From positions 1,812,333 through 1,876,332 of the forward strand of contig JAJEKV010000030.1 in assembly GCA_021234155.1 (NCBI GenBank): 64,000 nucleotides of DNA, given 5' to 3'. Positions 1 through 64,000 of this stretch are shown here, in pieces. Under the pieces are notes generated by a model. It did not search any database. It had not been told where the DNA came from and was given only the letters and a program-made list of their open reading frames with translations. Position 1 is the first letter of the stretch; every line of letters starts with the position of its first letter. The position numbers were made by a program, and so were the translations under genes. Source of the DNA: Isoetes taiwanensis. Lineage: Eukaryota; Streptophyta; Lycopodiopsida; Isoetales; Isoetaceae.

Positions 1-1205
1 CAAGAGGAAGGTGCACATAAACATGCATGGGCCAGCAAATAAACATGGGAAGTGTCTTCATGCCGACCTCATTGAATTTGATTGCGGGCCTACTTATGGA
101 ATACGTAGCATAATAACAGGGGGTTTTCTTTGTGTTTTTGTACGCTTTTCACTAAGGTTTTCCTACGATTTCGTGATGTATTCAAATGGATGTACTAATG
201 CGTATATCTAGAGTGCACCATTTCTGAGCCATTGATTTTAGCCTTTTTTTTTTCAATGGTCAACAACCAATGGCTCACAACAAAAGCCCTTTTTTTGTGC
301 GTGTGGTACATAACGGGCACATGAAGGGCTATTGATTTTAGCCTTTTTTTTCAATGATCAACAACCAATGGCTCACAACAAAAGCCCTCTTTTTGTGTGT
401 GTGTGTGTTGCATAATGGGCACATGAAGGGCTTGAAGGACGCATGTAGTGCAGTTTCCCTGCCGGCAACACATTTCTTATTATAACTTTTGATCCAGAGC
501 TCTGTTTGAGATGATTTTTATTGCGTTGGAAAGCTCTCTCCGAGATCTTTTTGATAGTATATGATATGGATATGTTTGGTTAAGTTATCTATGCTAAAAC
601 AGCAATTTTTCGGCCGGGTTTGGTAGGCTTTCACATCCTACCAGCTGATTAATACAGGATTGCGCTATTGGATATTGTTTTATGGCTCATTCCAAATGAA
701 GCTTGCAAAAAATTACCATGCATTTTTAGATTTTGAGGCAGTTATTAAGCAAATTCCAAGGCTTCTAGATCCTTGTGCTAACAAGCAGAAAAGTTTCCCA
801 CTTTGGTTTCTCACCACGAGAATCCATGGAGGCCAAAGGCTGCTGTTAAATTCCAGTTGAAAAATGTTTGTATGGGTGTTGCAAACTAATGGGATCAATC
901 TGCTCTATCTTTATGGTAACTTTTACTTATGTTCTATTTGTTTTATTGTGATCAAATTCAAAAGCTACAGGTGATGAAAGCCTCAAATGAATTCTAGTTT
1001 TTTTCTGGTTTGAATTCTAAAATTTTTGTCACACCGGGGAGGGGGGGGACGTCCCTAAGGGGGGGACGTCTCTAAGGGCCAAAAAATTGTTTTGCAACAC
1101 AAACCATTAACATCCAACATATAAAAATTAAATCCCCCAACACATAACAACCAACACATAACAACCATTGACATTAACAACCAACACATAACTACCATTG
1201 ACATT
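1..1205. other. non-coding stretch, no gene seen
   Basis: No convincing coding sequence on either strand; short ORFs here lack recognisable motifs. It holds a 100-bp tandem duplication (231-432), a GT-rich microsatellite near 397-412, and near 1110-1205 a run of diverged copies of a CAACACATAACAACC motif. The stretch at 480-560 carries the phrase GCGTTGGAAAGCTC downstream of an AACTTTTGATCC motif; its reverse complement resembles wording in the repeat array at 35.6-36.4 kb. Confidence 0.6.
231..432. repeat. two-copy tandem duplication, period 100 bp
   Basis: Copies start at 231 and 331, each with ATTGATTTTAGCC, and each ends in CACATGAAGGGCT. They differ by a few substitutions and by the length of the T and GT runs. 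No coding capacity is seen. Confidence 0.9.
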
Positions 1206-2321
1206 AATTAACACAACCAGAAAAACAACTTACTTGCGATGGAAAATGCGGCTAGGGTTTGCGGCTAGGGCTTCCGCCCTTGGCGGCGACCTGTTTTTCA
1301 TCTTGAAACCACGAAGCGGTCGATCTTTGGAAGGGCCTGCATTTTATTAAATCTGCTTCTTTGCCCTCTCTTGATTTGTTTTCTGATCAGTGGCCGTGCT
1401 CGTCTCTTTTCAGAAGTTCCTGAGAACCAGCAGCAAATCACAGCAAGAGGTAACTCCAACTAGGTCTTCAGCTTTTTTAACGCAGGTTAATAGATCAGTA
1501 AATCTCTGAGAATCGGCTGGGAAAGCCCGCACCCATTGCGGGCTGCCATGCTCATGAAAGGCACTCCAGGTGCTAAGGGGTTTTTTCATCTGCTTCCTGT
1601 GTATATTTTGCTACTAGTAGGTGTGCTTCTTGGTGCGAGCAATGAGGCCCTCCCGATCCCGGCAAGGGGAGGATTATGAGCAGATGATGGCTGCTCCGAT
1701 CATTCTGGAATAGGCTACAGGTGGTTTGCCATGGGCTGCCCTGGGCGGGAGACTAGGGAGGCCCGGGCATTGTGGGAATGAAGCCCATATTCTTCGTTCG
1801 ATGGGATGAAGTTCAGCAGGCCTGTCATCTTTTCTTATTGCTTGGAAGAAGGTTATACACTGTAATCTATGATAATGGAATCAGTAGGGATTAATGCGTA
1901 TGAGCCTCGCCTTGGTTGCTGGGATATTTTACGGAGAATGCTTCAAGTGGCTCCTTCTCACTAAGATCTCTTATGGCCATTCTAGAATGGGAAGTAGCAG
2001 CCTGAACCCTGCTCTTGATCCTGGGCGGCTGAGACAAGATTAACATATCTTATCAGGCCTATTGTGGAGCCTTTGTAATAAGGTCTTAGACCATTTCTTT
2101 ATAAAATTTAGCCTAGGAACTGAGGCCTTCTCTTCTATAGTATCCTATGGAGAAGAAGTTGAGAGAGGCTCCAAGTACTGGGCTAGAGTCTGGACTGCTT
2201 ATCATGGATTGGAGAAGTGATAGCAGCTCTGGACTCATTGTATGTGTAACCACTCTTATCTTTTGAATACAATACAGATCATTCTTGCCTTAAAAAAAAA
2301 AAAAAAAAATTAACACAACCA
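1206..2321 (+). mobile_element. non-LTR retroposon with poly-A tail and 14-bp target duplication
   Basis: The insert spans about 1220-2307 and ends in an A run (2292-2309). It is flanked by a direct repeat, AATTAACACAACCA, at 1206-1219 and 2308-2321. Poly-A plus a target-site duplication of this size is the signature of LINE-machinery retroposition. No long ORF survives and no reverse-transcriptase motif is visible, so it is a 5'-truncated LINE, a SINE-like element or a retrocopied transcript. The GC-rich 5' part (CTAGGG-type repeats near 1252-1270) resembles a transcript leader. Boundaries are firm; the class is uncertain. Confidence 0.8.
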
Positions 2322-2449
2322 TTGGGTCCAATACATTTAAATTAAAATCCCCCTTAAACCCCCTTTGGTTTGGGTGCATATTCACACAGAGGGTGACGTA
2401 GGGCAGCGAGAGCCCTCATAATTGTATTTTGCATGTATGAAATCAACAC

Positions 2450-2641
2450 CATATAGTGTTCCGCTTGAAATCTTATAGTATTTGCGAATCTTGTTATACA
2501 GTATAGCAAATTTTGTACTTGCATACCCCACAAACGAGGAACTTTACGTATGGTGTAGATTAAGGAATAAGGGGTGAATATGCCTATCCAACAGCAAGTG
2601 GATATGTACAAGCAAGTGTGGAAGTATACAAGATGCCTCTT
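2450..2641 (+). pseudogene. PPR protein gene, left part, broken by E1
   Basis: The last 70 bases before E1 encode the start of a PPR helix pair: DMY, a 1-base shift, then SKCGSIQDAS. The reading frame continues at 15623 on the far side of E1 with YIFHTLPTEDMIAWTA, a standard PPR motif. The region upstream (from about 2450) probably belongs to the same gene, but frame-disrupting changes leave only short readable pieces. PPR proteins are nuclear-encoded organellar RNA-binding proteins. The joined fragment contains frameshifts besides the transposon, so it was probably already a pseudogene or decayed afterwards. Confidence 0.65.
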
Positions 2642-2670
2642 GGGTCTAAGTTAGATATTGGGGTACAAAA
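2642..2670 (+). repeat. E1 left terminal inverted repeat with TCTT target duplication
   Basis: 29 bases identical to the reverse complement of 15590-15618. Preceded by TCTT at 2638-2641, which is repeated at 15619-15622. The repeat starts GGGT and ends in an A run, as does the E2 terminus. Confidence 0.95.
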
Positions 2671-2993
2671 GCACCCGTCTGGACGCGCTACTTTTCCTGC
2701 TTGGTCCGCTGTGCTTGGAGGTGCTTGGAGAGCGGGAACGCGATGATCCGTTTTTAGCAAATTGCTTCCGGATCGATGACATGGCTACCCGCAAAATCAA
2801 ATCCGGTACAGAATCAATTTGGCGGGGTTGTTGTGAGATGGCGTGGAGAGTGAATAGGATTTGGCTATGGCGGGAAGCATGATCCGGTGTTGTACCCCTG
2901 AACAGAATTTTCTTTGTGCAGCACGATTTCTCTGTACAACACAATTCTCTGTACAACACGATTCTAAATGGATCAATCAGCCATCAGATTTAG

Positions 2994-5617
2994 ATGAAGA
3001 AAAGCGACTTCAAATTTTCCGGGAAATTCAAGCCGAGAGAAGAAGGCAGGGAGAAAGAAAATATCCAGCCTCAAGTTGACAGCGGCTTGAGTGCGAGAAG
3101 GCTTCAAGAATTGTCCAAGAGTTTGGACGATTATTTCAATAATATCACAAAACCTTTGAAAGAAGGGGATAAGGCACTGGTGGTGCACAGATTTGTGAAG
3201 AGAGTGAGGAAGAAATTGCTACTGGAGGTGGATTTTGTTGATCATGATCAAAGCAAGATCATGAAGAATATAATTAGAAATGTTCAAGAGACACTCAATC
3301 AGCAAAAGAAAGTAAGGAAGACATATATAATGCAAGCAAGAAAGTCCACATTGCAAATGGTATCTTCAACAGCAAACAAAACCAACCAGTCTGCAGTTGC
3401 ACGCCTCCTTCATGTATCAAGAAAATCTGTTATTGCAGCAACCAGAAGAAGAGTAATGGCAGAACAAGAATGTGGTCCGTGGTCAATGTTTTCAAGGAAA
3501 AAGAGATCAGATGCAATAACCCGGTGAGGTTAAAATTACATTTTACAAGTTAAGACCCGAGAAAACACAAGAATCTCACCATACAGGAAGCATGTGAGAA
3601 AGTTTGTTACAAAAGATGGTGAAAGAATTGATCATCCAATACAACTGCTTGAAATTTCTTAGGTAATTATTATACTTTATATGTTTTACCGCTTGTTCTG
3701 CTTTACTAGATTGCCGCTTTTAATTTTTTTTGGAACTTTGTATTTCTGCTTTGTTTCCTTTTTGAAGGCCATGTAAAATTGCAACTATAATAGTTGCAAT
3801 TTTACATGGCCTTCAAAAAGGAATTCAATGAAATGAAGATTTCCAAAAGCACATTTGAATTCTTTGAAGCCATCTTTTGTGTGGCGTTTAAAAGAAAGAG
3901 AGACACATTCTTTGCCAATATCACATGCACTTTGAGTATGTGATGCAAGCACTCAACAAAATCAGAACAGATCCAAATGGAGTGCACAAAGAATGCAATT
4001 GTAATTGTGCTGTTTGTGGTGATGGTAACTTCTGTAGTGCCAAGAACCATGTTTATAAATCCACTAGTGATTTTTGGAGGCAAATGGTCTGCTCTAAAGA
4101 AGAAGATGAAGAATGGCACAAACATCAATGTCTGCAGTTGGCATGCAAAGATTGTGGGCTGAAAAGGTACTCTTAAGTTTGTCTCTTCAATGCTATGATG
4201 TTTAAAGATATTACCGTCAGTAACTTTAATTGTGGTGTTATAAACAGGTTTGCTTTTTGTCCTAAGGAGAAGATGGAAACTGATTACAAGGTGGAGTGGA
4301 AACAGTTTGAAAAGGTATTCTATTTGGCTTAATTAAATTGTGCTCGTGTAACATGCTTTTTAAACAAACTGCAAACTGACAGAAATGTTCATGGTCTGAA
4401 ATCAGCAAGAAGTTGGATACATGAAGGAGACTACCAAGAAAAAAATGGGAGGGAGGAAACCAGCAAAAGTAACAAGACTTGCATACAAGAACGAGAGTCT
4501 GCCCCAGTTCATGAAGCATGCTTCCAAGACAATGGTACAATTTGTCGCACACAATTATATGGCACACTGGCAGGCAAAGCAATTCAGGACGTGTTTGGAT
4601 ACCTTTCCTGAAGATGCAATTGTCTCTGTAATTGACTTTGCTGAAAATTACAGTTTTAAAATTCAGAGGGAGGCACAATCTTGCCAGCGGCACCGCGGAC
4701 CCGGGCCTCAATTCGGTTCATATCACATATAGACATGCAACCCAAGCTGAGATAGAGGAGATGGAAGTTAAGGAGGCAGAGCAAAGAGAAGAAGAGCGAG
4801 ATAAGCAGAAAAGAAAGAAGAAGACAAGTCAAGAAACCATCAGCACTAATCAGAGGAGAATTATAAAGGAAGTGCACTTTTATATTTCAGATGACAGGGA
4901 GCATAGCACTGAGTTTGTACAATATTGCTTGAAAGTACATGCTGACTGGCTTAGAGCATAGAACATTGAGTACAAGAAACATATTTTTTGGAGTGATGGT
5001 TGCACATCCCAGTTTAAAGGAGCAAGGCCTTTCTGGTATTTAGGAAGGAACTATGTGTGTAGTGAAGGAATTGAGTATGAGTGGAATTTCTTTGCCAGTT
5101 CTCATGGCAAAGGAGAACATGATGGACAAGGTGCAATATTGAAAAGGGTTTTGGCAAGAGAGCAATTGAAGTATGAGGCCTGGAAATTGGATCGTGTCAA
5201 AGATATTGTGGATTTCATGAACTGGTACATAATGAACAATCCACCAGACCCTCATATAAGAAGGTAAATTCTTGTTTTTTCTTAGATTTGAAGTTGCATG
5301 AATCTGTTTTATATTGCAGGTTCTTTTGGCATATTGATCCCCAAAGTGTAGACAAATCTGAAAGGAAGGAGTGGAGAACACTATGTGGGAGCTCTAAACT
5401 TCATTGCATCAGACCATGTGACAAAAAGAACCCTGCAAAAGTTGCTTACAGGTGCCTCTCTTGCTATTGTTCTTATTGCTTTCATGGTAAAATGGATGAT
5501 TGCACGAACAAAGCACGTTTGGGAGCATGGCTCACAGCAGAACTGAAACCAAAGATGAATTCTCACAAGGCACCCAAAATTATAACACTGCATGGTTTTT
5601 CCCATGGTTATGACTAG
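2994..5617 (+). pseudogene. E1 transposase-like gene, N-terminal to DDE-like core
   Basis: A multi-exon gene broken by frameshifts. The first ORF (2994-3527, 177 aa) is basic, with an HTH-like stretch (SAVARLLHVSRKSVIAATRR). An exon from about 3800 reads YMAFKKEF, then after a shift gives a zinc-binding cluster HKECNCNCAVCG (about 3979-4014) and LACKDCGLKR up to a GT donor at 4166. A short exon (about 4248-4315) follows. The core exon starts near 4388; its first acidic motif is VIDFAENY (Asp codon 4634-4636), then FYISDD, WSDGCTSQFKGA (about 4990) and SHGKGEHDG (about 5100). These look like the DDE/D positions of an RNase H-fold transposase. The exon from 5321 ends in a Cys-rich piece, CLSCYCSYC. 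Breaks: a GC-rich out-of-frame patch at about 4680-4710 and a TAG at 4959. E2 has the same motif order. The family resembles animal and plant DNA-transposon proteins; the superfamily name is not certain. Confidence 0.75.
3755..3823. repeat. perfect 33-bp inverted repeat with 3-base loop
   Basis: Arms 3755-3787 and 3791-3823 are exact reverse complements around TAA. The right arm overlaps the start of a transposase coding exon (YMAFKKE reading), so the left arm looks like an inverted copy of that exon edge lying in the preceding intron. RNA from here could fold into a perfect hairpin. Confidence 0.95.
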
Positions 5618-6094
5618 AAAACTATTCTAGAAAACCAATGCATGTTTGTGGGTTGATATCATTAAAAACCATATGTGACTAAACTAATGGGTTCTCTTGT
5701 AAGGTTTGTTATGATGGTATTATGACATGGTAATTGCAAATAGTTTCTTTGTAGAGTTTGTCAAAGTGGTATTACATGTTGGTAAGTTGATGTGGTACAT
5801 TATAGTGTTTAAGGGTATGGCTTGTGCATGTGGTATAACATGATGGTTGTGGATGTAGTTTAATATAGTGTTGTTATGGATGTGGTTTAATATAGTGCTC
5901 AATTTATGTGAAAATATAATGTGGTTGATTGTTGTGGTATACTAGCATGGCTAAATGTCATGGTAAATGCACATGGTTCACAATGCATTAGATGCAAATT
6001 ATGATTATTTATAGTAATTGTTTGTCCTAAATGTGTATGGTTTTGTTATGTATTAGCTTCATGTTTATCATTAATAAACCAGTATGATAACCAA

Positions 6095-6235
6095 CAATGT
6101 TTTGTTGTTTGAAGCATTTCATGTTTAATAATGTTCTGTTGTTTGAAGCATTTCATATTTAATAATGATAGCATTTCATGTTTAATAATGATAGCTAACA
6201 ACGTTTTGTTGTTTGAAGCATTTCACGTTTTGTAA
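6095..6235. repeat. short tandem motif, GTTTGAAGCATTTCA
   Basis: Three to four diverged copies of TTTGTTGTTTGAAGCATTTCATGTTTAATAATG-like units of about 33-50 bases, non-coding and AT-rich. Confidence 0.7.
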
Positions 6236-9200
6236 ACTGAAACTCTTAAAGACTGTGAATGGTTTCTTTTATATATTATAGTACGTATTCCAACTATGTC
6301 ACTAGTCCTCAATAGCAACACAAATCAGGGAGCAAGGGGATTTGAACCCCCATTCCAAAACTCATAAACAAAACAATGACAAATCTATTTTTAAAAAGAA
6401 ATATGTACAATGTAAATTTAGATCAAATAGCAAACATCCAGCATAGGAAGAAAGTAATGACCTTGCATTTTTATTTAAGTACTCAAACATCGAACATATA
6501 TTAATACAGCTCAAATGGATCACATATTAATCCAACTTAAACAGATCACCTCTATTTGGATCACCTCGAATTCCCTGTGGTGATGCGACAAGGCCCCGCA
6601 GATTCCACCTACTGTATTCAAAGTGGAGATTCAAAAATTACATTCCACGCATATTCCTAGCTTTGAACTACCCTTGATGCAGACGGTGTTTGCCTATTGC
6701 CATAGCTGGAAGAGTAGAAAAGAGAGAAAATTGTGTGTCAAAAAACAAGAGTCTGGCTTAGCGTTGTAGTAAAATAGGGCGTCAATGAAACTTTACCAGA
6801 CCTGCTGACTTTAGATGTATGTGCTCCTATTGGTTGACAATGGCATTTGAAGCATTCCACTCTGACCACAAGCTACCAAGCATTATTCGTAGTCTGTCTC
6901 CAGATGCCGACCAAGATCTCCTGCATAACAAACAAAGCAACCCTGCTTATAAACATTAGCTAAATAAACGGCATAACAAATAGAGCTAGACTTGGAAGGT
7001 CCTACCTGCCTCAATCAGCATGAGCTTCCATTTGCCAAAAGGGAAGAACCAAATAGCAAGAGCATTAAGGATAACCTCAAGGTAAAGTTGCAGATCGATT
7101 TAGCAAGCCCAAAGTAGTTGCATCACAAAATGAGGCCCATTTACAGTTGGATTATCAAACATGAATAAGATGCAAGCCAAGTGAGAATGAACACTTCTAT
7201 CCAGTATAATGCATAATCTGTCATTGCAGCGGAATGTTCTTGATAACCTATTGATGACTGCAACCAGTGCAGATTGAATGCATGCAGTTAAAGAAGTACT
7301 AGAAACCAAGGCTATAAAGCATTCTCATTTCAGGAAAAAATATGTCCTAGATAGGATGGGCTAACATGAATTTTTCCCCTAACCTTCTTCTGATATGCTA
7401 GCCTTCTTCTGATACAGTCAGCTCCTGGTGGAGATATTCACGCATCAAAGCTTGAGTCAAAAGAAAAGGTTTTGAAGCCTTTGATACATATGAGAAAGAT
7501 CAGGATCATATCTCAGGCTTGATATTATTCCCATACCTCGACAACCAAGCAAGCATCTTTCCTTTCCTCGCACCTATGTTGCTTTAAACCCGAGGTAAAT
7601 CAAAAAACTCAACTCCGTGAAAGGGATATTTTAATCCACTTACTATTTGTCATTTCATTTTAGTTCAATGAAAGAAATGTATGAGCCGTGAAAACGACAT
7701 AAAAGGACGTAATAAAATAAAGAGGAGCAAGCCAAACATACCTCTCAGTAGTCATGCGACACACGAAAAGAAACAATAAACAATGAAGAACAAATGAAAC
7801 AAAATAATCCATCTCGGCTTGAGGCGGCAATGAAATCCATCTCTCGGGCTGAAGCCGTGAAATGAAAAATTCGCCGCAGGTTCCGCTTTGCTTGCTCAAG
7901 ACGCCGGGGAGCTCAAGGTTTTACTTGCCCCGATGGTCGGAGGCGCCTCAATGAGGGTTTGCCGCCTCATTCCCTTTGAAGTCGCTTCCCCCCTTTTTCA
8001 TAGAGAGCAGTAGATCACAATCGTAGCCGTTGATGACTTCCATATTTGGATTTTAGACTAGTTGAATTTGTTTTCACGCATTTTTCAAAATTTAAGCATG
8101 TAGTTGTTTGAGTGGTAACCTAGGTGTATTTACTTAAGCTCGGATTTCCACTAACGATTTCCACTAGCTGTATTTTACCTAAGCTCGGATTTCAAAATGA
8201 TGTGGCCTCATAGTTTCAAGGCACTAACATAAATTTGTTTGAAATTGCTGCATCTTCTACTTTAAAAACTTCCAATAAGCCAACCACAAAACCACTAATT
8301 AGCTATTTTTAACCGTGCATTCTTCCTATTGTCGTTGAAATTTTATTCTACCAGGCAATATTGGCCGAAAGCATGAAAATTCCACGACAACAACAAAAAT
8401 AATACCAGTTATGCAATGCAGCTACCACAACTAAAGAGGGATGAACGACAAAATGTGACGTGGGGATTTCCTATTGGCTTCTATTTTAAATTAAAATTGC
8501 CACTGCCGAAGCTGAGGAGAAAACTTGTTCTAATTCTAAATCATAGCCAAAGGACAATAAAACCTAGATAACATTGCCTTATTGAAACGAAATCCCTGCT
8601 CCAGTCTAATCCCGATGAAAACAAGACTCGACATATTTGCTGCAAATAAAAAATCCACCGTACAGCCGCATGCATGTAAGCAGCCTCCAACCTTGGTGAT
8701 GATCTGTATCAAGCTTGACTTAAGGCCATCCATCTTCTGGAGCCTGTCAATATAACATTTAGCAGCCAGCAGAAACATCGCCAGATCCTCTCATCTATCT
8801 GGAGATGCATTCTCAGAAGAACAAGAAAAAGGTCCGTACCATAGATTAGCTCCAGCCGCTATGGCGATGGCGTTGGTCGTAGAGTCTGTAGCCGATAGGA
8901 CTAGGCTCCAGCTGTTACACATTAAACTCAACGTCTCAATATAATGATGCCTCTCCTGCATTGCCGCCATAAGAGAAAAAAACAAAGGATCGATATGCAT
9001 AATTTTAGTTTTTACCGGTTGGGTTTTTTCATTGTCTCTCGTGTGTATACTAGGTGGAGATATGAGAAGCGCCGTATATATCGGACGCCAACATGTTATA
9101 GCCACGGGCATATCCGTGGTATATCCATGTCTTTGACATGTTATAGCCACGCCAAAAAAAAATTACACGGCGTTTTTGTGGACTTAGCGGATTTTTTGCC

Positions 9201-9484
9201 ATTTAAGGCTGGCTATAACATGCCCACGTTCGACATTTACCGCGATGGGAGGTATGCGTCCAGATTCTCGTTATTATTTATCCCTACAAGAAATTTATCG
9301 CGATGGCCAAGCCCGCTACAAACATTTCTTTAGTTCAGACCCGTGCAATTGAACTCAGTATTATTTGACAATGCAATGCTTGCTTAAAAAACAAAGGAAG
9401 GCAAGTTCACAAGCGAACACATTCATTGTTTATACAAAGAAAGTTAGAAGCAAATAAAATGAATTAAAAGATGCCACATACATT

Positions 9485-9610
9485 TTGTGAGGGTTATAAA
9501 CAATAAGAATGATTCTATGTGCAACTGCAAATGAATCTTGAGGATTAAGAACAATAAGAATGAATCTTTGTACAACTACAAATGAAGCTTGAGGATTATA
9601 AACAATTACA
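9485..9610. repeat. diverged tandem repeat, about 60-bp unit
   Basis: Units share AACAATAAGAATGA, then a tract ending ACAAATGAA(T/G)CTTGAGGATTA. Two full copies and a partial third are visible. Non-coding. Confidence 0.75.
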
Positions 9611-9827
9611 ATTACAAATGAATCTTTTCACAAATGCAAACCTCCAATGCAAGGAGTATAGAACTCTAACTCTAGAAGTTAGAATTTAGTCAGCGTAATG
9701 GGCTTAAACCCCAATTACACTTAGATTGAGTCAAAGCCCATCATGTTGCATATAAGGATGAGCTAAATTACATTGTTGTTTGGACAAATATCTGAGCTTG
9801 ATCATATTTCCATGTCCATACATATCA

Positions 9828-10061
9828 CCTTCCAGAATGTGCCATCAAAATCTAGAGTTTAGAGCAAACAGAAGGAGCGAAAGAGATAGAATGGCATCGC
9901 CTATTGCATGCATCATTTTAACGTACCTCCCTCGCTCATGCCTGTAAACAAACAAATTGTACCATTTATAGGTCACCTTCCAGAATGTGCCATCAAAATT
10001 TAGAGTTTAGAGCAGACAGAAGAAGCGAAAGAGATAGAATGGCATCGTCTATTGCATGCAT
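9828..10061. repeat. direct duplication of about 88 bp, copies 144 bp apart
   Basis: CACCTTCCAGAATGTGCCATC starts both copies and CTATTGCATGCAT ends both; they differ by about six substitutions. The phrase ACGTACCTCCCTCGCTCATG after the first copy recurs near 10371. Confidence 0.85.
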
Positions 10062-11742
10062 ATGGACTCTACAACTTTTTCTTTCTAAATTTAGATGGCT
10101 ACATAAATAAACTCAATTAATAGTCCTTTATTCGGATTAGTTCATATTCAGGGAGGCTTCATCTCTAATCTGATTGTGCAAATAAACAACAAATTGAATC
10201 ATATTGAATTGAGCATAGGGTGAGGGTATATGGTTAAATAACTCATCTATAAAGACCCGTACCTTACTGGCTCGCAAGACAGAATAAAACATTTGAGCAC
10301 ATAAAGGCCATTTGTACCATGTCATGCGCATCATTCCTGTTGTTTTCTAGGCTGGCCCCTGATCTTTTTAAACGTACCTCCCTCGCTCATGGTTTTTGTT
10401 CTTGCCATTTTTCTTCCAATTGTGATATCCTAAGCATTTTTTGCTCATGAAGCATGTTAGACCTAGGATTTCCTGTCTGAAGCCTTATAAACATTGTTTT
10501 CCATGAGTTATTCTTGCATGATAGTTTTTTCTTCTCTCAATTATCATTTTCTTTGCTTGGCTCTTGCTTTCAAGAGTTAAGCTCTGCTGTGTTGCTCAAA
10601 AATTGAAAGATGATTTGGTGTGCGAAGCAAAGCTACATTTGTGAATTTCGTCTTAAGAATGGCCTACATCATAAAAGCCCCATCCGGAAGGCACCCTTAA
10701 TGCCCAACCAAAGCTCAGTTTATGGAGGTTCTTCAGAAGGCTGAGCTAGATCAGAGTTTCACAAAAAAAAAAAACATATATCTTCCTTTTGTGTTTTCCT
10801 CTGGATTTAACATAAGACTCTACGGCCAGTGTTCCTGAAATGCAATAATTACATTCCACTCTCTAAGTTTCCAAAAATATATAAGTGCGCCATTTTTAAA
10901 ATGGAAGAGAGATGTATCAATGTTTATATAATCAACAACTTTTGGAACTTTTACCACAATGCACTGAACAGATATTGTGCCGTAGTCAAAAGTGGTGCTT
11001 CAATCTGGTTAAACTTCTGAATCAATCTATATTACCACATCTACTTGCAGATGTGCCTGAAAAAGAAAGAAATGTCAAATGAAAGAAAGAATACTTCTTT
11101 TGCAAAGATGAACACACATGTGTTCTTTACAAAGAGTTTGAACTATGAATTACAAATTACAAAAGACACCTTTTGTATTTTCTTATACATCGGTTTGCTT
11201 GATATTTGAAAAAAGTCTAACGTGCTTCGGAGGCTTCGAACAACAAAAATTACAAAAGATCATATCTATCGTGGTTTGATAGTGGTTAATTAAGACAATT
11301 TTTGGGTGTGCTTATGAGTAACCACTATGGATGGCTACATGCTTTTAGGTGATAGCTATGAGAACTATGACAAGTAACTCGATAGTGAAACTATGCTATA
11401 AACCACAACCATTTTATAGAATACAGTGATAATAGAAGACTAGCATAAATAACCACCCCATGACATTAGAAAAGCATGCCATAAACTAATTTAACTTTGT
11501 GGCAATAGAAAATCTACTAAACAACCATTGCTACCTTTATTGTGGTGTTGAAAAACCATGCTACAAACCATTGTCCATTTAATAACCCTTCTCGAACCCT
11601 TATATGTTAGAAAACAAACATGAATGACCACTATTTTTTGCTAGAAATCATGTAATAAACTAATATGGATTCTAATAAACCACGCTATACCAAAAAATCA
11701 ACATAAATAACCATGTACTAGATATTAAAACCACTATGTTAT

Positions 11743-12261
11743 GTGGTTTTGATTAAGAATGAAATTTTTGGCATAAGAAAATGCATAGTGGTTTTTCAGT
11801 GGTTTATTATAGTGGTTAAAGTTTTGGGTGCCTTGTCTGTTGCTGGAGAAACATCCACAGCAATTAGTCAGGGGGAAGAAGAAGAAGATGAAGAAGTAGA
11901 TTACCTTAGTTCTCTTGTAGAAGTTGGAGATAACTTTGCTGTAAATGCACATCCAGAAGATGATGAGGGAGTTGACTTTTATGTTCTTAGGTGTACAGAG
12001 ACTAAACACACATTGTTAGATACATATGAAGATGCTTGGGGTACTGCATTTGGTGTAGGAGAAGTTATAGTTTCTGGCCATTACTACAAGCAAACAGATG
12101 CACTCCAATTTGAGTTACTATTGGACAAGCCAGTTGCTAGTTTGTATAGCCACCTTGTCAGACATGTGAAGTTTGATATGGAGAATCTTGGTAACAACAG
12201 TTTCAAGATGAGTGAAGAGACATGCCAAAAAGTTATGGCATCCCTTCCAGTAGAGTGCTAA
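11743..12261 (+). pseudogene. E1 transposase C-terminal module
   Basis: The ORF is 172 aa, but the meaningful part starts near 11830. It is acidic (EEEEDEEVDY) and then gives VGDNFAVNAHPEDDEG, FYVLRC, VIVSGHYYK, YSHLVRHVKFDM and a stop at 12261. E2 encodes a matching series (IGDIFASFAAPGN, then GVIAGHYYQ) directly after its DDE-like core, so I assign this segment to the same gene as 2994-5617, now separated by the presumed nested insertion. The GD-FAV pattern suggests a small SH3/BAH-like barrel; that is inference. It ends about 470 bases before the stop of the convergent FCP1-like gene, an arrangement shared with E2. Confidence 0.6.
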
Positions 12262-12733
12262 TTCTGCTGTCCGTTTTTTCTGCTTTTGCTTCGAAGAAGC
12301 AGAAGTTGAGTTTTTAGATGTACACTGGCTCTTTCCTGCCATATTCTTTCTTATACTCTTTATAATTCGTTATCAATGAAAACTAACAAATTCTTTGCTG
12401 TACAAATGTTCCTTGTCCTCACAGCTTTAAAAGAAAAGCTGCTAGGTCTGCTTTTCTTACTTATGCTTTGTCTGCTTACATGCTTTCTGTTTTCAGTTAA
12501 CTATTACAGACTTGATGAACTTCTGGAAAACAGACTTCATGGACATGGAAAACAGATTGCGAGTTTACAAATGAACAAAATGATGATCTGCACAAGTGTA
12601 GGTAAATGCCTGAAACCTTGAATTTACATTAATATCCGTTCTGTTACAAAAGTGTACAGCTATGTACTCATATACAGTCTTCACAAAGAAACAGCTGTTA
12701 TATCTTAAGTTACATCTTAAGTTACATGAATTT
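12262..12733. other. convergent intergenic gap in E1
   Basis: AT-rich stretch between the two tail-to-tail genes. The short ORFs here lack motifs. It should hold both 3' untranslated regions; AATAAA-like signals are weak. Confidence 0.5.
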
Positions 12734-13639
12734 CTAAATCAGTATCTCAAAGTCAGTATCTTCAATGTGGGTCTGATCTTGTGTTATTTCTTCTCTTGCA
12801 GTTTCCTCCTGTTTATCGGTATCTTCAATGTTGGTCTGATCAGTATCTTCAATGTGTTCAGGATCAGTATGGAGAATCTGTGTTGTGTCTTCTCTTGCAG
12901 GTTCATCCTGTTCATTTACAACAATATCAGCTGCAACACCAACAATATCTTTCACCAATTGCATGCTTCCCTCAATTGCTACTTTCCATCTTGCAAGTTC
13001 TTTCAAGTGGTCAATAGTAAGCTTGAGTATGTTGATGTCTACTTCCTTGACCACATCAACATGAAGCTGCTGGTGCAACCACTTTTGAGGATTCTTTGAA
13101 TGAAGCCAAGTGTGAAAACATGCTTTTATGTAGTTGAATACCTTATCATTTTCCTCATTGTCAAAGCTCTCAACTATTAAGTATGTGTCTGGTGGGGACA
13201 AGACAGTCTTGTACAAAGAGTCATCCACAAGCACAACATCCTGTACATCATTAAAATTGTTGTAAACTTTGACAATTGGCTTCATAAATACTGGTTTGGT
13301 TGCACTGCCTGGAAACATAAAAGGCAGCACCTCACATTCATTCTGACCCCAAATGAATTTGAATTTAGCAATGTAGTGTGCTGGCAAAATACTGTTAAGG
13401 ATTTGTATGATGTTGTGCTTCATCATGCTAGACCAAATCCCAACTTCAAATCTTTCAAAACTCCAATCCAAGAACTCTTGTAAAAAAGGTCTGCAAATAA
13501 CCACTTTCCCTGCTGTGTAATACTTCTTGAGCCCTGGTGGAATCTTTACTCTTGCTCTTTTTTGGAAGGTGTTGACCAAAACTCCATTAATGTCTAAGAT
13601 GATAAGTTTTTTCTTTTCTAAATACTCTGCAACATTCAT
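12734..13639 (-). CDS. FCP1/SCP-type HAD phosphatase-like protein of E1
   Basis: An intact single-exon ORF of 301 aa. The start is the first Met of MNVAEYLEKKK. Residues 12-22 read LIILDINGVLV, matching HAD motif I but with Asn where catalytic FCP1/SCP enzymes have the second Asp (DxDx). Then come RPFLQEFL, FEVGIWSSMMKHNI (motif II region) and VVLVDDSLYK (motif III/IV Asp pair). The last 60 residues are acidic with IEDTD repeated three times. FCP1-homology proteins dephosphorylate phospho-Ser of the RNA polymerase II tail; with Asn18 this one may be weak, inactive or have another role. E2 carries a diverged copy with DINNVLA, so the Asn is conserved between elements. It lies tail-to-tail with the transposase gene and upstream of nothing but E1 sequence. 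Its intactness in a broken element is notable. Confidence 0.8.
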   Translation of the reverse strand: MNVAEYLEKKKLIILDINGVLVNTFQKRARVKIPPGLKKYYTAGKVVICRPFLQEFLDWSFERFEVGIWSSMMKHNIIQILNSILPAHYIAKFKFIWGQNECEVLPFMFPGSATKPVFMKPIVKVYNNFNDVQDVVLVDDSLYKTVLSPPDTYLIVESFDNEENDKVFNYIKACFHTWLHSKNPQKWLHQQLHVDVVKEVDINILKLTIDHLKELARWKVAIEGSMQLVKDIVGVAADIVVNEQDEPAREDTTQILHTDPEHIEDTDQTNIEDTDKQEETAREEITQDQTHIEDTDFEILI

Positions 13640-13796
13640 AAAAAAAGAAACTTAAACATCAACATGACTTAAACATGAATTAAAAGAAGTCATTAATTAA
13701 AGAAAACAGAGTTACAATATTCAAACAATGTTCTCAAACAACATAAAATAATTAAAACAGTATTTAACATACACTGCAATATGTTATGTTCTGAAA

Positions 13797-15602
13797 CTAA
13801 CTCAATGACTTGATATACTGAGATGCTTGAGGTGGCAGCTTCTTTGAGGGTCTCCCAATCTTCTTTTTGACTTTTGTTGTTGCTACCTCCATTTCAACTG
13901 CTGCTTCACCCTTACCCTTACCTTTCTCAACAGCATCTTCAGCAACTTCAGCAACTTTAGCAACTTCAGCATCAATATCATCTTCATTTGCTTGTTCTTC
14001 ATCACTGCTTACGTGAACTTCTACATTTGCAGCAGTAGAACTTTCTCCTGCAGTTGCACTCCTCAACCTGGTCTTTATGCCAATTGCAGGAACCTTTTGT
14101 ACAGGTTGTTCATAATATTCTTCTGAACTGCTCTCAACAACACGTGAACGTTTTATCCTTTTTTTTGCTGGCCCCTTACTAAGCTGAATTACAGAACTTT
14201 GCTGCTTAGAACACAAATCAATTTATATGAGATTAAATTAATTAAAACACAAATAAGAAATATCAAAGTCTTACCTTCTGCAAAGCTTCTACAGCTTTGC
14301 TTACTGGACTTGATGACACTTGAGCTGATGCAGTAGAATCAACATTTTTTGGTGACTCAGAAGCAGGTGAAGCCACAGGTGCCACAGGTGCTTTACTAAA
14401 TAATAAAGCAGGTGAAGCCACAGGTGTGGCAACATTGGAAAACTTATCAGGTGAAGCATATGCACTAGTAGTGCCTACCTCAAATGCACTGCCTGCCTGA
14501 ATCTGCAAGTCTTCTTCACCTGCAACCTCTAGACCAAGTTCCACAAAAACTTCCCTGGGAACTTCCTTCAAACACCTGAAGCATGTCTTCTTTTCATACA
14601 GAAGCATGCAGCATGCCAAGTGATAGACATGTTCACATGGTAATGCCATACTCAATTTTCATTTTGGATTGAAGACCAATCCACATGCAGCACATGCATC
14701 TTCCATGAAACCAGGCAACCTGCTTTTCATAGTTATGATAGACACTTTTGATATATCTGAGTCCATCAATTGTCTACCAGCTTCTAAGTAGTTCCCGCTT
14801 TCTGAATCAAATTCCATTGAAGTTTTTAATCTTTCCTTCTTTTCCTTATCCCGTAATGCTTCAACACTAACCTTTGGAAGGCAAGTTCCAGTTTAGAGCA
14901 AAAATATATTTCACCACTTATTTTTTGCTTTAACTCTTCCACCTGCTTCAAGTCTCCATCATTCTTGTCTGCTTTGGCATTCAAAGCGCATAAACTCATT
15001 CTCCATTCTTGCTATCTCGTTCCTTCCATGCTCAATCATCCTCTCTTCCCTTGCTAAAGAGTTCTTATCTACCTCAATGGTACTAATTATTTTTACCGAT
15101 CGGGTTGTACATTTGTCTAAATCTGTTTCCAACTTACTAACCTCCTCTTCAATCAAAGAAATGTTGAAACTTAAATTGGAAACGTAAAACTCTTCGAGAA
15201 GACCCGACCTGCTTTCCCCTTAAATTCAAGTTGAGGTGTTGATCTGCCTGAAGCTAGAGGTGTACTTTGGCATGAAGGAACTGTAGTTTTGATCCTTTTA
15301 ACATCTTCTTTTTTAACATCAATGTCATCCCTTTTTCTCCTGGACCAAACATTGATCTGTTTCTTGTAAGCATCCCAATCAACCCGATGAACCTCAGGGT
15401 TATGCTATGCCCGACTACAGTTTTCCCATGCAAATGATAATGCTACTAGCTTCCTCAATTCATTATTCGGGACACCTCCATCTCCATACAAGAAATCGAT
15501 CAAGCCGTCCAATTTCTGCTTCAAATAAGGGCGAACAAAGTAGATTTTGATTTTGCTTGAAACCATTTGTTGGACGGCTTCTCGCGCTTTTTTGTACCCC
15601 AA
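13797..15602 (-). pseudogene. E1 coiled-coil/RING-like protein with acidic and AT-hook-like tail
   Basis: Reads leftward from the right TIR. Segment 15602-15405 encodes VSSKIKIYFVRPYLKQKLDG and SFAWENCS, a TAG, then VDWDAYKKQINVWSRRKRDD. A coiled coil follows (15156-14959: IEEEVSKLETDLDK, EERMIEHGRNEIARMENEF). Next is a RING-like zinc site, CAACGLVF..., ALPCEHVYHLACC, CFRC (about 14700-14570), with a TGA just before ALPCEH. Then a Ser/Ala/Pro-rich linker, a clear intron (14274-14205, GT-AG, phase 0), and an exon with RIKRSRVVESSSEEYYE, an acidic stretch and KKKIGRPSKKLP, an AT-hook-like motif. Stops and shifts make it a pseudogene. The E2 counterpart (17.85-19.07 kb) shares VDWD, coiled coil and RING order. 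Function unknown; DNA binding or ubiquitin/SUMO ligase activity is inference. Confidence 0.65.
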
Positions 15603-15618
15603 TATCTAACTTAGACCC
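15590..15618 (-). repeat. E1 right terminal inverted repeat with TCTT target duplication
   Basis: Reverse complement of 2642-2670, 29/29 bases. Followed directly by TCTT at 15619-15622. Confidence 0.95.
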
Positions 15619-16135
15619 TCTTACATATTCCACACTCTCCCCACAGAAGACATGATCGCATGGACTGCAGCTTATGTTCGACATGAAATGAGCAAGGATA
15701 TGTTCGACATGAAATGAGCAAGGAGGTCCTTGTGAAGACAGGTAAAGTCACTTTTCTTAGTGTTGTTAGTGCATGTTCTGGTTTAGCAGAATTAAGACAT
15801 GAAAAATAGGTTCATGCTGCCATGCTAAACTTTGAATATGAATCTGATATATCCATTGCCATTGCACTACTTGGCATATATGCCAAGTGTGGAGCTACTA
15901 AAAGGTTGAGCCCAGTGTCTAACAGATTTATTTTACCAAATAGAATAACTTTCACAATGATAATTACAAGACGTGCCTATCATGGCTATCACATGAAAAT
16001 TCGTTGGTTCTTTAGGAAAATGCAAGGAGGAATGAGCCTAGATAATATAACTCTGATTTCCCTGTTGTCTGCATTCCAACATGCAGGATTAATTTATGAA
16101 GGTTGTCACTATTTTTTATTTTAAATTGTAATTTT
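15619..16135 (+). pseudogene. PPR protein gene, right part
   Basis: Starts at the E1 border with TEDMIAWTAAYVRHEMSK, passes a 26-bp tandem duplication (about 15673-15724) that shifts the frame, then continues KVTFLSVVSACSGLAELRHEK, a TAG, VHAAMLNFEYESDISIAIALL, GIYAKCGA and ITFTMIITRRAYHGY, ISLLSAFQHAGLI. These are successive PPR motifs of the plant PLS type. At least one stop and two frame shifts show decay. The left part lies at about 2450-2641. Confidence 0.75.
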
Positions 16136-16163
16136 GATGTTACTCCCCTTATGAGAAGCATTA

Positions 16164-17145
16164 TGCATGCATTTTTTTTTTTTTTGAAGAACTGTGTCAG
16201 CAATATATTAAAAGAATGGTAATGTTACAAAGCAAGTGAGGAGGAAGGAGAACTGCCCCAAAGAGACAGTGATACCTCGACACTCCACAACAACTGCAAC
16301 TCTACTGCTGTACAAACTGACCATCACCATCTACCACACCCAAGAAGTCCCGCCAAATGGAAAACTTCCGCTCGACTAATCCCGGGAACACCAAAAAGTT
16401 TTGAAATAGCTTGTACCGAAGTCGAGGAATCGAGAGGCTGCAGTAGCACTGAATCCCCCTCGAAGATCCACAACCGCCGCCGCTTCCAAATCAACCACAC
16501 CAACCAAGCCACGCACAGATGCAAGGCTTGCTGCCGTACGAGCGGCCAAGCACCAGGATACACATGAAGCAGCAATTGTTGGCTATTCAATCTCACCTGA
16601 AACAGAGCCCTGACCCAATCCCGCACAACCCGCAAATGAGGGCATAAAACCGCATAATGCTCCACAGTCTCACGATGAAGGCCACAACAAAGGGGGCAAA
16701 GAGGGCTCACACCCGCCCTAAACCGACTCACAAGGACATTCACCACGATCAGCGGTGCACCACCGCCACATAAGCACCCGAACCTTCGGTGGGGAAGTGA
16801 GCTCCATGTCCACGCCCAAACCGAAGCCATCGAGAACCCTGCGCAGAGACCACTTGCCCGAAGGGGCGAGTGTCATGAATAGCCAACACCCGGTAACAAG
16901 ACCGCACAAAACAAGAAGATACAACATCACGGATGAACCTTCCAAACCTCGCACCACCACATCACCCTGAGGGACTATAGGTATGTGTAGCGGAATACTC
17001 CCCGCCACTTGTTCCCAGATAGCCCGGTCACTGTCCTTCAGGCGAAAGCGAGCTCGAAAGAACTCCCACGAAGCTAGCTGACCATCCCAATACCAATCCT
17101 CCAAGGTGAACACAGCAGCTCGCCTCCAACGGGCCTGCATGCATT
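16164..17145 (-). mobile_element. 5'-truncated LINE with 10-bp target duplication
   Basis: A T run at 16172-16185 marks the poly-A end of a minus-strand element. TGCATGCATT occurs at 16164-16173 and 17136-17145, a likely target duplication. Two overlapping minus-strand ORFs in different frames (17140-16718 and 16830-16324) encode the C-terminal zinc-binding end of a plant LINE reverse transcriptase: KVRVLMWRW, then VSRFRAGVSPLCPLCC, ETVEHYAVLCPHLR, WLVWLIWKRR. The region is more GC-rich than its surroundings. A frameshift separates the ORFs, and no reverse-transcriptase catalytic motif remains. Confidence 0.8.
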
Positions 17146-17514
17146 ATTCAGTTTTGGACAAATAATCATGGAAAATCATGTACAGTTTTTTTTGTTGTCA
17201 TTCCAATGGCTATCATCCTTGGTTACATAATGGTCAAACTGGACAAACTTCATTGCATATGTGAATGCATCTTCTAGTATGTGTGATGTTAATCTTGTTT
17301 CATCTACATATCAGGTACTAAATGGAGAAACTCAAATCAAAACCATGGATTGATGTTATTTATCATGACGTTTCATCTACATATCAGGTACTAAATGGAA
17401 GAACTCAAATAAAAAACAAGCACAATTTCATTATTTTTGGACAATACCTAAATTTATGGACCATTTTTTGGCCTTCTCGCATCAATGACTCTTTTCCATA
17501 CACTAATTGACATC
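17146..17514. other. non-coding, with a 72-bp duplication; left flank of E2
   Basis: TTTCATCTACATATCAGGTA followed by CTAAATGGA and AACTCAAAT occurs at about 17299 and 17371. No gene seen. It ends with the CATC target duplication of E2 (17511-17514). Confidence 0.7.
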
Positions 17515-17538
17515 GGGTAAAAGAAAGCTAGGGTGTCT
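17515..17538 (+). repeat. E2 left terminal inverted repeat with CATC target duplication
   Basis: 24/24 identity to the reverse complement of 32176-32199; CATC lies immediately outside at 17511-17514. Confidence 0.95.
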
Positions 17539-17845
17539 AAAAAAAATGCCCTTACATTATGTATAATGTAGGGCATGTAGGCACCCGTTTTTGTTATTTT
17601 TTTGAATTTTAGTTAGTTGGGATATGTAATGATTAGGAGTAGCTACGTCAGCAATTCAAAATTATGAGTGGCAGTGGCAACCAGAACGTACCTTCATTGC
17701 AATTTTTCGGAGGGAGATTGCGAAGTGTTTCCTGTTTAGGAAAAAAATTTGCCGCCGTTCCAATTTTTTGTGTTTGTGAGTGATCAACGAAGTAATTCGA
17801 CTGTAAGTATTCTTCTTCCTCGAAATCCTTGCCCAAATCCAAGCA

Positions 17846-19070
17846 ATGGGCGCTTTTGCCTCCCTAAGTCACTTTCGATTAAACAAAAATTTGAAAATAG
17901 CCGATTCTAGCAAGAAAGCCGAAAAAAACAAGAGGAAGGTTCAAACTTCGAGGAACCAGGGGCCAAAAAGAAGACTTATTTGTGAAGAACCCGCTGTTGT
18001 GGAAGCAAAGCATATAAGATGTGTCAATGCAGATGAAATTTTTCAGATTTACAACAGATAATGGACGAAAGCGAAGGGGGCCCCAAAGACATACGGGTTC
18101 AAAGAATCTAGCGTGAAGCCGAAAGTGGGCGAGAACTTCTACAAACATTATGAAATTGTTTTTGGTAAGTGGGAGGTCACAAATCGCCATGTACCGAAAG
18201 TACTTTGCTCGTGCATTTGCCCTTCAATTGACAGGTAAAAAGTAGATTGGGATACTTTTAAAGTTTTGGCCAAAGATTTGGCAAAGGGAGGGGCAAAAGA
18301 ATCATATTACTGAAGAAATTGGGACCTCTAAATCCACATCCAAGGTTCCTAAATTTCAGCAAGGATTTTACCCTAAGGAAGAGCTTGAATTTGCGTAAAC
18401 TCGCAGCTTTGCGGTGTTGTCATGGAGAGTTAATTAGAAGCACATCCAAGGTTGAAGAACTGAAAATCCAGCGAGGCAATTACGTGACAATATAAATAAG
18501 ATTTCGGGGAAGAAAGGATGCACATGAAGAGGACCTAGCACGGATACAAGAAGACATCAATAGTGTTCTCGACGACGCCTAAGCGTAATAAGAGAGACAT
18601 CAAGACTTGTGCAACGAGGAGGTTGACCTTTTGATGAGGGATAGAACCAGGAAGGAAGAAATGTCAAGAGAATTCAGGGAGCCATTGGAGAAAGCCATTC
18701 GAGAAGAAGAGTTATGTGAAAAGAGGATTGCAGAACTTGAGGAGGCTCACAAAGTTCGGTTTGAGTCTTTATAGACGCGGCTTGATGATATGCATAAGTA
18801 CATGATGCATTCTGCAGCGATTCTCCTTCAGCCCAAAACAAGCTTGGTGATCTCTCCAAATGAAGAAAAATTCATATCGTGCATGGATGTGTGTTTTGGC
18901 GATGAATGGCTTTGCTAATAATGAACCTATCCTAGTTGCTCCATCACGAGCATTCATTTCATATCTTCTGTTTCTCATATTCTATTTCTGCTGGACTATC
19001 CTGCCCAAGAGCATGCAAATGGGACGATAACATTTCAAAGACCTTGGGTGTGTACACTGGAGGTAAGCAG
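17846..19070 (+). pseudogene. E2 coiled-coil/RING-like gene
   Basis: Starts about 330 bases inside the left TIR. The first ORF (17846-18061) is Lys-rich and ends NADEIFQIYNR; after a TAA come TYGFKESSVKPKVGENFYKH and FGKWEVTNRHVPK, then VDWDTFKVLAKDLAKGG, which matches VDWDAYKKQ of the E1 gene. After several stops it gives KRIAELEEAHKVRFESL and RLDDMHKYM (coiled coil). Near 18880-19060 it has CMDVCFGDEW and, in another frame, HEHSFHIFCFSYSISAG then LSCPRACKWDDN, which aligns with the E1 RING-like site. Frameshifts and stops are frequent. The copia element inserted about 350 bases downstream. Confidence 0.6.
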
Positions 19071-19414
19071 TATTTCATGATTTATGTTCAATTTGCTTTG
19101 CCCAGATTACCTTGCAATGTAGAATCCATTTACATGTAGAATCCATTTACATGTAGATTGCTGCACTTAAGGTTTTGCTACAGCATGTAAGAGTGTACTG
19201 GTTATTTTATACTTATAGTTCCTTGGCTTGCATGTCATACATATATGTGTTTCTTACATACATGTTGTACATTCACAGTGTAGGGTCCTAAATGTAGAAC
19301 TTAAATACATAAAATTAGGAGTTGTGTACTGAGTTTTGTGGCAGAACATTTAGAGGTATTTTATGTAATGTCTGATGTGTACATGTGCATACATTGGAGC
19401 ACATTCATGTACAT
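19071..19414. other. E2 non-coding, rich in TACATGTA-type words
   Basis: No coding seen. Many ATGTAC/TACAT words occur, including a repeated AGAATCCATTTACATGTAG at about 19120-19158. The copia target duplication TACAT lies at 19410-19414. Confidence 0.6.
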
Positions 19415-20177
19415 TGTTAGGAATTGACACACAAACTATAATGACCTTTGCAAATTACTTGTCTAGCAAGATTTATTCACAAAAATTTTCGTCACATGCA
19501 CTAGGGAGCCACAAGATGGTCACTTATCCCTTGTGCTTGACAAATAAAATAAAACTCTTAAGTTCTTAAAGCAATTCAAACTTTAAGTCATGAGAATGAA
19601 AATATTAAACCATTGAACAGTTACTGTAGCAGGGTCATTTACTCGAACACTGTTCCTGCTTTGACCGATATTTGTATATCGGATTCTTCACCAAAAACTT
19701 TGATTCTGCTTCATCCACCGTGTATATATCCTCTGCTATCTTCATTTCTTATATAATGCAGACTTCCGGCGGTTAAGGCATCATTCATGCTTTCCAATCT
19801 GAGGCTGTTGTCTATTGAACTATATCCCACAGGCTTGGCAAAGGAAATCTGCTACTTTCGATTTATCCCACATACCTGCTTTAGGAAACAAGTCCTTTAA
19901 CCATTAACCAATTTTCGCCCCTAATTTGTAAAGCACATAAAGCACTTATATGCATAAAGCACTTATATGCATTTGCTTTCATCTTCAACTGCTTGCATTT
20001 GAACAATACCCCATAAGTGAAAATACTGTCACCATTGTAACCAAACTCCCTGCATCTAGTAAGTATGTTGTAGTCCTATGCAAACCTACTGCCACTGCTT
20101 CTCATAGGTTGCTTTGTAGTCAAACAAATATTCACTGCCACTGCTTCTCATGAATATAAGATGACTATTTTCTAACA
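19415..20177 (-). repeat. copia 3' LTR
   Basis: Plus strand reads TGTTAGGAATTGACAC ... CTATTTTCTAACA; the termini TG/CA and TGTTAG/CTAACA are inverted. It contains a 17-bp tandem word ATAAAGCACTTATATGC near 19935-19970. The adjacent minus-strand purine tract AGCTGAAGGAGGAA (20178-20191) is the likely polypurine primer. Confidence 0.95.
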
Positions 20178-20201
20178 TTCCTCCTTCAGCTTATATTCAT
20201 A

Positions 20202-20729
20202 CTATAAGTCCAACACATTCAACTGTTGTTTGAATTTACTGAATTTGACTTCTGCAAGTGCTTTAGTGAAGATGTCTGCTGTTTGACTGTTAGTGTCAAC
20301 ATATTTCATTTGAATGATACCTTGTGATGCCAGATCTCGTATGAAATGAATACTTAGCTCTATATGCTTAGTCCTGTCATGATGAACTGGGTTTTTCACT
20401 ATAGCTATGCAACTTTGGCTATCTGTCATAATCTCTGTAGCTTCACTTTGTACATGATTTAATTCCTCCAATAATCTTCTCAACCATACTATTTCTTTGG
20501 CCACTAGAGATGAGGCAGCATATTCTGCCTCTGCAGAGCTCATAGCTATGGCAGCCTGTTTTTTGCATCTCCAAGTTATAGCATTTTTTCCTAGGAATAT
20601 GACATATCCTGATGTTGACCTCCTTGTGCTTAGATCTCCTCCCCAATCTGCATCACTATAGGCAGTTAGTCTTAAATTTTCTGCAGTATAACATATACCT
20701 TGAGTGGATGTTCCCTTTAGATACTTTTA
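20202..20729 (-). pseudogene. copia RNase H domain
   Basis: Reads KYLKGTSTQGICY, AYSDADWGGDLSTRRSTSGY, AAIAMSSAEAEYAA, MTDSQSCIAI, TKHIELSIHFIRD and ADIFTKALA, the standard copia RNase H and C-terminal sequence. It is in the same frame as the RT domain, separated by one TAA at 20727-20729. Around that stop the RT end reads in a shifted frame, explained by two compensating small indels (an extra A in CTAAAAG is one). Confidence 0.9.
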
Positions 20730-21851
20730 GCACTCGTTTGGTCGCCTCCCGGTGATTTTTGTAGGATTGTGGCATCTTCTACTCAAGATATTGACAGCAT
20801 ATGCAATGTCAGGTCTGGTATTATTTGCCAGGTACAACAAGCATCCAATTAAAGCCCTGTATGGAGTGTTTTCCATGTCTATACTTGGCTTGTCTTCTGA
20901 GTTTGCTGTAAGAGTATGCCCTGGAGTCATAGGTATTTTCACAGCCTTAGCATCTTCCAAATTAAATCTTCTCAACATGTTATCAATATGTGTCTTTTGA
21001 TGTAACTTGATGTACTTCTGATCCCTGTTCCTGATGACTTCTATACCCAAGAATTTCTTTAGTTCTCCTAAGTCTGACATTTGAAACCTGTTTTTCAGAA
21101 TCTTCTTTGCTTTATTAAGAACATTCATAGTACTTGCAATCATTATACAATCATCCACATAAAGTGCTATAATGCAAAATTCTTCTCCTTCTTGGAATCT
21201 ATAAAGGTTACCATCATTCTTTAATTTTTCAAACCTGTGTTCTTGTAGAAATTGATTCATGCAGAGGTACCATTCTCTAGGGGATTGCTTTAACCCATAA
21301 ACTGCTTTATGTAGTCTCCAAATCTTATTTTCTCCCTGCTCAAACCCAGGAGCTTGTTTCATGTAAGCTTCCTCTTCTAAGGTAGCATTTAGAAAGGCTG
21401 TTTTGACATCCATATGGTGTATTTCCATATTCATTTCATTTGCCATTGCAATCAAAATCCTAATGCTTGTGAGCTTGACAATAGGAGAGTAAGTTTCTTC
21501 ATAGTCTTTGCCCCTTTTTTGAGTGTACCCCTGAGCAACCAGTCTGGCTTTATACCTCTTGCTGCCATCAGAATTTTCTTTGATCCTAAATAGCCATTTA
21601 CTTCCAATCACATTTTTGCTGTCATCAATATCCACCAGCTCATATGTTTTTGTTTCAGTAAATGAGCTTAGCTCCTCTTTCATAGCTGCCATCCACTTGC
21701 TTTTATTTATACTTTGCTGAGCTTCCTCAAAATTCTGTGGTATATCTTCATTTTCAAGGAGGGCCATAATTTGTTCATCCTCTGGTTCATCAATAGTAAT
21801 GTTTCTTCTGCTTCTCCCTTGCTCATCCCTTCCATATGGTAAATCCCCCAA
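20727..21851 (-). pseudogene. copia reverse transcriptase domain
   Basis: A 374-aa ORF with KWLFRIKENSDGSKRYKARL, VAQGYTQKRG, DVKTAFLNA, YGLKQSPREWY and the catalytic ALYVDDCIMIA, typical of plant copia RT. It ends in RRPNEC at an in-frame TAA before RNase H. It is joined upstream to integrase in the same frame but for a TAA at 21861-21863. Confidence 0.95.
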
Positions 21852-21860
21852 CTTAGCTTC

Positions 21861-22859
21861 TTATATGAGTTTTTCAACTTGTGTTTTTCTTTTTCTTCTG
21901 ACTATTGTTTCCTTGTTCTCAAGGTTTCCATTGTTGATCTGCTGGCCTTGGCTGAGTTCTTGTTGTGTATTTCCATTTTCTGTTTCCACATTATCCTCTT
22001 GGCTATTTTCATCATTTTCATCAACATCAAATTTTACATCCTTATGTTTGATGTGTTCCTCCTCAATCTTATGCCTCCTTTTATACCTGTGCTTGTACAA
22101 TATGTTTTCATTGAACAAGACATCTCTACTGATTATGATTGTTTTGTTTTCTGGATTGTAAATTCTATATCCTTTGGATTCATCATCATAACCAACCACA
22201 AATCCAATTTCAGCCTTATCATCCAGCTTTTTCCTTAACTCTTTGGGTATATGTGAATATGCCAAACACCCATATACTTTGTACTTGTCAAAATTAATCT
22301 TTGTGTTTGGATTCCATAGCAGACTAGGCAGATTTCCATCAATGCTGCTTGATGGCAAATTGTTTTGTATTTCTACACTTGTCTTGAGTGCTTCTTCCCA
22401 TAGATTGCTAGGTAGTCCACTTTGCTTCAACATAGATCTAACAGCATCTAATATTGTTCTGTTTTTCCTTTCTGATACACCATTCTGTTGAGGGCTATGT
22501 CTGCATGTCAATTGCCTTTTAATTCCATGCTTCAAGCAATATAATCTGAATTTGTCAGATAGGTATTCTCCACATCTATCTGACCTAATACATTTCAGTT
22601 TATTTCCAGTTTCTCTTTCAGATGCCACCACAAATTGTTTAAATGCTTGTAGTGCTTGGGACTTTGTAGTTAGAGCATAAGTTGTGCACTTTCTACTGAA
22701 ATCATCTGTAAAGGTAATGAAATACCTTTTATTTGTCCTACTTTTGACATTCAGAGGACCACAGAGATCTCTATGTACCAGCTTTAGCACCTGAGTTGCT
22801 CTGGTTTTTCGTTTGGCAAAAGGCAATCCGCTTCGCTTTCCCAAAAGCACATCCTTCAC
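21861..22859 (-). pseudogene. copia integrase domain
   Basis: A 332-aa ORF with LVHRDLCGPLNVKSRT, ITFTDDFSRK, IRSDRCGEYLS and PQQNGVSERKNR, the integrase core with its D, D, E positions. Downstream are VYGCLAYSH and FVVGYDDESKGYRI, the copia GKGY-type region. The zinc-binding start of integrase lies upstream (about 22860-23010), broken by stops. Confidence 0.92.
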
Positions 22860-23211
22860 ATATGAAGTGTGCTTGAGTTTTGTTGCAGCATATCCAACCT
22901 TGTTTAATCAATTGTTTGAGATTTTTGTTGTTTGTATGAGCAAGTCGATTATGCCATAGTTCTAACCCTTCTTCTGTTAATAGTATTGATGCTCACTACA
23001 TTTTCATTGCAAATAAATTTCCAAATCTGGTAGCACGAAATTTCAATTCATCCTTGAGATAAATATTACATTGCAATGAGTCAAAAGTGACCTCAGAGCC
23101 TAGATCAACCAGTTGACTAACAAAATCAAATTCTTGATTATTGTAGGCACACACAACACATTTTGTATATCTACAATGTCACCATTTAAATCTTCAAGCT
23201 GCAGCAAACCC

Positions 23212-23487
23212 TTACTGCTGAATTTTTTGTAGAGCTCCATTTCCAACTTGTATATTTCTTGAACTTGCATTGGTAGGATTCTTCAGTAGATCAGTGGACT
23301 GCACTACTGATCTTTCAGCTCCACTATCAACTACCATATAATCATCAAACTTGTTAGATTCAGCTTTATCAAGAATAGCAAATTCATTAAGTACCTCATC
23401 ATCTTCATCTTCAGAATTTGCTTTAGATTTTTCTCCATGTTCTTCAGCCACAAATGCTTTTTCATAACTTCTTCCTCTTCCTCTATT
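23212..23487 (-). pseudogene. copia protease domain
   Basis: Contains DDYMVVDSGAERSVV, the aspartic protease active site (D-S-G-A). It is in frame with gag across one stop at 23488-23490. Sequence on to 22860 is frame-disrupted. Confidence 0.88.
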
Positions 23488-24462
23488 TTAGGATCTGCCA
23501 CCTCTGCTGTCAGGTCTCCCTCTTCCCCTTGCATAACTCTTTGGAGTTGGACATTTTGAGGCTACATGACCTCTTCCACCACATGTGTAACAGTTAAACT
23601 CTTTTTTCAACTTAGGACATTCATTCTTGTAGTGACCTTGCTCATGGCAATGATAGCAAGTCACTTTCTTCTTAACAACTAATATCTCAGGATCATTAGA
23701 TTGTTGCCTTGATATTTTCTTTTGTTCCCATTCTGTTCTCAAACAATTTTCTGCTTCCTCTCTTGTCTTACAAGTATTTCTAATAAATAAGGCAAGATTT
23801 TCATTATCCACTGTTCTAGATATTTGCAGAATTTGGCTTCTGTCTGATACATTCACATTTGCCCCGGCAAGATCAGCTATGAGGTTATCAAACCTATCAA
23901 AGAACCCTGAGACATCTTCATCCTCTGCTAATTTTAACCCTCTTAATTCATTTTCAAGTAAATCAATTTGAGAGGATGTTTTATCTTCATAATGTTTAAG
24001 CATATATTTCCACATATCTCGTGGACTCGAGCCCCTTAATTTCAACCTAATTGTAGGACTTACCTTGCAAGATATGATTCCTTGAGCCTCCTTTGCTTTT
24101 GCATACAAGGATTTTCCTCCTGAGCTGCTTCCTCCTGTTGTACCTCCTGTACCTGCACTTTGAGAAGTCCTACTTCCCCCTGCTGTGCCACCTGCACCTT
24201 CATTTTGAGAAGTCTGCCCTGCACCTGCAGCATTAGTTGAGCTAGCTGTGTTAGAGCCAGATCTCGTCAGTATTCCTGCAGTAACATTTCCTTGGGGATC
24301 CACCAAATCCCACAAATCTTCTACTTCCAAGATGTGTACTATAGCATCCTTCCAAATCTGGAAACCTGGACCTCCAGCATACACATCCACAGTGTTGAGC
24401 AAGCTTGCTCCAAATCTGCTAGACATATTACTAGCTCTGATACCACTGTTAGGAATTGACAC
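23488..24462 (-). CDS. copia gag with two CCHC zinc knuckles
   Basis: A 324-aa ORF. It starts near the primer site, includes FQIWKDAIVHILEVEDLWDL and a Gly/Ser/Thr-rich low-complexity insert (about residues 65-115), then the gag core (KYMLKHYEDKTSSQIDLL). Two zinc knuckles follow: CYHCHEQGHYKNEC and CYTCGGRGHVASKC. It ends at a stop before protease; whether this stop is natural or a lesion is unclear. Confidence 0.9.
   Translation of the reverse strand: MSIPNSGIRASNMSSRFGASLLNTVDVYAGGPGFQIWKDAIVHILEVEDLWDLVDPQGNVTAGILTRSGSNTASSTNAAGAGQTSQNEGAGGTAGGSRTSQSAGTGGTTGGSSSGGKSLYAKAKEAQGIISCKVSPTIRLKLRGSSPRDMWKYMLKHYEDKTSSQIDLLENELRGLKLAEDEDVSGFFDRFDNLIADLAGANVNVSDRSQILQISRTVDNENLALFIRNTCKTREEAENCLRTEWEQKKISRQQSNDPEILVVKKKVTCYHCHEQGHYKNECPKLKKEFNCYTCGGRGHVASKCPTPKSYARGRGRPDSRGGRS
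24432..24446 (-). other. copia primer-binding site (initiator tRNA-Met)
   Basis: The minus strand immediately after the 5' LTR reads TGGTATCAGAGC (after one G), the common plant copia site complementary to initiator tRNA-Met 3' end. Confidence 0.93.
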
Positions 24463-25209
24463 ACAAACTATAATGACCTTTGCAAATTACTTGTCTAGCA
24501 AGATTTATTCACAAAAATTTTCTTCACATGCACTAGGGAGCCACAAGATGGTCACTTATCCCTTGTGCTTGACAAATAAAATAAAACTCTTAAGTTCTTA
24601 AAGCAATTCAAACTTTAAGTCATGAGAATGAAAATATTAAACCATTGAACAGTTACTGTAGCAGGGTCATTTACTCGAACACTGTTCCTGCTTTGACCGA
24701 TATTTGTATATCGGATTCTTCACCAAAAACTTTGATTCTGCTTCATCCACCGTGTATATATCCTCTGCTATCTTCATTTCTTATATAATGCAGACTTCCG
24801 GCGGTTAAGGCATCATTCATGCTTTCCAATCTGAGGCTGTTGTCTATTGAACTATATCCCACAGGCTTGGCAAAGGAAATCTGCTACTTTCGATTTATAC
24901 CACATACCTGCTTTAGGAAACAAGTCCTTTAACCATTAACCAATTTTCGCCCCTAATTTGTAAAGCACATAAAGCACTTATATGCATAAAGCACTTATAT
25001 GCATTTGCTTTCATCTTCAACTGCTTGCATTTGAACAATACCCCATAAGTGAAAATACTGTCATCATTGTAACCAAACTCCCTGCATCTAGTAAGTATGT
25101 TGTAGTCCTATGCAAACCTACTGCCACTGCTTCTCATAGGTTGCTTTGTAGTCAAACAAATATTCACTGCCACTGCTTCTCATGAATATAAGATGACTAT
25201 TTTCTAACA
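24447..25209 (-). repeat. copia 5' LTR
   Basis: Same length as the other LTR. Differences seen are TTTTCGTC versus TTTTCTTC, TTTATCCC versus TTTATACC, and GTCACCATTG versus GTCATCATTG. Confidence 0.95.
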
Positions 25210-25341
25210 TACATTACATGTACATTCCATCTGGATAAATAGCTGTTTACATGTGTATGTACTCAAAGTACTTCAATGTAGATCAGTTCTAGTAATATGT
25301 ACAGCTATTGATATGTATAGAACAGTTAGAGACTGATTAGT

Positions 25342-26094
25342 TTGAGACCCGATATCCGATGTTATGTGATTTATTTTCGTGAGCTTCAAAGTGCCAAAAA
25401 CTACCGAGCGAAATTACACCACGATCCAGGTCGCTTGTTTTCAAATTCTATTTGCATTGTGTCAGAGGAAGCAATTTCTTATTCTTGGTTCGGTTTTCAC
25501 AGTTTTGGAGGTTCCAAAGAAAATTGAGGTGCAAGATGTAGCCGAGGGAAAGAAAGCAGTGATTGAAGGAAAAAGCAAAATCACTATTCCTCAAGGGTGA
25601 TACAGGTTGAGGAGGCTGGCACCAGTGTCTGCATGGTGACATTCCGTTATGACGAGGAACTCGAGAGATTGAGGGAGCAGGCTAAGGCCACATCTTCAAA
25701 AAGTAAAGGCAAAGCAGCCGAAAAATGTGACTCCAAAGAAGAACTCCACGCCTAAAAATTGAAGCAAGAGAAACAATTAAGAAAGCATTTTATTTCCCGA
25801 GGTACAAAGATTTGAGAAATCCATGACATCCTATGTTTACAGTCCTAATGAAGAGGAATATTCGAAGCATCAAGATGTAGAGCGGGATACTTTTAAGTTT
25901 GTGTCAAATATTGCTTCCGACATAGCAAAGGACGCTGAATTTCCCCGACAATGAGAAATCGTGGAGAGGTTGCGACGAGGATTCCGGACCTAATAAGAAT
26001 CGAAAGTGAGGAAACCAAAAAAGTAGGGAAGGAAATGGATAATCGACTCAGAAAACAAAGATCATTAGAGCGTAAGAATGATCTCTATAGGTAA
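25342..26094 (+). pseudogene. E2 coding remnant with coiled-coil character, function unknown
   Basis: Several short frames give protein-like sequence: VPKKIEVQDVAEGKKAVIEG then KITIPQG; VCMVTFRYDEELERLREQAK; DTFKFVSNIASDIAKDAEF; and ETKKVGKEMDNRLRKQRSLE. The DTFK..IA.DIAKD phrase resembles VDWDTFKVLAKDLAKGG at 18.2 kb, so this may be a second, diverged copy of the RING-gene N-terminal part, or a later exon. No RING is seen here. Frames are broken throughout. Confidence 0.4.
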
Positions 26095-26212
26095 CTTGAT
26101 CTACATTTCTTACATTTTTTTACATCTAGTATCCAAGTTAAAAACTTTAAAATAATATGGATAGTAGTAGACTAATGTAGATGATTTGTGTAAATGTACC
26201 GGTCATTGAACC

Positions 26213-27355
26213 CGCATCGCAGCTCAATACACAGCCATACGATGCCTTGCTGAACCGAATGATGAAGCTCAAGAAGGCAAGGATTTTCCCGTGATCTTTG
26301 CCCGAAATGGAGTGTTATTTATTTGAACAAGATGTCTTTGGACATGGATGTGGGGAAATTTTCCAACCCAAGATGTGGATATGTATGCCGTCTTTGGACT
26401 TTGAACTTGTTCATTTGTATGTGTAAGTCAAGTTAGTAATTGTATCCTTTTTCAACTTGTTATAGGTACCGCAGCTCTCGTGTTCCGGATGATAAGAAGG
26501 CCGACGTCCGTTCTTCCCACCGGACAGCTTCATGGAATTTGCAAAGATGGGCCAAGGCAAGTTTAAAAAGATAAATCTATGGCAGCCTCCGGAAAGCGTG
26601 GAAGAGATATTGTAAAGGTAGCTCTTCTGAGGGGATAAATTGGCTGAAGTGCGTATGGATCATGATTCCAATGCTATGTAGAGTTATTCTTGAACATCAC
26701 ACTTTGGCCATCTTCAACATGGCACTTACTAAGAGTAAGAACACCATCAACATTCAGATCTTCAATTCTGCCGAGGACATTGACGTTGACATGCTTGCAC
26801 TTAAGAGGTATTTTGTATTTCACATCTCCTTTTATTAATATTGAGTAGATTGGATACCATGTTAGCGACTTCTTTCATTCATTTGCTACAAAATAGATCC
26901 GTCTTTTTGCGGCTCCATATCCTCACTATGGCACGCGGTTGTGTCGAAAGTGTCCCACTTTTTGAAGCATGGACAAAATCCTTCACCGGTTGTGAAGATT
27001 CATAAGTGTCCACGGCCGAAAAGATGGGGATTCATGTGGCCTCTATGTTGCGGCTTATATGCGAAGTTTGTAGACACAATCGTGTGTGGTAAAACTACCA
27101 ATGTGAGTGTCTCACTTCTTTTGTCTTGCAAAACAAATGGTTTTAATACTTATTATGTAAGTATTGTTGTCACATTTGCAGATTACCCGAAACTGGTTCT
27201 TGACAAAGTATGCATCTGATCGTCGTGATGTTCTCACCCGAGCACTACTTCAGGAGTTAGACCACATTCACTTCGCACCCGAAACTATTAGACCACCTGG
27301 TACTAATAAATGTGGGAGAAACAGCCTCTCCCTATTGTCAATGCTAAACACTATT
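26213..27355 (+). pseudogene. E2 Ulp1-like (C48 peptidase-like) remnant
   Basis: Segments: FFPPDSFMEFAKMGQGKFKK (about 26500), then WLKCVWIMIPMLCR followed by LEHHTLAIFNMALTKSKNTI and NIQIFNSAEDID (26641-26790), and, after a probable intron, KVSHFLKHGQNPSP, KCPRPKRWGFMWPLCCGLYA (26940-27060) and a final exon ITRNWFLTKYASDRRDVLTR. The order IP-x-HHTLAIF-x-FNSA-x-CCGLYA parallels Ulp1/SENP peptidases (IP.., HW, D/N, DCG). The catalytic His, Asn/Asp and Cys could be HH, FN and LCC. Ulp1-like proteases are known passengers of several plant DNA transposon groups. The assignment is by eye and uncertain; no counterpart is seen in E1. Confidence 0.45.
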
Positions 27356-27464
27356 TGATTATAAAATACACATTTTTTTCATTGAATTTGAATACAATCT
27401 CTTTTATTCAACTCCACCATACTTTATTGATAAATTGCATGTTCTTTCATATCGGGGTGTACCA

Positions 27465-28145
27465 AAAGGTTGATAGTGTTTGATATCAATAATGTTTTGG
27501 CAAAACAAATACATAGGACTTTGGTATCGGATGATCACTAGTTGGAAATTATGACATAATAGGCAAGAAAGTGTTGTTTTAAGGCCCCACCTAGACGAAA
27601 TTCCTCGAATTTGTATTTGAACACTTTGAAGTAGAAATATGGTCATCAATAGCTCCATGGAACCTATCAAGAGTAGTGGATAAAATCTTCACAATGACGC
27701 AGAGATAAAGGGACTTAAGGTTCACCTTTGATGGAAGCCACCGCTTGAAGCTGCCTTTCCGGATTGCGCAAGTGAAGATAAACCTTTTGTATCTGAAGCC
27801 AATTGAGTTTATATACGAGAAGTATCCGGCAGAATGACAAAGAACACACTAATAGTAGACGACTCAGAGTACAAGATGCTCTTCATTCCCAAATCGAAAA
27901 TTGCATATGCCCACCTTCATGGCGGGGAAAGTGATGTTGAAGACACAGTCTCTTGACACTTCAAAACCATAGCTAGAGGGTTTGTTGATAGCACCAGACC
28001 TGCAACAGTATGTGAAGCAGAATCCTTTACGCAATCCATCCGATGTACTAACAACAGCTGTTTGGAGGCAAATGCTTTCAGAGGGCTACAGGGACAGAGA
28101 TGGCATGTCCAGGCTATGGACAAGCTGCAAGAAAGTAACATATTA
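27465..28145 (+). pseudogene. E2 FCP1/SCP-type phosphatase-like gene
   Basis: RLIVFDINNVLAKQIHRT starts near 27470 and matches KLIILDINGVLVNTF of the E1 gene, again with DIN instead of DxD. After frame shifts come RPHLDEFLEFVFEHFEVEIW (about 27570-27640), aligning with E1 RPFLQEFLDWSFERFEVGIW, and LIVDDSEYKMLFIPKSKIAY (about 27848-27910), aligning with E1 VLVDDSLYK. It lies tail-to-tail with the E2 transposase. It is a pseudogene, but three motifs in the same order make the family call solid. Confidence 0.75.
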
Positions 28146-28389
28146 AAACAGCGAAATAGTATGTAATCGGCTTCACATCGGTGTGACCAGATTTTGAATG
28201 TAAATTAATGTTAACATAAAACATGAACAACGGACTTGTATATATTGGCATCATATCCGATATGACCAAAGTTGTATATCTTGTGATATGTAATACAAGA
28301 GTTTTTGTCTCCATACATGTTCCACTTTCTCGCTTTGTTTCATGAATCAAAAGAAAAGCTATTGATATCCATTATAACGAACAAGTTCA

Positions 28390-28752
28390 CAGACTAGTTT
28401 AACTTCTTCATGCAACAATTGATGAACATTTTGTACTTTCTGATATACATTGTGCTTGGAAACAGAAGATATTGTGTGATACTGAAATTTAAGTATCAAA
28501 ATGCACTTCAGATTAAAAAATAAGTAAATAAGAAAAACTTGCGTCGACTAGTTTTCTCAACATAACAATGCACTAGTTTAACTTCTTCATGCAACAATTG
28601 ATAAACATTTTGTACTTTCGATATACATTTTGCTTGGTCACGTAAGATATTCGTGATCTTACCAAATTTAAGTATCAAAATGCACTTGATATTAAAAAAT
28701 AATTAAATAACAAAAAAACTTACAGCAATCGACTAGTTTTCTCAACATAACA
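28390..28752. repeat. tandem duplication, period about 182 bp
   Basis: ACTAGTTTAACTTCTTCATG starts both copies (about 28392 and 28573); both contain AAGTATCAAAATGCACTT and end near CGACTAGTTTTCTCAACATA. The copies differ by several substitutions and small indels. It lies between the convergent E2 genes. Confidence 0.88.
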
Positions 28753-28799
28753 GAAGATAATGGCAAATATGAAAGTTCCTTTGTACAGAACTTAGTCAT

Positions 28800-31700
28800 G
28801 TGCACTCAACAATCTCGTGTAGGCTTGATATAAGCATGTCATGCACCTCTCGTGGTGATCATATATGCCGCACGTGCCCCTTCAACTTATGCTTGACCTC
28901 TTTGCATCGTGAACTTTGCTCCAATTACGATTCAGGCGGTACCAATACTATTTTGTCATCCAAAGAACTTGTACTTGTGCTTTGTGCCTTGTAGCGTTTG
29001 ATAGTAATGACCAGCTATAACCCCTGTCACCAGCAAGCATTCTATTTCCATAGTCGTCAATCACATCTTCTCAAGAATATGCATCTCCTTCACGCATAGG
29101 AGGACGGTATGGAACATTTTCATGATTCCCTGGGGCAGCAAAAGATGCAAATATGTCTCCAATTTGGAGTACATTGATAGTTCTTGCTCATCACCGCATA
29201 AAACCAACTAGCTCTTCTTGTTCGGCCGACTTTGGGCGAACTAGGCTCGGTTGTGCAGCTTCCACGCACCACAATGCTCGAGATTCTCACATTCTCCCCA
29301 TCTGAAATTCAAGCAAGCATTGCAAAAACATGACATGGATCTATTCATGACAAGTGTTGGGTCACCGGATTAATAGCGCATACACAAATGTATAGCTAGA
29401 GTACCGTGCAATGTCTCACAATCGACGAGGGTCCCCTGTTAATGTCTTACGCTATCACCTCCCATATGATGACTCGCCCATTTTGCACTTCTTTTGTCTC
29501 AAAGAAAGTGCAAGCAGAGTTGGCACCCAAAATCGGAACACCATTCTCTTTCCTTTGCTCGTCTGCTAGGAACCTTTTCTCCAAAGCAGCCTGCCCATCA
29601 TGTTCTCCTTTTCCATGGCCTGAGCCAAAATAATTCCACTGCATCCTAATTTTATACCTGTTATAATATTGGGCCACATTCAAATAAAAGGCTCGAGAAC
29701 ACTTAAACTGAACAGCACACCCATCAGACCACATGACATGGTATTTGATGTGGCCAAAACCTTTTTGCATCATCCAAATATGGTGCTTCTTGAGTGCAGC
29801 CTGAACAAAGAAAGCATCATGCTTCATAACATCGGAAACATACAAATGAACAGTTTTTTTCAGCTCGCCATTGACTTTCATCATGGTTATATGCACCAGA
29901 ATAGTTATCTGGTCATTGTTCCAATGCTCGGACTGAACCTCCCTGAATGGCTGCAAAGTGTAGTTCTCTGCAAAGTCCATTACTGACAAAACGTAATCAT
30001 CCCTCAAATTTTGCAATCGATTTCTGAATTGTTTGCTCACGCCAACTTGTGAAAAAGTTGTGAATAGTGAACTTTGTAAGGTGCTGAAACATCTTGTCAA
30101 GCAATGTACCTGGAGTCCCGCTTTCAGTAACAAGCTTCAACCTCCTTGAAGTGCCAGCTTTGGAAGGTTCATTCACGTACTTGTAAACTTGCCATTCAAT
30201 GTTCTCATTCTGCGACTCTTTCTCCTTAGGACAGATTTGAATATTTTTAGTGCCACAGCTTCGCACTCTCCCTTGACACCTGATCCAAACTATGCCACTC
30301 TTTCGCCTTCCTTATCACGCACCATAGCTCTCCACATAGCACCAACATTTTGAAATGTTTTAGAAGGAGCTTGGCGGGCGCCATTGTTCTCATCATCTGC
30401 TGCACAAACACCACAAGAACATGTACAGTTGGCATGAAATTTGCTCCTCGGGGCCGCTTAAAAGCTTTCTGTAGATAGATCAGCTTGTTCATGCTTCACG
30501 CAGGCGACATGTGTTCCTCTCTTTCAACCTTCTCACACATGTAGGCTTAAGCAGCTCGAACTTTCGATGCTAATCTTCACTTCAGGATATTCATCTTTGA
30601 ACATCTCATACAATTCACTCTGCAAGGAAAAAAACGGCATGTATAAGTAAGATATAAATTAGAACTACTTACGAATTCAAAGATGTTGCAGACATTGCAT
30701 TAGTTCTATGGCACTCAGATCATGATTTGATATACATTCAACTACTATATTACACCATCATACATACCCTGTACATGATATGTATAAATGTATAAATAAT
30801 GTACTCCAAAGAGTTCCAGATGTACATAAAAAAACTCAATATGTAACCAGGTCACAGACAGTATCACTGTATTACAGATGTATGTATTTCATACTTTTCT
30901 TATGGAAGGAAGTATACATTTAAATACTTTTATGTATCACCCTATCTTTAAAGACTATTTTGAGATCAGGAAGGCTTAAAATGTACTATAATGTACTTGG
31001 GAACTACAAAAAGCAAGACTATAATAACACAGCCTGACTTTCAACACATTTTCTGCCTTATGCCACATTGGATGTAACTGGAAGTACATCCAAGTACTTT
31101 TCCTGTTAAACATAGCTCATTCAAGCCTCCAAGTGTAAAAATATAATTATTGTAGTTGGATGTACTACAATGTATATCGATACATCCCTTACATGGAATG
31201 CAAATAGGATTACTAAACTTATCCAGGATGCACATAAGCTAGCTTCTATCAAGCTTGCAAGAAAGAGGATTACAAGACTTAAAACTGACCTGGGGCATGT
31301 CCAAAAACCGGATTGAAGTGTCCTTTTCTTCCCGACATCCCCTGTACTTTGGAGAAGTTTTTGTGTGGGTTAACCAAAACTCATTTACCAACCTGCTTGG
31401 TTGATTCCTAAGCATGTCCGCCTGGTTGCCTTCTGCCGGTGGGCCACATATTAGCACCTGATAATGACATCCGTTTTCTTCTAATTGCAGCTTTTGTGAG
31501 GTTTCTTGCTTGCACTTGAAGAATTCTGGAGGCTACTCCTTTTTGTCCGAAGTTTTCCATTCTCACCAACAATCATTGATAACAGGAATGCTTAGTCGCT
31601 AATTTATCATTGCTATTTGCTTGTTTCACTTCCCTCAAGGACCTTCACGGATATTTTTAGCATAGTATCCTTCAGAATTGCTTGCACCGGATTTCCAATG

Positions 31701-31940
31701 GCGTGGTTCAAAAAAGAAGTGCAGCCTTTCATCCCAGGTTTTTCATCGCTAAAGCTCTCCTTTGCACAGGACGTAAATCTTGAACCTGATCATATATAAA
31801 TTTACAAATTTCATCAATCTTACGCTTCATTTTCTTTGTCACATTCCCGATATTGCAATCTTCTTGCGCCATTTCTGTTCCTTCGTTGTTCATCATGGTT
31901 CTTGCGTGGTTTAGGGTTAGCTGGAGGAATTCTGGCAAGA
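28800..31940 (-). pseudogene. E2 transposase-like gene
   Basis: Reads leftward from near the right TIR. N-terminal pieces: KKMKRKIDEICKFIYDQVQD (31.8 kb), EFWLTHTKTSPKYRG (31.4 kb) and LYEMFKDEYPEVKIS (30.6 kb, matching E1 YMAFKKEFNEMKIS). Zinc-binding part: HANCTCSCGVCA then MWRAMVRDKEGE (30.43-30.31 kb), matching E1 HKECNCNCAVCG. Core ORF 30133-29447 (228 aa): LSVMDFAENYTLQPFREVQS, EHWNNDQITI, VHLYVSDVMKHD, VMWSDGCAVQFKCSRAF and GSGHGKGEHDGQA; the Asp of MDFAENY, the Asp of WSDGC and the last acidic group are candidate catalytic residues. After an apparent intron the C-terminal module gives IGDIFASFAAPGN and GVIAGHYYQ (about 29.2-28.9 kb). Stops (for example near 29060) and frame changes disable it. 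The core ORF is intact and better preserved than in E1. Confidence 0.75.
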
Positions 31941-32175
31941 AGGAGGGAAGGGCGAAGTTTTAGCCAGAAAGTGGGAAATTCTCCTAACGTTCAGGCGTTT
32001 CTTGGAGTGGTTACAGCGGCGGGAATTGAAATCTGCTTCATGATTGCGTTTTAATTGACGTGGCAAGTAGTTCCGAAAAAAAAGATTCCATAATATAGCT
32101 ATTATGTACATACTGAAAAAACGGTTATGTATTTGAAATGTGATACATCTCTTACTCTACATTTGGCCAAATGTA

Positions 32176-32199
32176 AGACACCCTAGCTTTCTTTTACCC
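32176..32199 (-). repeat. E2 right terminal inverted repeat with CATC target duplication
   Basis: Reverse complement of 17515-17538; CATC follows at 32200-32203. Confidence 0.95.
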
Positions 32200-32203
32200 C
32201 ATC

Positions 32204-33600
32204 CCCTGCGAGTGCTGCATATGCCTCAGCAGCATGCACGTGTATCTTGATAGTATTGGGTATCTTATTCTTGTTCGACGGTTCCCAAGCATAGTCGACT
32301 AACAGACGTCCCCAGCGAGTGCTGCATATGCTTCATAAACTAGCTACCATCCCTGCATGGGTTGACAATAAATGTTACCTCTAGATAATGGGTTGACGAT
32401 GAATGTTACCTCTAGATCATATACGGTGTAATTTAGAGCCAATGCTAGACGTAAATAAAAATGAGTTACCACATGTTGGGGTCCCTACATGGGTCGATAT
32501 TGGATGTTACCTCTAGATCATAGGTCGACGGTAACTAGGAGTTGTTGGCCTCCATCTCTTCTTCCAACATCAGTCGGCCAACATGTCATATACCAACATC
32601 ATCTGTGACTTCACAGTGTGGATCAAATTAAATTGCAAGCCGCCATATCCATCATAATGCTCATAATGCCATGGTGATCAAACTGCACACCTACACAACC
32701 TCCATATTAGCATTGACGTGTACTAGTAGTTAGGATGCAACCTGTAATACTAGTTGGGATGCAACATAGAGATAGAAGAACATGTGTGATGGCATACATT
32801 TTAATGAGGTGATATTCATATTTGAAATGGCACTCCAAAAAAAAAAAAAAAAGAACTTAAAACTTAGGGCAATAAAATAAATGTACATGACCTAACCCTA
32901 AATTCTAAAAGTAACAGTGGCTATGGCGGAGGAGTCGCGTGCTTGGTGCCAGGCGGCGATGGGGAGCTAATGGCGGGCTAGTGTTCTTGGTATGGCCGCC
33001 GAATGAGAGATGTCATCGGCTCTCGGCTCGAGCTTTTCGGTCGGGCTAGACCGTAACGAGGCAACAGAGTTTTCGTTGGGCTAGGTCGTGGCGGAGGTCT
33101 CAAATGCGATACATGATCCTGTTTCTTAATAACCTACAAGTGAATCTGAAAGCTGACCTGAATCATTGCCGCTCTTCACTTGATACTTGTTCCATCCCGT
33201 CAGCTCATCATCTCGTTACTTATGGAGTAAAGCAGCCTTTGCCTGTTCCTTTTAGCTGCTAGAAGTCATTGAAGAAATAAAAGGGTCCAGCAGACCAAAG
33301 ATGAGAAGCAAATAATCCGAAATCGAAGATGAAGTTACATCCCGTAAGTTAAAATATGAATGTGATGTTAAAATATGAATGTGATTTGGGGATTTCAATC
33401 TTATTAATGTTATTTGGCTTCATGCTACGATCTGTAAATGCTTCTAGCAACAAGATATGTAAGTTTCTCGCTAAATAAGCCCAATTTAAATAGTTTAGAA
33501 ATGAGGATTCAAAAGCTATTTGAATCCTTTGAATCTTATGATCTGTAAACAAAGAGATGATAAGTATTGATGTTTCTAGCTTAAAAAACTTGTGAATCGG
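32204..33600. other. non-coding, with short repeats and an A run
   Basis: The phrase GTTGACAATAAATGTTACC with CTCTAGAT occurs in three variants between 32358 and 32520. GCGAGTGCTGCATATGC occurs at 32208 and 32312. An A run at about 32829-32847 could be the tail of an old retroposon, but no target duplication was found. No coding seen. Confidence 0.6.
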
Positions 33601-34440
33601 GCGGTCGCCAATTTAAATGGTTTAAAGTGCTTTACGGATATATTACTGGCGAAGGTGCATCTCGGGAACTCTTACGGTGATATGACATGCATAATTACAT
33701 ACGAATCGTAGGTAGGTAGGTAAGTCCAGAAGCTTGATGCGTCTATGAATGCGTGTAAAGAGTCTTATGTAAGCAACAACCGCGGCATTACATATTGGGC
33801 GACCGCCCAATTTAGGTGGAGTCACAGCATTACATATTGGGCGACCGCCCAATTAAGGTGGAGTCACAGCATTACATATTGGGCGACCGCCCAATTTAGG
33901 TGGAGAAAAAGGGAACCAATAACCAACATTATCCTCTCCTTTATAGACATATATTGGGCGGCCACCCAATTTATATGGAGAAAAGTGAACCAATTTAGTG
34001 ACGAGAAAGTGAATCTCATAGATCGGGGGCTTATCCTCTATATATTGGCCGCCCGCCCAATTTAGATAGGAAGAAGTGAATCCCATGGACCGGGGGCTTA
34101 TCTTATAAACATGGGGGCTTATCTTATAAAACATATTGGGGGGCCACCAATTTAGATAGGTAAAAGTGAATCTCATGGACCCGGATGCCTTATCCTTTAT
34201 AAATATACTTTGGTGACTACCTAATTTAGATAGGAAATCTATAAATATCTTTGGGCGACTACCTAATTTAGATAGGAAAAGTGGACAGGGCACTAAGTGA
34301 TACGATAACATATTGGGTGGCTTACCCGGGTGGTCTAGGTAGGCAAATGCTTGAGTCGGTCTAGGTAAGCAAACATATTGGGTGGTCTAGGTAAGCAAAT
34401 GCTTGAGTCGGTCTAAGTAAGCAAAGTGCATCTCATGAAC
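33600..34440. repeat. hairpin repeat array A (TTGGGCG..CGCCCAA)
   Basis: Three near-perfect 42-bp units start at 33784, 33826 and 33868; each has TATTGGGCGACCGCCCAATT followed by TAGGTGGAG. Further diverged units with the same core or half-core run to about 34440 (for example 33952, 34043, 34134, 34211, 34249, 34315). The core is an interrupted palindrome able to form a GC-rich hairpin. ORFs across this array are repeat artefacts. Confidence 0.85.
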
Positions 34441-34930
34441 TGCGGTGTGATATGACAACCTATATAGGTAAAGAAGGCTTTGGTGCTCAAAGAATAAGAA
34501 TTTAGATGGGGCCACTAAAATAGCGGATCACCCTTTTGAAGATTGAGATACTTTTTACTTGAAGTATCACATTGGCCTCTTCTGTAATTCAAGTTAATCA
34601 ACAAGATGGGCACATGATATTGGGAAGAAACATTAAACAAGAATGGATATAAAAATTATGTAATCGAGACAATACAAGTAACTTCGCCTATTAGACACAA
34701 GATGACCAAAACATAGATTGGTAAAAGCTACATAATCAAAAAATATGTAAAAGAAACCATACCTCTATTTTAAACATAGTAGAGGCAAGACTAGAGTCAT
34801 TTGAAACCGATGCAAATAAGATGCTTAATGATGTTATCGGCAAAGACGCAATGCCAAGCTAGTGATGGAGCCGATCACCAGAGTAAAATGCCCAATCTTG
34901 CTCTTTCTGCAACCGCATAGGTAGTCATGT
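34441..34930. other. non-coding, AT-rich
   Basis: No gene, repeat or motif of note was seen on either strand. Confidence 0.5.
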
Positions 34931-34942
34931 AATATGGGGGTG

Positions 34943-35125
34943 AAATTTGAATTTGAATCACGCGTCTTGGGAAACGGGCCCACATTTAAAATTTGAATTT
35001 AAATCATGGGCGGGAGGAGATGGGGAACGAACGCCCACATTCAAAATTTGAATTTGAATCGTGCAAGGGGGGGAGATGGGGAATAGCAGGCCCACATTCA
35101 AAATTTGAATTTGAATCGTGGGCGT
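34943..35125. repeat. tandem repeat, about 60-65 bp unit, three copies
   Basis: Each unit has AAAATTTGAATTTGAATC, then a variable GC-rich part ending GGGCCCACATT or similar. Starts near 34945, 34988, 35043 and 35099 (last partial). Non-coding. Confidence 0.8.
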
Positions 35126-35559
35126 TTGGTTGTGAGCGGGAGGGGAAAGGGGGGCCCTATTTCTTCCTTCTATCTCAGAAGAGCACCACGCCTAGCTCTT
35201 GGCACATCGCCCTCCATTCTTTGCTGATAACATCATTAAGCATCTTATTTGCATCAGTGGCGCCATACCTTATTGGTCGCTATCTTCATCTACATCGATA
35301 TAGCAGAGGGAGAATAATCACAGGTGCTTATTTTCAAGCTTGTTCTCTTCATCTGTCATAGATCTATGTTCTTCTTGCTCGTAGAGTATGGAGGCCTTTT
35401 TTCCTGTTAGCTTAATCCTTATTCTATATGTTTTATTCTTGTTTTCACCTTTTCATTTATCTTTTTTTTGCTATGCTAGTATGCTTTAGAAGCGCACATC
35501 CTTAGGATTATCTTGCTCTATAGGTAGAATTACTTAGATTCCATTATTCCATAGGTGCC

Positions 35560-36810
35560 CACGTGCATATCCCTAGGCCGAACTTTATCAAGGGACCCCA
35601 CTTGTGTAAATAATATGCATAAAAAGCCTTTCCAACGAGCTAAAAAGCAAAAAATGGAGTCCGAATACAAGAGTTATGCCAAAAACTGTATACATCGCCA
35701 CCACTGTGCTCCTCAACTTGGGCAGGCGCCCAATTTGGGTCCCCATCTGTGTAAATAGTATGCTTGAAGGGCCCTTTGGACAAGCTTTCCAACGAGCTAA
35801 AAAGCGCCAAAACCAGAGTCAAAATACATGGGTTATGCCAAAAATCCTATACATTGCCACCACGGAGCCCCTCAAATTGGGCGGGCGCCCAATTTAGAGC
35901 CCCATTTGTGTAATTACTATGCTTGAAAGGTCCTCTGGAGAAGCTTTCCACCGAGATAAAAAACGCCAAAACAGAGTCCGGATGCAAAAGTTATGCCAAA
36001 AAAAGTATTCTAACACCCCGGAGCCCCTCAAATTGGGCGCCCGCCCAATTTGAGCCATATTTGGATCCCATTTAGATAAAGCTTATGCTTGATTATTGTC
36101 TTTATCAAAGCCCTCTGAATAAGCATTCCAAGGAGCTAAAGAACGCCGAAAACGGAGTTCGAAACCAAAAGTTATGCCGAGAAACCTATACTGCCACCCT
36201 TGAGCCCCTAAAATTGGGCGCCCGCCCAATTTGAACCCAATTTCAGGGTCTATTTCTATAAATAGTATGCTTGGTTTTTGCCTTTATCGAAGCCCTCTAA
36301 ACAAGCTTTCCAACTATATAAAAAACGCCGAAAACGGAGTCCGGATGCAAAAGTTATCCCGAAAAAAGTATTCTGCCACCCCGGAGTCCCGAAAACACCT
36401 TAAATTGGGCGCCCGCCCAATTTGAGCCAAATTTGGGGACCATTTGTTTGGCTTTTGGGGGAAAACATTTTGCCATGCAAGGCAATACCCCCCGAGAGCA
36501 AATTGGGCGCCTGCCCAATTTGGCCCTTGGGGGAAAACTTTTTGCCATGCACCAGGGCAAATCAGGCGCCCGCCCAATTTGGACCTTGGGGGAGACATTT
36601 TGCCATGCAAGGCAACACCCCCTGGGGCAAATTGGCCGCCCGCCCAGTTAGGCTTTTGGGGGAAAACTTTTTGCCATGCAAGACAACACCCCACAGGGCA
36701 AATTGAGCCCCCCTTTGATTTTAGCCCTTGGGGGAAAACATTTTGCCATGCAAGGCAACAACCCCTGGGGCAAATTGGGCGCCTCATTTTGGCCCTTGGG
36801 AGAAGTTTTC
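35560..36810. repeat. hairpin repeat array B, two unit types
   Basis: First part (35560-36430): units of about 150-190 bases sharing AAGCTTTCCAACGAGCTAAA, AACGGAGTC, AAAAGTTATGCC and GCCCCTCAAATTGGGCG followed by CCCGCCCAATTT. Second part (36430-36800): shorter units of about 60 bases sharing CTTTTGGGGGAAAAC, TTTTGCCATGCAAGGCAA, CACCCC and again the palindrome. The core AAATTGGGCGCCCGCCCAAT recurs at 36026, 36208 and 36399, with one-base variants elsewhere. A lone copy, TTTGGGCGGGCGCCCAA, lies at about 44992. Reading frames through the array (for example 36314-36787) only reflect the repeat. Confidence 0.88.
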
Positions 36811-37800
36811 TTTTGTCTTAATATTAGGTATTTAAATGGCGTGTTTTTTTATTTGGCATAACCTTCTGTTCTAACCGAAGATTTATTGCTGTGCAGAATC
36901 AATGGCTAAGAGATTCTTGAGAGTCTTGACGGATTGAGAAGTCAACTCCACATGAGGTAGAAGAGGAGGGAAATAAGTCACGCTCCCAAGAATTCATGGA
37001 GAGGATGGAAAGTATGAAAGATGCTCCACAACAAGCTCAAGCACACATTGAAGAACCTAAAAAAGGTCTGCCAGACGAAGAGCAACCTGATGTTATATGC
37101 TCCATATGTTTGTAAACAATATCTAATGAATGTCTCGCATTAAATGTTATTATATCCACTTATGTTGTGCTATGTTCGGACCATTCTGAGTGTCCCCGAC
37201 TATGAATCTACACTATGCGGATTTGCGAAAGCCGGCTTCAGTAGCAAGACCACCTATAGTGAAGGCGCTTGGGCGGGACACAAACTTGGATGGCACTTCT
37301 TTGGCTTAATAGATACAAGGCCTGCCATCTCACCTACCTGCACGATTCCCGAAATTTTGCATCATTCTAACAAATAAAACCCCTATATTCTAAAAATTCG
37401 GGTCCATTTGGGAGTCATATGGACTTAGGGAAAGTCCATATATAATGAAATTATGCTTAAACATTAATTGATGTTGTTTATCACGATGATCAGAAGTCCA
37501 CAAAGGAACAATTTGTAAACTTATCATTAGCTTGATTAACCGGATTTGTTGCACACTTGGACTCAAGTATGATAGCATAAATACCTACAAATTTCTTTTG
37601 AATATTCTAGTTCCGACCCTTGACAAATCAAGCTCAATTATAGTTTTGATGTTGGAGACTCTTGGAGCAGCAATTGACCCTAGATGCTCACTAAATCAGG
37701 GGCATTATCTATTATTTATTCTATTACCTCCAAGTTGTCTGATCTACTCCAAACTTAGAGCAAAATCAGGGGTCATATTTGCATGATCTTCAAATCTTCA
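36811..37800. other. non-coding, no gene seen
   Basis: Short ORFs only. A stretch near 36900-37110 has protein-like fragments with no recognisable family. Nothing else supported. Confidence 0.5.
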
Positions 37801-37802
37801 AA

Positions 37803-38030
37803 GACATTTCTCTGCTAACAGAAGACTTTTTGGCACAAGTAAAGTTGGAGACTTTGGAAAAAAAATTCATTGGGGTTCCTGTCTGCAATTAGTATTAGCC
37901 CAACTATGGGTGTGACATTCTCTGCTAATACAAGACTTTTTGGCACAAGTAAAGTTGAAGACTTGGAAAACTTCTCATGGGGGTTCCTCTTTGCAATTAG
38001 TATTAGCCTAACTATGGGTGTGAACATTCC
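37803..38030. repeat. tandem duplication, period about 110 bp
   Basis: AGACTTTTTGGCACAAGTAA and GCAATTAGTATTAGCC occur in both copies (starts about 37812 and 37922), with several differences. Confidence 0.88.
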
Positions 38031-38234
38031 GATTTATTGTCCCGAGGTGACCGATTTGCTGCGAATCGTGTTATGCCATGTCAGCTTTTTTTCATCTCAA
38101 CCATTAGATCTTCTAATTTATGAATTGACAGCTAGGAAAAATAGAAAACCCAGGTAATTCCTTCGGCGGGCCACGGCCCTAACCATTCCGACCCAGAGGT
38201 GACCGGATATCATTCATCGTCTTGGAAAGGGACT

Positions 38235-38370
38235 GGCTTATTTTATTTTTTCCATGCATTGATAGAAAGGCTAGGTATAGGTAATGAAACTTCTAGAGTT
38301 CATTTTTATTTTATTTTTCCCATGCATTGATAGAAAAGCTAGATAATGAAACTTCTAGAGTTCATTCTGA
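38235..38370. repeat. tandem duplication, period about 64 bp
   Basis: CCATGCATTGATAGAAA and AATGAAACTTCTAGAGTTCA occur in both copies (about 38250 and 38320); the second lacks a short GGTATAGG piece. Confidence 0.85.
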
Positions 38371-38469
38371 TGTATTTTTCTTCCACCTATATTTATTATT
38401 TTATTGAGTTTTCTTGTTTCATGGGACTCTTGTTTGGTTGTATTTGTTATTGTTCAATTTAGAAGAATT

Positions 38470-40661
38470 GGGAAAGCATTTCTATTTCTATCCAACCACC
38501 ATACCCCCAGCAAAATAAGCTTTGCAACGAAGACCAAGAAGTTGTGGAAAGAATACGGAGAAGACATCCTAAGGTTCGGACTTCCAGACATAGATGAAAC
38601 GAAGGCGAGGCTGTTGTCCTCGATGCTGCTCTCCAAATCGATCTCGCCCACTAAAGCCGCTCTAGCATGCCTCCAAATACCAATCATATGGAGATCAGAC
38701 GACGTCCACTTCATCGACTCCTCCCCGCTGTCAACCAGAGAGCACCTCCTCACATGCGACGCCATGCCAACGCTCCATCCCATAGATCACTATGTAACAA
38801 GGCCCGTAAACATGGACGGCGTAATATACAACTAGTTCTGGCACTCATACATCGTCAAGCCAGCCACGTCCACAAAGCAAGCCACGTTCCACACTGCTCT
38901 AGACCACAAGATCATCCCCACAAACCAACTAGTACGCTTCACCGACTACCATCCCATCCACCACACCGAAGAATTCTGCTACAACATACTCCTTGACAAA
39001 ATCCCGTTCAAACTGAAAGCCGAACTGCTCTCCCCAAACAAACCATGCACAGTCCCATGGCCTGGAACTAGAATGCCAATTCTAACACCTACTGTCAACC
39101 GAAGATGGCATCCTCGCCCACGTCCAAGCATATGCCGAACACCACCTCCTCGCGAACGAGGAGCAGCAACAAATCATCGATGCAATACTCTCGAACACCC
39201 TGTCGCTCAACATGCAGCACCATGGCTCACCAAACGTTGACTAAGAAGACCAACAACCACATGCAGACGATCAGCAAGGCCAAGCGCAACACACAGGCGA
39301 GCCAAACATACCAGCCACCCCGCCGGTGGACGCCACGCTGTCACCCAAGCAAGCACACACCCACGAAGCAATAACGAGAGAAGCGCACAGGTTCCACGTC
39401 ATATCGGGCACGCTGGGATCTGGAAAGACCTATTTGACGAGACACATAATACAACACTTCATCAGCAATGGGAAAGCGGTATTGCCCACCGCGACCACCG
39501 GAAGGGCTGCATCAAAGCTATGGAGAGGAGCGACCACTACGCACTACCAATTCGCAATCCCAGGTAAACAGCAAACCTAAAATGCGAGTCGCGGCTGCCC
39601 AACTGCACTAACGCATGGCGCCCTCTCATTGTGCAGTAAAACAGCAATGGCCAAACAAAATCAGACACACAGACGTAAGGCACCAACAGATTTAGGCGTT
39701 CCAAGTCCTCATCATCGACAAGATGTCAATGCTCACGTTCGCCAACCTCAACATGATACTCAGGCAAATAGAAGAAGTGACAATGCAACCACCAAGCGAG
39801 TTCCTGCGAACACGGGCGATAATCCTCGTCGGCGACCACACCCAGCTCCCTCCCATATGCAAACACAAAAAGAGGGACACCGACAATGTCGACAACGTGT
39901 GCAAGCTGTGCACCCTCGCCAACAGCCCCCACTTCGTGCAAGCAAAGAAGTGCCACTTGACGCAATCCATCGGGCACTCCTCTGATCCAGAGCGAGCTCG
40001 CGCAAATGTTGGGACCCTACATCATCGACAAAGAAGAAGAACTCGGCAAGATCGATCGTAACACCACGGTGCTGTGCACCCACCATGAGGACGTCTGATA
40101 TTACAAAGCGATGGCCATGATCAAGATGTTCCTTTGCGACTGTATCCACGAGATACGAGTACATACCAACGCAACAACAGAAGACGAGATGAGCAGCTGG
40201 ACCGACGACCCGGCATTCCACCAGATACCTTACATCATCGTGGGATGCAAAGTCATAATCGTTACCAACATGGACAAACCAGGAGAAATAGTCAACGGAA
40301 CGACATGAACAGTCGCATATATAGAGACCGACGAGCAAACATGAGATGTGAAAGGCATCACGATCTACCCGATGACTCCCTCTACCACATACACGTCAAG
40401 CAAACGCTGGACGAGTACAGGCACTAGAGGCCCAAGACCATCTTGAAGGGAACATTCGTGCTCGCGCTGGCGTATGCCATGACAGGCCACAAGAGCCAAA
40501 GCTCCATGATAGAAGGCAACGCAATCATAGTTGTGAGGAGGGCATTCACGCCTGGGCTACTGTACGTGATGCTCTCGCGAATAAAAGACAGGAAACAATT
40601 GTCGATCGTGTCGCTAATCACGACGGCGGACTTCCAGCCAAACAAAACGCTGCTAATGTAG
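38470..40661 (+). pseudogene. Helitron-like PIF1-type helicase remnant
   Basis: Pieces in order: SPTKAALACLQIPIIWRSDD and VHFIDSSPLSTREHLL (inter-domain region seen before the helicase in Helitron Rep-Hel proteins); YNILLDKIPFKLKAELL; then HVISGTLGSGKTYLTRHIIQ (Walker A), TATTGRAASKLWRGATT, a GT-AG intron-like gap (about 39562-39642), KMSMLTFANLNMI (Walker B region with Lys for the usual Glu/Asp), IILVGDHTQLPPI, and after decay ALAYAMTGHKSQSSMIEGNA and LYVMLSRIKDRKQL (C-terminal helicase motifs). Many frameshifts. It is GC-richer than the surroundings, consistent with foreign origin. No Rep HUH motif and no Helitron ends were identified. Confidence 0.7.
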
Positions 40662-42173
40662 CTGCTTCAAAACCTGTGGTAATCCCCACTTCGTCGTACA
40701 AGGGGAAACCCTACATTTTTAAAACGCCGTCGCGCCATGGATTCTTTCTATTAGGGACCCAATAAAGGATGCACAATGTAAGATTCATATATTAATACAT
40801 ATTCTCTTAGCATGCCGCTAAAATTCAAATTACTACAATTAAAATACCAACACAAATCCATCTACCTAGCCTTCTTCCGAACCCTGCAGTTCTGCTAGTT
40901 AGCTTCCATTTTGTGTTACAGCTTTGGGCTTCCTTCAGTTCATGGCTATGGTTCGGATTTGGTCCGTCGCATTTTGTACAGAGTGTTGTTGTGCAGTTTA
41001 GTCTGTTGGTGTAGCCTGGATATGGCTTGCAAATCCTAGAAGAGCTTTGTCGCCCAACATGGCCCTTTTGGTAGAAACACATGGTGGCAACATCCCATAC
41101 ACTTGGTAAGTTACAATTCTAAAGGCAATTCGCTTTCTAAATTTAAGCTGGTTTGATAATTTCACTTTCTAGATCATTACTCTTACCTGTAAGTTGCTTT
41201 GATCATTGGCTTCCCTATTCCTACAGCAAATGCTGTAGAAGAATAATTGATGGAGCTCAGATGTCTTAGAGATAAGGAAGATACTAATAGAAAAAAGTGG
41301 GTTGTATTGATATCTCAAATGTAAAAGGAAGTCCAACTTAGCTATTTTTGTTATGTTATTGCGCATAAGTAAATATGAAGAGCAAGAGTTCTTGAAGCCA
41401 TCAGGATCCTAAAGGCATAGTATTTATGTTGTTGGTATATATCATTGTGATGTGTGTCTTTGGCTTATGCATTGCCTCTTTGATGCCCATGTGAGTTGGA
41501 AAATGGGGACTGTATTTATTGTTTGGAATGGAAATAATGAAGATCAGATTCTTCCAGGTCCTTCTGCAGATCTTCCCACCTACTGACTAAAAGATTAACT
41601 TGACCAATAATATTCAACTCAACATTGTTCACTTTGTTATATCATAACCTTTTTTGGTCATTAATCAATATATTGATTTGCTCTCTTTGCTATCAATATT
41701 TGTGCTTCTATTTATCGAATTGATATCAAAGCCACAAATCTAGCTGTCAATTTGGTACCAGAGCAAGGGAACCACCAGACACTAGGTCTTAACATTAGAC
41801 AAACAACACTACAAATAATCATATGCATCTAAACATCAGGTGGTTGGTATTGAACATCAGATAAGCAACACTACAAATAATTGTTTGTCCACTGTCACCA
41901 ACATGCTATAGATGCATATTTGAGAGAAAGCATTATCCACCTTTACAACTGCAAATTCAGGTCCGTTGCCTAGAGAAAGCATTGACCATATAAGATAATT
42001 TGGTACCAGAGCAATTTGTGATAATCATTTGTGGTCACAACCTATAGTAGGTAAGACCTTCGCATGTGCCCCAATGCATCTTGGTAGGATATTGCATGAG
42101 TTCGTTTTACTTGCCTCATTAGTCTTGATGTAGCATTTTCAATACAATGTAATGATCCAGTGAATATGAGAAT
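40662..42173. other. non-coding, no gene seen
   Basis: AT-rich. AATTTGGTACCAGAGCAA occurs at 41753 and 41998, a PBS-like word that may be left over from an old retroelement, but no LTR pair was found. Confidence 0.5.
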
Positions 42174-42893
42174 TCAACTATATAATTTTATTGAAAAACT
42201 TCTAAAAAAAAGTTCAATTGAAGCTTTTCGATTAAGTTCCAACTTTAATAGGGAAGTAGACGAAAACTTGCCCAGAAAATGGCCTTCATGACTGAATAAA
42301 ATACAAGGGAAATGACCCATTTTAATTAGGAGAAATTGTATGCTTCGTAAGATTTTTACTGATAGATTGTTGATGTACTTCCCGTACAACATTTCAGGTG
42401 CCATATAGGAGTATGTGCCTTTCATACTTGTATTAATAGAATCTGCATTGAAATCTAGTTTAGCCTCGCCAAAGTCAGCGATCTTCATTAAAAAACTTTC
42501 GACTCTTTTAGTGACCAGAATGTTGGAGGGCTTCATATCTCTATGAATCACTCCATTTCTATGCAAGTATTCCATTGCTTTTGCAATCTGTAGCATGATT
42601 TCTACAGTCTGCCCCAGGTTTACAGGGTTTTCCAAGAGCTGTCCAAGGTTTGTATCCATTATCTCCAAAACAAGACAATTATTGGATCTATCACTAGGCA
42701 AGAGAGGCCATTTATCCCTCTTGAAATGGCCTATTATCTGCACTATATGAGGGGAACCAGAATCAATGGTCGGCAATGTTCTTAACACAAGAATTTCGTC
42801 CTCAAAGGATGAATGTTTAGGAAGAAAGAATTTCACGGCTACTGGAAAGGCACGCCGATGACAATCCCGATGACGGTATTTGAGAATATTCAA
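42174..42893 (-). pseudogene. truncated protein kinase copy
   Basis: A 239-aa ORF closely related to the kinase at 47.6-50.6 kb. It has PVAVKFFLP (ATP-binding Lys), SPHIVQIIGHFKRDKWPLLP, LVLEIMDTNLGQLLE, IHRDMKPSNILVTKR (catalytic loop), IADFGEAKLDFNADS (DFG) and SYMAPEMLYGKYINN. It lacks the glycine-rich loop and helical N-terminus, and after the APE motif the sequence leaves the family (no DVFSFG). It is therefore a partial duplicate truncated at both ends and unlikely to be active. It lacks the internal activation-segment duplication of the full gene. Confidence 0.85.
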
Positions 42894-45200
42894 GTTTGGG
42901 CTGGTGAATTCACCTGCTTGTACTAAAGATGCTTGCTTGTTTCATGTAAAATACTTGATTCAATATTGACAACACAATCACCTTAGTTTTTGGAGGATGG
43001 CTCGTCCACCATGGGACAATGGCCATTGGAACATATCTTTTTACTATTGCCCTTTATGTGGTAGCATAGTAGTCCACTGCCACAGCCACATCTAAATCAG
43101 CCATAGTTAGAATCGAGTATTCTGCATTTTAGTTGTACCACTAATTCAGTGTCCTGTCCCCTGGATTAAACTAATCGGCCTAAAACTTAAATACATAGAT
43201 TTCGTTGCATGAGTCACTTTGCTCTATGTGAATAAATATTTCTATTCCTATGGGTGCAGATTAATGCACTGCCTCCAATGCTGAACTCATCTACCTAGTC
43301 TAATTTGTGCCTGTCAGCGCCAATATGGACTCGCATCCGGAACACTGTGATAGATTGCAGTAGCTGTTGCTAATGGGCATGAAGCCGAGAATAAACCACT
43401 GCTTCAAATTTTAGGGTCTAAACAGGGTCTAAACAAAACCATAATAGTATCCTGATCAAGCAAGGGCTAAAGGAAAAAGACACATTCACAGAAGCAGAAT
43501 AGCTGGTTGGGACACATAAAGCACAAACCACCTAAACTTTTCAAAGAGGAAAAAATTGCATCGGTAAAGGGCAATAGACGGTTCATATTAAGCGAAATCT
43601 TTTGTATGGGACTATGAGAGCCATCGATGTCAGGGCAAATAATGAAAGGCCTTCTTTGCACCATCGATGTCAGGGCAAATAATGAAAGGCCTTCTTTGCA
43701 AGGTAAAAGAAGGCAAACAACGGAAAATAGGAAAAGGAAAAAAATTCTGGGAATCAACCTTTGTGCAAAAACTGCGTTGTCGGAGTTGCGGCTATGGTGG
43801 ATTCAGAGCCCCAGTCAGATTCTAGCTGTGTCACCGTATCGCCATAAACAATCTATGATTCCAGAATGGCTTGTCTTAGTCTAACTTCGACATAGCCCTG
43901 ATTCTTTAATTTTTTCTTATTTTTTTCGATATCTGCTGAGTCTAGATCCAATCCGACTATGGCGATTTTAGATCCACAAAGGGCGATTTTGGGGGTTAGG
44001 AGAAAGGATTCATGCAAGGGCAACTGACCCCATCAGGGGGTCTTTAACTAAGTCAAGATCGTTTCTAACACCAGATCTGTGCACAGGTCCATTGGAGCTG
44101 CAAGAAGGCTATTCTGAGCAGAAAAAGGCAGAATCTTACAGCATCGTCGGGAGGCGAAGTTAAGGCCAGGTCTCTCAATTGGCATTTTTCTCCATCTCTG
44201 CAATGTCTCCCCTCACCCAAATCCGTTGTTTTCCCTATTCCTCTGTTATGAGCCAAGTTTCGATTTGAGCCACCAGATTGAACCAACCCTGAGATCTCAG
44301 AACTCGCCAAACTCCTGTCGCAGCATAGCATAGCATGAACAATATCGCAGCACAGCATGAACAGAGCAGAGGACACTTGTTCTTTAGAATCTGGCTGCAC
44401 ATGAATGGATGGCTGGTGCCAGATTGTTGAGCCCCTGAAGGCCGTGATGGCAAAATAAGCTATAGAAGCTTCTCCTTGTTGCCCTCCATTGCCAACAGCT
44501 AGGTGTGCAAGTGGCTTAACCTTTCTGGCTGGAAATATGTATGGTGCAGCATCACCAAGCTAAGAAGATCGCCATAGTTCAGATTTTATAGAAAACCTCT
44601 GAAATGCAGAGTCGGAATGGCATGATGCACTCCGGGGTATAGGAGGAGATCCATAGCTCTGATCAATATGGTCTTGGGATCCGTTGAGATCAATTTCCTA
44701 AATACAGAGATGCCGGTCGGCTTGCAGAGCAAGAAAGGGCAATGAAGTGCAAATAAAAAAGTGAGAAGTTCAAATGAAAAGTGAAACACAATGCGTGTCA
44801 ACCAGAGAGCCAATTTCAAAGAAAATCTAGCAAAGAAAATATTGCGGGCAGAAAAGGAGACTGCATTAGGCTGGGATCACACTTACTGGAATGACCGAAG
44901 GTGAATAGAGAAGGACCAAATAGCATAGTGCCATGTGGCAAAATGCAAAGAAAGTGGTATCGCACTAAAACGGCCAAACCACCTGCTTTGTTTGGGCGGG
45001 CGCCCAAGTTGTGGTGGGCGAGACTGCCTGCCCAAGTTCGGGCTGCTGCATACGTGGACAATATTTGGAGGGAATTGCAGTATATGATCGGCTTGCAGTG
45101 AACGAAGACATACAGTGGTCAAACTGTTCTGCGCACAAGCAACAATCTTGAAATTTTTGTAAAGCACGTCGAATTGCTAAGAATTCAATTATTGCAGGAT
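42894..45200. other. non-coding, with two small tandem duplications
   Basis: A 41-bp tandem duplication (CCATCGATGTCAGGGCAAAT...) lies at 43620-43702. A lone hairpin core TTTGGGCGGGCGCCCAAG sits at about 44992. A 23-24 bp tandem duplication (TTCTTTTGTTTTGCAGATTT) is at about 45207-45258. Short ORFs lack motifs. Confidence 0.6.
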
Positions 45201-45254
45201 TTAAAGTGTTGGCATTCTTTTGTTTTGCAGATTTCCATTCTTTTGTTTTGCAGA

Positions 45255-46277
45255 TTTCCACATGGAGCACACTGATATTGAATCCGTTACTTGCACCCAG
45301 GACAGCCAAATGCCATTCTTTCCAAGCCATTTGCCCAGCAATTCCATGTGCACACCCTCCATGCATCCTACTTTTGGGATTGCTACTCGCTGCCATTTGT
45401 GTTTCATCAGCAGCCTAGCAATCCTCCTTTGGCATTCCAAGCATCACAGAATCTATCTTCTGCACCATATGGTGTTCATACTTACGCTGGAAATCCACAA
45501 ATTTCTCTTTCTCAGCCTCCAAACAAACCATGTGAATTCAGCAAGTTCTCAAGATTCTCCCATACATATTGCTGATCCTATTGTACAGAAGAAAAAGAGA
45601 GGTAGGCAACCCACTGGGAACAAGTCTGCTACAAAGAAAGGCAGGAAGGTAGACTCCAACAAGCCTGAGAAAGGTGAGAATGAATCCGATGACGAGGAAG
45701 GATGTGGTCCTAGAATTTGGCCAGAAAGGCATGTCGTTGCCCTTCTTCATGCTAGATGTGAGATGATCGCTGAATTTCAAGAGAAGCCCAAGCAAGGCGT
45801 AGATTTATGGGCGAAGGTACACACGAAAGTTATTGCTACTTGTCTTGATTTTAAGAAGGATTCAAAGGCATGCAGGAAAAAGTTCTCTTATGTTTTCAAG
45901 CAATACCGGCTGATGTGACATGGAACAGCATCTCGGGTAATGATAGGAGGGAGTCATGCCCTTACTTCGCTCTGTTAGATGAGTACTTTGGTGAAAGAGC
46001 CAACGTGCGAAAACATGTTCATGCCGTTGCAATTGACTTGGAGGAGGAGTCTGAGACACTTGAAGGGCAGCAAGCACCACCTGCAGTGGTCAAGAAAGAG
46101 ACGCCTGATTCTGTCTTCTCGAAGGAAAAGGCCAAGCAAATGGCTTTCACATTGATGGAGGATGTCATGAAGCAAGGCCAAGAGTTGAACAAGACTCTGC
46201 AAGCAAGTGAAGCTAAAAAGATCAGCATTCTTAAAGACTTCCGTGCTACGTTTGCTGCCATCCTTGACAAAATGTAG
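45255..46277 (+). pseudogene. Myb/SANT-like (trihelix-type) DNA-binding protein remnant
   Basis: Pieces: QQPSNPPLAFQASQNLSSAP (Pro/Gln-rich N-terminus, 45291 frame); after a shift near 45540, a basic stretch KKKRGRQPTGNKSATKKGRK and acidic linker; then RIWPERHVVALLHARCEMIA, VDLWAKVHTKV, ACRKKFSYVFKQY (45715-45910), a trihelix/Myb-SANT-like domain with W-x-W spacing. A 1-base shift at about 45905-45915 moves the reading into ISGNDRRESCPYFALLDEYF and a helical C-terminus (KAKQMAFTLMEDVMKQGQEL, stop 46277). Similar proteins occur as host factors and as the second protein of PIF/Harbinger elements. Two frameshifts indicate decay unless introns are involved. Confidence 0.6.
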
Positions 46278-46436
46278 ATGTCCAAAATATTGTTGATTCT
46301 GTGTAGTTCCTATGTCTACTTCTGTTTTCATACTTACGTTAATGATAATTTTCTGTAAGTGCAAATGCCTTGCATATATCTCAAAACATATTTTTTGTTC
46401 TTTATCATTTTCTTAAAACAAGCATGAGAATCTTTG

Positions 46437-46814
46437 TTATATCTTTTCATGTTCACCATATATGTCTAACAAAATCTGATCCAATCCTAGCCCCCTTCTG
46501 TATGCCCAAAGTGCAGGAGCAGATTGCTTCCTTGTAAGAGTGCTTTCAAAAAGGGAGCAGAGAAGCCTTACAGACTTTGACCAATTTAGGATTTGCATAC
46601 ATTGCGAAATGTTGTCATCTATGAACATGTAAATGAGTTGCATTAGAACAATCAGGAACCTTAAAAAAAGTCTTCGTTTACGCTGAACAACATTCTGAGA
46701 ATTGTGATCCTCAGAATTTGAGACAACATGTTCAGTGGTTTCATCCTCAGAATTTGAGATTACCTCCATTTGCCTACATATAGGAAATGAAAAGCTCTTT
46801 GGAAAAGCATGCAT
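46437..46814 (-). CDS. small ORF of unknown function
   Basis: 125 aa, starting MHAFPKSFSFPICRQMEVIS. It has two NSED acidic repeats, a basic/hydrophobic stretch RKRRLFLRFLIVLMQLIYMF and ends GEHEKI. It is tail-to-tail with the Myb-like remnant. It could be the N-terminal exon of a transposase paired with that gene, as in PIF/Harbinger elements; no DDE motif is present. Low confidence that it is expressed. Confidence 0.3.
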   Translation of the reverse strand: MHAFPKSFSFPICRQMEVISNSEDETTEHVVSNSEDHNSQNVVQRKRRLFLRFLIVLMQLIYMFIDDNISQCMQILNWSKSVRLLCSLFESTLTRKQSAPALWAYRRGLGLDQILLDIYGEHEKI

Positions 46815-47600
46815 GATTGCAGGGAACTATAGAAAAATGAATTTACAGAAAATTGATTTCAAGAATGATCTTGAGAAATTTGACAACAGCACCTTCCATT
46901 TGATGCAGGGATTTCGAAGAAAGAGACGTCTTCTTCGATGGCAGCGTGCTTCATGCTTCAAGTTTTGGCGCCATGGAGTTGTTTGATTCCAACGTGTACC
47001 GTTGATGTGGCATATTGTTCCCTCCTTAGTGCGATATGAATCTTCGGGCACCCACCTCCACCGAAACCTGCCCCAAATATGCCTAGCGAGTTCAGTCGTT
47101 GTCTCTAGTGCGATCCCAGCCTTATATAAGAATGAAAGGTAGACGTGCCAGCAATGGTGAACTTAAGGGTAGAATGAATTTAATGAATCAGAAATTCAAA
47201 CAGATGAGTCAAATATCTATTTTTTGATATCAACAAGTTCTCTCGAAGGTGCTCCATCAATTATCACCATCTCTTCAAAGGGAAGGGGGTCCTAACACTG
47301 TTATGGTGATACCTAAAACTCTACGGTGCATTCAACATGCGTGCACAAAGTGTTCCTAATGCTGATATCCTCTAGCAAGCATGGTACACGCATAAGCTAG
47401 AATAGTGCATGCATTCACATACAACTATTTATGCCATTATGGTGCCCAGATCCACCTGATTTTTGCATTCAGATCCACCTGATTAGTGCATTCAGATACC
47501 ACTAGAATAATTTACAACTTCATGGCACAAACAAAATCAATGTTCAAGACAATGACATCAAATCTGTCTGAATCTGCAAAGTAAATTACAATATAACCTT
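46815..47600. other. non-coding, no gene seen
   Basis: Probably the 3' flank of the kinase gene; CAGATCCACCTGATT occurs twice near 47448-47485. Nothing else stands out. Confidence 0.5.
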
Positions 47601-50600
47601 TTACAAACTGAGAAATTCGAGACGAACATTTGCCTCATCTTTGTAAACATCATCAACTGATTTTGGCCTCTTGCTTTTAGCTTCACTTTCGTCAGAGCTC
47701 CCTGCACTATCATCATTTTCTTGGGCCTCATGAAACGCATCATTTTCTTCATGGTTTTGACTGTTATACAAATCAGAAGCAACAACATTTACTTGTGCAT
47801 TTACATGCTTACATGAGAGACTTGTAATAGAACTTAAAGAGTGACTGGAATTTTCTATAGCTGGAAGGTCTGTATCCATGGGTTCGTCATGATAAACGGG
47901 TGCTGCTACTAGAGGAATGTCATCTTCATCTTCTTCTTGTTGCATTTCTGACTCCATCGTTCTTTTTGTTCTCCTCCTTTGTCTTTCGGGATGAGTGGAT
48001 GCTTGGACTGCTGCTGCTTGATGCTTCTCCAATGCTGCAAGTTTATTCTCCTCTCTCATTTTTCTGGCTTCCTCTCCTCTCTTTTTCTCCCTTTCCTTAA
48101 CCTCATTTCTTTCTTCTTGAAGTGACTTTTCTTCTTCCATTTGTTGTTGCCTGACCTGTGTTGCAACTTCGCATTGTCTTTGGTATTCTAACCTTGCACA
48201 ACCTTGTGGAATCAAATCTATAAAAGAAACATTAGAACCTGATAACAAAGTAATTGTGCATTTTAAGAATTCCCTAACCTTCTTTTGTTTGTGCAACATC
48301 ATTATCTCCAACGATATTTTGTTGAGGTAAATCTGATGCAACTCTTTTAGACTCAGCCGGACCTGCAAAAGAAACATATCTATCACCTTATCCAGAAATA
48401 TCATGTAGCAGTTTATCATACAGCAGTGGGCGTACTTTGTTGCGGTTGGGCAGAGAAAAGTAATTTGTGATTGTCCTCATTGCAATAAAAAACAACGCCC
48501 CCTAAATCTTCCTCCTCGACGAGATTTAATTCGCTTCCTCCATCAATGATGATCTTGATAGAAGGGACATGATGCTTGGATAATTGCCTCAGATAATTAG
48601 CAGAAATATAGAGATGGTCAAACATATCAGGACTGACGTCTCCAATTGAAGGCAATATGTCAATAGAGGGAGATAGTCTTAGACCAATGGTAAGACCAGG
48701 CAGCGCTTTCCTGAGCTGCTGCAACTGCATATTAACATGAATAGGCTTCACAGTACCATGGTATTGAATATAAATGCCGTTGAAGATTTCATAGACTTGT
48801 AGAAATTCCGATATGAACTCTAATGATTCATCTCCCAGAATGTCCTGGTGAGAAGTGTGAATGCCAAGAAAAAGGTTAAACGTTTTGCTCTGATCTATTA
48901 GGAGTTTCTTAAATTGCCCAACCACTCCTAGATCTTGCGGTAGATTTCCAAATGGCTTATTTTGAGGATCCACCCCATCATCTTCTGTAAAAGGCCTGGA
49001 TATGCTGTTCCACTCATCCATCAAGTGAGCACGGCCAGAATCATCAATGTTTATGCACGGAAATATTATGTCATTTAGTTGGCCGCCGATAGGAAGAAAT
49101 TTGAGGTTACGTTTCTTGAAGAACGAGAGCTCAAAAACCAGGAAAATTCTGACGGTTTTTCTTCTAGTGGAAGTTAAGACCTCATGAATTGGAGTAAAAA
49201 ACTGGGATTGTTGTGACTCTGTTACTTCAGGAACTGGGGTTGGAGGAGCTTTGCCAGTTAGAAGCTCTTCCTTGATACGCCACAATTCTTCGCAAATAAA
49301 TCTAAACGTAGGATGATTTTTATCATTGCTCTCCAAGCAACTAGCTATCAACTCCTTCGCGTTCTTACAAATCTCCATTTCTGTAACTTTCTTTTTCAGC
49401 TCCTCGCTCTCATTACTTTTTTCAAGTTCACTCTGTCCAGTGAGAATTTGGTAACACACTATCCCAAAACTAAAGACATCAACCTTGTTGCTGTACTTCC
49501 CGTGCTTCAATTCAGGTGCCATATAGAGGCATGTGCCTATCATATTTGTATTAGTAGAATCTGCGCTGAAATTTGTTTTAACCGTGCCAAAGTCAACGAT
49601 CTTAGTAGAATCTGCGCTGAAATTTGTTTTAGCCGTGCCAAAGTCAGCGATCTTAATAAGAAAACTTTCGCCTCTTTTAGTGACCAGAATGTTGGCGGGC
49701 TTCATATCTCTATGAGCCACTTCACTTCTATGCAAGTATTCCATTCCTTTTGCAATCTGGAGCATGATTTCTACAGCCTGCCCCAATTCTAGGCGGTTTT
49801 CAAGGTTTTTCAAGAGCTTTTTAAGGTTTGTGTCCATTAGCTCCAAAACAAGACAATTATTGGATCTATCGCCAGGGAAGAGGGACCTTTTTTCCCTCTT
49901 GAAATGGCCTATTATCTGCACTATATGAGGGGAACTAGAATCAATGGTCGTCAATTTTTTTAACGCAAGAATTTCTTTCTCAAAGGATTCATCTTCAGGA
50001 AGAAAACATTTCACGGCTACTGGAAAGGCACCCCACAGTTTGTGTTTATGGACTTTCCCAAAGGTACCTTCTCCCAGAAATTCCTTTTCTGGGGATAGAT
50101 CCGTGCTCTTAAGCAATGGTATATCAGGCTGCGTTAAAACTTTATCAAGATAATTTTTTATCTTTTTGGGGATAAGCCTATGCCTAAATGAAGACTTTAA
50201 ACTCTCCTCCAAATAAATCTTATCGCTTTCATGAGCTGCTGTAAGATTGATCTGGCAAAACTTGCAGTCATCCTTAATTTTCTCATCTACCGTGATTAAG
50301 CGATCAATCATTTCAGAGTATCTACTCACATCGTCAATAATTTCACGAAATTGACAAAAACTGCCTAGAATGATGGAAATCAGACCTGAAGAAGCTATGC
50401 TTGACTCTGCACAGGACCTGAGGATGTGCAAGCCCTCATCCTCCAACACTCTAACCAGCTCTTTTCCAACTGGATCTGCTGCCATCTGTGACTGCAGTAC
50501 TTCCTTGAGTCGTTTAGCATATTCTACTACTGAATAGACCAGGGATTGAAACACAAGACACTGCTTTTTAAAGATCAGTTTGTCACTCCGAAAAGTGCTT

Positions 50601-50626
50601 GGGGCCAAAAATGTGTGGAAAGCCAT
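47601..50626 (-). CDS. Ser/Thr-type protein kinase with helical N-terminus, barrel-like domain and coiled-coil tail
   Basis: Exon 1 (50626-48436) encodes most of the protein: helical N-terminus (residues 1-170), kinase domain with GEGTFG (185-190), VAVK (Lys206), HRDMKPAN (305-312), DFG (328-330), APE (370-372) and DVFSFG (383-388), then a domain of about 240 residues with FNGIYIQYHGTVKP and KIIIDGG, resembling a TIM-barrel/GH18-like fold (inference). The ORF could stop at 48416, but a donor at 48435 joins exon 2 (48362-48279) and exon 3 (48217-47601) with consistent phases, adding PAESKRVASDLPQQN, DLIPQGCARLEY, a charged coiled coil (EEEKSLQEERNEVKEREKK), NLS-like RQRRRTKR and an acidic tail. 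The activation segment has a 51-bp tandem duplication giving two DFGT motifs (328 and 345). A LINE lies just upstream. Substrate unknown. Confidence 0.75.
49554..49655 (-). repeat. 51-bp in-frame tandem duplication in the kinase activation segment
   Basis: Two adjacent copies of a unit encoding KI(A/V)DFGT(A/V)KTNFSADST, differing by a few substitutions. It keeps the frame and duplicates the DFG motif. Confidence 0.92.
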
Positions 50627-50639
50627 CTCTGGTTTCCAA

Positions 50640-52437
50640 TCTCCTGCTATGGATTTTATTAGGTTCTGGATTAATAAAAGTAAACCCTTAGAAAGTCCCT
50701 CCCTTAAGCACCAGCTCCCCAGACACTTTCTATGAGTTTCAAATGTGCAGCTAATACTTCTCCTCTCCTTAGAAGTATCTTTAAAGCATGGGAGAAAAGT
50801 GGCTGCTAACTTTACTCATGACAAATTGTCTAATTCATTGAGAGATACTTCCATATTCTGGTCTCTGTGATGGCCCCTCCCTCCTACTCGCTATGGCTAT
50901 CGTCACCCCACATGTTACAAAAATGGCACTCTGCTAATATTTTGCATGTCAAAGACCTCATTGATGATGAGGAAAATTGGATTCCTTGGGAAATGATTAA
51001 GAAGAAAGTTGGAGGTGCTACTCACGAGATCGATTTATAAAGAAAGTGGTGCTCACCTACTCCCCTTTCTTAGGCAAAAGATGGCAAGGGGAGAGTCACT
51101 CCCCCACGAATTGGTTTTCAAGGTTAAAAGGAGCTACAAAGTATCTAAGATTTACCGGGCATGCCTTCCCCTGGAAAAGCGAAAAGCATGCCTCTCTCTC
51201 GAGGCTTATCTTCCAAGAATTTCAAGAAAATTCTCGGTCTAAATTTGAAATCTATGCTTGCCCTAAGATAAAAGTGTTCTCTTGGCTCATCACCCACGCG
51301 TGCTATCACGAGTAACACTAACATGATCAAGAGAAACTTTAAGACTGTCCATAGTGCCCTCTGCCAGCTCTGTAACAATCATGATGAATCTGTGCTACAC
51401 ATTTTCACTTGCCAAAGGATCCAGGACTTTTGGAGATGGTTGACTCGGTCGGGCCTGAAAATCCCTGATTTCGATTCCATAACCAGTATTTCTCAATTCT
51501 TTCAGCTCCAGAATTCCAGTGTCAATTGTACAGTCCTACAACTAGCCCTCTGGATTGTTTGGAAACATAGGAATAATGTGGCTCTGGCAAACAGGAAGTG
51601 TGACCTTAATTGGATGAAGCTCAATTTCCAATTTGAACTTATTAGATGTGCTATGGCTCATAAAGCCCTTAAATTGGAGAAGTTTGATACGGATTGGTTG
51701 AATTGGGGCTCCTTCAAGTCTACTTTCTTTACTATTCATTCTGACTCTCTGATTGACTTGAATGCCTTTGTGGATTGCAGCCTTTTTGAGAATATGTGGT
51801 TCGGTATTCAGGGGATCAATCCTACCGGATGATGTTCCTACCCACCATTCGGGGGCCCTCGTCAAGTCGCCGAGCTACGTTTAGGCTTAAATTCTTCTTT
51901 GAAGGAAGCATACAATGCACACATTCTCCACAAGTTCATTGGAGCCAACAACCGAAAGCTTCTTCTTGAAAGGCGTTCTCTTGCTTGCGGTCTATGTATT
52001 ACTACCATAAAGGCAGATGTGAGGCTTGCGGCTGGTGTGTTATTGGATATTATCCGGTACCCATTGAAGAGTTATCTGCTGCTGACCCCCTCACGGGCTG
52101 AGATTAATTGGATGGCCCCCTTGCTTTTCAATGCCCCTTAATGCTACACACTCTTTCCCCGGATCTTCCCACTATCCCGGGATTCTCTACTGAACTTATC
52201 CCCTACCCCGTGTTCTGCTTTCCCCTACCAGGTTCCCAAAACTCTGTCTCCCCATCCCCGGCATATGGTACGTGAAGATGATCCCGTTTTGACGGACTTT
52301 TCGTTGCCAATGGACAATTGGTTATTTTGTCTATATTTTATTTTCTCTGATATGGGCTTTGAGCCTTATTTTGTATGTACTTAAGTTATGATTAATATAA
52401 TCCTTCCTTTCCCTCAAAAAAAAAAAAAAAAAAAAAA
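50640..52437 (+). mobile_element. decayed LINE with poly-A tail
   Basis: Ends in an A run at 52416-52437. Plus-strand pieces include KVKRSYKVSKIYR, IYACPKIKVFSWLITHACYH and the ORF 51323-51832 with HSALCQLCNNHDESVLHIFT, FWRWLTRSGLKIPDFDS and ALWIVWKHRNNVAL: the zinc-binding and C-terminal region of a plant LINE protein. An early region near 50810 reads KLSNSLRDTSIFWS. The 5' border is placed by the end of kinase homology and is approximate; no target duplication was recognised. Confidence 0.7.
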
Positions 52438-52588
52438 GAATTGTGCTCTGGGAGGCAAAACCGAATATCCAATGCATCGATCTGTAACCGATGATTCGCC
52501 CAGCTCCATTCCTTGCTTGACTGTACTCATCCAATTAGAACGCTGCCCTGCCACCACTTTTCAACTGCAAAAGATAAGAGTTACTATG

Positions 52589-52807
52589 CTATGGTATTGC
52601 TATAGAATAGACCAGGGATTGGAACACAAGACACTGCTCTTTATAGATCAGCTTTTCACTTTGAATTGTGACAGTGGAGGCAAATACAACATCCCTTACA
52701 TCCTCAGACAGATCCGATGAAAGTGATCCAATTATGAAAACGCGGTGGCCTTTGTGCCGAAGACTTTTCAACTGCCCAATCTCAGAAAGAGAGAGGATAT
52801 TTCGCAC
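52589..52807 (-). pseudogene. kinase-gene N-terminal fragment
   Basis: Encodes SEKLIYKEQCLVFQSLVYSI, nearly the same as SDKLIFKKQCLVFQSLVYSV at residues 14-33 of the kinase at 50626; the DNA is also closely similar (52606-52660 versus 50530-50585). Upstream residues (EIGQLKSLRHKGHRVFIIGS) differ from the intact gene. It lies beyond the LINE, so it is either a duplicated 5' exon or a piece of another family member. Confidence 0.7.
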
Positions 52808-54480
52808 AATTTCACAATTTCACCGTTGGACCCACTAACGTTTGATAGACTCCTCATCCGGATCTAGATCTCTAGATATAGATATCAAAACATATATAAT
52901 TGATGGACGTCCGCGTGGAAACAAATTATGCATCCTAAAGTATAGCGCATGTTTTTCCCGGACTTTTTTTTGAAGAGAAAAATTAAGAAAAATATCGGGC
53001 GCCACTTTGGCGCCGAGATAATCTTTCACGACGCCTCTCTATGCTTTCTGGCTAGAGCACGCGAGCAGCCCCAAATCGGGCTTGGAGCAGGTACTCCGGT
53101 TTGCCTATTTCAAAAGCCATTACGCCAAAGAAGAATCATCAGCCCCAAAATGAGGACCTTTGTCACCGTTCTCCAAAACATTCCCCTTTTTGCCTTCATT
53201 GTCTACTGATACTTCTGTTACTGTTGCTTACCCTAAATTAGAACGAGAAGCAAAATTCAACAGACAATCCGGCAAGTTCATAGCCGACTCTTTAATTGCA
53301 TGATATAGGGCAGATAGAAGAACCAAAGGGCCGATTTGAGCATAAGAGACCACATCCCGAATATAACTTGTGGGTTTTCTCGATTCATGAAGGGCAGTAT
53401 GATGGGCCCAGCCGGCTTGCACAGGCACCTTCATCTCCTCTCTACACAGCTTCACAGTGAAGATAGAAACAAATGTAAGATTTGAACAGTAACTCCAGCA
53501 GACCAAGCGTCCTCGTACCTCTTATTCCGATTCTACTCTTTTTGCTTTCTTGATTCACCGACCTCTTTGCCAGGTCATCCCTATATTTTCTCTTTCAGTG
53601 GTTATTTGGTTATTTTCCTGTGGTGGTACACGCTGCATTTTACCAACAACTGGTATGAAAAATGATGGTAAATTCAGTGGTTATTTGGTTATTTTCCTGT
53701 GGTGGTACACGCTGCATTTTACCAACAACTGGTATGAAAAATGATGGTAGATTTACTTTATGTTTGCAGTACTAGAAGCCCTATTTACAGGTTGATTCAC
53801 TCAAATATCTATTTTGCGTTGCTAGTGCTCAAGCAAGCTCCAATAAACAACAGCTTTGTAATTTCTGTGGCATTAAATGCTGAATTTGATGAAAGTTTTT
53901 GGTTGCTTGAACCACATGCATGGTTGATCTCTCAAAAGAGGATGCAAATGCAAGCTCCTCATCGATCATAGAGCTAAAAGGGCTTTTTGAATCCAGCTCA
54001 TTCTTTTTCCATTTTCTTGCCGATATTATCATCACTGAGGATGATAATATCGCTACTACCAAATGTTTTGTGTTCTCTTATGAACAATTTGAGATTGATC
54101 TATTTGAAGGTGGTCCATGATTTCAAGTCCAAAACAGTGATTTGTCTTAGGTATTCCATTTCGGCTTTTCTAGAGTTGTATTTAAACCATAGACTAGACA
54201 AAGATAGAAATGGAATAAAATCCCATTTAACTCAACGTTATGTACTGTATTTCAGCCTCTTGAAAATTGTATACTTCTATTAGTCATGACTCACATACAA
54301 TTTAATCTTCTATAATAAAATGCTAGAAAACATTTAGATTGGTCTATGTGCTCGAAATTACATTTCCACTTTGTGCAACATTAACAAGCCCGAGGAAACA
54401 ATACAAACCTTGCAAGCAAACTGAACAAATTTGTCTAACAAAAAGTCGTTACTAAACAAGTATTTCACTACTCTTGAACA
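52808..54480. other. mostly non-coding, with a 78-bp tandem duplication
   Basis: A perfect or near-perfect 78-bp duplication covers 53597-53752 (unit starts TTCAGTGGTTATTTGGTTAT). Around 54016-54050 GATATTATCATC faces GATGATAATATC, an exact 12-bp inverted repeat. No gene supported. Confidence 0.65.
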
Positions 54481-54948
54481 TTAGGAATAGGTCCAATCAC
54501 AAGAGTATGGAACCAAAGAAATGTTCGCGGCGGCCTTGGCCGCCGCGATAAATTTCTTGTAAATATTAATCGTTTTTTCCATGTATTGTATTATGGCGTT
54601 CCGGTCATCTTTTATTGCGTACCATCGATGTGGGGAATATTCCTGGCATTGTACCAGATCGATGGCCCACATCATTTACAACTAAAGCCAGACAAACTTT
54701 TCCAATGGTGCACCTTGACCTCAATGGTCCAAAACCACAATATCATTAAATGAAAGAAATTACATAAACCTTGGTAGACCGGATTTGCCACCATGGGTTG
54801 GCCTCATCTTGAATGAATAGAGGCTTGGAGGCCGGATTAAAGAAAGCAGATGATCTGCAACAGAAGTGTGTATGTATTCTATGTATCTGCTGGCAGTAGA
54901 AGCCGTTCCCATGCCTTCCTGCAACCTACAATTTCTCTGCCTTTGCAA
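54481..54948 (-). other. possible small gene fragments, unrecognised
   Basis: Two minus-strand ORFs (54948-54760 and 54675-54481) give plausible protein text (SVADHLLSLIRPPSLYSFKM; VQCQEYSPHRWYAIKDDRNA) in a spacing that would fit exons, but I recognise no family and the splice sites are not obvious. Confidence 0.2.
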
Positions 54949-55029
54949 ACTGCCAATCTCCCGTTTACGCGACCGAAATGCTCGTTTTCCTTTTGAAAAA
55001 ACCTTTCGTTCCTCTGTTCCAGATCACGA

Positions 55030-55140
55030 AGCCCATCACGAAGCTTTATAACAGAACATTGATTTTCCGCTCAATTGGAATGTGACAGCCCATCACTAAG
55101 CTTTAAAACAGAGCATTGATTTTTCGCCCAATTGCAATAT
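55030..55140. repeat. tandem duplication, period about 66 bp
   Basis: GCCCATCAC(G/T)AAGCTTTA with AACAGA(A/G)CATTGATTTT occurs at about 55031 and 55089, each followed by a CAATTG word; several differences. Confidence 0.8.
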
Positions 55141-58100
55141 ACAGCAGGCCATTTCAACCAATTTGGATGACCAACACGAAAAATCATTATGCCCAAAGCA
55201 GAATGGGATTTTCTGCTTCAATCCCTGCAAAAACTTTAGCCCGATTTGGCTAATATTAGTCCGATTGGGGATTGAAAGTCCGGTTCAGACCCATCAAATG
55301 GAAAAGGATTGAGAAGTCCGATTTGATCCTGTGAGGTCCGATTTATGGGTTTGCAGTCAAGGATTACACAGCCTTGGTTTAAACAGAGCTGAGCTCCTCA
55401 TGTTTTGGCCCATTAAATGAAACAGGTTTCTAATCAAGGGCGTCTAATCTGTAGACATATAGAATCACAATTCCAAGCCTGTGAACTTCACTTTTCGGAA
55501 GGCATCTCCTCATCCGCATCCTCGTTGATGTTCACCAACCTCTGCGGTCTTCGGCGGCACGGCCTCGCCCCACGCCCGGCCTCCACACTGAACAAGAATT
55601 CCAAGCCCCTCTAACCTTCTCGCCCGGCCGTCTCTGAAAGCGACCACTCTCGCCTACGCCCTCTGACCCACCATGCACACACACACAGGAATTCTATGAA
55701 GGTCAACCAGGCTCACCAACATCCTCCATCGTCCTCCAAGCTCCTGCAATCGGCTCAGCCAACCGGAATCCTTCAACGCTGCTATCAGAGGAGAAAGCAC
55801 ACTGCTTTGTGTGCAACAAACCGGCCATCTCTGGCCCACACACGCGAAGGTTCATTCGCCTTCCTCTCGCAGACGGCGCCCTCTGGACACATACCACAGG
55901 GCATGACAGGAATTGGCTCGTGCTTTCCAAATTTGGTTTTCTACAATTGAGCCTTTGCAAAAAGATCCATGCAAAAAGGGAGTTGCAAAGCACCCAAAAT
56001 AGCAATAACCACTCAAGCTCCTCCCACATGGCAAATTATACCATTTTTTATACAATACCATACTGAAATCATAGTCCTAACCACTGCCAGAAAACCCTCC
56101 CCCAACCCAAAACGAATTAGGCAAAGTATATGCCACATGATTATTGTATCTTGATTTAGGCCCTTTTTCTCGACCTTACAATCTTAAATTTCTCAAAATT
56201 TGATTGGGCGGCCAAATTGGTGGAAATGGGAGAGAAATGTAGGAGGAATCGGGAATGTAGAAGTTTATTAAAAAAAAAAAAGGTGCTGCGCACGGAGGGT
56301 TGCCCTCCATGGCCAGAGAGTGAAGTGGCTTAAGTTGTAGTTGTAGACAATGGAGTGTTTGAATCGAAATTGCTATTTTAAAACATTCACATTTTGTGAA
56401 GGTGATGGTTCCCATTTTGCATTACTAAGTGTGTTGAGGTGTTGTTGGAGTAGGATGCAGTTGGACATATAGGGTAGAATTACCCTATATTTCCAAAAAT
56501 TATCCCAAAAAGCCTCTAGATTCTCCAAGATTCTATGCGATTTTATGAGACTTAGCAAGATTCCATGAAGGCTTCCCCGAATTCCCTTAGGTTCTCCAAG
56601 ATATTATGTATATTCCCATAGATTGACTTAGATTCTCTTAAATTTTATGAGATACCTTTAGATTCGCTTACGTTCTTTTAGATTTTGTAAGATTTTATGA
56701 AGGTTGTAAGAATTTGTGCATTAGAATGAAGTTATAGTTGTTGCATGTTGATGTGGTCGTTGAAATTTATCCATGGAATTCAAGCACCATTGGGTTGATG
56801 CACATGTAAGAGACCATGTGAGAAGAGTTCATGGTTTATTAAGTATATTTGTTCTATCTATAATAATGTGTGAGAAGTGGGTGGTTGTTTGTCTATCATT
56901 AATGTTTCTTCAAGTTTCATGATGCAAATAGAAGGAAGGAAGGAAGAAATGTAAGTGGGCCAAAAGAGTGTACATTAAGACGTTTTTTTATGGTTCATGG
57001 TTATAGTGAAGGTTGTTTATTGTTTAAAGCAGTATTAAATAACCTAAGGTGACTATTCATGGATGTAAAAATTCCACGATTATACTCAGAAAACCCAAAG
57101 TAATTATTTATGATCCTAGAAATTCAATCATTGAGTAAATAGGTGGGTCGCCGCTAGGAGATCTAGTTGTTGTATAGGGTTTATTATTCGGAATTATATT
57201 GTTCTTGTGATGCAAGTGCAAGTAACGATCCAAAGAGATTTATTTTAGATGTAACGGGGCATAAGTTGCAGAATATGCAACGCTCAGCAGCATCTCTCCA
57301 TGTGGGGCTCCAATAACTAAAGTCTATCCCCAAATAACATGCATGACCACAGGGAAAATATAAATAGGCACCGTAAATTTGCCAACTTAGATGCATTTTA
57401 ATTTGATCTCAAACCCTGGATAAGTTACAAAGAACAATATCTTCGCCCATGTAGTAATGCATGTCAGAAGAAAAGTCTGAGCTCAAGAAACATACATGAC
57501 CGTGGGAGATAGTAATGCATGTCAGAAGAAAAGTCTGAGCTCAAGAAACATACATGACCGTGGGAGATAAAACACCTAGTTTATTCAACTGCATCACCTC
57601 CATAAATTCCAAATCATTACTGTAGCTAGCAAGCAAGCAAGTTCCATAATATGCACATCCTAGCACCAGCTCTCCATGCAAACATTCCCCGACTGTTCCC
57701 CTGCAATAAATCAAACCATCACATCAAACAGCGTGCAAGCAAGCTACACAACTTAATTTCATACCAAACCCTCTATAAGTTACAAAGAATACTATCTTCA
57801 CCTATCTAGTAATTACTGAGATTATAATCCACAACAGCTAACCCGCTATGCTATTAGCTCAGATAACGAATTTAGAGGCATATTCTGGGATATCCATAGA
57901 ATATGCCATTCTACCACCTCAACGATTTGCCTTTAGGACAAGCGAACCCAAGATTGAGGGATTTATTTTTACTACATATTCAATCGTAGATTAAACTTGC
58001 TTTAGTTTCTTTGCATCCTAGTTTCTTGTCAATTGTGATCTCAAGCCATCAACACCTTTCCAAAGGTAAACTCTCTTCAATTTTGAAATTCGGTATTGAT

Positions 58101-58295
58101 TAAACTTAATTTACTACAGGATATGAACTTGAATGTAGACCTAAACTTAATTTACTAAAGGATATGAATTTTATTGTAGCAAAGATTTTAGTTCCCACAA
58201 TCTGCAAAATAATTTTTCCTTGTCTTTCTGGTTACTATACAACATTTGATGTGTTTAATAAGATATTATTGGTATTATCATGCGTATAATAAGGG
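55141..58295. other. non-coding, no gene seen
   Basis: Includes an A run near 56270-56282, a stretch (56510-56710) of diverged TTAGATTCTC/AAGATTCTATG words, a GAAGGAAGGAAGGAAG tract (56932), and a perfect 60-bp tandem duplication at 57452-57571 (unit starts GTAATGCATGTCAGAAGAAA). Short ORFs lack motifs. Confidence 0.6.
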
Positions 58296-59416
58296 CTAGG
58301 CATCATTTGGAGGCACTATTGGCGGCTCCCTCCCCAACTGGTTTACCTCTCCCTCTTCATCCTTCATTGCAGGGTGGGAATATGCATTCTCTAAATAAGA
58401 ATTCAAATTCCAGTCACCTTGTGTGGCCCTGTCCAGTATATCTTTTTGCATGGCATCCTAAGAAGAATCAACATAGCAATCATAAACAACATTACAGAAA
58501 TTGATCAGAAACATCAGGACTGCATACCTCTAACGAATAATTATTTTCAAATGCTCCTTCAAATCGACCTTTGCAGTACAGGTGGAAGAGAATAGTAAGT
58601 GCTAAAAGGACAACAAGAAGGGGTACAAAATAGGAGATCATTTTTGTTGCAAACACTCCGATAAGTGTTAATTGTTCGATTATCATAGATGCCATAATGC
58701 GGTTATGTATATGAGGCCAGAATGCTGCTGCACTCTCATATTCTGAATCATAGACATTAATGACTAGATGAAAAGATTGGTGCCATCTCAGAAATATTTG
58801 CATTCCACCAACATATTTCCAACAAGGTTTAACAATTTCCGCAAGAGCTTACCTGGTGACGATAGGCGACATATGCAAATGCAAAATAGATAACAATAAA
58901 TGGCAACACAAATGGTGTCAATATTGCATGTATGAGCCCCAGAAGAAAGTAAAGCTGCACCTGAGCAAAGACACTATCAAAGCTTGCACTACCAGGAGAC
59001 ATGGCTTTCTCTCTGTCTTTCTCTGTTTTGACAATGAACAAGTTTTTCACATAGTATAAAATAAGTTGTTTCAACTGTAGCATATCGCCTGCAACTGCCG
59101 ACCAACCATCTACCATGATATATGTAACGAAAAACGTTGCTTTTATTGGAACGTTATTACCAAGAAGTCTTCTAATCCTGTATTTATCAATTCAATGTAT
59201 TGACATATGTTTAAATGAGATAGCTTGCATAGTGCAAACTTATAGATACAATGCACAATTTCTAAATATAAAACTAACGATCCACAACGTGTTTAAATGA
59301 ATAAACTACTTACCCTGTTGGAGAATCATGAATAAGCGTCTTTAGCTGCTGGAAAGCAGCTTCTGCAATTACGGATGTAAAGAATACGTTGACAACAATG
59401 AAATAGTAATATTTCC
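58296..59416 (-). CDS. OSCA/CSC1-type (DUF221) channel gene, last four exons
   Basis: Exons on the minus strand: 59416-59314 (GKYYYFIVVNVFFTSVIAEA, AFQQLKTLI), 59177-58853 (PIKATFFVTYIMVDGWSAVA, KNLFIVKTEKDREKAMSPGS, VQLYFLLGLIHAILTPFVLP, FAYVAYRHQ), 58763-58528 (INVYDSEYESAAAFWPHIHN, ILFHLYCKGRFEGAFE) and 58388-58296 (NAYSHPAMKDEEGEVNQLGR ... stop). These are the C-terminal membrane segments of plant hyperosmolality-gated calcium channel family proteins, which act in plasma or inner membranes. Splice phases fit except between 59177-58853 and 58763-58528, where canonical GT-AG use leaves the frame one base short; a GC donor at 58848 would restore it with one extra residue. The upstream exons are outside the window because a gypsy element sits in the preceding intron at 59516. 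Confidence 0.85.
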
Positions 59417-59515
59417 CTGTTGTAACTAGTTCAAATTCGACAAGGATATAAAGCCTTCAAGTTTAGACATTATCAGCAGTATTATAGGCAGAACAAGTAG
59501 AAACAACTTGAGCAC

Positions 59516-61100
59516 TGTGACGCTCCCTGAATATATACGACACCTGAGCCGTATACATACGGGGACTTTCCCCTCCCATGGCGACCATCTCGCCATGAAC
59601 AGGGCCCTCCGTCAATCCCGGGCCATCTATAGAAGATGCCCGAGTGAAGGACACAGAGGGGTCATTCGGCCCATGCCTTCAATGGGACTCCTAAGTCGCG
59701 GAAGCATGAATACAAGGTTAGCACACATCATAAATCATATATAAATAACCACCACGAAGGGTGGCGCATCCATCCAAGTACCAACGGCAAAGAATATACA
59801 TCTAATCCTACGGAAAACACCCCAAACCCCAGGTTCTACCCCGGTTCAGACTCCTGTGAGGATGGACTGATGGCTCGGTCTCAAGAGATCAGCAGACAGA
59901 GGTATAACCTGGCGTTGGCTGGCATAGAACATCGGCTAGGGTTGTCCACTCCATCCGTCCCTCCTGTGCACACTTTGCAGATGGGTCGATTCACGCTATG
60001 GCTTCGCTATAGCCTTCCGGAGATGCAGACTCAAGGTATCACCCTTCGAGCCTACTCCAGGGTTCATGACACCCGGTCCGATGAGGCAGGTCAGGGAAGT
60101 GTCCCCTTCCAGGATCACAGTGGTTCTATGGGTGAGCTAGAGGATACGTGCCACATCAGCGACCCTCGCATCCGTACCTGACTTACTCACCCTAAATCTA
60201 CTCAAAGTGCATGGTGCCCCATACAGGTCACACCTCTACACCAGTGTCGGACCCATACCCGCCCCCACGTGGACGGCTTATCGAGCCTAGCCCATTGTAG
60301 GAGTCTCAGGAGCCTTTTATGTTCATGCAAGACCCCACCCCCACTTCACCACTGCGTCCCTTCTCTGGTGCTAAGCCATTCCATAGCATCTACGACCCGG
60401 TGCCCTCTTGTACACAGGCCGCATCAAATGGGCAGTACAGGGATCAACCTAGGAGTATACTACTAACATGGCTCAGAGGTCTCTACCCCCCTTAATACCC
60501 CCATTTCCAGGATAATACTATGCAAAGAACTATCAATGCATCCTTTAAGAGCAAAACCAGAATCAGAGATAAAGAGAACTCACCTTTGCAATCAAGAGTT
60601 AGTTCCTACAAGTAAAACACAAAGAGAACAGAAGAAATAAACACTACAAGTGCCCAACAGGGGCACTACCCTAGAACATCAAGCTATACTAACCACTAAC
60701 CTGAGTTCCTGCTGGATCCATTGTCATTTGGTACTTCCATCTTCCCTGGACTTGGCGCTCAGCTATGGACACACAGGTAAGTTGGGTGCTTAGCAAGGGT
60801 GGGCGCTCAGCTGTTGTTCCTCTTGATCGATTAGGGGTCAATTTGGGGTTGGGGTCAAGTTGATGATCCAAATTGGAACTTCCCATGCTGCCCAATCGAG
60901 TTAGGCTAGGTGGCGCTCCCTTAAATAGCCAATTAGTATTATTCAATTAATTGGATAATTATCCTTTAATGGTTAATTTAGCATAGCTAAATTAATCCCT
61001 TTTAGGTCAATGTCAAAATACCCCATGGTGGCGTACCTTTACTGGTGACATGTTAGTATATTATTTATACATATCCCGTATAAATACATGGAACGTCACA
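59516..61100 (-). repeat. gypsy 3' LTR, 1585 bp
   Basis: Plus-strand ends TGTGACGCTCC and GGAACGTCACA form the inverted TGTGACG/CGTCACA termini. It contains only short ORFs. The right LTR lies beyond the window, so the length rests on the termini and the adjoining polypurine tract. Confidence 0.85.
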
Positions 61101-61119
61101 TTCTCCCCCCTTAGAATTA
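61101..61119 (-). other. gypsy polypurine tract
   Basis: The minus strand reads TAATTCTAAGGGGGGAGAA directly before the LTR, the expected plus-strand primer site. Confidence 0.85.
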
Positions 61120-61829
61120 ATGCTGTCCTCGGCATTGGGGTTAGTTAACCAGAGACAGTTAATCGCAGAACTGAAATAGGAGAAAGTGTACTTAAGAAAG
61201 GAAGATAACTCGTTATTTCTGACAGTAATACATTGAAGTTCAAAATATATCAGAGTGTAAGCACCAAGGTGCATTTTACAGATTTATGATCAAAGAAAGT
61301 TCAAGGACCGAAGTCCAATTTTAAAACATCATCGGCAACGAAACTAACACATGTAGACAAAACAGAACTGAAGAAGTCGGGCCATCAGCAACCCTCTATA
61401 CATGGGCAGGTCACGAACTGTTCACTGGCCTGCACGTGTCAGTATATCAGTATGTATAAATAATATAAATAGATTGTGGTTGAAGGGACCACCCCCTAAA
61501 ATAAATGAAAGAAAATCCTATCTACAAGGGGACCTATCATGTCTATGGTTTGCAATTCATTGCAGCATAGGGAATGGTCAAGTTCCCATTGTAGCCGAGA
61601 TGAACGCGGCCTATCAACTATATGCCCTCCAAGCAATTCGTGGTCATGTCAACATCGACAGTACACCACGTCCTAGAGAACACAAAGGTGATCTCATCAT
61701 CGGTAACTATTATTACTTACGATGCATCTACCCCTCTAGAGCATCACTCCTGGCAATCAAGCTTCCAAGCTTACCGCCGGCTGCGGGGTTGATAGCATCG
61801 TTGATGGTGCGGCCTTGAGATTCCCGCAT

Positions 61830-62170
61830 GAAGTCTGATAGTGCTTCTCAAGGTCTATTTTCATCACCCACGAAGCATCCTCTCGGGCGGCAAGTGTTTC
61901 CACTTAACCAAGTATTGTAGCATTTGACTCTTCCGTCTCGCTTTTATAGGCCCGATCAAGAAGAGCTTCGTGCACTATATCTAGATGCTCTTCCGTCATT
62001 TCAAGAAGGGTGGGTGTATCCAAGATCTCCTCTGGATCTGGGGTGTGTTGTTTCAGAAGACTCACGTGAAAGACCTTGTGGATCTTCAAGCGGGGTGGCA
62101 AATCCAAGCGATATGCCTGTTCTCCAACTCGTTCAATGATTTTGAACGGCCCAGCCCATCCGGGTGCCAA
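61830..62170 (-). pseudogene. gypsy integrase C-terminus and chromodomain-like end
   Basis: WAGPFKIIERVGEQAYRLDL, KIHKVFHVSLLKQH is the standard post-integrase region. After a frame shift near 61915, YLVKWKHLPPE and, in another frame, ASWV give a chromodomain-like ending, typical of chromoviruses that target chromatin marks. At least two shifts are present. Confidence 0.75.
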
Positions 62171-62232
62171 ATTTCTTGCGCTACCAATCTTTAAGCTTGG
62201 CCTGCTTTTACCTTAATCTTAAGCCAAACTGA

Positions 62233-63030
62233 TTAAGCCCACGGAAGACTCATGGGGTTCTCGTGTTTATCCGCTACACTCTTTCCGACGACCGCGCTCA
62301 ATAAGTAACCACGAACTTCCTCAACCAAAGCTTGCATTTCTAAGAGGAGTTGTTGAGAAACCTCCACTTTAGAAACGGGGTTATGCCATGTGTCTGGAGT
62401 AAGACATTGATAACCATAATTTATCATAAAGGGAGACATTCTGGAAGACTCCTGTTTCATGCTGTTATAGGCAAACTCGACCAGATAAATATAGTCAGCC
62501 CATTGTGATTGCTTACTCCACACATAACTTCGTAGCATATCCTCTAAAATGCGATTGGTACGCTCTATCTGGCCATCCGTCTGAGGATGATATGCCGTAT
62601 TCATAGCAAGCTTGGTCTGGATGGTGGCAAAGAAATCCTTCCAGAATGCACTTACGAATTTGGGATCCCTGTCGGATATGATAACTCGCGGCATTCCGTG
62701 CAATCTGAAGATCTCCTTTGCAAAAAGCAAAGCGGTATCGAAGGCTATGTCCGTGGTACGACATGGCAAGAAATGAGCCATTTTCGACAACTTGTCGACC
62801 ACTACCATCAATACGTCATATCCACGGAGCGTACGGGGAAGGCCCACAATGAAATCCATGGTTATTACTTCCCACTTAGCGTTGGGCACATCCAGAGGTT
62901 GCAACTCTCCTGGAATCCTTAATTGCTCAGCCTTGGTTTGCTGACACACTTGACACTGCTTAATGTACCTAGCAATGTCCTTCATAGAAGGCCAGAAATA
63001 GCTGGAGCGGATCTTAAAGTAGGTCTTCAT
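62233..63030 (-). pseudogene. gypsy integrase core
   Basis: A 265-aa frame with CQVCQQTKAEQ (zinc-binding end), WEVITMDFIVGLP (first Asp), VIISDRDPKFVSAFW (second Asp) and AYHPQTDGQIERTNR (Glu), the D,D35E integrase. The upstream HxxxH part sits across a stop at 63043 (LILHDTHNSPIA). Confidence 0.93.
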
Positions 63031-63042
63031 AAAACCTGCATG

Positions 63043-63967
63043 TCAAGCGATAGGGCTGTTGTGCGTGTCATGGAGAATTAGCTTACGTATTCCTGAGGTT
63101 TCAGGTACACACAACTTATCCTTGTAATATAACAAGTTGCCCTCTTTCTTATACGAACGGAAAGCTTCACGTTCTTTATCTGTGCGTGCCTCCTTATTCA
63201 AACTCTCCCAAACATCATGGAATTCGGGATCTGTGGCCAAGGTCTGTGCTATGTGGTTCCCAAACTCACTAGTGAGTGTGAAAATTGCATTACAATGGGT
63301 GCAGGTTACCAGGGGATGGCGTGACAACGCATCCGCAACCACATTGTGCTTCCCACATAATCTCAAAATCATACTCCTCCAGAAATTCCATCCATCTTCT
63401 TTGACGGAGGTTGAGATTCGGCTGGGTGGATAGATAACGGAGACTCTGATGATCTGTATCAAGTTGAAATCTTCTACCAAGAAGGTAGTGTCTCCATATA
63501 CGCAGAGCGCGGACAACGGCTAATAACTCCTGGTCATGGGTAGGGTATCGCTGCTCAGTCGCGTTCATTTTCTTTGAATCATATGTAATAACCCTCCCTT
63601 CCTGCATTAGGACTCCACCGGTAGCAATCTTACTGGCATCTGTTGCCACTATTTTATCCTTTTTAGGGTCGGGCAATGTGAGGACTGGTGCTGACGTTAA
63701 AGCATCCTTAAGCTTCTGAAAACTTCCCTGGACCTTTGCTTTCCAATGCTCAATCCAATCCTTCACCTTCTCATGCTTGGTAAGATCAGTAAGAGGTGCT
63801 GCAATCTTTGCAAAATCCTTAACAAATTTCCGATAATATCCTGCCAATCCTAAGAAACTTCGGACCTCGGAGACATTCCCTGGAATGGGCCAATCCTTCA
63901 CTGCCTCTAACTTTGCTGGATCGGTAGCAATTCCCTCTGCTGAAATGGCATGTCCCAAATAATCCAC
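63043..63967 (-). pseudogene. gypsy reverse transcriptase end and RNase H
   Basis: [76 protein letters not shown] and [10 protein letters not shown] mark the RT thumb/connection and RNase H. A frame change near 63290-63350 links it to [12 protein letters not shown] and the integrase N-terminus. The catalytic RT motif lies beyond the window. Confidence 0.9.
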
Positions 63968-64000
63968 CTTTGGAGTGGCAAACTTGCACTTAGAGAACTT

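Follow-up and report, generated by a model that had tools for sequence, protein, structure and literature searches.

Do the genes that some large DNA transposons carry beside their transposase form an inherited, working module, or are they passengers picked up from the host? DNA transposons usually have one or two genes. The 64,000-nt stretch of Isoetes taiwanensis DNA analysed here (the window; assembly GCA_021234155.1, contig JAJEKV010000030.1, positions 1,812,333-1,876,332 of the forward strand) contains two large elements, E1 (2642-15618) and E2 (17515-32199), for which a first-pass annotation had described a common three-gene plan of transposase, FCP1-like phosphatase and RING-like protein. 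We consider E1 and E2 to be, probably, decayed copies from two lineages of a large Sola-like cut-and-paste group, with an accessory module that is inherited and may help the element.

Element ends, nested insertions and transposases

E1 and E2 are real DNA transposons. E1 is bounded by perfect 29-bp terminal inverted repeats (TIRs; 2642..2670, plus strand, and 15590..15618, minus strand) flanked by the target-site duplication (TSD) TCTT (2638..2641 and 15619-15622), and E2 by perfect 24-bp TIRs (17515..17538, plus, and 32176..32199, minus) flanked by CATC (17511-17514 and 32200-32203). At both elements the direct repeat next to the TIRs measures exactly 4 bp, so the GGGT-starting TIRs and 4-bp duplications first described for them are confirmed. 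The window was also scanned for GGGT...ACCC pairs 0.2-30 kb apart with equal flanking 4-bp words; only E1 and E2 among the 27 pairs found show 20/20 identity in the first 20 bases, the runner-up reaching 11/20. All ten elements tested have TIRs, with 22 to 29 matches among the first 30 bases, and nine have a TSD of exactly 4 bp, the tenth (C1036) having none; their ends are GGGT and their TSD sequences vary.

Because nested insertions swell both window copies, the elements' own lengths are only about 6.7 kb (E1) and 8.9 kb (E2); complete relatives measure 6.8-8.8 kb. The E1 transposase gene is interrupted by a segment of about 6.28 kb (about 5555..11838) that is missing from copies C1062, C1065, C1036 and C1072. 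This segment was considered as a simple TIR element: it has 22-nt inverted repeats near its ends, and a target duplication around it was sought and not found. The insertion in E2 is a Copia-type LTR retrotransposon (19415..25209, minus strand; type assigned by eye) with the TSD TACAT and LTRs that are 99.5% identical.

Judged against other copies, both window transposase genes are broken. The E1 exons (2994..5554, plus), disrupted by frameshifts and a stop at 4959-4961, contain the motifs DFAENY, WSDGC and HGKGEHDG and a C-terminal Cys cluster, and the C-terminal domain resumes beyond the insertion (11839..12258, plus). The E2 gene (28900..31900, minus) has its core in the ORF 29450-30136, followed by the Cys cluster and C-terminal domain to about 28900; the frame at 29447-30133, listed in the first-pass annotation as the E2 core ORF, codes for the transposase core and not for a phosphatase. 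The two genes are homologous (tblastx 1.8e-32 over linked pieces; 53% identity over 66 aa in the core piece). A candidate DDD triad is formed by the D of DFAENY, present in 4/4 rows covering it, and those of WSDGC and HGKGEHDG, present in 6/6 rows. A low-confidence structure model of the E2 core (mean pLDDT 43.5), built from four window sequences, has an order of strands and helices that fits RNase H with weak support, and a PDB fold search with it gave no matches at E up to 0.001. Such a transposase would bind the TIRs and insert the element with a 4-bp stagger.

Accessory genes of the two elements

The FCP1/NIF-like gene of E1 is an open frame (12737..13639, minus) with a NIF match at 5.9e-16. 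Its degraded counterpart in E2 (27464..28020, plus), which retains VDDSEYK, was recovered with the E1 protein as a tblastn query (9e-7); a frameshift-aware alignment of the two scores 132, against at most 66 in 12 shuffles, and the hand-joined E2 pieces match NIF at 1.1e-7. The PF03031 (NIF) cut-off of 21.8 bits is exceeded by E1 (59), by L061 and L062, which represent diverged families (59.4 and 54.3), by C1062 (53.4) and by the hand-joined E2 pieces (32.2), and is slightly missed by L066 (21.4). The catalytic motif of active FCP/SCP phosphatases is DxDx(T/V). The corresponding motifs DINGVL (E1), DINNVL (E2) and DLNGVL (L061 and L062) depart from it, Asn replacing the second Asp; with DxN in place of DxD, the protein may be a phosphoprotein binder rather than a phosphatase.

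A coiled-coil gene lies near the other end of each element. In E1 (14266..15605, minus) it includes a candidate RING region (about 14540-14715) with a stop at 14659-14661, where the same codon encodes Tyr in C1062. The E2 gene (17846..18910, plus; outer limits by eye) is degraded, with a supported stretch at 18062-18235. A plain tblastn search of E2 with the E1 gene gave no significant match; the first 128 E1 residues score 59 against E2, a value reached by 0/120 shuffled queries, and a model built from two other relatives detects E2 at 6.5e-8. All eight ligands of the RING pattern C-x2-C ... C-x-H-x2-H-x2-C ... C-x2-C are present in C1062 and L061. Pfam RING scores in the E1 lineage stay under the cut-off (the best, for C1062, is 16.3 against the 27 required), and the RING model finds no match in E2, L068 or L069, nor is there any statistically supported RING match in E2. 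The transposase, the FCP-like gene and the coiled-coil gene of the three-gene plan are confirmed for both elements; its RING is a below-cut-off pattern in the E1 lineage and was not detected in E2.

Between the FCP and RING regions of E1 we noted by eye an acidic, AT-hook-like low-complexity exon (13800..14222, minus); the idea that it is common to E1 and E2 was dropped, as a control region scored as high as E2. A splice uniting the E1 RING region and the FCP-like gene in one transcript may also exist, again by eye.

In E2 and its close relative L069 a Ulp1/C48-like gene joins the set, its frame lying antisense to the transposase gene. The degraded E2 gene (26575..27216, plus) was at first read by eye; it was accepted after the L068 pieces had passed Pfam (Peptidase_C48, PF02902; 4.5e-7, 30.3 bits against a cut-off of 20.7) and a model built from L067 and L068 only, hence free of E2, had matched E2 at 0.0016. 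The E2 pieces themselves gave no C48 match in Pfam or PDB searches. In L066, L067, L069 and E2, the Ulp1-like gene is detected by the model.

Gene order and selection across copies and relatives

The host genome searched (1.66 Gb) holds hundreds to thousands of candidates. We scored 40 E1-end copies, each at least 97% identical, from 312 candidates; in 26 of the 40 an FCP match follows within 18 kb downstream, on the other strand (25 distinct FCPs), and in 15 of these 26 it lies at 4.3-4.8 kb. Among ten fetched E1-type copies, four have all three genes, and at least one is absent from the stretch examined in the other six. L061 and L062 both keep this arrangement of three genes, in order and in orientation, within GGGT TIRs, at identities for transposase core, FCP and RING of 70%, 68% and 76% (L061) and 51%, 42% and 38% (L062). 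The order of transposase, FCP-like gene and homologous coiled-coil gene is shared by E1, L061, L062 and E2, the accessory genes running from the other end of the element, antisense to the transposase gene, in agreement with the claim of an old shared order despite divergence.

L061 and L062 were chosen by their FCP, and are therefore uninformative on its frequency. Among seven loci picked by transposase, an FCP was not found at the expected place in four (L064, L065, L067 and L068). L067 and L068 combine transposase, Ulp1-like and coiled-coil genes, with no detectable FCP. The gene set is broader and looser than first described, and is not fixed: in the accessory module the coiled-coil (RING) gene is accompanied by an FCP/NIF-like gene, by a Ulp1-like gene or by the two together.

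Between the families of C1062 and L061, dN/dS is 0.08 for the transposase, 0.17 for RING, 0.19 for FCP and 0.23 for the coiled coil; between L067 and L068 it is 0.15-0.19, and for FCP inside the E1 family 0.62. The low values between families make the accessory genes look constrained and suggest that they are kept by selection. Together with the shared order and the FCP in 26/40 copies, they are what is predicted if these genes are part of the element's life cycle, as had been proposed; the variable gene set counts against that proposal as first worded, and it is supported in part.

The accessory genes might instead be passengers captured repeatedly from host families, their order reflecting an insertion hot spot. 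FCP-like genes are abundant: the genome has 3261 NIF candidates, and among the matches listed 49 score at least 89 bits, against 59 for E1. The first-pass annotation had counted FCP-like genes outside such TIRs against its own proposal, and this is partly what we see, in these stronger matches and in L070, a dispersed FCP-like gene with the DxN motif outside any GGGT element. Certain elements, moreover, have no FCP. However, repeated capture sits poorly with the equal order and orientation of three genes in E1, L061, L062 and E2, and with accessory dN/dS of 0.17-0.23 across lineages separated by dS of 0.69-1.25, and we regard it as improbable.

Relation to known transposons and possible role of the module

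The transposase matches no Pfam or NCBIfam family above its cut-off and no PDB chain. We know of no described element that has FCP, RING and Ulp1 together. Both points favor a separate, undescribed superfamily whose TSD length equals that of Sola by convergence, and the first-pass annotation had likewise recognized no described superfamily. That view is doubtful, however: the profile libraries may simply contain no Sola profile, and Sola elements, which are mostly 2-9 kb long with 4-bp TSDs, TIRs and a DDD transposase and are present in a moss (PMC10741241), resemble the E1/E2 group, compared by description only, in TSD, TIRs, size and candidate DDD triad. FCP, RING and Ulp1 accessory genes go unmentioned in the available part of that description (PMC10741241). 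On balance, a separate superfamily seems unlikely to us, and we retain the Sola-like assignment.

According to the available portions of the sources, other systems share single traits with the group. Sola2-Fanzor chimeras of amoebozoa likewise pair a Sola2 transposase with an extra gene and have a 4-bp, AT-rich TSD; in contrast to E1 and E2, the extra gene is Fanzor1 and the 3' parts differ wholly between families (PMC3627910). Ginger1 elements have 4-bp TSDs at CCGG-type targets, TGTNR ends, a Gypsy-like integrase and, in some, a fused Ulp1 domain (PMC2836005), whereas the E1/E2 group has GGGT ends, varied TSDs and a Ulp1-like frame antisense to the transposase. Membership in Ginger1 was rejected on these ends and TSDs and because the transposase matches neither rve nor H2C2 in Pfam. 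Some plant Mutator-type transposons also carry ULP1 domains (PMC2836005), but they have TSDs of 7-12 bp (PMC10741241) and another transposase, with FCP and RING unmentioned (PMC2836005, PMC10741241). Beyond plants, 0/3 and 0/170 viral-contig stretches were confirmed as relatives, and 10 viral-contig and 22 prokaryote loci yielded no convincing transposase relative (lowest tblastn E values 0.011 and 0.017, judged by eye to be chance matches).

From these protein families we infer that an inherited module would act in trans inside the host nucleus, possibly on RNA polymerase II or on SUMO/ubiquitin signalling. The FCP-like protein with its DxN motif would mainly bind nuclear proteins in their phosphorylated form, the polymerase II tail for example. 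The RING and Ulp1-like proteins might alter how the transposase or silencing factors are marked with ubiquitin or SUMO. The module could thereby aid completion of transposition or, at a guess, escape from silencing. A role after cutting, in repairing the DNA or in choosing the target, instead of in host silencing, has a precedent in the proposal that the Ulp1 and OTU domains of Ginger1 may have repair factors as their targets when the element transposes (PMC2836005, in its available part); it leaves the FCP-like protein unexplained, and we think it rather unlikely. Returning to a module directed at the host, we advance only tentatively the stronger reading of a distinct, very large plant-type DNA transposon lineage with a self-contained, long-inherited host-manipulation module, in which a coiled-coil RING protein would be partnered by a pseudo-phosphatase recognizing nuclear phosphoproteins, by a SUMO protease or by both, all encoded convergently to the transposase. 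A group that retains three or four genes across deep lineages, some of them related to phosphoproteins and to SUMO/ubiquitin, would offer a natural experiment in the ways transposons deal with transcription and silencing in their host. With dozens of open frames listed from a single genome, the module is testable.

Element ends and the E1 family

The 64-kb window contains 27 GGGT...ACCC pairs that span 0.2-30 kb and have identical 4-bp flanks, and only two of them, the diverged DNA transposons E1 (2642-15618) and E2 (17515-32199), match at 20 of 20 terminal bases, the runner-up reaching 11 of 20. The GGGT ends and 4-bp target duplications described in the first-pass annotation are borne out: the flanking repeat is exactly 4 bp in both elements, and the perfect TIR measures 29 bp in E1 and 24 bp in E2. 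Because a Copia-type element (19415-25209, with its own 5-bp duplication TACAT and LTRs 99.5% identical) is nested inside E2, E2 proper is about 8.9 kb long. Two E1-type copies elsewhere in the host genome, C1062 and C1065, directly join window positions 5554 and 11839, and therefore E1 contains a nested insertion of ~6.28 kb (5555-11838). This insertion sits in the transposase gene, and the two arms of a 22-nt inverted repeat (5565-5586 and 11815-11836) lie close to its ends; no target duplication was found around it. The E1 transposase region also includes a perfect 34-nt palindrome with a 1-nt spacer (3755-3823).

A search of the host assembly (1,658,258,908 bases, 1110 contigs) with the first 260 bases of E1 gave at least 40 scored matches of 312 candidates, all at 97% identity or more. 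A scored match to the FCP1/NIF-like phosphatase gene (FCP) lies within 18 kb on the opposite strand at 26 of the 40 scored ends, and 14 ends are without one; the pairs involve 25 distinct FCPs, as two ends on contig C572 have one in common, and the distance is 4.3-4.8 kb in 15 of the 26. The pairing took 120 of 140 FCP match rows, the omitted ones being further pieces of loci, none of them near ends counted as lacking FCP.

Ten of the 40 copies were examined over 16.7 kb each. Both TIRs are present in five, four of these with a 4-bp TSD and one, C1036, without. Transposase, FCP, coiled coil and RING are found together in four of the ten (C1072, C1065, C1062 and C1036), the full element measuring 7099 bp in C1062 and 6834 bp in C1065. 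C907 carries transposase and FCP as far as the end of the stretch, C1033 is a deletion copy with remnants of transposase, FCP and coiled-coil/RING, C974 has scattered gene pieces, C1050 only transposase pieces and C1046 none of the genes; C1030 shows nothing beyond a weak coiled-coil match in the opposite orientation. The C1046 element (L057/L058; 4537 bp, perfect E1 TIRs, TSD AAAA) has only its first 384 bp in common with E1 and looks like a non-autonomous element with another interior. In C1062 the FCP frame (303 aa) and the RING region are open, and the stop in the RING of the window E1 is a Tyr codon.

The transposase

The transposases of E1 and E2 match in tblastx at 1.8e-32 (linked pieces), with 53% identity in the core piece. 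The E1 gene has frameshifts and one stop, and E2 retains a 229-aa core frame (29450-30136); a reading of this frame as phosphatase was rejected, the frame being transposase. The E2 core has at least 150 scored candidates of 7816 in the host genome, and the longest open frame among them is 629 aa. Three acidic motifs were noted (DFAENY, WSDGC and HGKGEHDG). Confidence in the AlphaFold2 model is low (pLDDT 43.5), though the order of its elements is compatible with an RNase H fold; a PDB search with the model returned nothing significant, nor did a profile built from six transposase sequences match any PDB chain at E up to 1. The elements would move by cut-and-paste with an RNase H-type transposase.

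In the accessible parts of the literature, Sola elements are described as having a DDD transposase, a 4-bp TSD, a length of mostly 2-9 kb and TIRs of 11-1124 bp, and as known in a moss and apparently uncommon in flowering plants (PMC10741241); Sola is placed with RNase H1-like proteins (PMC3985635). Accessory genes are described there for Sola2 elements carrying Fanzor1 (PMC3627910) and for Ginger1 with Ulp1 or OTU (PMC2836005). Word searches found no mention of Sola in the accessible part of PMC8969392, or in PMC3706591 and PMC5718144. Among the titles listed in the literature searches, none names an FCP or a RING gene carried by elements of this kind; absence from print is not claimed.

Gene order and the variable accessory genes

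Two loci picked by FCP match, L061 (7587 bp, TIR identical to E1 over 29 bp, TSD ATAG) and L062 (7163 bp, TIR 17/20, TSD CAAA), are uninformative on FCP frequency but bear on the question of whether FCP accompanies the other genes. The proposed conserved gene order was recovered in both: as in E1, FCP, RING and coiled coil lie on the strand opposite to the transposase, and NIF is over the cut-off (4.4e-16 and 1.7e-14). The 29-bp TIR is identical between L061 and the E1 family despite coding dS of 0.5-1.25, hence the ends appear to be held constant; cross-mobilisation between the two is possible.

In simple pairwise Nei-Gojobori estimates on hand-chosen frames, dN/dS for C1062 versus L061 is 0.043/0.51 = 0.08 in the transposase core (137 codons), 0.17 in RING (120 codons), 0.19 in FCP (233 codons) and 0.23 in the coiled coil (67 codons). 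Between L067 and L068, picked by the E2 transposase, it is 0.19 for the coiled-coil gene (200 codons) and 0.15 for the Ulp1-like (C48) gene (63 codons). Pairs that involve L062 are close to saturation (dS 1.9-2.9) and give ratios of 0.21-0.30. The FCP ratio of 0.62 within the E1 family (C1062 versus E1) fits the drift expected of dead copies. The data thus show the terminal repeats, the target duplications, the shared genes and a low dN/dS between families; roles of the accessory genes in silencing or repair are guesses.

The coiled-coil gene gave nothing significant between E1 and E2 by plain tblastn; in frameshift-aware alignment its first 128 residues score 59 at the far end of E2, equalled by 0 of 120 shuffled queries, and the remaining coiled coil and RING part gave no signal (39 of 60 shuffles as good). 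The E1 acidic exon is not claimed as common to E2, since one control region scored equally high (z 3.5). A model of the RING built on C1062 and L061 matches L062 at 2.6e-9; E2, L068 and L069 give nothing with it, and L067 gives a few weak pieces that are scattered. The coiled-coil gene assigned to both elements as RING-like is shared, but the RING was not found in E2 by this model.

Seven loci (L063-L069) were chosen with the E2 transposase for long frames or high identity, not at random. FCP is in the expected place in L069 (3.3e-23), in L066 (1.1e-13, the DxN motif gone by eye) and as a fragment in L063 (8.5e-6), which looks interrupted by a LINE; it was not found there in L064, L065, L067 and L068. 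Since L067 carries a TSD and a TIR at each end (18/20), it is a complete element without detectable FCP. L065 has an intact 327-aa FCP-like frame (L065:61-1041) upstream of the transposase on the same strand, differing from the other elements seen. Model searches found a Ulp1-like gene in L066-L069 and the coiled coil in L067-L069; in the 10 kb examined, L063, L064 and L065 had neither and L066 no coiled coil. The Ulp1-like pieces of L068 match Peptidase_C48 over the cut-off (4.5e-7), and models from L067 and L068 alone find both genes in E2 (Ulp1-like 0.0016, coiled coil 6.5e-8) and in L069 (3.3e-7 and 1.1e-20). Ulp1 was not found by model search in E1, C1062, C1065, L061 and L062. The module therefore consists of the coiled-coil/RING gene together with an FCP gene, a Ulp1-like gene or the two combined: the order suggested as a conserved plan is kept among E1, L061 and L062, but the set itself varies, with FCP undetected in L067 and a Ulp1-like gene in L066-L069 and E2.

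The FCP-like gene in and outside the elements

For the E1 frame 12737-13651, the Pfam search gave NIF at 5.9e-16. Its E2 counterpart, a degraded gene at 27464-28020, is found by tblastn at 9e-7, scores 132 in frameshift-aware alignment (12 shuffles, at most 66) and matches NIF at 1.1e-7 when its pieces are joined by hand; two control regions gave neither an FCP nor a coiled-coil-gene signal. Of 5415 candidates for the protein in the host genome, at least 129 were scored, giving 140 match rows; identity ranges from 41% to the 100% of the window itself, and many frames are open.

FCP/SCP phosphatases have the catalytic motif DxDx(T/V). Because Asn replaces its second Asp in E1, E2, L061 and L062, we favour a protein that binds rather than catalyses. 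DxN is also present in L065 and in L070, a locus outside the elements, and is therefore not a mark of these elements alone.

A genome NIF search gave at least 49 matches at 89 bits or more, then about 100 dispersed at 61-85 bits; the E1 score, 59 bits, is under the lowest among the matches listed. This dispersed group may represent a further family that is multi-copy or mobile. L070, the single locus examined from it, has NIF at 8.5e-21 with the motif DMNGVL, and its 8.5 kb examined contain neither a GGGT TIR nor an E1/E2-type transposase. The view that FCP-like genes are confined to such transposons consequently fails, and as they are not exclusive to them, repeated capture becomes slightly more probable and our best explanation a little less so. 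The stretch L070:4382-8428 comprises the NIF-domain gene and additional upstream frames that are open and had no Pfam match over the cut-off.

Elsewhere in the window, a protein kinase gene (48419-50815, Pfam 8.4e-46) has a partial copy at 42177-42941 (87% DNA identity), and a tandem array at 35592-36804 is made of units of 159-182 bp and 59-72 bp with GGGCGCCCGCCC-like motifs.
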